Assembly (NCBI RefSeq): GCF_000006405.1
Contig: NW_003207513.1
Location: 56,256-100,816, forward strand
Reading direction: 5' to 3'
From: Perkinsus marinus ATCC 50983
Taxonomy: Eukaryota; Perkinsozoa; Perkinsida; Perkinsidae
DNA: 44,561 nt
Part shown: positions 1-44,561 of the stretch, piece by piece
Numbering within the stretch: the first letter of the stretch is position 1
How the letters are laid out: each line of letters opens with the position of its first letter
Notes under the pieces: model-generated
What the model was told of the DNA's origin: nothing
Databases searched by the model: none
What the model saw: the letters and a program-made list of their open reading frames with translations, nothing else
Translations under genes and position numbers: made by a program

Positions 1-1175
1 TTATGCTCCGGTGGGAGCAGAAATGAAATTTGTGTTATTCATAGGATTATATAAAGTATGCAGAGTGCAACGCGGGGACTCAGACTAGCCTCAGACTTAA
101 TTCAATCAAAAGTTACCAGAAAACAATGAAAATGCCATCCATAGTTAGTCGGTAAACCTGCGGTGCTTTCAATGCCGTATAAGTTTTTGAATAGAGTTTT
201 TAATCTAATTGCGGGAGCGGCCAAGGATGGAGAATATCCGTAGGTTCGTGGCTTGAGCAACGAGAGAAGTCTACGAATTTCCATGTTTGAAGGGAAGAAT
301 GGCTCAACGACGAAGTGATTAACTCATATTTTACAATGTTCCAGGTTGGGGGCTTGAGTCCGCTACATGAAGATATCCGTAATTGGATCTAAGCGATGAT
401 ACTATCATGATAGCAATGGGAGCCGATTGGAGCCTTCGGTCCGAAAGTGTTTTTCTGGAACTTTTGGAAATTATTGGGCTCGGGAGGGTACAACTACAAT
501 GCCGTTTCAAGGAAACGGTATGTTCAAGTCAGGTATGAGCACATTTATTTGGCTACTCGAGTATTTCCAGGTGGACTCATCGTCGTCGAGTTGATATATC
601 CTCATATGATAAAATGATGCTTCCTCTCCATGTTGGAGCATCAGCAATCATCCCTCCTGTCGAAGCATTGGACATTGGGAGTAGTAGAGTCCGAGTTATG
701 CTATTACGATTTTTTGGGTGGATCCTATGACAAGTTCTTCGAGTAAGACATGTATGATCTGTGCGTATAGATAGTGATACGAAATGAGTAGAGTAGTATT
801 ATTAATATAGTAACATCGATAGTTTCATGTGGTAATCGCCGCCTTCAGCTACATCGCTGCCTATTTAAGAGACGAGCATGATCACAAGCAGTCGAAGATT
901 CCTCTACAGGACCTTGAGCAATGGAGACAGCTAGATTCAACGAAATTTGGCTGCCTTGTAATTTGGCTCTGTCTATCACTTCATGCTAACGTAGCTTGCA
1001 GGTACCTCGGCAAGATAACTCATACGACTGTGGCGTATTCATGTGCATGTTCGCGGAGGCGCTGGCTTGCGGCAAGTATTCATATGCATCTACGAGGCAT
1101 ATATTGCTGTCCTAAAGGCATCGTTATCTCAGATCTATCACAACTGTGTCTCAAGACAAGATCTCTAATATGCGA

Positions 1176-1195
1176 TCAAAGTCTTTGATTCAAAG
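1176..1195. repeat. Triple-arm palindromic element, X = TCAAAG
   Basis: The sequence reads TCAAAG T CTTTGA T TCAAAG: a hexamer, one base, its exact reverse complement, one base, then the hexamer again. Both overlapping odd palindromes have arms of 7 nt. It lies in DNA with no recognised gene. It has the same architecture as nine other perfect copies in the window, each with a different hexamer. Function is unknown. Confidence 0.85.
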
Positions 1196-1937
1196 ATGGC
1201 AACCGATATAATGTCGGGTCGTATAACGTCGTGTATAGGCTAAGGTTTATTGAGATGTAATTGACTTCGGCATTCGGAAGATGTGTTAATCACGTCTCAT
1301 TTGTATGATACATCATCCTCATGGTGGTCGCTGTGGGGCTTACTTCGCCTGTTTGTATCAGTTTCAACTCGTTCACGCGCTTGGCTGGTCTCGATACTAC
1401 TGGGTCATCTCAATAAGGTATCTACGGTTGCTCAATCCTGTTTCGAAGGTATCTCTCATTCCAACTTTGTACAGTTTAAGACTATTTCCGATTCATGAGT
1501 AATCTGATGTTCATTGATCCCTATGATAGAGTTCAGAAGATTTCATTCAATCAACGAAACTCAATTGTCCGGGGTAAAGATAGGATATCAACATGGTTTC
1601 TTTAGCTGCGTTATATCGAATGTCCCCTATGCGTAAATCGACTCCGTTCGGCCACAATCAACTAGTTATCTTCGCTTTTTCACTGTGCGGCTCGGCTTGT
1701 GCGAAGTAGACAGACAGAAATAATATATCTATCTGGTATATGGTAATCTATAATATTGTAATATCACAAGCAGGTTACCTTAGTAACACCCGTGAACTGT
1801 ATTGGTCTCAGTAGGCAGTCATTGACTGGCTACCATACCCTCATGGAGCAACCTCAGGAAGTGGTTAGAAGTAGGAGCTTTGCTCTCTACTTGAAGGGAG
1901 ATCGAAGCTCTGGTCGAGCAGTGGGAGAGTTAGTTAC

Positions 1938-1957
1938 TTCTGACTCAGAAGTTCTGA
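1938..1957. repeat. Triple-arm palindromic element, X = TTCTGA
   Basis: The sequence reads TTCTGA C TCAGAA G TTCTGA. The left odd palindrome extends to 8-nt arms (1936-1952) and the right one to 7-nt arms. Another stem, AGCGGTG / CACCGCT (7 bp), follows within about 30 nt. The element is intergenic and of unknown function. Confidence 0.9.
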
Positions 1958-2049
1958 GCGGTGGCGATCCGAGCTTCACGTAGCACCGCTGTGTTACATC
2001 TTCCTTGAATCCCTAAATGAATATCTCGTCACGATCGGTACCTTGTAGG

Positions 2050-2069
2050 TTGGTACTACCAACTTGGTA
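2050..2069. repeat. Triple-arm palindromic element, X = TTGGTA
   Basis: The sequence reads TTGGTA C TACCAA C TTGGTA. Both odd palindromes extend to 7-nt arms. A further element with an unrelated hexamer begins only 17 nt downstream, so elements can lie nearly in tandem without sharing sequence. Confidence 0.9.
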
Positions 2070-2086
2070 GTGGACTGGAGACGATC

Positions 2087-2106
2087 CGCATCTGATGCGG
2101 CGCATC
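2087..2106. repeat. Triple-arm palindromic element, X = CGCATC
   Basis: The sequence reads CGCATC T GATGCG G CGCATC. Both odd palindromes extend to 7-nt arms. It lies 17 nt after the TTGGTA element. The architecture is identical and the sequence is unrelated. Confidence 0.9.
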
Positions 2107-2404
2107 AATGAAGTTGCTCTTTTGGATACGGGCGCAGGGATATTCTCAGTCTCTAAGCAATGCAGCGACGCGCTAGAAAAGAATATTCTGGAAGTAGCCT
2201 CTGCAAATGCCAGGACGAAAGGTGCCTGTACATCACGAACCTCAACACGATGTGCTCGCTGTACATTTGATTGTGCCTACAGGACATTCGTCCCCTCCTT
2301 GAAATTGGACTTAACCCCCTCCGGTGATGTCATTTTACTCATCAATGGAATGCGCGGAATTGAAGGTGCCTGCTCCCTCGACATTGCAACTAGGCAGGGA
2401 CTAC

Positions 2405-2424
2405 TTCGACGGTCGAAGTTCGAC
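2405..2424. repeat. Triple-arm palindromic element, X = TTCGAC
   Basis: The sequence reads TTCGAC G GTCGAA G TTCGAC. The left odd palindrome extends to 8-nt arms (2403-2419). A 12-nt even palindrome built on GTCGAC lies about 15 nt downstream. Confidence 0.9.
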
Positions 2425-2598
2425 GGGAAAAGGGCGGTATGGTCGACCATCCCGTCTTGATGTTGGCAGTGATGAAGCACATAGTGGAGCGAAACGTCAG
2501 TGTGGATTAACTCCCCTGTGAGAGTAAATCTACTGTAGACCATCCTGCCAACTCGACACCAGTAGATTAACTCGGTTCACTAAGTTATATCGGACATC

Positions 2599-3141
2599 TT
2601 AAGACGATATTTTCCTTTTGAATAGTTCTTCAACTTCCATCTTTCTCAGCGACATCCAGTCATCGTCGTCATCAGCTTGCTCGTCGTTTTCTTCCGTATC
2701 CGGATCATCCTCAGCAGGTCTGAGCGTCTGTGGTACCATCTCACTCTCTTCCGTACCGGCAAATTGCTCGCCCATCGTCATTGCTTCATGACAAAGGAAT
2801 TTCACTAAAGCTTTCGTCTGTCGCATACCCTTGATGTGATTCTTTGCTCGTGTAAGCTTATTGAAGGTCATCACCGAGGCCTGACAGGCGGCGTGGTCTC
2901 GTTGAGGCTTCTTGGATAGCTTAGGGGTCGGTAGTGTCGATAGTTCGAGCATATCACTGAGCTTGCTTCTGAAAAGTTCTCTTCTATTCAAACGTAGTAC
3001 ATCGACTCACCCATCGTTCGCGTTGAAGATGAGCATTTTTCGTATTTTCCCTTCTGTTTTCCTCTTGCAAATGAGAGATTTTATACTGAGTTGCTCTACA
3101 AAGTCGAAGATCACGGTCCCCTCGCTCGAGGATGATACCAT
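2599..3141 (-). CDS. Unknown protein with acidic C-terminal region
   Basis: I read two exons: 3141-3011 from ATG, then 2983-2599. They are joined over a 27-nt GT-AG intron (2984-3010, GTGAGT at the donor, TACTAC inside, TAG at the end). The frame is preserved (131 nt, then 385 nt including the stop), giving 171 residues. Visible features are a basic N-terminal third (CKRKTEGKIRK), a lysine-rich middle, and an acidic stretch with EENDEQADDDDD before a basic C-terminus (LFKRKISS). No signal peptide or membrane segment is seen. I do not recognise the family. The alternating acidic and basic composition would suit a nuclear or nucleolar protein, but that is inference. The ATG was chosen because it is the first in the open exon. 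Confidence 0.55.
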
Positions 3142-3692
3142 GCACTCAGTCGGGCTCGCCCCTCCCTTGAGTCTCTGTACTGTCTAAGGCAAAAACCAAT
3201 ACCACACCTCCCCGACATCATTACTGTTACCAGCCCTAGGAAAGCCCAGCTATGGTGGAGACAGAGAAGGGATGTGATGAGTATTCGCATAGTAACTCAG
3301 TGAGCTGCGCAACCATGAAGAGACGCCAACAGTTAACGGGCGTCTCCGATGGGCGGCCGAAATTGCCGTCTACAGTAGTCAGCACTCCATCAGTCAGACT
3401 GTGGTTGTGCAGTCTTTCGTAGTTTGTTACTCTGATTCACGCTGGAACGCGAAATTGAAATGGGTCTGATAACGACTCATGGGAAGCGGTTCTCCACGTG
3501 GACCATTGAGAATTCCTCAATGAGAAGTGTGACACACTGGTGCATTCGGCAACCTTCTCACTCAGCCTCTTAGAAAGTCTGACTGATTCGATCGTTCTCA
3601 TTGTGCACCCCCTATCTCTCATATTTCATTGGATCCTGGTTCATTCATCAACCTACACAGCCAACAGATCTGTCCTCATATATTGATTGAAC
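3142..3692. other. Intergenic stretch with small hairpins
   Basis: I see no supported gene. Two local inverted repeats stand out: GAGACGCC / GGCGTCTC (3320-3327 and 3339-3346, 11-nt loop) and CATTGAG / CTCAATG (3504-3510 and 3516-3522, 5-nt loop). There is also an odd palindrome AGTGTG A CACACT at 3526-3538. They fit the general excess of small inverted repeats in the left part of the window. Confidence 0.5.
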
Positions 3693-3764
3693 GGTTCTGT
3701 GGCGCAATGGTAGCGCATCTAACTCTAGATCAGAAGGTTGTCCGTTCGAATCGGGCTGGGGTCA
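3693..3764 (+). tRNA. tRNA-Trp-like gene with CTA anticodon (possible suppressor or pseudogene)
   Basis: The 72 nt fit a complete cloverleaf: D-stem GCGC/GCGC (3702-3705, 3713-3716), T-stem GTCCG/CGGGC with loop TTCGAAT (3745-3751), and discriminator A at 3764. From knowledge of the family, the arms and variable loop match eukaryotic tRNA-Trp closely. The anticodon position (3725-3727) reads CTA, where tRNA-Trp has CCA, so as written it would pair with UAG. Six of the seven acceptor pairs are or include G-U wobbles except G-C at the end and C-G in the middle, and the anticodon stem has an A-C mismatch (3721 against 3731). All these look like transitions from a normal tRNA-Trp. No T-run terminator follows closely. 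Because most genes here end in TAG, an inactive, transition-decayed copy is the more likely reading. Confidence 0.7.
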
Positions 3765-4651
3765 TAGTTGTGATAATTTCACCCGATTAATACCAATTAG
3801 CAGGCCCCTGTGACGAATATTGGCACCACAGCATCAGCGATTGTAACAGAAGGGATTAATATGCAGCTCGCTAAAGACGTATGCCATAAAATCTTCACAC
3901 AACCCTCACATTGCACACCCCTATTTGGGTCGACGAAATTTCATCCAATGATTGTGCAATCCACCCACAATCTATTTTTTTCATGGACTTCTCTCTGCAA
4001 CTCTGACTCTACCCATATACTCCCAACGTGAATCAAACACAAACGCATAACCACTTTGCTCTTCGTGGAAATAATGAATTTGCTCAACAAATGCAGTTTC
4101 GCTAAATTGGTCACCGAGTGAATGGTGTCGATTCGTTCGCTTATCGGGTTGAAAGTTACACATTTGCCAGGGAGGGGAGGCTTAACCCAGCTTCTTCGAC
4201 GGTCCCCTGCTATCTTTCAAATCATCAAACCAACTCGTTAATAACTTGTCTCCTGAAATGTCCCATGGAAATCTACGCCCACCCTTGAGCCTTGTAGCCA
4301 ACGTTTATTCGTTATAAACGACCATGCTTCGTGTGTAGCTTCTGCTCGTCTATTTCGCGCCTTCCTGCTTGTATCTTACACAGTGGGAATGCTATCTTAC
4401 TTTAGCCATGAGACTCACAGACTGTGAGTCACAGTGGCACAGGCTGAGGGCAGCAGGGCAATATTCTATACTGACTACTTCTAAGAATATGTACTTCTGT
4501 TGGACAATAGCCCGGAAATAATCGGGGATGATTAACTAACGCGAACAGCAAGGCAAAAATCAGATTGAAACCACGTAATCCCAACAGAGTGGTGACCAAC
4601 ACTCACACGAGGTGCGTATGATAGTAGTTCGAATCAGAGTTAATCACTGCT
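3765..4651. other. Intergenic stretch downstream of PA2G4
   Basis: I find no convincing coding sequence. Apart from the element at 4415-4434, I see an inverted repeat CGTTTAT / ATAAACG (5-nt loop, about 4302-4320) and ATATTCT / AGAATAT around 4461-4490. The 3' UTR of PA2G4 must lie in the right-hand part. Confidence 0.5.
4415..4434. repeat. Triple-arm palindromic element, X = TCACAG
   Basis: The sequence reads TCACAG A CTGTGA G TCACAG. The left odd palindrome extends to 9-nt arms (4412-4430) and the right to 7-nt arms. It lies 3' of PA2G4, 218 nt beyond the stop codon. Confidence 0.9.
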
Positions 4652-6195
4652 CTACTGCGTAGTGGCCGCGGCTTTCTTCGACTTCTTCTTGTTCTTCTTA
4701 GGGTTGGCGCTTTGTGCCAGCAAGGCCTTCAACTCCTCGTTTTTGACACTTTTATCCGTCTCGAATTGAGCTGAGAAGTTCCATAAAAACAACTTTAAAA
4801 CGAAGACTCTGTTACCAGCAGAAGTGAACGGGAGCCCCGCGACCTTCTTAGTTCCACCGGGGAGGAGGAGAACAGTGAACTTGAACTGAGCTACGATCTC
4901 ACCGGGCTTCTCACAGAGGACCTGCTCACATACCACTCCTCCGTCACATCACGATCCTCAGCTTACAGGGTATTCATGCAGGAGCTCATGCTTGAGCGCC
5001 TCTTGAACTCCGTATCTAGCTCCGGTAATGTCCTTGAAATCAGCGAGAGAGAACGCCCCACTGGGGAACCTCCGATCGACTTCAGTGAGGAACTGTCGCC
5101 CACGAGCGAGTTTGAGAGTCTAAAAATGATAATAATAACAGTGGGAGTTTATACCGTAACCTACGTAATTCCTGCCGGGGGCTCGACGGTAAACCGTAGT
5201 GCGCCTGTCGGCCGAAGGACGGGCCTTACCCTCTCCTGATGACATAAGAATATCAAGACAGTACCTGTAAGGAAGTTCGAGGCTTTCAAGGAGGAGTGGT
5301 ATTCCTACACCTCGTTAAGACCAAAAACAAACTCGGGCACCTTGAGGTCCTCTGTGAACTTGGAAGCGATCGCCTGACGTGTTTATATAGTAAAGGAACA
5401 TAACCGGTGGGCGTACGTTTTCTCCCTCAATATTGTGCTTTTCCAGTTGGTGGCTGAGGACACCTCTGATGGGCTGAACGCCAAACTCGTCGGCGACTTG
5501 TTGCATCAAGTTCGTGATGTCAGTGTTGGTGTTACCTGATATAGGCTCAAAACGGGCACAGCGAAGAGTATCTTTCTTACCAAGTTTGACTTTCCTGAGG
5601 ACGGCCTCAGCGGCAGTATGAGCGGCCATGACGGTGTCAGCGGCCTTGCCGGTTGCCTTGGCATCACCAGCGATTACAGTGTTAGCCGCAGCAGTGATAA
5701 AACCGTCAATTTGAACGGCAAGATCGACCTAAGATACTTTTCGTGCCCCAGCGAGGGTCCACGGATGAGGTCCACCTTGACGATATCCCCTTCCTTGATG
5801 GTGATGGATTCCCCCTGCAGTGGGCTGAAATGGCCGGCGACTTCGTTGATGCTGATGCACGTCGGGAAGGCGATCCCCTTGGGAACTACAGCACCCTTAA
5901 CCTGACCTCATCCGTATCTTATACCGTCAACCTAAAGATTCCCCTCACCTTTTTATTGTATAACTTTCCCGTTTGTTCCTCGATGAAGTCATCACCGAGC
6001 CTACAAAGATCATAAACATCAGCCCCCGGCTTCACAGCAGCCAAGACGAGCTCAAGGGCCTTGTTGGTGATACCTAGAAGGACGTATGCAGTGGAAGACC
6101 GGAATGATGTTGTTACCGGCTGCGGCAATGTACTTAGTGGTAACATCAGGATTAGAAAGATCAGTCACCTCGTCTTCGTATTCAGAGTCGGACAT
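4652..6195 (-). CDS. PA2G4: PA2G4/EBP1-like protein (proliferation-associated 2G4 homologue)
   Basis: The product belongs to the methionine-aminopeptidase-fold family that includes EBP1. Known members are non-peptidase proteins that bind ribosomes and RNA in the cytoplasm and nucleolus. Ten exons join in frame: 6195-6117, 6073-5949, 5901-5776, 5728-5581, 5535-5405, 5373-5309, 5264-5165, 5119-4967, 4921-4816 and 4770-4652, giving 383 residues against about 394 in animals. Diagnostic strings in order are [72 protein letters not shown] and [12 protein letters not shown], with a lysine-rich tail as in EBP1. The nine introns are 31-48 nt. The last (4771-4815) is 45 nt, has no stop in frame and could be retained without breaking the protein. 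The gene is divergent from the gene at 6368. The ATG at 6195 gives the usual acidic N-terminus. Confidence 0.95.
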
Positions 6196-6367
6196 GCTTT
6201 AACTTAGTAAGGGCTTCCTGATGCGATGATGTGATTATCTGCGTATTTTCCGCCGCCTGGTGAGTGAAGACGACGGCTAATTACCATATAGATCAACTGG
6301 GCGCGCGCCTTAATAGTTTGTACTTTTCGGTGAAAGCCGTCTCCAGTAATTGTTGGTAAAATCTTCC
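6196..6367. promoter_or_regulatory. Divergent intergenic region
   Basis: The 172 nt separate the start codons of PA2G4 (-) and the secreted-protein gene (+), so both 5' UTRs and both promoters must lie here. I see no TATA box or other motif I can name. A GCGCGCGC run occurs near 6301-6308. The call rests only on gene layout. Confidence 0.5.
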
Positions 6368-6997
6368 ATGATCAAGTCCTTAGTAGTCGCTGCGGAAATC
6401 ACCAGTTTGGTCAGCGCGACGCTCACGGTAAGGAACGGACCTCATTCGGGCCTATTCTGTATCTTTGTGCGTCAACCTAAGATATTTCTCTTCAGGTGAG
6501 CCGTTGCCAATATAGCCCCCATGAGTCCGATGACGGTAAATGCTGTTGTGTGAGATCCACTAATCGCCGCTATCGCGGGACTGAAGTTCAGCTTTGCCTC
6601 GACGGCGACGACGGACTTCCCTCATTCAAATGGGCTAAGTGCCCTGTGAAAGAGGATGGAAAACTCATTAGGGGTGAATTTACGAGCGAGTGAGAAGTTT
6701 ATGCAACCATCCCATTACCAAATATATTTTTTCAGAGACGTTCGCGTCCCTCGTGAGGTTTATGAGAAGTTCTTTTCGGGATGGAGCCCCAGGGCCGACA
6801 CACTTGCCTCGTGTAAATCAGCCTTCCGCAGCTTTCAGAGGAACGCTGTCGGGCGTACGTGGGGAACAGCCAGTCGCAGAGTCGTCGATAACGTGTGCTC
6901 AATGATCGATGCCTACGAGGAGAAAGCGGCTACCCCCAAGACCAATCCAACTCAGAAAGCTACCAAATTCGACCAGTTCGATGAATTCAACCGTTAG
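6368..6997 (+). CDS. Small putative secreted Cys-containing protein
   Basis: Three exons (6368-6427, 6496-6689, 6736-6997) join in frame to 171 residues, with introns of 68 and 46 nt and consensus ends. The N-terminus MIKSLVVAAEITSLVSATLT is a plausible signal peptide, followed by a cysteine cluster (KCCCVRS) in the first half and a charged, Cys-poor second half ending in TAG. I recognise no domain. The first intron shares words with two introns of the neighbouring PA2G4 gene (see findings). The gene at 7074 also encodes a signal-peptide protein in the same orientation, so the pair may be co-acquired or co-regulated, but their sequences are not obviously related. Confidence 0.75.
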
Positions 6998-7073
6998 AAA
7001 CGTGATGTGAGCAACATGTCGTGATGTAGATGTCTGTTATTGTATCCGTCCGGCTTGTGTTCACTATGAGGGG

Positions 7074-7947
7074 ATGAGGTTCAGCAGTTGTATGTTGGCC
7101 TTGGTTCTTTTACTAAACCTGTTGATAGCTGCGTTGGCCCGTCGCAGACTGGGTAGTTCGAAACGGGGTCTAGCACTTGGCCGATTGACGAACTCGGTTA
7201 CTAAGCGTGTGCGAAGGTCAAGCGAAGAGAAGGGAAAATATCGCCCGAACGTTCAGGTAGGTTCGAACTCGGATCGTGGGCATGACAGCCAACCCTACTA
7301 ATCAGTTTAGTTTTAGGCTAAATCTGTTGACGATAAGGGTGCATTCCTCGATATCTGCTATATAGCACCGAGGAAGGGAGAGGCGGAGAACCAAAGATGG
7401 GGAGTCTTGTTTGAGAGTAACGAGGATAAGTACCTCATACCCCTTTGGGCCGAGTGTAACAATAATCGACATTTAGAAGGAGCAATGTAAGTTCTCCGCG
7501 GATCGACCCTGGGTCTTCCGAGTGTTAGTGAGAAGTATTATCCAATTACACTATGCTGATTTTAGAGACGCTGGTCGGTTTGACTCCACCGGTAGTCACG
7601 TCGCTAATGGTGGGGGATATATCGAGCGTATTATGAAAGATGACGAAAGACGCAATGAGCGCGTTGGCTGCTCTACGAAGTTGAACCGTTTGTTCACGAA
7701 GTTGATGGAAACGAGTAAAGAATTCAGTGAAACTGTGTACGCGAATAGCAATCTCCGGAGGAAGAAGAGCGACAGACTACTGCTAATCACTGAGTTCTGC
7801 AAGTACTCTCGCAACATCGACTCCGCCTTGGGCCCACCAGACCTGACTGCTAAGTTCATTGGGGATCGAGGCACTCCGGAGGCATACTCTGGAGGTGGTG
7901 AAGATGGTGATTATGAGGACGAGGAAGAGGAAGAGGAGGAGGAGTGA
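7074..7947 (+). CDS. Putative secreted protein with polyglutamate C-terminus
   Basis: Three exons (7074-7256, 7317-7486, 7566-7947) join in frame to 244 residues. Introns are 60 and 79 nt. The first holds a CTAAT branch-like motif just before two candidate acceptors, and only the second acceptor keeps the frame open. The N-terminus MRFSSCMLALVLLLNLLIAA is a clear signal peptide, followed by a basic segment (RRRLGSSKRG). The middle has scattered cysteines, and the end is a run of about twelve acidic residues (EDEEEEEEEE) before TGA. I know no matching family. It lies 76 nt downstream of another putative secreted protein. Confidence 0.75.
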
Positions 7948-8077
7948 AAATTAGCATAAATGATCGAAACATGTGAGATACCATAAGCGCTGTTGTTGTT
8001 TGTTGTGATGACATTCTTCTGTTGAGTTTCCAAGTCTAGTATTCTGAGTAGTTAGGCGGTTGCTATGAGCTCCCTCG

Positions 8078-8773
8078 ATGGGACCACCAGGAGACGTGGA
8101 GATACCCCTAAAGTACCACTCATGAGCAAACGATGTCTCCTTCTTTGACCCCTATTCAGCTTCGATCGTCGGCGTATCGGCCGTTGGCGGTACTGGCGGA
8201 TCCGATCTTCCTCGAGAAGCGACAGTGAGTTGGCTACAACGTCCGTGGTACAGCGTCTCGTCAGGCACAGGGAGATGAATCGGCTGTGGAGGGACATTGT
8301 CAGAAAGGCTCGGCAAGAGAAAGCAGCCCAGGACTCTTCAAGGGAGTTCGGCTTTGGTGCTATGACAAGCGACGCAGTAGGGGAAGACATCCTTGGGAAT
8401 AGGGTTGGTTGGGTCCTCGAGAGGGCCTTGAAGAGCAGACTCAATCAGGTGGTGACTACAGGGAGCAGTATGGACGTGCTGGACTCCCTACCGCACCTGG
8501 GCTGCCCGGAGGCTTCCCCCGCTCCCAGTTCCTCGGAGGGCTCCATCGATGGTCGTTCCCTCCAAGCCGGGGACGTCAGCGATCCTGGTGGGTTTACTGT
8601 GGACAGTGTCGGAGATCGGCAATCACTTTATAGGTGTTCAATGCTCTCGTCCTCGGTTGTTCACTCCTGAGCGTCGACGTAAGACAACTGTTGTCCCCGG
8701 GGTTTCTGCATACAAGTCCTTCAGGCAGCCTATCTCCGGTGAAGCTTCAAAAGCGGCCACGGACAGCGAGTAG
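8078..8773 (+). CDS. Unknown arginine- and serine-rich protein
   Basis: Three exons (8078-8112, 8160-8587, 8634-8773) join in frame to 200 residues, with introns of 47 and 46 nt. A different ATG at 8065 is in the wrong phase for the first splice, so the ATG at 8078 was chosen. The product has a basic N-terminal third (FDRRRIGRWRYWRIR), a predicted helical middle (HREMNRLWRDIVRKARQEK), a Ser/Pro-rich stretch and a C-terminal ERRRK patch. No signal peptide or known domain is seen. Function is not inferable. Confidence 0.6.
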
Positions 8774-9990
8774 GACTCCGGGCTCTCGAGCCGCTGAGAG
8801 AGTCGAGCGGCGAAGGGCATCTCTTAGGGTGGGTTGGGGGACGGTTTGTGAGATGAAGTTGTTGGTATGCAGTCCCCTGGGTTATCCCTGGGCCTGCGGG
8901 ATTATTGCGAGACCCCTGAGGAAAACTGGGGGAGCGCGATGACGGGGCCTTCTGGTGAGCTCTGCCGCCTCTAGAGTCGATCGATAGTTCGATTCAGAGT
9001 CTACCGCTCAACCGGAAAATATCTTTTCGGCTACTGGTGAACCTCTGAGTAGCATCTTCATGTCACCACCAAAGCCAACAGGAGGAGGAGGAGGAGGAGG
9101 GAGTGGCTTGCTGGATGGCATCGATGGTGAAAAAGAGCATCATCATCAGCCGATACGCCGTCGTGGCGGAAGATGTTAGTCGATGCCTGATAGAGTTGTG
9201 TTACCGATGAGATTGGGTATGGGCTTTTTATGTGGTCATTCAAGGAAAGATCGAAGTGTGCAGTAGACTTGTTAAAACGACATGAGACGTTCGTGAACTG
9301 CTCGAAGGCAGAAAGCAGTTGTGTATACAATAAACAGAGAGAATGCGTGTTTGATGGCATTTAATCGAGAGGTCGAGATTGTACCTCGTTAACCAGACAT
9401 GCCATTTATATAACAGTATGGTCTAGTGGTATGGCGCTCGCTCAAAGAGCAAAAGGAGTCGAGTTCCATCCGTGGTGCAGCCATCGAGTTAGCGAGTTGA
9501 CACACGAGCACATATGTGAAGATTGACGAGATTCACGTGACACTTTCAACATGGATAGTATAAAGACATTTTATGCTCCACGTTACACCGTGCGCGATAC
9601 CACAGGGCTGTAACTACACCACTTATTCTTCAAACTTCTCTTATGGCAACAATCACAGAGCGAAGCCCTAGTCGCCATGTAACTTCATGTGCTCGCTCGT
9701 TATGTTGCACGATAATGGTGCTGCAAATCGAGGAGCACGTATATGTTAGAATTCTGCTGGGCGAGCGAGATTTGCGCTAGTCGACGAGATTTGAAAAATC
9801 GTGGTTGAACGCAAGTACGCGACGTAAGATGATAGAAGCGTGAATGAGCTTCCGCGTGCGGAGTTGGGTTTTTTACCTTCGTGTGGTTGTTGTATAAGGC
9901 TCGGGTGAGGTGCAGCGTTATGGTCGTGGAGCTGTCGTTGTAGGGTTATACCAGATCAAGTACTTGGTACTTTAACGCCTGTCCAACCCA
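8774..9990. other. Intergenic stretch with a GGA-repeat tract
   Basis: I find no supported gene. A GGA trinucleotide run (about six units) occurs at 9081-9099. At 9417-9487 there is a tRNA-like D-arm followed by sequence that does not fold (see rejected items). Just before the Alba gene, near 9956-9970, is CAAGTACTTG, an even palindrome overlapping AAGTAC-TTG-GTACTT. Confidence 0.45.
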
Positions 9991-10860
9991 ATGGTAGCTG
10001 GCACCACTTATCGTCGCGTTGAGAAGCATACCGAGAAGACTGAGGTGGGCCCCATCACCTTTTAGGGGGTCTCTGAGGTCACCTTAGGTCGAAGATGGTG
10101 AAGTTCGTATTACCTCTGTCGGTCGAGTTAATAACTTCGTAGATGATGCAATCCATTGGTTCCTCGGTGACGATGATGACCATAAGGCTTGCAAGAGCGT
10201 TAAGATCATGGCCAGAGGTGAACCCTTCCCCACCGTTAGGGGACCCAATCGTGGTCATTCAGGTGTGGCAGTGGCCAAAGCCGTCATTGTGTCGGAAATC
10301 CTCATCCGCCGTGTTCCTGGGCTCAAGCAAGCCGTCGAGCTCGGCAGCAATGACGTCGAGGAGGAGTATGAGCCCGTTGATGATGCTGAGAAGGATCACG
10401 TGGGTCGAAGGGTGTCGCGTTAAGATACACAGTTGGTCAGGTTAAACAAGTCCGTATCGTACCATATCTTGTCAATACCCTAACAGCTACGAAGCCTCTT
10501 ACTAAGGACGACATAAAGCCTGATGAATTCGTCGAGTAATACGACAAGTATTTTGGCTTGCCTTCAGCGCTCCACGATCAGACGCCCTGATCTCGCCGGT
10601 GACGGAGGTCGTCGTAAAGGCGGTGGGAAGGGCCGTGGTGGGAAGGGAAAAGGTGAGGACTTGTCCTTAAGTTATGATAGTAGTGTCTTCTAGGTGGTCG
10701 TGGCGGTCCCCGTAGTGGCGGCGACCGTCCTCGTGGTAAATCGGGCGAGTCTAATAAGAGTAATTCGTAGAAGGATTGCAGTGCATCAATTCACTTAGTT
10801 GTGTCAGATGAGAAGACCAAGGGTGGCAAGAGTGGAGGAGATAATAACGTGGCCGCCTAG
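9991..10860 (+). CDS. Alba-domain protein A with basic Gly-rich tail
   Basis: Alba proteins are small basic DNA/RNA-binding proteins; relatives include the RNase P/MRP subunit Rpp25. I read seven exons: 9991-10044, 10088-10217, 10263-10399, 10441-10535, 10582-10652, 10694-10759 and a last exon from 10799 or 10808 to the TAG at 10860. With the first acceptor this gives about 204 residues. Family signs are EVRITSVGRVNNFVDDAI near the start of the domain and GVAVAKAVIVSEILIRRVPG at its core. The tail after RPDLAGDGG is a Lys/Gly/Arg-rich segment with RGG-like steps (GRGGKGKG, GRGGPRSGGD), typical of RNA-binding tails. The neighbour at 11298 is a clear paralogue, so this is a tandem duplication. 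Two candidate acceptors leave the last exon ambiguous by 9 nt. Confidence 0.88.
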
Positions 10861-11297
10861 AAGATGTAGGTTGTTGGTTTGCCATTGAATTGTGTTATCG
10901 TCATTTCCTTCAGTCCCTGGATGGGTAGTCGTTGTCATTAAGATGAGTCCTTCGTAGTGGTGATGATGATTGAGTAATCAGATCATTCTGAGCTTCTTCC
11001 TCGTCCCCACTTCTGCTGTCGTTATTATTATTTGTGCTAATCCTTAGTCGAACTGTGAATCGTCCATGGCGAGTTGATAACGTCGTCCTAAGCAATCTAT
11101 CAACTGTTGATATCACAAACTTCTTGTGTTTTAATTCAAAAGGTGCTGGCAGTTACGCGCGTTGAAGATTCGCGTCGACCGTTTCAATGGTGGTCGCGAT
11201 TCTTTTTTTGGGCGAGCGCTTTTTACATCAACGCGGTTTGTGGTCGTTGGATAATTGACTTTCTCTACTAGCTTTACGTCTTTACCCCATTTTATCG
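10861..11297. other. Intergenic region between the Alba paralogues
   Basis: No coding sequence is evident. A T-rich tract (ttttttt) lies at about 11202-11209, roughly 90 nt before the second Alba start codon. The region must contain the 3' UTR of Alba A and the promoter of Alba B. Confidence 0.45.
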
Positions 11298-12201
11298 ATG
11301 GTTACGAAGTTCCGACGTGTGCAGAAGACTGTGGGTACTACTGCTCCCGAGGAGGGTGTCTCTGAAGTTCGCGTGACGTCTATGGGACGCGTCAATGCCT
11401 TCGTTGAGGAGGCCATTGAGCGTTTGGTTGGTTCAGAGAAGCACGTTGCCACTAAGCAGATTAAAGTCATGGCTCGAGGTGGGTCCTTGTTGGTTTACTC
11501 TGAGGCACTTTGTTTTCAGGAACTGCTATTGCTAAGGCAGTGATCGTGTCGGAGATTCTGAGCCGCAGAGTCCCCTCCCTGTCTCAAGAGGTGAGTAAGG
11601 CGGTGTTGGAGTGGCTTGAGTTTTTTCGTTAGGTTGAGCTCGGCTCGAGTGATGTTGAGGACGTCTTCGAGCCTGTTGGGGAGCACGATGATGATGTTGG
11701 GAATGTGACACAAGTTCGCATCGTGCCGTCTCTAGTTGTTACTTTGAAAGCCAACAAGGAGATCAAGCAAGAGGATATCAAGGAGCATGAGTTCATCAAG
11801 TGAGTCTATGGTCAGATGCTGTGCATAGTCTCTCTCATTTCAGGCGTCCAGCGCTTGCTGATCCTCCTAGCTATCGCTCAGGACGCCCCACTGGACGATC
11901 CACGTATCGCTTCCGTCCGAAGAACAGGAAAGCTCCAGCGGCCGGGAAGGCTACGACACCCGTGAAGGCAGTTGCCGGTGAGGTTTCGATTTAGCCGCAT
12001 TGCTTTGAGAGGTGAGTTGTGTACAGACTCGACTACGGAGGACGACTCGGCAGTGAAGAAGCAGCGTCGTGATAGGCGCCGTAGGAAGTACAAAGGCAAG
12101 AAGGAACAAGGTGAGGTTGGGTGATTTGTCGAGGGCTGGTATGTTGTTTATCGTAAGATACCGAAAAGGTTAACAATGAGGCTCCGCTAGTCGGTGCGTA
12201 G
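11298..12201 (+). CDS. Alba-domain protein B
   Basis: This is the tandem paralogue of the gene at 9991. I read exons 11298-11478, 11520-11590, 11633-11799, 11844-11977, 12027-12110 and 12158-12201, in frame to 226 residues ending in TAG. Introns are 41-49 nt. The Alba core reads SEVRVTSMGRVNAFVEEAIE and TAIAKAVIVSEILSRRVPS, with the same QVRIVPSL step before the tail. The tail differs: less RGG, more basic and polar (RRDRRRRKYKGKK). Shared splice sites with paralogue A are those after the ARG motif (phase 1), before the RP-A/D-L-A motif (phase 2) and in the tail (phase 1). The intron before VELGSSDVED exists only here, and two introns of A are absent. The last two exons are less certain than the core. 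Confidence 0.85.
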
Positions 12202-13387
12202 ATGTTTTGAATATGATTGTTCCCTCGTTGGGGAAGTTGTCATATATCAACAGAATCTATTATTTATTTTTTTCATTTGTTATCGTCTTGACATTGATTA
12301 TGGTGCTCTATTATGTGTGCAGCGTAGTAGTAGGTGCCGATCAGTTGCTACAATTAGGTGGTGACGTTGAATCTAGTCTTGAAGGCGTGTGTTGTAGAAT
12401 GATTCTGAAGAGACAACTTCCATCGAAATGAGGAGATTTGCCACGTCAGTTGTTGTGTTCAAGTTGAAGAAGTGTTTGGATTATTCCTAGTTTGCGAAGT
12501 TAACGAGCACAGGCGATATGCACGAGGATGCAGATGTTGAGGAAATAGGCTGTTATCCTGTTGAAGCGACCTTTCTATGATTTCTAGTGAGGAATATAAC
12601 TACGAACGATGGCAGTATTCGTTCCCGTTGTTATCGAGACAGCTTTAGAGGGACTACCACTTTTTGCTGTTCATGTGAAGTTACTAGTTTCAAGCGGATG
12701 GTCGAAGTATGACTTCGTCTCTGTTGATGCAGTATAGTATNNNNNNNNNNNNNNNNNNNNNNNNNNNNNNNNNNNNNNNNNNNNNNNNNNNNNNNNNNNN
12801 NNNNNNNNNNNNNNNNNNNNNNNNNNNNNNNNNNNNNNNNCGTCGTTTCTTCAGAGGAGGAGTGAGGCGATTGATACAACGAGGACGGTGGAATCAGTTG
12901 AGTAAGTGGTATCGTTAACTGCTCTGACTCCCCTTATCTTGCGAGTACCGAGTTCATTGCGAATTTGTGGTTGGTTAACGCCCCGAATCGGATGAGATAA
13001 CATTGGTGTGTTATGAGTTACGATGATTAGCTCGGATATGATTTCGTCCTCTCCAATTCTAAAGAGGTTCTCACGGTAGTGATGCTCTTCTATCATACCA
13101 AATTTCTTCCTAAAACTTTTGGTTGTAACCATTGGAATGGTTTTAATAATCATACTATATGCAAACAGTGAATCGCTTATGATCATGCCGATACGAAGGA
13201 AGGCGAATAGCTGCCGCACCGTCCTTGAGTCGCCGTTCCTTATGTCGTTCAGGTTCTCTGATCGGCAAGCTTCTGAGCTGAGCGATGATCATTTCTATCA
13301 CAACTGGGATGAGCATTTAGGGGGTCGGTATGGGGACTTCTCATCTTGAGTCTCTGTCTCGCCTTCGTGTTAGATTTCCATCCTAAC
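12202..13387. other. Unresolved stretch including an assembly gap
   Basis: Positions 12741-12840 are 100 N, the usual size for a gap of unknown length. To its left, an open plus frame ending GGDVESSLEGVCC near 12400 may be an exon, but I cannot connect it. To its right, overlapping open frames on both strands (about 12851-13349) show no recognisable motif. A gene spanning the gap is possible. Confidence 0.4.
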
Positions 13388-14370
13388 ATGATGATGACAT
13401 TCACGTTGGAAGGCAGCGCTGTTCAGGAGTTCACTCAGGATGTGGAAGTGGCCGGACAGCTATTCAGAGGTAATAATTTGTATTCTTCCTCGATTCCATC
13501 ATAGACCTGGTTTATGGACTGTATTAATATCAAACCATTAGAATAATATACCCGACTATGTAGGATGATGATCAGTTGCTCGATGACCGTCAACTACTTC
13601 ACCAGAGGGGAAGTATTTTCTTCGCAATCTCCGTATCGAGAATATTCGCCCTGTGACTGCTGTTGATTTGGGAGATTGTGAAACTGCGAGAGCGGCCGAA
13701 TACATTTATGAGGCAGCTGAAGCTCTCATGCGCCTCTCAGGGACAGTGTTGGAAAATATGCACATGGTTAACTAAATGTGTCAATGACAATATGAAAATA
13801 TTGGCGGAATTTTTGGAAATTTTAGTTGTTACTGAGCACTTATACTCGAATACATTTAGTGAGGAAACTGCTGAGCTTAGCTGAGGAAAGGAATGCCCAG
13901 TGGACTTTCGATGGTCAACATCGAGATGAGTTTTTCTCTGTTTTTCTGTTGTTTTTCTCCCTCAGTTGCGATTCTTTCAGGTGTGTTGACATCGAACTCA
14001 ATGTGGGGTAAACCGGACGAGGTCGATTTCGAGGTGAGGACGCGGACACGTTTTATATCTGCTACTGTCGACCTCAGATTCGCGATCCTGAAGGGAATGT
14101 ATTCTACGAGAAGAAGGATACTTCGGAGTGTCTGTTTTTTGAGAAAACCAAACTACCAGGAGAGTCCGTCGGGCGGTTGCTATTACATTCTCCCAACACC
14201 GCGTGAAACAGTTTCGCTACGTGGTGACGACTGCGTCAAACTTGTTTATTATACTATAATAGCAGGCGTAGAATGCCTTGGAGGATATATGAGATAGGAG
14301 GAATCGAAATTGTTGGGACTGAAAGCTCACTGTTGGATGAGGAAGTGAACGTTGTGGAGGGGACGGTATA
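13388..14370 (+). CDS. Coding-like exons of an unknown gene (incomplete model)
   Basis: Several stretches have protein-like composition on the plus strand. A start at 13388 runs to 13469 (TLEGSAVQEFTQDVEVAGQ). It can splice to 13606, where the frame reads GKYFLRNLRIENIRPVTAVD and then CETARAAEYIYEAAEALMRL. A further segment near 14035-14200 reads DADTFYICYCRPQIRDPEGN and FYEKKDTSECLFFEKTKLPG, and another near 14310 reads IEIVGTESSLLDEEVNVVEG. I could not join all of them with consistent phases, so exon borders and even the number of genes are open. The Cys-containing third segment would suit a secreted or zinc-binding protein. No family is recognised. Confidence 0.35.
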
Positions 14371-15337
14371 TTAGGTATATCAAGCCTATTCCTCTATTCG
14401 AATTTTACTATCTCTAAGTTGTGTATCCTTTTCGATGTCGATTCGCTCTTTAACACATTGAGTCGTCGTGATAATCAGATACCGTCTACTTATAACGAAC
14501 ATGGATTGGAGGGAGAGGCACCAGGTGTTGTGGTGTTGTTGTCCTACCACCAATGTACCATCTCCAGGGTAGGTAACACTTGGTGTGATGGTTGGAGGCT
14601 CTAAAACGTTGAAAACGGAACACATTACTGATCTGCAGGAACAGGTTGAGGTGATGTAGCGTTTAAGGCGTCGTCTTTAGGGAAGACTTTGTAGGTTCTC
14701 GATACGATACTGCGAGATACCCAAGCTGAAAGTACGTACTTGTGGATTCGGCAGAAGAACCATTTCGAGAGAGTGCAGTCGACCCATAGTGTAATAACTT
14801 ACAACAAGATAGAAAGCGGATTGTCCTTCAGCGCGTTCTCTGGTTCTTCCTTTTGGACTTCGTGGTTTTGGCTGTGGCTGCCTGGTTCCAAGTGTAGTAT
14901 TGGATGTGTTATATTCTATCTAATCGGTGTGTCAGGTATTATGTGAAGAGTTTGCTGATGGATAGAAGATTCATTTGATCATGGTCCTGTTACTCAATAA
15001 TACGCCTCCTTTTGTCGAGTTAGTGCTGGTAGAAGTGGGAGACTAATTCGTAGTTATTGACAATTTTCCCTAATAGTTTCCAAATTAACACTGGAAATGG
15101 TGATTGGTGATTTTCCTTATGCACTCCAAGATTTCACATTCTCTTTTTTATACGTTGCAACAAACTGCACTGTATTGAAGAGTTTGATATTTTCACACTC
15201 CACACAGTACAACGACACAAAGAGGATAGGTCTAACTGTAACACAAAGAGGATAGCTGTGGTACTGTAGCTCGGCAATTAACCCTGCCGGTTAAATGAAA
15301 TACAAAATAAAATTTTATATAAGCATTCCTTTCTGCA
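14371..15337. other. Stretch without a supported gene
   Basis: A short open plus frame at about 14588-14660 (SKTLKTEHITDLQEQVEVM) could be a coding exon but stands alone. Otherwise I see only AT-rich sequence and the 15-nt direct repeat listed separately. Confidence 0.35.
15215..15255. repeat. 15-nt direct repeat
   Basis: ACACAAAGAGGATAG occurs at 15215-15229 and again at 15241-15255, separated by 11 nt. It lies just downstream of the minus-strand gene at 15338-15730, probably in its 3' flank. It could be a small tandem duplication. No function is apparent. Confidence 0.8.
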
Positions 15338-15730
15338 CTACTTCGACATGCTCTTCGTTAATACAATATACAGTTCAATGATCGATGTGTAAGCTGATCC
15401 CCCTTCCATGACTGTATCGATGACGAAGTATGTCCCCTTAAATTTACAAACTAAGGTCATGTCTGACTTGTGCTGAATCGTGCGGTTAGAAAGGTTATGA
15501 GAGACGATACCGATAAGTGCTCCGTTGTAAATGCACCAACAATTACTGCTCTTCACTGTTATGCAATGATGGCCATCAATACTGGATAACTCCACTGCCT
15601 CCAAATATGGCGGCGATGGATTCACCCCCCTTACAATGATAATAATCCACTGTACAAGTAAGAGTGAAGAGTAGAATAAGTAACAACAAGGTTGAATAGA
15701 GGCGCTGACAGAATACCATGGGTATGCCAA
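15338..15730 (-). CDS. Hypothetical protein with N-terminal hydrophobic segment
   Basis: A single open frame of 130 residues starts with MAYPWYSVSASIQPCCYLFY and runs into a hydrophobic stretch (LLLVQWIIIIV) that could be a signal anchor. A polar part with cysteines (NCWCIYNG) and a C-terminal hydrophobic patch (TSIIELYIVL) follow. It lies 63 nt 3' of eIF5A on the same strand. No homologue is recognised, and the hydrophobic part could partly be an unspliced intron. Low confidence. Confidence 0.4.
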   Translation of the reverse strand: MAYPWYSVSASIQPCCYLFYSSLLLVQWIIIIVRGVNPSPPYLEAVELSSIDGHHCITVKSSNCWCIYNGALIGIVSHNLSNRTIQHKSDMTLVCKFKGTYFVIDTVMEGGSAYTSIIELYIVLTKSMSK

Positions 15731-15793
15731 TACGACTGCTCTAGCAGAAGCAGCTTTTAACCATTACACAAACACCATTAATCTTAGTTCGAG

Positions 15794-16377
15794 TTACTCG
15801 ACGGTCTTAGCCGAGATGATCTTTTCTTGACCACAGGCCTCGATGACGGTGACAATAACGGTCTTGCCCTCGTTGAAGTCATCCTGAATCTGCTGACCAA
15901 CTTCGTCAACAACATTCTCGCTCGTAGGAAGGTCGAGATCGTCCTTAGTGGTACCATCATCAGTAAGAAGAGACACAGCACCGGACTCCTCGACGTTCAA
16001 CAACTGATACTCAGCGCGAACGACGTTAGGGACCTGACCAACTCACAATCAACATCATCATATTGCTAGAGTCGACGATTACCTCCATATTATGGGAAGT
16101 AGGGCAGATATCTTCGTACTTCCTACCAGTGAAGATGTCAAGACCCGTGATGTTAGCCTTGGCGTGTCCGTGCTTCCCGGTCTTGGATGTGGAAATGTCC
16201 ACAATCTTGCAGGGCTTACCTGATGAGAATAGTCACAACACTACGAGGGGACGAGGGTTTAGACTCACCCTTGAGCATGACGAAGCCGCCCTTACGGAGG
16301 GTACCGGCCTGTTGAGGGGCGGTATGGGAGGCACCGGCGTCGGCTTGCTCGAAAGTTGGCTCGTCTTCAGAGGACAT
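15794..16377 (-). CDS. EIF5A: Eukaryotic translation initiation factor 5A
   Basis: eIF5A promotes translation elongation and termination, notably at proline stretches, and needs hypusine on one lysine. Three exons (16377-16269, 16219-16083, 16033-15794) join in frame to 161 residues, close to the usual 155-160, over two 49-nt introns. The hypusination loop [13 protein letters not shown] is intact, with the modified lysine being the one in GKHGH. Other family strings are [42 protein letters not shown] and the C-terminal [16 protein letters not shown]. The ATG at 16377 gives the normal acidic N-terminus [11 protein letters not shown]. The gene is divergent from the one at 16681. Confidence 0.97.
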
Positions 16378-16680
16378 AGTAGCAAGAACACGGAGAAAAC
16401 AGCACACGCTGAAGCAACGGATGATAACAGTATTGAGACATCTTCCGACAACAAGCACTTCGGAGACTGTAGCGTAAGCAGTCCAAGCTGACCGACCCTT
16501 CTAATAGGAATCGATCGCGCTAGTTGAAAAAAGCGCGCGCCATGAAATTATTATCAAAAGTAGTCGCATTCTGGGGCTGTGCTGTCTCCAACATTCTTAC
16601 TAGGACTCGCTGTGTCCAACTGAGCGTGTGCCAGTCGTGATCAATTCGGTTGTAAAATCCCATCATAGTTGTGGTAGTCA
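16378..16680. promoter_or_regulatory. Divergent intergenic region upstream of eIF5A
   Basis: The 303 nt lie between the start codons of eIF5A (-) and the gene at 16681 (+), so they must contain both promoters. I see a GCGCGCGC run near 16534-16541, similar in type to the one in the PA2G4 divergent region, but no classical TATA or initiator motif I can defend. Position is the only firm evidence. Confidence 0.45.
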
Positions 16681-18078
16681 ATGACCGAAGCTGAGCTAGC
16701 CAAAGTACACGGCAAGAGGGTATCATACAACGTCACTGTGGTTCCTCTTTCGATCGCCGGTAAACCACAAAAGCTAGATGACGTAATCATCCAAGAACTT
16801 CTCGAGAAATTTCGAAAGTCCATCACCTCAGCTGCGCGAGTTCGTCCATTCCCTACCACAAAACACTTCGATTTATGCGGCTCGAACACCCGAACAATGG
16901 GACTACTGCATTTTAAGAGAAGAACAGCCAAGACTGGACACCACTTTCAAAGTCTTTTCGCATTTTTACCGGTAACGACACTACCAGCTTGTTGTTGTAT
17001 ACACTAGAGTCAGGTCTCGAGAGGGGCTCACCATCCCTGGACAAATCGATCGCTTCTTCTATAGTAGCTGCTGTAGAGGATTCCGTAGACTAGTCGGGGA
17101 GGACCTTCCTGAACATCGAGTGAGACGACACTTCCTTGCTGGGCCACATCATCATTATCGACTTAGACCGCTCGTTTAGTAGCGGCTTTGAGTGGTGAAT
17201 GCGGCTACTGCCCGTCACCACTGCTGCCTACGTGGCGATGGTTCGACGTCTTTAGGAAGACTGGCCTTTACAAGACGCCTGATGATGGTAACGGTCATTA
17301 ATTGTTGAATGAGAAACTCTTTCAGAACATCCTAAATTCTGCATTCAGTCCGAGCAGGAACAGAAGGACACACGATGGCATCTAGAGGACTACGTTTACA
17401 GTCATAGACGGCTTACTCAAGAAGTAGGCCAATCTATTCTGAGTAACATCAGGTGGGCATGTTTCTGTTACAGCCGCCGGAAGTGCGCCAGGCATATCGT
17501 AATTTCGCTCAAGATGTCCTCTGGCGACGAAATGACGAGGCTGATCTCAACCGGTTGAGATATGAGCTTGATGAACTTGAATGGAAGGAGGGCCATAAAT
17601 CTGTTGTTTTCGTAAAATCATATTCGATCATTCACCCGATGGTGACAACTGCGTCATGGACAGGTCCAAGCCGACGCGATGGACTTCCTCACTGAGAATG
17701 TCGGAACCCCAGGCAGAGCTTCTGCCGAGCAGACGCCTGCGAAGGGACCAAGTGACCCTCGCCTTGGTGCTCATCAATTCATTTCCCTCGTAGGAACTTC
17801 TCCGGGTAACGCTCTACTTCTGAGTAACTTCGCTGCAGCTAGCCTAGCTTATGGGGCGCGGAAAAGACCACTATTGCCTAAGCTGATCGGTGGTGGGTCG
17901 ACTTGACATCACTACAGTTGATCACGATGTGTGTTCAGGGGCGACGCTCTTGGGTTGGCTCTCTGTTGGAGTCCTCTGCCGATCGGTTTGTCTTGCTCAT
18001 AATGCCCTCACACGAATGGAACTCAAATTTGCTGATTCCATGGTTGCGGAAGCGCAGGCGATTGATGAGCTTGGATGA
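16681..18078 (+). CDS. Unknown multi-exon protein with two hydrophobic segments
   Basis: Exons resolved with consistent phases are 17326-17423, 17453-17611, 17664-17889 and 17918-18078 (TGA). Upstream, segments ending near 16970, about 17110 and 17287 also fit in frame, and the first exon begins at the ATG at 16681 (MTEAELAKVHGKRVSYNVTV). The joint between the first exon and the EEQPRLDTTFKVFSHFY segment is uncertain. Introns include ones of 38, 29, 52 and 28 nt. Readable strings are ECGYCPSPLLPTWRWFDVFR, QSEQEQKDTRWHLEDYVYSH, then a charged helical part (NRLRYELDELEWKEG) and two hydrophobic stretches (GNALLLSNFAAASLAYG and ATLLGWLSVGVLCRSVCLA). An organellar or membrane protein is plausible, but I do not recognise a family. 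Confidence 0.65.
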
Positions 18079-18317
18079 GTGATATGTTTCCGTCTTGAGG
18101 GCACCCGTGTTGTGTTAACTTCTTGTCAATACTAAGGGATGCAGTCGTAGAAGTAATCATCCAGTAGATGCTGCTCAGATAGTTGTTACCTCTCACAACA
18201 CGGTCAACACAGTGCTGTATTCAAAAGCAATAATTCATGTGTGTAAGCGACCACTATAGCTGAGTTACGTCGTTATATGACTTGGGCATCTAACTCAGTC
18301 GTATCAATCTGTTTCGG

Positions 18318-18966
18318 GTGCGATGGGCTTGGGGGAAAACCTGTTGGCCCCCCGGGCTCAATGTATGTCACTTCCTGATCGAAGGTGGATATTATCAGCC
18401 TTCAAATGATAACTTTACGACTATTCTGTCATTTCTTGTGGAGCCTTACCCTAGCAGCTTCGGAAGAACTCCAACCGTGCGGTACTGGTATGGACTCAGC
18501 TACTTGCAGCTCTCCGAAAGTATCCTTGCTGCCCTGCCGTTGTGGCCTGTTTGACCTTGTATTCAGGTTCACGCAGAAGATACAACGAAGAGGATAGAAG
18601 ATTACAATGCTGAGCTCGAGGCTGAGGTGAGGGGGGGGCTATCGATGTGATAAGATTCAATAGATGATCGGATTTAGGTTAGTAAGAACGTCGAGAGGAA
18701 GCTAGCGAAAGAACGTCGCGCTCGAGCTGAAGAAGTTGCGGCTTGGAACGCGAGAATCGGCAGTATTGTGGACAACATTGAGGAGAGCGGCTTGGCTATT
18801 ATAAAAAGCAGCTCTCAAGTGAATAACAACTCTTTCACGGTGTTCACGTTCCCGTCAGGGATCTATAACGGAGACGTTAACGCCGAAGAGAATACTCGAC
18901 ATTTCCGCTGTGACCGCTGATTTCGCCAATCGTGCGATAGGAAAGTTCGATGATCATATTAAGTAG
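18318..18966 (+). CDS. Coiled-coil protein of unknown function (3' part resolved)
   Basis: The last exons are well supported: 18567-18626, 18678-18818 and 18859-18966 (TAG), joined over introns of 51 and 40 nt. They are preceded by an exon ending at 18519 (GTGMDSATCSSPK) and one ending about 18384 (NVCHFLIE). The 5' end is not fixed, and 18318 is only the start of the open stretch. The product has a long charged helix (VERKLAKERRARAEEVAAWN) and ends ANRAIGKFDDHIK, suggesting a coiled coil. It follows the gene at 16681 in the same orientation and could in principle be its continuation, but a TGA at 18076-18078 separates them. No family is recognised. Confidence 0.6.
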
Positions 18967-19251
18967 GTGTAGTGTTGAGAACCACGCTTGCTTTCCTCGG
19001 CTGAGCCCGAGAGTTTTCTCGCTAACTATGGAAGTTTGCATACAAATTAAGATATAAGTGTACGGAAACCAATGATAATTTATTAGAGTTTCCAGGTTGT
19101 CACCGACACATGTAGCTAGTCATGTGCATATTTTTCCACATTGACTAGGTGAGAGACGAAATGTTCTTTAATAGTGATCTCGAGCTATGAGCTCCCGTGA
19201 GGAAAAGTTTTGAGAAGCGTGGAGAAAATAGCAAATTGATGTAATTTTCTT
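18967..19251. other. Short intergenic stretch
   Basis: No gene is seen. A stem CACATG / CATGTG with an 8-nt loop occurs near 19107-19126. The sequence lies between convergent transcripts, so it should hold two 3' ends. Confidence 0.4.
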
Positions 19252-19839
19252 CTATGTGATGGCTCTCCCGAGTAGTTCGGACACGGCAAGCGAAATTCGC
19301 CGGACTGGGTAGTCGTCAATACTGCTCGGTAGTGTCCTCGTCACGATCAGATCAAATGAGAGCTCCGTGAAGAGATTCAGCGAGTTTGCCCTCCGTCGAC
19401 CGTTTTCTGTGGAGATGATTTCCCCGGTTTTGAACGAGAGGAAGTAGGTTTCTGTTATGTTGCCTGAGGTTGACAACACCTCAGGTACAGCTATCTCCAT
19501 AAAACATCTTCCTTGTGGCATAGCGTTGCTGATGCGTGAGTTTATCATGGGTTTTAGGCTGAATAGCTAGGGTCGGTTTTAGATATTTTAATCGTCACTT
19601 CAATCGCTCTAAAGCGACCAAGAGTCTGGTTACGGCCACGATGGTCATGCCCAAGGCTTTGGTGAGCATACAACGCTCGTTGGATACGGTGATACCATCC
19701 TCAGACGAACGAGTGGAATCTTACAGAAGCATGGATTAGTGGAGGGCTGCATGATGACAGGGAGTGGGAATCGGTTCGTCGTGCTATGCTGGTAGGTTAT
19801 AATGTGAGCCGCGCCCTTACCTAACGCTTCGAGTTCCAT
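19252..19839 (-). CDS. Unknown protein, exons partly resolved
   Basis: Two segments look coding on the minus strand. One, within about 19700-19590, reads SEDGITVSNERCMLTKALGM followed by TIVAVTRLLVALERLK. The other, 19550-19252, reads QGRCFMEIAVPEVLSTSGNI, then FDLIVTRTLPSSIDDYPVRR, and ends in a stop at 19252. The ATG at 19839 (MELEALGKG) is a possible start. Splice borders between the segments are not fixed. No family is recognised. Confidence 0.4.
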
Positions 19840-21919
19840 ATTGGATTCGAATCATGTATCGGAGGTTGAGGCCCCCAGGCCTGAACCGAGGTGGACCAAA
19901 AGTTGGTAGAATTGATCGGTCGTCCTGGGAACATTGATTATTCCTTGAATTTCGGGGAAGCGGGATTCTCCTTCTTCCTAGGCATTCCAGGAATTCCTCC
20001 CAGAGGGGGAAAGCATTCGTCCATGATGAGGCATGGGTTGTCCATAGCTAAACTGTTATACGCTCTTGAGGATTCCGGTTCGGAGTCTCTGAAGGCTGCG
20101 TGATTGCTTCTTGTGCGCGCTTTAGGTATTAATATTCCCACTTGACGATGTGGATGATGGAATCGAGATATTTTCCGAGGACGGAGAGAGTCTGCTTCCG
20201 CACATAGGCGTTGGGGGAATCCTAGTCTTGGGTAGTTGAATACGATTGGATGAGCAGCGAATGATGGTTGCGCCTCGGTCTTTAGGATCTGGAACTAGAT
20301 ATCGCATGCGAGAAAATCGGGGCTCGCGGCCAAGACAGCATCTTACTATATATTTCACCAAATCGGCGAATCGTATGAAGAAGTTTTTCTCGGAGCTGTT
20401 CGGTAGGGAGCAGGCGTGCGGACATTTGTGGTGTGATCCCTCTTCTCTCTCAGGTTCGGAGCCTCTGTTCGATGACGGACGTAGCATATCTCGAGGAGTT
20501 GCCACGTATGAAGATCTACAAAAGCTTCATGAACAACCGAGTGCGAGTCAACAAGCGCTAGAGGAGAAGGTGAGTTGACAATCACATATCCTCGATTTGG
20601 GTCCGTAGGGATATCGATCCGGGATTACCATATCGAATAAATCTCCGTCTAAAATCCTATCATGATATAGGTTCCTGAATGATTCATGATTAACCATTTA
20701 TCTGCGTCACGACTTTGACAATCTCGAATGGAGATATGTTCGAGCCTGTGTCGCATATGATTTCGGGTCCATCTTGGCATCATGCCACAACGCCATCCTG
20801 GACTAGGGATGGACAGTTCATAACGGACCTACAAACTCACTGACTTCATCAGCATTACACTAATAGCATTTGATGCCTTTTTCGTATATATAATCCCTTG
20901 CTATGGAATCCAGGGCATCTAGAAGCCGATCTGACCAGGGGACCATGCTTTGTATGGCTCTCTGTGGAAGCTTTCCTCAGCATGAGGTCCGATCCTGTTA
21001 TCAGCGATCTATGCTGTCCTTCTAGCTCCCTCTCCACATCTATCTTTCGCTGATATATTCTGACACAGCGCTTTTATGAATCAAGTATTCACTGTTGATG
21101 AGCAGTCGATTGCATAGAGAAGGAGGCTGACTACTTCAGCGACTCATGGAAACGTGACCATCCCCCTTCCCAAGGTTCATTTGACAGAACTGTGTCATGA
21201 TCCTCGATTCTGTGACAATGGTAGGAGTTCTGTCGTGTACAATAGAAGATGCCAAGCTGTCCAGGGGCTTCGGGAGCATTCCTCAGTGCAACACTGCGTA
21301 TTACGTTGTCAAATCGGACGATAACAGCCTGGGACCTCCTGGCACTATCTACTAAACCACGTCGCGGTCTTGTACACGAATTCGCTGCGTCTGATGACAT
21401 GCGCAATCTACTTCGGCTGATCCACTAAATCGTTGGTTATCTATCCAATGGAACGGGCTCTGTCGTTGCTATGCGAGGGGGTGCGCTCGACCAAACGTAA
21501 AGTCTTGCAGCTGAGGGCACGGCTTTTCAGTAATTCACAAATACGGATGACAGGTCGCGATCCCGTGTTGTGCGAGCTGCTCGCACAATATTAGATAAGC
21601 CCTCTGGTGGATGGATGGTTCTCTCCGCCTCGTTTCCGTATGGGAGCGAGATACGGGGTGTGACTGTCACCAACACTTGGCATTTACCCTATGTCGGCCA
21701 CTATCGAAACACAATACCTCGGCGACATGGATCTTTCTTGAGAAGCTCTCATGATGGAAGTTTCTTTCAATACCAGTGAGCGATGAGCTAACTTACTTTT
21801 GTGTTACGTTTAGTGCAGAGCTGTGATAAAATTGGCTTAACCGATTCAGCTATGTTCCAAGAATGATTATGTCAAAATTCTGGCAATATTCTGCTTGTTC
21901 AATGTGTTCTTCACATCAG
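19840..21919. other. Poorly resolved region with one likely plus-strand exon pair
   Basis: Open frames occur on both strands without clear partners. The best candidate is on the plus strand: an exon ending at 20402 (RMKKFFSELF), a 51-nt GT-AG intron (20403-20453) and an exon 20454-20569 (SISRGVATYEDLQKLHEQPS, ending EEK before GTGAGT). The 51-nt intron has no in-frame stop. Between 20586 and 21900 I see no supported gene, only palindromes such as TGGCAT C ATGCCA (20775-20787) and the inverted pair GACAGAACT / AGTTCTGTC near 21182-21237. Confidence 0.4.
21568..21588. repeat. Perfect odd palindrome with 10-nt arms
   Basis: TTGTGCGAGC, a single T (21578), then GCTCGCACAA. The arms are exact reverse complements, and the flanking pair is a G-T wobble. 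No third arm is present. Expected chance count for such arms in this window is about 0.04. It belongs to the excess of single-base-centred palindromes described in the findings. Confidence 0.9.
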
Positions 21920-22280
21920 GAAGTGGTCGAGTCAGCTGCAGCAACTTTCAAGGAGGAAGGATTGGTCGTATTGAAGGGAGCCTCAGCCGGACTGAGTCTG
22001 GATGAGGCTGAACACGCCATTGAGAAAATAGAAGTGACTTTTCCGAGCTGTTCCCGGGTAAGACTCCATGTCTAAGAGCTCCTTTTCAGGAATTCTCTAA
22101 CCGTGCATTGGAGCGCTATATGTATTATTACTATACGGCTGCGAAGCGAAACAAAACCGATGATGAAGTTTTGGGCCATTTCTATGACGTAAGTGAGCCC
22201 TTGCAACTCTACAACACGCTTAGCTCTCCGGGGAACCCGGTCCGAATTACCCTGTGAGAAGGGGTGGCAGTTGCGCCTAG
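21920..22280 (+). CDS. 3' exons of an unknown helical protein
   Basis: Three exons join in frame: 21920-22057, 22090-22188 and 22224-22280, ending in TAG. Introns are very short, 32 nt (22058-22089) and 35 nt (22189-22223), both GT-AG with pyrimidine-rich 3' ends. The protein reads EVVESAAATFKEEGLVVLKG, then SLDEAEHAIEKIEVTFPSCS, then ALERYMYYYYTAAKRNKTDD, and is mostly helical. The 5' exons upstream of 21920 were not identified, so the model is partial. No family is recognised. Confidence 0.6.
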
Positions 22281-23344
22281 TCGTAAAATCATGACAAATT
22301 CATTGCGGAGTTCATCTTGAAATCTGACCAGCCGTGCATGATGATAAATGCTGCTCCCCATGTACAGATAGGCTTTCGCCATCGAGGTCGTGTAGAAATC
22401 GTTCCGCCGAAGCTCAACACGAATGGATTTCGAGCAAAGCTCAAGCAAAGTGATCCGCTCGAGTCTGATTGTTATTGAATGAAAACTCGAACCCTGCCGT
22501 ACTTGTTGATAGCTACGAAGAGTGTTGGATAAGTGATTTTCAGAACTTCTGTATCGCCTTGTGGACAAACTGTTCGGTGGATCTTTCGTCATGGGTCCGA
22601 TCGTAGGGAAGATTAGTTTTCCAAAGGAGATGTGCGAGGTTGGTCACTGCACGGGTCATCAGATTGGGGTTGAGCTCCCTCTCTAGAGCAAGTGTCGACT
22701 GTGTTCCTTATCACTCACGGGGGAGATGGGCTCTGGTTCTGTTCAGCCTTGGCGGGAATGGGCAGCAGAGTGGCTTGACGGGTTCGATACAATTGTTGAT
22801 AGCCCGCGGCAGCACTGGTTCCGCCGGGAGAAAGGGTTCACCAATTCGGATGACAAGTGGAAAAAATCTGCCATTCTACTCTATCTAGACGAAGATCATC
22901 TCTGTCAGAACCCGAGAGCGCAGAAGAAATCGAGTCAGCGGTGTCATCGTGACGATCCCTTTGCTGGGCTGGAAGGGTGGCGAAGTTGAGTTCATGGCTC
23001 AAAGCCATCGAGATAACATTGCTGGCCAATTTCATGTTTGGCATGCTTCGGAGAATCCGACAAGTGGCAGGTGGTCTCCGGCACTGTGCTGCGACATTAT
23101 ACCCCGAGTGTTGGTCAGCACGCAATTTCATAGCTCAGCCAAGCTACTCCCCACTAGCGAGTCCATAGAGCTGGTTATAGCATCGAACGATTGTCTTCAG
23201 GCGCTTAGTAAACGTTTCTATGAGCATCGGTGATGTCCTATTTACTGATTCGAGACTATTGCACAGACCGACTGTCAACACCCTCTCAACTCCAGTGAGG
23301 GAGCCGACGCTATCCTATTTCAGTCGATGTTCATTCCGCGTTAG
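22281..23344. other. Region with coding-like plus-strand segments, unresolved
   Basis: Between about 22578 and 23100 the plus strand has segments of protein-like composition, for example WREWAAEWLDGFDTIVDSPR followed by QHWFRREKGFTNSDDKWKKS, and later SSWLKAIEITLLANFMFGML. I could not join them with consistent splice phases, nor tell whether they are 5' exons of the gene ending at 24394. Confidence 0.35.
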
Positions 23345-24394
23345 GTGCCAACATTGGAACTGTTCTTTGCGAAATCAGATGCCGCGTTAGAGCGGATCAC
23401 GATGCTTGGCACATCATGGCTAGTAAGACATTTGTGCGGATTCCAGTCACGATGTTCTTGCCTTACTTGTATCAGAATTTTCTGTCTGCTCTTCAATCGC
23501 TAATTCTGACTCAACGATACGTGGTTAAATTCAAATTCGGGCACGAAATTGACAGGAGCCAAGCTGCTCAGTATCTGTGGGCGTAGCATACTGTCTTTCC
23601 CCTCATTTCATTAGGAACTCGAGTGTCCACTGGAAAAAATCTTTCATCTAGCGAACGCATCTGGTGAGATAATCTTGTTCCAATCAGGTCCCCAGAAAGG
23701 AGTACCAACGTGCTGTTGCTGAGCAGGAAGAGCTTGAACGTACCACTGAAGAGGTGTAAGATGAGTTGTAGCATCCTACGAATAGTGTGACTGACGTGGG
23801 ACTCTGGGAGTCTAAATAATGAGACTCTTCCGAGGGCTGGTAGCCCTTGTGACACGGCTACATGGTAACCGTGTCACAATTTATTGTATACCACTTGTCT
23901 CAGCGATCCCATCCCGGACGTCTCTGATGCTCAGTCAGCGGAGGATCCCTCAGCGGTAGATGGATTCGAAGTGAGTGCTCATAGTGGTCCTTGGGTCGTG
24001 GACATTCTATAGGTTGACGGATATGACGCGTACATTTCACGCCAGGAAGAGGCTCTAGGCCAAGTCTATGACGCGGCGAAGCATATCATGTCTGAGGTGG
24101 GCTCATACATGCGGCAACCTCGCTTTGTTACGGTGTCGTCTGTCAGAAACTTGTTGAAGAACGACAGAAGCACTTCGAGCATCTCGCAGAGCTCCAGTTG
24201 ATGAAGGCCGAACAAACAGGCGAGCAGGAGAGAATTCGGTGAGCACTCCGATGGTCGATTGACTGGATAGAGAGCTGAACAGGTTATCGGATGATAGAAT
24301 AAAAGCAATGACAGACTACATTGATCAAGTCATGCGTTCGGAACCTAGCGATCATCACAGTAGGAGAATGCCCTGGTCGCTGTTAATGCTATAG
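23345..24394 (+). CDS. Coiled-coil/helical protein of unknown function
   Basis: The 3' exons are well supported: 23688-23755, 23904-23970, 24013-24096, 24147-24238 and 24271-24394 (TAG), all in phase. Earlier segments 23345-23422 (KSDAALERITMLGTSWL) and 23476 onward (NFLSALQSLILTQRYVVKFK) are probably the preceding exons, but the link to 23688 is not resolved. The product is long-helical: KEYQRAVAEQEELERTTEEV, ISRQEEALGQVYDAAKHIMS, KLVEERQKHFEHLAELQLMK and RIKAMTDYIDQVMRSE. This would suit a BAR-like or structural coiled coil, but that is only a guess. The intron 23756-23903 is 148 nt, about three times its neighbours, and is filled with hairpins. Confidence 0.65.
23847..23879. repeat. 11-bp perfect inverted repeat inside an intron
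   Basis: The arms TTGTGACACGG (23847-23857) and CCGTGTCACAA (23869-23879) are exact reverse complements around an 11-nt loop. A second hairpin, AGGGCT / AGCCCT with loop GGT, abuts its left side. Both lie inside an unusually long (148-nt) intron whose flanking exons are otherwise intact. Confidence 0.9.
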
Positions 24395-24651
24395 ATGGAT
24401 CAGGGTCGGCATTATTCTGTTGAGCAAACTCAGCGTATTCAGGTTCTACAGGCGTCGGTGGCGTTATATAGTGTCTCGATAGTGGAAATGCGTTCATGTA
24501 AGATGCGTGCTTTCTATGATCAGCTGAGGTTTGAGTTAAAGATCAGTTGAGGTAGGTCTGTGGCTGTCTAGTAGCCAGATAACCTTGCCTCACTAAAATC
24601 TGCCAAGCTATTTTTCGAAGATAACTACGTTCACATATGGTCCATAAGATG

Positions 24652-24680
24652 GACTCCATATCTCCATATCATATGGAGTC
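24652..24680. repeat. Compound palindrome with 10-bp arms
   Basis: GACTCCATAT (24652-24661) and ATATGGAGTC (24671-24680) are exact reverse complements. Within them CTCCATAT C ATATGGAG (24662-24678) is an 8-nt-arm odd palindrome. The left half is a direct repeat of TCCATATC with an 8-nt period. The arrangement is X, X, X' rather than X, X', X, and may be a relative of the triple-arm elements. Confidence 0.85.
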
Positions 24681-24855
24681 GAAATCTGTAGACTTGGGAT
24701 CAAGTACTGCGAAATCTAGTATACAGGCTGTTCGTGTACAAACTCCCGCGCTAGAGTGCTCATGCAGCCAGACCCTAACTAGCATGCTCAGCAATGGGAG
24801 GCTTTCTACCTCATTCCAACGATAGTATGTAGAAATACACTACGATCTTAGTGTT

Positions 24856-24880
24856 GTGTGGAATGTCGGGCATTCCACAC
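24856..24880. repeat. 10-bp perfect hairpin
   Basis: GTGTGGAATG and CATTCCACAC are exact reverse complements with loop TCGGG. It is intergenic, downstream of the gene ending at 24394. No T-run follows and no function is apparent. Confidence 0.85.
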
Positions 24881-24960
24881 GGTAAACAAATCGTCAGGCG
24901 TCGGTCTGAGTGAGTTATCGATCGAGTATAAGAATGATTGTCGGACTATCCGAAGGTGTA

Positions 24961-24977
24961 TGACTCACGGTGAGTCA
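24961..24977. repeat. Odd palindrome with 8-nt arms
   Basis: TGACTCAC G GTGAGTCA. A second, shorter odd palindrome (GGTGA G TCACC) overlaps its right half, so it is close to the triple-arm design but with a 5-nt instead of a 7-nt step between centres. Confidence 0.8.
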
Positions 24978-25021
24978 CCTACCTCCAAACGAGTCCTGAT
25001 CACTCAGAAATTCAAATTGCA

Positions 25022-25470
25022 AAACACCGCCGGCCAAACGTTAATTTTCAAACTACTAAATTTTCTTAATCTCGCATTTTCCTCGACCTGATCGAATCTG
25101 ACTCCACCTTAAGTCAGCGTTGCATGTGCTTCCAACTGGTGCTTTAACATCTCCTTTTCGTCGGCTTGATGACGTCGAGTTAGCATGACTTACCTCGCGA
25201 GTCGCGAAGCTCACGGAGCACCTCGTGCCCCTCGGGAGCACATGCTGAAAATTGGTTGGTTCGTTTCTTCCATAAAAAACGAGACTACTGAGAAGGAAAC
25301 GGATGCTTTTCTCAACCAAATCTAAGGCAGAAATGGGAGTGGTGCCAACTATGGTAAGCCCCTGCAAGTGACGACCATCCGAGCTCTGCTATCGGTGCTA
25401 TCTCCGGTACCATCGACGCATCTATGGTGCGGGAGACGATTCCTTAGTTACTCGAAGAGAAACCCGAGGA
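25022..25470. other. Stretch without a supported gene
   Basis: A minus-strand open frame (25056-25367) and plus-strand fragments around 25380-25460 have ambiguous composition. None joins to a recognisable exon. Nothing firm can be annotated here. Confidence 0.35.
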
Positions 25471-25492
25471 AGCTGTCATAGCTCAGCTATGA
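25471..25492. repeat. Degenerate triple-arm element (one G-T wobble)
   Basis: AGCTGT C ATAGCT C AGCTAT: the first arm differs from the third at one base, which still allows G-T pairing with the central arm. The right-hand odd palindrome (25476-25492) is perfect with 8-nt arms, TCATAGCT C AGCTATGA. Confidence 0.7.
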
Positions 25493-25516
25493 AGGCCAGG
25501 CATGAATTCTTGGGTG

Positions 25517-25540
25517 TGTGAGAGGAGCTTGTCTCTCACA
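25517..25540. repeat. 8-bp hairpin
   Basis: TGTGAGAG (25517-25524) and CTCTCACA (25533-25540) are exact reverse complements around an 8-nt loop. Intergenic. It is one of many small inverted repeats between 24.6 and 27.3 kb. Confidence 0.75.
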
Positions 25541-25805
25541 TAGGGCAAGTCCCACTCGTTGAGCACAATAATTCGCGTCATAAAAACTACGTAAATCAGG
25601 AAATTCCCGCGAAGAACCTCTGTTCCCTCCCCTCACAAACATAGCGGTCCTTCTCTAGGTTATACAATCTCAACTTCTTGGAAACGTCGACTTTGAAATC
25701 GATGCCGACATATGCTGTATGGTAATGAGTCTTTCACTACTGGAACAGATGAGTATGCTTCATTGACGATATCAATACCGTCAACCGGGTATTGCCGGCC
25801 AATAA

Positions 25806-25825
25806 CTACCGTCGGTAGTTTACCG
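25806..25825. repeat. Degenerate triple-arm element, X = CTACCG
   Basis: CTACCG T CGGTAG T TTACCG. The third arm differs by a C-to-T transition that keeps a G-T pair. The left odd palindrome is perfect with 8-nt arms (25804-25820). Confidence 0.75.
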
Positions 25826-25865
25826 GCGTTCCTCACACCTTACTATTGTGCGGTTGTGAAAGCTC

Positions 25866-25885
25866 ATTGCAATGCGATGATTGCA
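25866..25885. repeat. Degenerate triple-arm element, X = ATTGCA
   Basis: ATTGCA A TGCGAT G ATTGCA. The outer arms are identical. The central arm has one A-to-G change that keeps G-T wobble pairing with both. Confidence 0.7.
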
Positions 25886-25904
25886 TGATGATAAGGTCCT
25901 GAAG

Positions 25905-25924
25905 TACTGATTTAGTACTACTAA
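25905..25924. repeat. Degenerate triple-arm element, X = TTAGTA (centre)
   Basis: TACTGA T TTAGTA C TACTAA. The third arm is an exact complement of the centre, and the first differs by one transition with wobble. The right odd palindrome has 7-nt arms (25911-25925). Confidence 0.7.
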
Positions 25925-25937
25925 ACCAGGCCCTGAT

Positions 25938-25996
25938 TTACTCAAGGGCTGTTGTATGGAGCTGATTATCAGGGTCATACAACAGCCCCTGAGTGA
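25938..25996. repeat. Long imperfect hairpin (about 20 bp)
   Basis: The 13-nt arm GGGCTGTTGTATG (25946-25958) pairs exactly with CATACAACAGCCC (25976-25988). After one A/C mismatch a further 7 pairs follow (TTACTCA with TGAGTGA, one of them G-T). The 17-nt loop contains CTGAT T ATCAG. It lies directly beside the CGGTTT triple-arm element and about 220 nt upstream of the transposase fragment, so it could be part of that element's end. Confidence 0.85.
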
Positions 25997-25997
25997 C

Positions 25998-26017
25998 CGG
26001 TTTCAAACCGGCGGTTT
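25998..26017. repeat. Triple-arm palindromic element, X = CGGTTT
   Basis: CGGTTT C AAACCG G CGGTTT, perfect. The left odd palindrome has 7-nt arms. It is immediately 3' of the long hairpin and closes a cluster of elements at 25.8-26.0 kb. Confidence 0.9.
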
Positions 26018-26216
26018 GAGCCGGCGGTCAATGACTGCTCACAACATTGTGAGAATGACTCTCCGTGGAGTATGGTATGAAGTGAGTATGGAATAAGGGC
26101 ATACGCAATTCTCGGGGTCAAACCAGGTTGAGAGGCGCTTCTTATACTGTGCTCAGGCGGGTAGGAGTCTCCAACCTGGAGATCACCAACGTTCGCTAAA
26201 CGTTACATTTGCCTAA

Positions 26217-26923
26217 ATGCGCTCAGGTCTACTGGCTGCAGCTCCGGCTCGTTCACAGCACAAGGCCCTCCACCAAGCCTTCACCAACTGCTCTAGTTGC
26301 TTTAACTTCTTATGTCTTAATAATATTCCCGGCCGCTCCATCTCTCCCACTGCATTTCTCGCCAACTCTTCCGAGGAGCCTATCCTTCCGTGGCTTGCGT
26401 GTCATGGTCTTCTCGACACTACCGCGACCTGTGCTACTTGCGGGGAGCCCAAACGCTTTTACAACAAACGCTCTCAAACCGGTTTGTATCTCTGGTACTT
26501 CCGTTGTGGTTCCCGCCGTTGTGGTTCACGCCGTTGTGGGAAGACTTCCATGTCCTGTCGCTCCGGTATTTGGGCTCAGACATCCACTGCGTTCCGAAAG
26601 ATGCTCGCTGCCTTCATCGCCATCGTCCTCGGCGATCCCGTTGCCAATGTTGTCCGTAACTGTGGCGTTTCTAAGAAGACTGTGACATCATTTGCTGGAT
26701 TGGCCGGTGAAACTTGCAACCTCTCCAACTCTACTGATCGGCGATCAGTGATCGCCAACACCACTCCTACGACTACGTTCAGTTAGATGAGACCGCTTTC
26801 GGCCGGCGCAAGTACCATCGCGGTAGACGCCAACGCCAGTCTGGCTCCTTGTGGGTTCAGACTGTCGCTGGTATAGATCCTGAGAATGGAAAGGATGGAT
26901 ACCTGATTTATGGGTACCCATAA
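26217..26923 (+). pseudogene. IS1595/Merlin-like (ISXO2 domain) transposase, disrupted
   Basis: The open frame from 26217 has a cysteine-containing region (CATCGEPKRFYNKR, later WYFRCGSRRCG) that recalls the zinc-ribbon N-terminus of IS1595/Merlin transposases. A helix-turn-helix-like part follows (NVVRNCGVSKKTVTSFAGLA). The frame then breaks, and a second frame (26756-26923) continues with YVQLDETAFGRRKYHRGRRQ and SLWVQTVAGIDPENGK, matching the start of the ISXO2 catalytic domain, where the D of DET is the first catalytic acid. A stop follows at 26921, and I could not find the rest of the catalytic domain. The break coincides exactly with the 20-nt triple-arm element at 26735-26754. Terminal inverted repeats were not identified. 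The copy is dead as written. Confidence 0.75.
26735..26754. repeat. Triple-arm palindromic element inside the transposase, X = TGATCG
   Basis: TGATCG G CGATCA G TGATCG, perfect. The left odd palindrome has 6-nt arms and the right one 8-nt arms (26740-26756). It sits between the two frames of the transposase. Deleting either the 20-nt element or one 14-nt repeat unit restores a continuous frame. This is the clearest sign that the structure arises by insertion or local expansion. Confidence 0.92.
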
Positions 26924-26940
26924 AGCGATCTCAGATCGCT
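26924..26940. repeat. Odd palindrome with 8-nt arms at the transposase break
   Basis: AGCGATCT C AGATCGCT begins directly after the stop codon that ends the second transposase frame. No third arm is present. It may mark a second disruption of the same element. Confidence 0.85.
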
Positions 26941-27163
26941 AAACCTCTCTGGCGCGGGTACATGTATAATCAATAGACTACGATTTAGATATCAGTGATG
27001 GATTTATCTTTCATATTGTCGGTTTCATTGTCACATCCGACATCTGTTACGTTATTAAGATGTGGCCAAGATATTCTTGTATAACTCCATCTCGAGTGCC
27101 GTCGAATACCGAAGAGGAGTGCTTGTGGACCTCGTTTCTTCTCGATCTCCAATCTGTCTTGAT

Positions 27164-27183
27164 CGCCACAGTGGCGACGCCAC
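27164..27183. repeat. Triple-arm palindromic element, X = CGCCAC
   Basis: CGCCAC A GTGGCG A CGCCAC, perfect. It is followed 10 nt later by a larger odd palindrome using the same arms (27194-27212), so two related structures stand side by side. Confidence 0.9.
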
Positions 27184-27193
27184 TAAGTGCGCC

Positions 27194-27212
27194 GAAGTGG
27201 CGACGCCACTTC
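27194..27212. repeat. Odd palindrome with 9-nt arms
   Basis: GAAGTGGCG A CGCCACTTC. The core (GTGGCG A CGCCAC) repeats the arms of the triple-arm element 10 nt upstream. Outer CGCCG / CGGCG segments add further pairing. Confidence 0.85.
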
Positions 27213-27842
27213 CGGCGATCGAGGCGATTCATCACACTCATTCTATATTCGTTTATAGTGATGCATAGAATGATCCAAATACTGGTACTGACAGTCTAGA
27301 TAACACCAGACTGAGTTGGATGGCTCCGATTCCTAGACCGACTTGTGCAAGCTCTACGATAGATTCGAGCTCGCGTGAGCAGTTTCCGTTGTTGGGTACT
27401 AACGCAATTTGAAATCTTGGACTTTTGAGAAGCAACAGTACTTAGTTTACGACGGGAAGATCAACATCAAGAAATGCGGGTAGTAATAACAGAGTTGGCT
27501 TGTTGCCAATGAATTTGCTGAACAGGAGGATAACCACAATCATCTACAGAACTGATTGTTTACAGCCATCACAATATCGGTATCATAAAGCAATAACAGC
27601 AGTTCCAGCTTTCCTATCCACTGATGCTAGAGTTCCACTTGAGAGCTCCTGTTGGGGCTGCATTGTATCTCGTACATGTCTCTCTGTTGCCGAAGTATCA
27701 TCAGTGTCAGCATTGCCAGACAGTGGGAGGCTCGCTGCGGCATCAAGAGTGTCCCCATTACCAGCTGCGACGAGGAGGCTCTGCCCATCATCTCTCGCAC
27801 TAGAAGTTACATGATGGAGTGCATCAGGTCGGATCATTCGAC
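27213..27842. other. Intergenic stretch between transposase remnant and RING gene
   Basis: No supported exon. CATTCTAT / ATAGAATG (8 bp, about 27238-27271) forms a further inverted repeat. Degenerate transposon sequence may continue into this stretch, but I cannot show it. Confidence 0.4.
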
Positions 27843-28844
27843 CTAAGATATTATCAATTCACAACAGTAACCGGGCGTTCCTCTACTACCCAAATATTCC
27901 GCCTCCTCCTTCCTTTGGTCCTCCTCGTGATCTGAGGTAGCTGTTATAACTGCCTCCGATTTCGACCATTTTTGATTCATCTCGGCCCTGCCAATAGAAG
28001 TCTCACCCTCAAATGGCCATGACTGACCGCCAAATATTATTACAACATGGTGAACTCCTCTCGACAAATGTAGCATGTCTTCCCTGCTAGCACCAAATCC
28101 TTGGCACATCCCTGGCATAGGCCACCGTGCCCACAAGGGAGCAATATCTGAGGAAGTAACATAGATCTCGTGCTATGTAATATAACTTACGATGGTGGCG
28201 GGATTCTCCATACAGATTTTGCAAGTACCATCATCGTCATCTACAGCTAGATCCGACAACTCCAATGACCCACGCGTGGTGGGAACCTGAGTCTGAGGAA
28301 TCGGTACCGAACCGGTGAGATGCATCAATTACTGTTTCGACATTCCCGCTGCTATTGACCTTGAAAAACGTCGATGTAACTCTGAAACCAGAACCACCCC
28401 ACTGAATACCAATCACTGTAGAATATTATATAACCTTTTGATCTCGAACATCTGTGATTTTGCGCGCTCCATAGCCTTGAGACGGTTCTCAGATCGAACC
28501 GCATCGTCAGCAGTTCTTGGCGGCTCCTGGGACCAGCTCACTCGCGTAATCGATCATGAAAGCTACTATACTACCTCCAACCTCTCAGACGCATACGGAT
28601 CATAAAGTGTGGACTCAATGTCGGTTGTTGAGATATTACGAAAGTCAGTGTGGTGTCTATCGCGGAGATCGGGGAATGCTCTTGCCACACAGTCACGGCA
28701 AACGAAGTACTGTGCATTTGGCATCAGTTCCGGAGGAACTCGCCTGGCAAAGAGTCATCTCCAATTACTACTCTACTATTCCCATTATTACCTGCTTCTG
28801 CCACAGACTTGACAATTGACTCGATCGGTACTGGGGGAGCACAT
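27843..28844 (-). CDS. RING-finger protein with N-terminal zinc-binding motif
   Basis: Probably an E3 ubiquitin ligase, by family. Seven exons join in frame (28844-28792, 28743-28575, 28526-28435, 28381-28287, 28246-28191, 28147-28047, 27987-27843) to 236 residues. Introns are 40-59 nt. The C3HC4 RING reads CKICMENPATIILLPCGHGG then LCQGCAKDLVLAGKTCYICR: four paired Cys/His ligand positions are present, with the intron inside the RING at phase 0. N-terminally a second metal site CQVCGRSRRVPPELMPNAQY then FVCRDC has two CxxC pairs about 22 residues apart. Between them lies a charged helix (SENRLKAMERAKSQMFEIK). The tail is Glu/Lys-rich. The first ATG giving the CxxC motif was chosen, although the frame stays open upstream. 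The combination with a CxxC...CxxC module is not one I can name. Confidence 0.85.
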
Positions 28845-28980
28845 GCCCGATGACACTCCCTTGAACCAGTGGATCAGTGGACTCCAAATATTACTGCACG
28901 ACGTTTTGGTGCTGTTATAAAAAATAATAGAGAAAGAGGGTCGGAAGGACTAGCAGAGAAATAGGACTCGCGAAGATTAT

Positions 28981-28997
28981 TTATTGATGATCAATAA
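28981..28997. repeat. Odd palindrome with 8-nt arms
   Basis: TTATTGAT G ATCAATAA, perfect. The following ATGATT resembles a diverged third arm but needs an indel to fit. Confidence 0.8.
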
Positions 28998-29548
28998 TGA
29001 TTCTTATGTGTCTATATCCATTGGGAGTAAGCTAACCTTCAAGGGCGTCAATACCAACGTCATGGCATTCAATGTGAATGTTGAAGTATGTGTTATCGAC
29101 ACCTCTCACCGGTAACTGCTCGATTCATGCAAAGCTTACATTGCGAACTCTCTCACGAGTAAGACGAGTCTTCCCTCTTAGCTAACCTCATTGTCATGAT
29201 GTCATGAGAGAAGTCGGTAGCGATGACTTGTATGGAAGCCAGGTTCGAACCCTGCCATCGTTATTTTTCCGTAATGTAGAACAGCTGTAGAACACGTGTT
29301 GTTGTAGAGAACATCCTCGGCTGTGTCTAGGAGGCTGTAAATCAAGGTTGACTTGTTAACCTAAGTTAAATACCGATGCGGATGGTCGCGTCGCTTCGCT
29401 AGCAACTCGTAATGCGGTAATGAAACCGTGGGGCGAGTGGACCCCCCGTGGCTGCTGAACAGCGCAGAGTAGCCGAGGGCAGAGAGGGCCTATACATTTT
29501 ATCCCAATCCCAGCACTACAGGGAGCAGGTACCGAAGAGGGTGCAGAC

Positions 29549-29568
29549 ACGCACAGTGCGTGACGCAC
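29549..29568. repeat. Triple-arm palindromic element, X = ACGCAC
   Basis: ACGCAC A GTGCGT G ACGCAC, perfect. A degenerate element begins 12 nt later (29581). These are the rightmost copies in the window. Confidence 0.9.
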
Positions 29569-29580
29569 GCACTATCGACA

Positions 29581-29600
29581 CACTCACTGAGTGTTGCTCA
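29581..29600. repeat. Degenerate triple-arm element, X = CACTCA
   Basis: CACTCA C TGAGTG T TGCTCA. The third arm differs at two positions, both compatible with G-T pairing to the centre. The left odd palindrome has 7-nt arms. Confidence 0.65.
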
Positions 29601-29806
29601 GACTCTGTGTACCTGAGTGTATTTCTCTCATCGGTACTTCTAGGGTCGGTTCCTACAGAACCCACGCGATCGGGAGTGGGATATTTAATGTCACAGTAAC
29701 AACTCTAGTAACTGCTAGTAATGCCTAACTTCCACCCCGGTTAAATAATAGCTTTTAGTATCATTATACAGATATTACACTATATTGTAGTATCAGCATA
29801 TTCACT

Positions 29807-30061
29807 ATGCAGGATGGTGTTTGGGAGAAGCGTGGTAATTACACTGTTTTGCATACCGACTTCATGGTCTATTGCCAAGATGGCCACATTCATCCATACA
29901 TTCGCAGATGCTTTCTCCACCACAAAGTGGGGACACTGGCAACACAGTGGCTTCATAAGCAATGCTATATATTCGCTAGCTTAACCATTGCTCGCTACCT
30001 GGATCATTACTTACTACAGTGTTTGAGTTATATTGAGTATCCTTTCAGTGTTATTGAATAA
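29807..30061 (+). CDS. Small open frame, possible protein
   Basis: An 84-residue frame from ATG at 29807 (MQDGVWEKRGNYTVLHTDF) to TAA, with several His and Cys residues (CQDGHIHPYIRRCFLHHK). It ends 9 nt before the next frame. The opposite strand is also open here, which weakens the call. Confidence 0.3.
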   Translation: MQDGVWEKRGNYTVLHTDFMVYCQDGHIHPYIRRCFLHHKVGTLATQWLHKQCYIFASLTIARYLDHYLLQCLSYIEYPFSVIE

Positions 30062-30069
30062 GTAAATCA

Positions 30070-30330
30070 ATGATGTTCTTCGTCTTGAGTATCGCTGTCT
30101 TCCTTACCAGTGTAACTACTGGTCTCGTGATGGCCCTAAGTGTAGCTATCCCTATCATAGCCATAGGAGTCTTCAGAGATGTCGCCGAGAACTTGAACGA
30201 GATCTTCCTGTCTAACACCTTTGACATCAACGATCTACTGGCTAAACTTGGGTTATTGATTGAGAAGGTCCCTAGTCGAGTGGTTATCGACAGGATTCCC
30301 CAGAAACCTCTGGTTAGTGTGGTACAGTAG
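30070..30330 (+). CDS. Small membrane or secreted protein, unknown
   Basis: An 86-residue frame starts MMFFVLSIAVFLTSVTTGLV and continues hydrophobic (MALSVAIPIIAIGVF), fitting a signal peptide plus one membrane segment or a single long anchor. A helical polar C-terminus follows (NDLLAKLGLLIEKVPSRVVI). It ends in TAG. No splice is needed. No homologue is recognised. Confidence 0.5.
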   Translation: MMFFVLSIAVFLTSVTTGLVMALSVAIPIIAIGVFRDVAENLNEIFLSNTFDINDLLAKLGLLIEKVPSRVVIDRIPQKPLVSVVQ

Positions 30331-31766
30331 ACATCTCTGCTGCTTCACCATTCGTCATGATTTGTATTTGTCTCCTGTACTACCGTTTTAGGGGTTATCC
30401 TGAGAAGCACGTTCTGATGACGGCATAGTTCAAGTTGTTCTAAATGTACAATTAGATGACATATCGTTTCTGTTATCATGATCAGTAGTCTACCGTGGTA
30501 ATAGTGATGCTACTGCTGGTTATGTACCGCGATGTAGTCTCAATATAATCATTCGAGTTATTTGTTGTTCTTATTATTATCTCCTAATCTACTACGGCTG
30601 CTATGACTATTGGAACATATGTCGTTCCATAGTGAGTGAGAAATATTACTGTCAGGCTGCTGTAACGAGTTACCACCATTAAGTTCTGCGATCATAGTGT
30701 TCGAAGGCATCGTGTGATATTAAGACTGTATTATCATTACAGCTAGTTTATCAACAAATTCATTCATCGTTGAGTTGAAGTAACAGCTTGCAGGGATGTG
30801 ATTACCGACATGGTACTAGTTCATCCACATAATTTCCTGACATGCGGCATCTCGTACTTATATCAATTGGTGGGTGCTCAAAATGAACTTTGATTCGTCA
30901 TGTGCTCTGACATCATCCATATAAACTGAGGGTATATGATTGCGATATGTAACTCTATTATATGTGGAACACAATGACATGATACTCACATGATACTCAC
31001 GAAACCACAAAGAATATATGAGTTATAGAAAACAACACATCAAATAATTCAATAATAATAAGAAATACCAAATCATAGAAATAGGGATATACCATCAACA
31101 ATATCGCATGAAGGGGGCTCAGTGAATGGGTATGAATGGGCAGCTAGAGAACATCACTAAGCAAGTAGCACTTCATCGTTAGTCAACTGTGCTCTCGAAT
31201 ATGATAGCCTATGTAGAGGTTAAAATAGTTGCCATTATAATCATACCCACTGACAGAAGCTTCAACATACTCTAGACATGGCTGATGGCCCTGTATGGCA
31301 CTGTATTGGAGGAGGACGCTGCGGAGGGATCCGACAAAAAGTATATCACGACAAGTGATGAATAGCAACGACTATCTAGTGACGAGGCAATAAGGATAAC
31401 GGAATGCAAGGGTGGCAAGTCCTCATGTCATTCGGGATCCTTCTCGCAGGCTATAACGAGCATGCTTTCATTACTGTGAGATCATCAGCCCAGCCTTCTC
31501 ATTGTCGAGATAATGTGTCGAGGTGCTCCTGCATATCCTTTTCAACTGATCATGATGGAACAGTACTCCAAAGAGGAAATTGGCTTGTTAGTTGGAACTC
31601 TGCCAAGTCCGCGGTATACTCATTGGACTGCGGCGGAGGACGACAGGTGACGGTGGTGAGAAGTGTATTGAGATGAACGCAACAGTATTGACCAGAAAGC
31701 AAGGATTGGACAGTACAGCAATAACAAGAAGGATATAGGAAGCTGATATCATCATAGAAGACGTCG
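30331..31766. other. AT-rich intergenic stretch
   Basis: Only short open frames are present; the best is a minus-strand frame at 31183-31368 (CLEYVEASVSGYDYNGNYFN), which might be a terminal exon. CATGATACTCA is duplicated in tandem at about 30978-30999, and GGAAC / GTTCC with flanking ACTAT / ATAGT pairs near 30606-30633. No triple-arm element was seen. Confidence 0.4.
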
Positions 31767-33839
31767 TCAACAAGCACACTCGTGGGGCTCAGTGGGTGGC
31801 ACAAAGGGACAGTCAGGTAGGGGGATATCTAACAATTCATTAAGGATTTCATTATTGCGCTCTAATGCTGTATCAAAAATAGACAGGAAAGGTAGTCTAG
31901 ATGTGATCCTAAGACGACGGTTCCTCTCAACCTCTACAGTGTGGTGGACTGTGGTGTTATATACCTCCATCATGTGATCCTTGGCTTTATCGTAGCATTC
32001 CGGCTCGAATGCAATGCCCTCATCAGGGGACGCTAATGTTTCCCATCTTGCACGATTCAATGGACAGTGCACGAGTTGATCCTTGTCCATGCAGCCTAAA
32101 CCAGTCCACAACGGCCCTCTACCAAAGAAGTCCACCCAAGAACAGTATTCACACATACCACTACTCGACCATTTACCATCTATAGGGGATATACCATTAC
32201 GGATATCAGTAAGAGCTCTACAGTCATCAGGGCTAGCAGCACAGTAGTCTTCATAGCTCTGTGATGTTGGTGATAGTCCATCATTATATGGTCTTGGTAT
32301 GGGATACCCACTCCGGGCCAAACTGATGCCTCTATTGATAGCATCAACCACACCCTCACGTACTAGTCTACCAAAGGTATTCCACAGTCTACGAGAGTAA
32401 TAGACAGAATTGAGATGGGGAGAACCAATAGCCATATGGACATCTCTATACGAGACCTGATACCTCTCAGGCTTGCCAATGCGGTCCAGTTCACCAAGCT
32501 GTACGATAACCCCACCAGGTTTGATAAGATGACATCTAGTAAGACCAGTACCAACACCACTGATGTAGATGTTGGTATCAGCGAATAATCTAATTTGGTC
32601 CTCAAAAGTGTAGTCTTTCCAACTAAGGAAGGTTATATTACAACCAAAGAGTTGTTCTGATTCATCAGCCAATGTCTTGAGCATTGTCCTCTCATTATCT
32701 GAGAACCTTTTATTATCGGTAATAACCCCTTTACACCTCTTATTAACATCATCTACCACAATAGGAGTATTCATATCCAATGCGGTATTCCAATCCAATA
32801 TACCATAACCAGCTAATATCCTCTGACCATACCAATAGAAAGCATTCTCATATGAATAGGACCCTGGCATGCCCATATGCCTCTGTTGATCGCGATGCCC
32901 CATCCATCTTGAACCCACTAATAGTCGTTGGAATCTATTCAATGGAGTATCAAGTTGAGTCGTAGTTAGACCACTCCTATTAGTATGCGATAAAGCCTTG
33001 AGGAGACCCCAATGCTGCCAATCCTTAACATCGTCCTCAGTAGCATTAACACTCTCATAAGCAAGTATATTGACAGGCTCCTTGAGGTACCCAAAGCGGA
33101 GTATAGTGACCCATAGTGGATAAACATTATCATACATAAAATGACCAACATTGAAACACCAAAGAGTACTAAAATGAGCACTAACGCCATCTACAATGGA
33201 TACATCATCTTTAGATAGACTTGCCTCCCAATCCTTGAGAGATGACGTCGATGCTTCATCCAGTAACACCACTTTAGGTCGGAACTCACTCCTACCCTTT
33301 GGCCCACGGGAGCAGCCTCTAGTGAGCTCCCTGATCGAGTCCTCCGTGACGGGTACACCGGTGTCATCATAATACTGTCTGTTGATAGTGCTGTTATTGT
33401 AGTCTAAGGCACTGCCATTATAAGGCGCTCTCATGATAGTACCCCTCCTAGATGGATCTGATGGTAATATGATATAAAATTCGTCGGAAGTCTTATCATA
33501 ATAGATATTATCAAAAGCACATGACCGATTCCTATGCCAACCAACACATTGTATACTAGACCATATACCATCGTCCCGAATAGGAGGGGATATATATTCA
33601 ATATGGGAGGGCCTACCACTCATACTATCTGTTAAATCACCACCAGTTATCGAAGCATCACTCATCTTCGTCGGCATAAAAAGGCTACTGCTATCCCAAG
33701 CTGTGAGCACATCCCCATACATTAACCACAACTGTATCGTCACCAAGCAGCCGACCAACGTAACTTTCGATAGTAATGATATTGCCTTCCGGAATGTGAG
33801 ACAAGTTGTAGGATGCACAATGGCTGATGGAAGATCCAT
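31767..33839 (-). CDS. Glycosyltransferase family 61-like (EOGT-type) type II membrane protein
   Basis: GT61 (DUF563) enzymes transfer sugars such as GlcNAc or xylose in the secretory pathway. This is one uninterrupted frame of about 690 residues, unlike its intron-split neighbours. From MDLPSAIVHPTTC a short cytosolic tail is followed by a membrane anchor (LLSKVTLVGCLVTIQLWLMY) and a large lumenal domain. Family signs are FNVGHFMYDNVYPLW near residue 240 and the C-terminal YISGVGTGLTRCHLIKPGGV then IVQLGEL, which matches the usual GAGLTN...PPG.VVEL block. There are several N-glycosylation sequons (NNST, NVTI-like) and a Cys-rich region after it. Start at 33839 (or the ATG just before, 33842) was chosen over an in-frame upstream codon at 33923 because it places the anchor near the N-terminus. 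TGA stop. Confidence 0.85.
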   Translation of the reverse strand: MDLPSAIVHPTTCLTFRKAISLLSKVTLVGCLVTIQLWLMYGDVLTAWDSSSLFMPTKMSDASITGGDLTDSMSGRPSHIEYISPPIRDDGIWSSIQCVGWHRNRSCAFDNIYYDKTSDEFYIILPSDPSRRGTIMRAPYNGSALDYNNSTINRQYYDDTGVPVTEDSIRELTRGCSRGPKGRSEFRPKVVLLDEASTSSLKDWEASLSKDDVSIVDGVSAHFSTLWCFNVGHFMYDNVYPLWVTILRFGYLKEPVNILAYESVNATEDDVKDWQHWGLLKALSHTNRSGLTTTQLDTPLNRFQRLLVGSRWMGHRDQQRHMGMPGSYSYENAFYWYGQRILAGYGILDWNTALDMNTPIVVDDVNKRCKGVITDNKRFSDNERTMLKTLADESEQLFGCNITFLSWKDYTFEDQIRLFADTNIYISGVGTGLTRCHLIKPGGVIVQLGELDRIGKPERYQVSYRDVHMAIGSPHLNSVYYSRRLWNTFGRLVREGVVDAINRGISLARSGYPIPRPYNDGLSPTSQSYEDYCAASPDDCRALTDIRNGISPIDGKWSSSGMCEYCSWVDFFGRGPLWTGLGCMDKDQLVHCPLNRARWETLASPDEGIAFEPECYDKAKDHMMEVYNTTVHHTVEVERNRRLRITSRLPFLSIFDTALERNNEILNELLDIPLPDCPFVPPTEPHECAC

Positions 33840-34081
33840 CATGTGTAGAGGTTGGTCTGAGAGTATTATGATACCATGGAGGGGCCGCGATAGGATGGAT
33901 CCAAAACACAAAGGCTGCTGCACAAGTTGCTCGACACAGCCATGGAGGAGATGGATCCAACATGATGATGATCAAGCACGGTGGTGGATGAGTCGTGTAT
34001 AGAAGGCCACTAGTGTCGAGAGAGCTTACAGCCTACAGGGCTAGCATGTCGCCTAACTTCTGATACACCCTGTCGGCTCGA

Positions 34082-34571
34082 CTAGAGTCTGGCCTGAACA
34101 TCATCGATAGGGTCAATGGTCATATAACTTAGGAGCTGCTTCTTAAGGCGTATTTTCAAGGGAGGCAACCGAGTGTATTCGTGAGTTCCTTGATGGATGG
34201 TATAGTTGATGACTCGATATTCTACGTACTTACAGTAGTAGTAGGAGATATGATGAGGTGACCCCATTGGGGTCCATACCACGCCTTTCGAGCATCTACA
34301 CCTCTCAAAGAGGTCGTCCTCCACACAATTCATCTCGTCGATACGTCCGGGGTTGTCGATACGAATCCGAAAATATTCATATATGCATTCCGGAGGTCCA
34401 CCTCTGCCACACGACTCGTATGACACGAAATACATAGTCAATCGACGTGAGTTGGAAGGCCATTCTCGGAGTAAGAGGACTTCTGTTACCTTCTCGTACC
34501 TTCTGTAAAGGTATGACGACTATGGTTCTAAGAATAAGATGGTTTGAAGATGTGGATGAGCTTTCCGACAC
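34082..34571 (-). CDS. Unknown small Cys-containing protein, intron uncertain
   Basis: The 3' frame (34441-34082) encodes 119 residues: YFVSYESCGRGGPPECIYEY, MNCVEDDLFERCRCSKGVVW, and a basic end (IRLKKQLLSYMTIDPI) before TAG. A 5' frame from 34571 (MSESSSTSSNHLILRTIVVI) may be an upstream exon joined over a GT-AG intron starting after LQK. It lies upstream of the GT61 gene on the same strand. No family is recognised. Confidence 0.4.
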
Positions 34572-35402
34572 TGAACAGGAGTGGATGACAGCGGCGTAGC
34601 CGAGATAGGCAATGATGCTGTTGAATCTTCATCGGGGAATCGCTACTTCTTCTCTTGTAGAGCTGGCGTGTATACTCTAATGATGACACAGGCTGATGGT
34701 TAAGAATCCTAGCTTATTCAGGGGTGACAATAACATGGATTATCGCAGCTCTCGCTCGGATAATGGACCCGCAGGAGCACTTCAGGAGTTGATGAGCACA
34801 GAAGGTTGGTACAACATGGCCACAGTAGGCTTGTGGGGGAATACGGTCATGGATCGTATACAGCGACGTCCTTAACAACTGCCTGGATTGACTCCCAACT
34901 GCAGAATTACATACACAGTTGGTGCTGGCGCTACCATCACAGTATATGCCCACTGGTAGAGGATATCACTCTACTCCAGACGGTTACGGTACAGCAGCAG
35001 AGCTGTGAGAGGGGCAGTGCCCCGCTGTCTATGAGATCTTATGAAGTCTTTCGGCACTCGGATATCGAAGATGTTTAACAGACTCTTGATGACAGCTCAT
35101 TCATTTCGGGGAGCGTTTGGATATACGATAACACCCAGTATGAGTGCTCATGCCAGGTCGTGTCTTCTTTTTCTTGAGTGGTTCTGCGATCCGCCCTTCT
35201 GCTGCTACCAAATATTCCTGATACTCCCTTGTGTGAATCGTCTCCTATAAGCCTGTCTCAATAGCCCTAGAAGCTGTAAGCTTACGCTAGAGAATGGCAG
35301 TAGAACATGAATAGATTCCCAAACATGTAGTGGTAGTTTATTATTAGTAGTATCCTCCGACTTCATTCATCGTCATTGGTAGTTGCTTGTTATTATTCCT
35401 TC
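34572..35402. other. Stretch without a supported gene
   Basis: Open frames on both strands between 34714 and 35250 overlap one another and show no motif. A minus-strand frame with several cysteines (34953-34714) is the best candidate but lacks partners. The right end must contain the promoter of the gene at 35403. Confidence 0.35.
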
Positions 35403-36854
35403 ATGTTTGGATTCGCTATTCTTGTGAGTACCGTCGCCGCTATAATGGCCTCTGGAGTCCCTAGTGGATGGTGTGAGGAAGACCATAATGTCTTTGTTGA
35501 AGAGGACTGTTACGATGATCTCATCTCGTGTGATTTCCTACCAAGTGGTGGTATTAAGATGGTCGACTATGATATGACGATGAAAGGTTACTGGGATTTC
35601 CTCATATCTGCTCAAAATCTGAGCACTGGTGATTACTCGGTATTCCGGACTACTACTACCCTCAATGGTGTTCCTACGGGGGAGGTGATGATCAATGCTA
35701 AGGCCGACTCAATCGCTGCTGCATCTACTGATTACAAACACGATAGCTATGCCCCGATGTATATTTGGGCTATTGTTAACAACGAGATCAGACTCTATGG
35801 CACTCCCGAGACCAGTGATATTGGTTTAGGTGAGTACAAGGTTTTGGAGCCTGCGAGTGGTGAACATACTTGGACATCAGTTAGTTGGAATCAGGATGAT
35901 GATCATCCTTACTTGTACGCTGTTGATAGCAAGAACAATCAGGTCTATGAATGGGATCCGATATCGGATGGTGTTGAAACTTCGTCGAAAAAACTCGTCG
36001 CTGGTAATGCTGATGGTAAGGCAATTGATGATGATATGCATTTGTATCATCCCCAAAGTGTGAGATCTATGCAAGGTTATCTCTACATCTCTCAACTTGT
36101 CACCGGTGAGGAGTATCGTATTGTGAAGTGGGAGCCTTCAAGTCCTACGAGAGTGTTCAAGTTCAACTTCACCATTAATGGACGTTTTGGTTTCGATGTC
36201 GTTCACTGGTTGTATGATGTTTACCCTGACAGTATCATCTATCGATATGGTGATGCCGCTGTTTATGTTCATTGTGTCAACACCCCCGATGGAGAAGCCA
36301 CATTACTTGCAGGAGGCTGCGGCACCGGTCACGGTATTGACCAGTTTGTTAATGCTGACGATGGATGCCTCCGATTCAGTTTCAATTGGGGTACCACAAT
36401 CTGGGATTATAATGCGAATCCCGATAGGTTCGTCGTATGGCCTTTCCCGGCTTCCTTTACTTGTCCCACTACAACCACTGCTGCTGCTACTACAACCACT
36501 CCTGCTGCTACTACAACCACTCCTGCTACTACTACAGCTTGTGAGCCGATAGACTGTATCATCGGTGATGAGCAGTGCGGTTCATACATACCCGGTAGCT
36601 ACTGTAAATACTGGGAAGTTCCACGGATCTGCTCTGGCTCCAATATCGAATGCTCATGTGATGAGGTTATAACCACTACCACAAGTGGATCGATGACGAG
36701 TACCTCAGCTGCACCTTCAACAACTCCGTTTAGCTGCGCGAATGGTGACAACTTCTGTTGTTCCCAGTACAGTGGTAGCTACTGTAAATACTGGTCTAAT
36801 CCATCAGTATGCTCGGGTACTAATATCCCATGCTCTTGTGATATTCAAGCTTAA
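35403..36854 (+). CDS. Secreted protein with two C-terminal SYCKYW cysteine modules
   Basis: An intronless 483-residue frame. MFGFAILVSTVAAIMASGVP is a signal peptide; the open frame extends upstream only through a non-ATG codon, so ATG 35403 was chosen. Residues about 25-350 look like a beta-rich, propeller-type domain (repeated strand-turn blocks such as YLYAVDSKNNQVYEWDP). A Thr/Ala/Pro linker with TTTT blocks follows, then Cys module 1 (IDCIIGDEQCGSYIPGSYCK to SNIECSCD), a second Ser/Thr linker, and module 2 (FSCANGDNFCCSQYSGSYCK to TNIPCSCD). Each module has the pattern C-GD-xx-C...GSYCKYW-xx-P-xx-CSG-xNI-x-CSC. The layout of a catalytic or binding domain, mucin-like linkers and small Cys domains resembles carbohydrate-binding or surface proteins, but that is inference. 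The modules share long identical DNA runs. Confidence 0.85.
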   Translation: MFGFAILVSTVAAIMASGVPSGWCEEDHNVFVEEDCYDDLISCDFLPSGGIKMVDYDMTMKGYWDFLISAQNLSTGDYSVFRTTTTLNGVPTGEVMINAKADSIAAASTDYKHDSYAPMYIWAIVNNEIRLYGTPETSDIGLGEYKVLEPASGEHTWTSVSWNQDDDHPYLYAVDSKNNQVYEWDPISDGVETSSKKLVAGNADGKAIDDDMHLYHPQSVRSMQGYLYISQLVTGEEYRIVKWEPSSPTRVFKFNFTINGRFGFDVVHWLYDVYPDSIIYRYGDAAVYVHCVNTPDGEATLLAGGCGTGHGIDQFVNADDGCLRFSFNWGTTIWDYNANPDRFVVWPFPASFTCPTTTTAAATTTTPAATTTTPATTTACEPIDCIIGDEQCGSYIPGSYCKYWEVPRICSGSNIECSCDEVITTTTSGSMTSTSAAPSTTPFSCANGDNFCCSQYSGSYCKYWSNPSVCSGTNIPCSCDIQA

Positions 36855-37590
36855 TGGTGATTTAATATACTAATACTCAGGTGAAGTATTCTCTGTTCTT
36901 CCTAGCCGTATGTGTTTTCTCTTGCCTTTACTATTCTTCTTTCAGCCATATGTGTTTCTTTCGCTTCTATCACTCTGTGGTAGTCGCCTCTGTTGTGAAG
37001 TGTGTATCGCTTTTCGACTGATGTTCGTAGCATTGTGTTTCCATAACTTGTAACGGTGGATGCTTGCCTCCTCACGAGTAGCAGTGAGGTTATGGAACTT
37101 TCTAAGCAACCTCAGAGTCAACTCTATGCTGACTATTGACCCGAGTTTAACTGTTCGTGCTTTCCAAACCAACATGATGCAGAAAGTGAGTCGAGTCAGG
37201 AAGGCGTTCATCAACTAATGAGTGCAAGTAAATCAATTCGAATACATCGGTCTCGAGACGTAGTTCAAGTAGTACAATAAGAGGAACATGCACTTTATAT
37301 GGGCACATCTATTGTTATGTTCCTGTTCGCGTGTGCTCTCGAGGAGTAATCATTTTCCCAATATTATGACGCGCCGTCACTGGCGTAGTCATATCGATGG
37401 TTGCAGCCTATCTAGGAGCTTAGTGTTCATCTTCGCATCGCATTAGATGTAGTAACTCCATTAACACTACCCGAGGTGAATTACTGATAAGAAGAGAGAG
37501 ATATCAAAACAATTATAATCATCCCGAGAGAATGTTAACAATGCCACCGCCATCACTGCGTGGTCGGAAGAATATTCCAGCGGCCGAATA
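36855..37590. other. Intergenic stretch, nothing supported
   Basis: The only long frame is on the minus strand (37214-36942), without motif. From here rightward A+T content rises and CAT/ATC repeats begin. No triple-arm element was found. Confidence 0.4.
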
Positions 37591-38315
37591 CGCGGCTATT
37601 CCTTGTACCTAACACACGATGGACTTGACATTATATCATCTTGCCGCCCTACGAATATCCCAGAGGTTATCGATAGCATCAGAAGTGATATTGGATGATC
37701 GAATGCTGCGATGAGGGATAATAACCATGCTATGAAGTAGTGATGCAGATGGAACGTTACAGGGTTCTGAATAATCAAGCCATTGACCACACTTCATAAG
37801 CCATCATCACTACTACATCATCATGCTTATTGTATTTATCATCATAGTGTATGAGGAGGAATGTAATGCCGAAGATACAGACCTGATATGGTCGTCAATA
37901 TGATAATAATAACAACAAGAACAGTACCACTCCAACTCTAGATATTATATAAACAGCAGCATCAGCATAGGTCGGTAAGACCTTTATCGAGTATACAACA
38001 TGCCATATGATGAGTAATGCTAGGAACGATGCCAAGAACGTAAGGACCTACATGATGATGATGCAATACACTGAGTATAGGAATAAGAACATGATCATCA
38101 TCATACTATGCTGAATGCATTCCAATTGTCTAGATGACCTGATGGGGATATCGAACTATGACTAAGGACATCCAACATCCCTAAGAGAGTGAATACAGTA
38201 GATGCAGCAAAGAACCTGCACCATAGTATCAGTAGTAGTAATGGGAGTAGTAAGTTACGTTATAAAGAACCACCACCGACGTAGTGAGAATATCCATTTA
38301 GATCTTTTAGGATCA

Positions 38316-38848
38316 TCAATAACCTCTACAAACCATGCTTGTATCTATCAATACACTCACTCTACTACTACTATCAATAAACCATAGTACTATGCCAAAC
38401 ATAGCAAGATTGGCTAGATTGATGCTATGACCAAGATAGGTATACCTGATAATGAGGTAATAATAAGGATGAGAGTATGATACTGACTTGTCACTATCAT
38501 GTGGAATGTGATATACCTCGATAAAGAATCTATTATATGCATATCCAGCCACAAGCAGTAATAACCATCTCAATACCTACACCATCATCATACAACTACT
38601 ATTTCTATTATCATCATCATTACTACTATTACATTCAAATAACGGTATAGATATCGAGGCTTGTAGTTGGATGTATCCATTATAGTGGTGTTGATTATGG
38701 GCATGCTATTCTCTACTTCTCCCTGCAATGACGTCATCATAAGAGCCTGCTGCTGCTCCTCACCATAACTGTTAGCTGTATTACGATATCTAATGTATAG
38801 TTGCCTCAACAAGGAGAACAGCAGCATTAGCATGAGCATTACAAGCAT
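38316..38848 (-). CDS. Probable membrane protein, exons partly resolved
   Basis: Exon 1 starts at 38848 (MLVMLMLMLLFSLLRQLYIR), a clear hydrophobic N-terminus, and runs to about 38633 (PRYLYRYLN). It can splice in phase to an exon beginning VLRWLLLLVAGYAYNRFFIE, with a second membrane segment, then SHPYYYLI. Beyond that the frame either continues through a third hydrophobic stretch (INLANLAMFGIVLWFI) or splices out. The intron between the first two exons is made of ATG/GTA-type trinucleotides. Function unknown. Confidence 0.5.
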
Positions 38849-39126
38849 CTTATCCTCGTCCTCTCCTCTATTGATGGTGTTATAATATAACGGATAATCC
38901 TTGTGAATACACTATCCCTTACTTCAACATCTAATAATAGACTATCAAGGAGACCAGCAGTAATAAGATATCACCTTCATCTCGATATGCAGTAGATAAC
39001 ATATAATAAAAACTGCCAACATGTGATCGATAACAAGAGTGTTAACACAAATCTATGATATGAGATACATATAAGGCTACATTCACATGATGTGGGAGAT
39101 GGATGGTATGATGATGATGATCATTA

Positions 39127-39430
39127 TCAAGGAGCAGCAGCATCTGTTATAGACCCCTCCTCTAACATGGGCAATGCCAGAGGAGGAGGAGAAGGGGATA
39201 GTGCATCAGCAGCAGTAGCAGGGAGTAGCATGTTATGACATAGTGTAGTAGCATCATCCAACTTGATAGGCATACCAACCTGATGATACCACCACCAACA
39301 GCATAAACAACGATAGTGATAGTACACTCACAGGTAGAGCATCTAGAGAGTCGACCCCTTCATCAGCATCATCAGCAGCAGCAGCACGAGAGGATGGGGA
39401 ATCGGTACTGCTAGTGAGCATCGATCTCAT
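39127..39430 (-). CDS. Small hypothetical protein
   Basis: Two exons (39430-39332 and 39279-39127) join in phase over a 52-nt GT-AG intron to 83 residues. The protein is low-complexity, Ala/Asp/Ser/Pro-rich (SSRAAAADDADEGVDSLDAL, then ADALSPSPPPLALPM). It starts MRSMLTSSTD and ends in TGA. It may be an artefact of trinucleotide-rich DNA. Confidence 0.35.
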
Positions 39431-39679
39431 CTTATTAATAGCTGTTGACCTAAGATAGTGATGATGATGATGATGATGATGATAGTTATTATTATGAATA
39501 TGCTCACATGATCTCCTTTAGCTCACTCATCAAGGGTCTAGGCAGTACCGTATACTCTACATCACCATTTGGGGATACCCTTACCTACTAGAAGAGATGA
39601 TGATGCTGGGGTCTAGCAATAGTAATACTACTACTTCATATCTTTGGTGAGGATGGGCAACTAGATGTAGGTTGACTAC
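39431..39679. repeat. ATG/CAT trinucleotide tract region
   Basis: A run of six to seven GAT/ATG units occurs at about 39461-39482, with shorter runs around it. Similar tracts punctuate introns and spacers from 37 kb to the end of the window. Confidence 0.6.
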
Positions 39680-40328
39680 AAGTGGGATATTATGTTCATC
39701 ATCATCATCATGATAATAACCATCGTCATCATGTTCAAAGCTCCCTAGCCCCCTAGCATCATCCATATATCGAACTAAAAGAGGTATTAATATAGTAGTA
39801 TGCTGTCCCATTTAGTATACCTGTCTGTTCATCAATGACCTCATCATCGTGTACCCTAGTATGCCTATACTCAGTATCATCATCACCATAGTGAGATACC
39901 TCATCATCATCAACATCATGTTGTTGTTGTAGTGGTGATGGTATAAGCTGCTGGGTATTAGCATCCGTCCCTACTACTACTACCATACCCTTCTTCTCAC
40001 TATCATCCTCTATGAATGGTATAATAACTGAAGACCTCCTAAGAGGCTGTTGAGACAAACTAGTAGTAGTGGGTAGAAGTGGTTGATTATGATGATGATT
40101 AGAGTACTGCTCTATCATATACCCACTACTATCACTACTTGTTGAAGTATCATCACATGTACTATCACTAGTACTGCTATCATCAGCCTTCATAATAATA
40201 GCAGTAGTAGTAGCAGCACTAGCAGTAGTCCTCCTCCTCTTCCTCTCCATCATGCATGGTCCATCCTCCTCCTGTTCCTGTTCCTGCTGCCTTATAGACG
40301 GCTCCCTACGCTTTAATGGGCATACCAT
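39680..40328 (-). CDS. Probable nuclear low-complexity protein, 3' end open
   Basis: Exon 1 (40328-39821) and exon 2 (39774-39680) join in phase over a 46-nt intron. The product starts MVCPLKRREPSIRQQEQEQE and has a basic cluster (MERKRRRTT) that would serve as a nuclear localisation signal. Ser/Thr/Asp-rich tracts (SSTSDSTCDDTSTSSDSSG), Gln-rich parts and Asp runs follow. No folded domain is visible. Exons after 39680 were not resolved. It begins 90 nt after the stop of the large gene to its right, on the same strand. Confidence 0.5.
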
Positions 40329-40417
40329 GGCTTAACTGCTTATACAACAGGACACACAGACAACAACAACAATGAGGATTATGATAGAAACGTGAAGGGG
40401 TCTTATCAGAAACATAA

Positions 40418-43400
40418 TCATGGTGGGTTTGCATACTCATTATCATTGTATGTTATATCTGGTGCTGGCCCTAGAGCATAAGCTCTTATTGATTGTTGTA
40501 TCAGATAATCAACCCTATCCTTAGTTGACTGCAATGATGACCATTCTGATATCCATATTGGTACCACCTATTAGTACTATCATTATTACCATACCATCAT
40601 TATTACCTTCCACCCTAGTGTCATTAAATGTCTAACCTTTAATAAGGACGAGCCTATCATGACTCTAGTAGACTTATATGACCCTAGCCCATCACCTAAT
40701 ACCCTCACACACTACTACTACGATACCATCATCATCATCATACCTTGCTGCTGCTCAGATGCTATATTCCCTCCCATAGTAGCTCTATAATAACGTAGTT
40801 CATCCATTGGTGGTATACATACAATAGCCGTACCTGATAGTAATATCTAGTAATAATACTATACATAGCTATTATTACGTCTATCATTAGATCCTCCTTC
40901 CATATTCCTATCACTAATAAACTCTGTATGATATACCTGATAGTAGTGATAGTGATGTAACTACGACTAGATGGTCGTGATGGTAATAACCTCCCCTAGT
41001 TGATTAGCAGTATAGAAAGGCCATTGTAGATCCTCTTCTATAGTATGCCGTAAGGCTTGATACATATCAGAGTGGAGGAACTGGGTCCTACTCCTCTCCT
41101 GGGCTGAATACCTATCATAAAAAACTTATTATTATAATAATACCACTCTTCTTCCTACTACTACTACCAACTAAATGATGCATTATCCTCTATAAACTTC
41201 TTAACACCAGCATCATATACCAACTCCTTCTTGATATAAGGTAGGCCCTCAATAGCCGGCCCAAGATGGACCTACTACCACACTTACTACTACTACCCCT
41301 ATGATGAGGTATATGATTACTTGAAAGGCTTTAATCCAATCAGCAGCTGATAGGCCTTGTAACTCCTCCTCAGGTGTTGATACCAACCTTCTAACTCCAG
41401 CAATGTATGATGGACGACTGAATACCTCTTGCCCTTGTCGTGATAGTATGTATAGGAATGATATGAGTAATCTAAGGCATGATGATGATGAACATGATGT
41501 GGGAGTATGATGATGATGATGATGTTGCCCACTTAGGGTTTGCAGTATGACCATCATCATCATGTTGTTGCTCTATCAAGGCTGCCTCAATGATATCGAT
41601 AAAGTGGGTTGAAGTATATCCGAGATCAGCTATAGGCATGGCAAATGATGCTAGATGAGCTCGCACCTCAGGAGGGTATCTATTAGTACTCTCAGTAAGG
41701 CAGTCTACTGCTGCTACTATCATTACGGTGGAGGACCATATGATGCCTTCAACATCCACTTATACCATGTTACTAGCTTTCTCAATAGAGGGGTATCATG
41801 TACACGCATTACTCTCAGTGACTGCGCCTATATAGGGATAATAAGGATAATAATAATAGTAGTAGTCCATACAAGATCGCCAATATGATCCATACTAGTT
41901 GAGGTAAGTCTAGCATTAATAAGGGTATTAGTGATAGCTGTTATACATCGTGTTGAGTACCTATATCCTTATCACTACTACTCAGAGTAGGAGGAGTGGT
42001 TACCAATCTAGTCTGGCCATTGCCTTTAAGGCTTGAGTCATATCCCTAACACTAAGTGTTGGTGATGTTGTTGATAATGTTGATAGTATTGACGATGATA
42101 ACTGTGCTATAGGGGAATATCTATTACAATAACAACGATGATACTATCAACAATGATAATACTACTAGTACTACCTATTCAGTTGGCTTAGGTTTGGTAG
42201 GACATCCTTATTGTGTGATAATGTTGTTATAAATTGAATAAGGACCTTAGAGTCGGCATCATGTATAACAGGTACCAATACCTACTATAACCATCATTTA
42301 GACGACGTCGTGGTATTAATACTAATAATATTACTCTAATAGCCTCAGCCAGGATAGGGTCTTGGAATGTCCACTTCCTAGACACTTCATTATTGTTCCG
42401 TAATGATGCCTCTATAATTGTTATTATATCATCTGGTCGTAGATCGTTACGTGTACCTAACAACTGTTATCATCACTACTATCACTACTACTATTACCGT
42501 AAAGGCTATATTGATCGAACAGTATAGTAGCTAGTTTGGTAGTTGCACTATTATTGCTGTTAGTATAGAGGGGCTGCCTCTTACTTTCCATAATGATAGA
42601 GGCAGCTAATAGCTGTACATCTAAGAATGTTATTATAATAATACCATCCTTCCTACACTTCATAATGATAGTAGTACATTGCTCGGTAGTCATCAATAAT
42701 ATGTTATTAGCCTTCGAGACAAAGTCATCAAGTACCTCGAGGACATCAAATGAATCCTGTAATACATCAGTATATCGGCAAGCACCTGATACCACACCTC
42801 AGTGAAAATACCCTTAATGCTACTATTACGTGCTATATCAGTACTCTTAAGGTGTACCGGAGGGTTATGCTTTATGTATTGTCGGAGTATAGATGCTAGT
42901 GGTATCTCCTCTGCTGTTGCATCCATACCACTCTTCTGTGACATCCTAGATGATGATGATGCTAGTCCGTGATCAGCTAGTATACCTTGAGAGCAGTCAT
43001 AAGGTGACTAGTAGTAGTGATCCTATTACATAGTAGGTGTAATGCAGTATTAGCCTTCTTATTATCACCCAATGCATCTAATGATGCCTCTATCAACTCT
43101 ATCTCTGCTGCTCTCTCATAACCATCCGATATACTAAATATAGTCTTCAATACATCTGTCATAGCCTTACGTTGGACTGCTGATAGACGATCCTTACCTA
43201 ATGAATCCTATCCAACAACCAATAATCATAAGCATCATTACCATCATATGTATATGTATCCTTTATTATATCGGTAATCGAATCTATATCAAACTCTCTA
43301 CCTCTAGTAACTGTTAGATGATGATGGTTAATAACATGAATATGATGCTGACCTAATATATCAATAATAGCTTTCATGATAGCTTCATCATCTCGTCGTC

Positions 43401-44561
43401 CTCCGTTCTCGTCATGAACAACAACCTTCTGCAATAATACCCTTATAACGACTGCAAGCTGATATGGCTTGAATATATTAAGCATATCAATGCTCTACAT
43501 AATGAGCCATTCATCGTATATTATCGTATACTATTACCTTATCTAGAAATGCATCCAATACTGTATTCCTATATTCCATAGAACTATGTCGGGTCTTTAA
43601 CAAAGCCAACATTATACAGTATATATCATCACGACCCAACCTGATGATGATGATAATAGTATCAACATCCACGACGACCTCACTACTACTTTGCCTTAAT
43701 ACTCATCATCTTCTCCACAGCTGGCCTCAATAATGATATTACTGTATCAATAGACCCCCCATCACGACTTGCACATAGGAGGCACTGTAGGATGATTACC
43801 GGCATTGATGATGATTATATTACAGTGTTGATGATCCTAGCAACTTCATTAGCTTTCAATGTCGATCTAACTCCATCCTGTATAATACCCTTAATTGCCA
43901 TTGGTAAGCCATCTAGACCCTCTCGTGATTGTGATGCCTACTACTACTATCAACATCATCATGGACACTACTATACCTACATACCCATTCAACTGCAGCT
44001 GGTATCGATGATGATATCCTAAGCATTGCCTCATTACCACTCATTAATACCACACCTTCATCAATACTATTATCGATTCTTGCCATATACCCTATACGAC
44101 TGTAGAAGGCCTGCATGATGATGATGATGATATGGGTATCATCAAGTTGATATCAATTATTACTTTATCAATATTATTGATGACATCCGAGAAACCAAGA
44201 CGTGCACTAGCCTTCCGAAGACTCCATAACGTATCAAGATCACTCTGAGTGTGGTGGTGAGGACTACTAATGATCGTCAATAGTATAGGAATATTACATT
44301 AGGATCCTCGAACACTATCCTAGCAGCATTTAATGCTACCTTTCTACCTTCTTTAGATATATTGGGTACCATACTTGATATTGCGCATACTACATCCAAA
44401 CATCTTGATGATAGCTTCTCTCGATTACTGAATACACCATATACTCCTAATACTCATCTTTTGAATGCCCTCACTCTGTTAATCTAGTACTACTATCATC
44501 GAGCATTGTAGCCGCCCTACTATAGAGCATATCCAAGAGCTCGGTATCCCCTCCTGTATGT
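40418..44561 (-). CDS. Large helical-repeat-like protein, 3' portion (runs off window)
   Basis: Many minus-strand exons of one gene can be read from the window edge to the TGA at 40418. In order, strings include SRCLDVVCAISSMVPNISKE, TLWSLRKASARLGFSDVINN, AFYSRIGYMARIDNSIDEGV, ASRDGGSIDTVISLLRPAVE, RKAMTDVLKTIFSISDGYER, ALGDNKKANTALHLLCNRIT, QERSRTQFLHSDMYQALRHT, GDGLGSYKSTRVMIGSSLLK, and at the end QSIRAYALGPAPDITYND. The repeated amphipathic helices suggest an ARM/HEAT-type solenoid, but I cannot name the family. Introns are short and often consist of CAT/ATG repeats, so individual borders are uncertain. The 5' end lies beyond 44561. Confidence 0.6.

Follow-up and report, generated by a model that had tools for sequence, protein, structure and literature searches.

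The genome of Perkinsus marinus ATCC 50983 carries 22-nt units of constant architecture at unrelated sequences, and these are very probably the excision footprints, or scars, of cut-and-paste transposons of the hAT superfamily. Each unit is built on an 8-mer, T, and reads t1-t7, then the reverse complement of T, then t2-t8. The window analysed was the whole 44,561-nt stretch presented above, which corresponds to positions 56,256 to 100,816 of contig C175 in an assembly of 54,459,702 bases on 347 contigs. A window protein has named relatives in P. olseni and P. chesapeaki, none of those listed bearing the name P. marinus, and an SNM1-type protein of the assembly matches P. marinus ATCC 50983 at 100% identity over 98%. 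Direct support for the hAT reading comes from the architecture of the unit, its fixed length of eight, empty sites that carry a single T, hAT genes, MITEs with 8-bp duplications, and a second, longer class of scars.

A preliminary description had presented the units as 20-nt elements in which a hexamer, its reverse complement and the same hexamer are separated by single bases, and all ten of its perfect copies were found where it had placed them. Using hexamer arms and all 81 combinations of two spacers of 0 to 8 nt, the window gave 10 copies for spacers of 1 and 1, a single copy for each of two other combinations, and none for the remaining 78. The true unit is 22 nt long and based on an 8-mer, as pairing extends to the outer bases in 8 of the 10 hexamer copies, those at 2404 and 29548 each being one base off. 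The window contains eight perfect 22-nt units, six with one mismatch and eight with two, compared with means of 0, 0 and 0.33 in 30 dinucleotide-Markov shuffles of the window. This bears out the claim that the copies are far above chance, with no perfect copy in shuffled sequence; copies with two mismatches can arise by chance. In a set of 277,746 bases from which three near-duplicate hAT-domain loci were dropped, the numbers of perfect units for T lengths of 6, 7, 8, 9 and 10 were 1, 1, 47, 0 and 0, and with those three loci kept there were 50 units of length 8, compared with 0 in three order-2 Markov controls. The 8-mers at 51 distinct perfect sites are unrelated and show no common sequence, only an apparent weak target bias, so that constant architecture without constant sequence, as first proposed, is supported. 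A micro-element or MITE as the unit itself was rejected, as no shared sequence was found among the copies at these 51 sites.

No strand is assigned to any scar in the window. Perfect scars are located at 1175..1196 (T = ATCAAAGA), 1937..1958 (T = CTTCTGAG), 2049..2070 (T = GTTGGTAG), 2086..2107 (T = CCGCATCA), 4414..4435 (T = CTCACAGT), 25997..26018 (T = CCGGTTTG) and 26734..26755 (T = CTGATCGC). At 27163..27210 lies a composite scar, in which 11 nt separate a perfect 22-nt unit (27163-27184, T = TCGCCACT) from a downstream odd palindrome that is centred at 27203 and has the same T. Scars with one mismatch lie at 2404..2425 and, within a repeat family, at 29548..29569, and scar-like sequences with one mismatch were found at 24640..24661, which is missing from the earlier list, and at 34253..34274. 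Decayed scars are located at 25865..25886 and 25904..25925 (one mismatch each) and at 25470..25491, 25805..25826 and 29580..29601 (two mismatches each), the last of which is perfect in paralogs such as L036:340. These five had been set apart as copies with only G-T-compatible changes; they do belong to the 22-nt set, but as members with one or two mismatches that are best read as decayed copies. It had also been stated that none was seen right of 30 kb, which is not entirely correct given the one-mismatch copy at 34253 and two-mismatch copies at 34408 and 42321.

Outside the window, perfect units numbered 20 in contig C12 (140 kb), 22 in fourteen hAT-domain loci (43 kb, including three largely identical copies) and 16 in paralog pieces (12 kb), while none was found in the remaining 56 kb of C175 or in 10 kb of C1. 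Units of length 9 were absent from all six sets, and units of length 7 occurred once in the hAT-domain loci, once in the paralog pieces and not in the other four. The window, the rest of C175, C12 and C1 together hold 28 perfect units in 250,816 bases; the whole genome would thus contain approximately 6,000, a figure extrapolated from less than 0.5% of the genome in a sample that is non-random and clumped. Counting scars with up to one mismatch, their density ranged from 0 to 9 per 10 kb. Long open frames are depleted of such scars: only 1 of 45, against an expected 16.7, lies inside a frame of 150 aa or longer and 0 of 45 inside a frame of at least 200 aa (14.1 expected), and for frames of at least 100 aa the number is 13 of 45 (25.9 expected). 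If the units instead served as paired sites bound by a dimeric protein, or as an RNA element, their strict geometry would be accounted for, but the 51 distinct sites have nothing in common beyond the apparent weak target bias, the units are missing from paralogs, decayed copies are frequent and long open frames are avoided, which makes a function of this kind scarcely credible. An assembly or chance artefact is just as hard to credit, given that shuffled sequence gave no perfect copy and that the units are found on many contigs and in repeats in differing states; no point in its favour was found.

When scars were collapsed to a single T and compared with other DNA, four examples among the alignments listed (of 522) showed paralogous DNA that lacks the unit and carries one T, so that the 14 nt behave as a block, there in one copy and missing from the other. 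The check proposed in the preliminary description, whether 14 or 20 nt come and go as a unit, thus returned a block of 14. Two scars, L013:90 (GTACCATC) and L013:1771 (CTATGGAC), are each opposed by a single T in the L015 copy, and this comparison may be read as gain or as loss. The scar at L015:1183 (GCCGGAAA), also carried by L013 with one mismatch, is opposed by a single T in L066, L067 and L068. The scar at L037:241 (TGCAGTGG) is opposed by empty copies in the window paralog and in 7 of 7 further repeat copies listed, these empty copies being diverged and a few bases unlike T. In these last two cases gain is likelier than loss, since the empty state is the commoner one. A scar nested within a scar in L044, and a separate scar in L041 about 10 nt from the position equivalent to 29548 in the window, indicate that such events have occurred repeatedly.

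Candidate source elements are present in the genome. The hAT dimerisation domain has 14 matches, with L003 and L004 confirmed by hmmscan, and the 1,716-bp element in L004 has TATAGATGGGC ends and is flanked by an 8-bp duplication, GTGTTGAA; its empty site, a paralog elsewhere on that contig, carries GTGTTGAA once and lacks the element. Among the matches listed, the TATAGATGGGC end motif occurs in 103 copies, compared with 18 of its reversal. It forms 21 facing pairs among the places listed, and 15 of these are 466-500 bp long and constitute a MITE family. Ten MITEs were read at both ends, and their duplications matched at 8 of 8 positions in six, 7 of 8 in three (two of which are one duplicated locus) and 5 of 8 in one. 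An empty site for one MITE, obtained by joining its flanks, was located at C251:229281-229352. Two other repeats were considered as sources: for L008/L009/L010 the shared stretch extends past the DNA examined and its second end is undefined, so this repeat was rejected, and for the L015 element no far end with a matching duplication was found. Two observations count against the hAT reading here. In the loci examined, no element present in one copy was matched by a scar at that place in another, joined MITE flanks giving empty sites only, and the scars, by extrapolation, number in the thousands, against about a hundred end motifs seen.

The units could also be the footprints of a non-hAT transposase that makes 8-bp duplications and flank hairpins, such as Merlin, Zisupton or an undescribed group. 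We know of no flank hairpin for Merlin or Zisupton, the centre rule described below is the known hAT one, and it is hAT elements and MITEs with 8-bp duplications that are present here. No scar here has been linked to a named element, which leaves room for such a source, and a further point for it, and against the hAT reading, is that Merlin relatives, which elsewhere make 8-9-bp duplications, are reported in P. marinus (excerpts of PMC8101967). Overall, a non-hAT source seems unlikely.

Excision by hAT elements such as Hermes proceeds through hairpins on the flanking DNA that are offset by one base, and the 22-nt product may be derived from this as follows. Insertion of a hAT element would produce an 8-bp target-site duplication, T. 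At excision, the transposase would nick the flank 1 nt beyond the element end, and the 3' end so made would join the opposite strand to give a hairpin-closed flank, the base joined at the hairpin being complementary to the final base of T. Each hairpin would then be opened by a host nuclease far from its tip, usually past the eight bases of T, which would leave a 3' overhang with the reverse complement of T on the left end and the complementary strand on the right. Such overhangs could anneal over 8 bases, and after flaps were trimmed or gaps filled, ligation would yield t1-t7, the reverse complement of T and t2-t8, or T plus 14 nt. Joining without annealing would give a longer scar of two odd palindromes sharing T. 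The order of these steps, the annealing of two opened overhangs through the reverse complement of T into one fixed product, and the assignment of an element to a scar are what we infer from the observations. The objection in the preliminary description, that a normal hairpin cannot be closed by a 1-nt loop, does not apply, because in the hAT model the hairpin is a DNA end sealed covalently, and its odd centre base is complementary to the one beside the element.

Palindromes in the sequence are consistent with hairpins of this kind. Odd palindromes with a spacer of 1 and arms of at least 7 numbered 214, compared with 16 in one control, and those with arms of at least 9 numbered 34, compared with 1; with arms of at least 7, spacer 0 gave 17 (19 in the control) and spacer 2 gave 15 (15 in the control). 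Spacers of 3 and 5 were also in excess, as expected where the bases adjoining the centre have changed. In the long class, two odd palindromes flank a short insert and both define the same 8-mer T. With arms of at least 3, there were 10 such pairs of length 8, compared with 0, 0 and 0 in three controls, 0 of length 9, and 5 of length 7, compared with 1, 0 and 2, the pairs of length 7 counting against the hAT reading; the pairs found include some within one tandem array (L014). The centre rule places at the middle of the palindrome on either side the complement of the base next to the element end; it is obeyed by 8 of the 10 hexamer copies in the window and, independently, by the long class. In eight chosen long-class cases the left tracts measured 9, 9, 5, 19, 8, 7, 13 and 11 nt and the right tracts 14, 13, 24, 11, 10, 8, 16 and 14 nt, with 14 of 16 at least 8 nt long, scattered mismatches being allowed and the search being biased to longer arms. 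The long class shows that hairpins were opened approximately 5-24 nt from the apex, mostly at 8 nt or more. Opening at or beyond 8 nt is required for the 22-nt product, since two such overhangs are complementary over the reverse complement of T.

A double template switch, or a polymerase-theta snap-back, during replication or repair could write an inverted triplication without any transposon, and the preliminary description was right that the product has this form. Its occurrence at unrelated sequences and the gain or loss of 14 nt as a unit would also suit such an origin. However, only length 8 stands out, with none of the variation in the length of the inverted copy expected of template switches, for which we know of no fixed copy length, and hairpin ends at a target duplication, not a switch, would be expected to give both the long scars sharing one 8-mer at their two ends and the offset of 1 nt at each centre. 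We therefore regard template switching as improbable, and transposon excision fits better than any of the three mechanisms first put forward (double template switch, micro-element and dimeric protein site).

Varied, mostly short footprints are a usual but not defining hAT trait. Here short classical footprints, counted with 0-8 extra nt per side against a control and with 0-4 across lengths 6-10, gave no clear excess apart from the zero-extra form, length 8 being no more frequent than expected from 7 and 9, a further point against hAT excision. The form with zero extra nt occurred 517 times, compared with 57 in the control, but it is identical to a tandem hexamer and confounded with ordinary tandem repeats, so its excess cannot be judged; 8-bp tandem pairs numbered 19, compared with 5.3. 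The idea that end-joining genes are lacking and that this causes the single product was not supported. Ku has two matches, of which the one above the cut-off has stops within the aligned stretch, and an SNM1-type nuclease gene is present; with both kinds of gene in the genome, the single product does not come from a simple lack of them. It is possible, although we hold this only tentatively and think it less probable than not, that the transposase or a partner sets the opening of the hairpin at or beyond the outer edge of T, and that nearly every imprecise excision heals by annealing through the reverse complement of T. If so, Perkinsus would repair its excision sites by a programmed reaction with one outcome, in place of messy end joining, and thousands of scars would be the record of it.

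Transposon excision usually leaves little recognisable trace unless the element is known. The scar described here can be recognised from its architecture, with no sequence query, which makes it possible to count and map past excisions and to date them by decay; the same scan could be applied to any genome with hAT elements. The single product and the longer class together report the position of hairpin opening and the joining of ends, in a branch of life in which excision repair has, to our knowledge, been little studied. Each scar adds 14 nt and would shift the frame of a coding sequence.

The scars share features with several known systems. In V(D)J recombination, palindromic additions (P nucleotides) arise when the hairpins at coding ends are opened off-centre. 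This off-centre opening resembles that proposed for Perkinsus, but the hairpins made by RAG lack the 1-nt offset and a target duplication, and hence complementary overhangs. Template-switch mutations also produce inverted local copies, but without the fixed length or the 8-mer common to both ends. There is also a likeness with Ac/Ds in plants, yeast and Candida, whose palindromic insertions, explained by hairpin intermediates and microhomology joining, follow the same centre rule (PMC5873905 and PMC1978519, in part), the Ac/Ds palindromes being centred on the complement of the base adjoining the element (excerpts of PMC5873905). Ac/Ds outcomes are varied and mostly short, as are the 28 kinds of hAT footprint among 128 in Candida (same excerpts), whereas a single full-length product is dominant in Perkinsus and short forms are not clearly in excess. 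TcBuster in human cells leaves small insertions complementary to the flank, read as hairpin opening followed by end joining; these are of a few nucleotides, with some deletions (PMC3499496, in part), unlike the fixed gain of 14 nt in Perkinsus. The preliminary statement that no class of this form is described was thus too strong, as hAT footprints that are palindromic and follow this centre rule have been published (excerpts of PMC5873905). No description of a single, full-length 22-nt product was found among the open-licence papers listed on footprints or on Perkinsus. The Perkinsus scar belongs to a known kind but has an unusual and strikingly uniform form, and it is abundant in the part of the genome that was read.

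The hAT element at locus L004 (258-1989, contig C108) interrupts a reading frame that, judged by eye from its sequence, reads as a putative RING finger, and an element-free paralogous stretch is present on the same contig. Among the short elements carrying the L004-type end motif, the MITE at C69:573109-573583 (loci L077 and L078) is flanked by 8-mers that agree at only 5 of 8 positions.

The scars, 22-nt units read as hAT excision footprints, are abundant in a repeat family of approximately 350 bp, represented in the window at 29340-29688, which occurs on many contigs and is in part tandem. Loci L008, L009 and L010, together with L062-L064, belong to a repeat containing a hAT dimerisation domain. 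Across three contigs its copies match at 100% identity for 2,398 bp and share an end point, the only end that is defined, so this repeat has been copied recently.

On the minus strand of the window, a long frame at 31767-33971 contains a glycosyltransferase family 61 domain and has relatives among Perkinsus proteins. ARAGORN called a tRNA-like gene with a CTA anticodon as Pyl on the plus strand (3693-3764), and dozens of related copies are found elsewhere in the genome, some in arrays. A pseudogene and a suppressor tRNA are both possible readings of this gene, which resembles eukaryotic tRNA-Trp.
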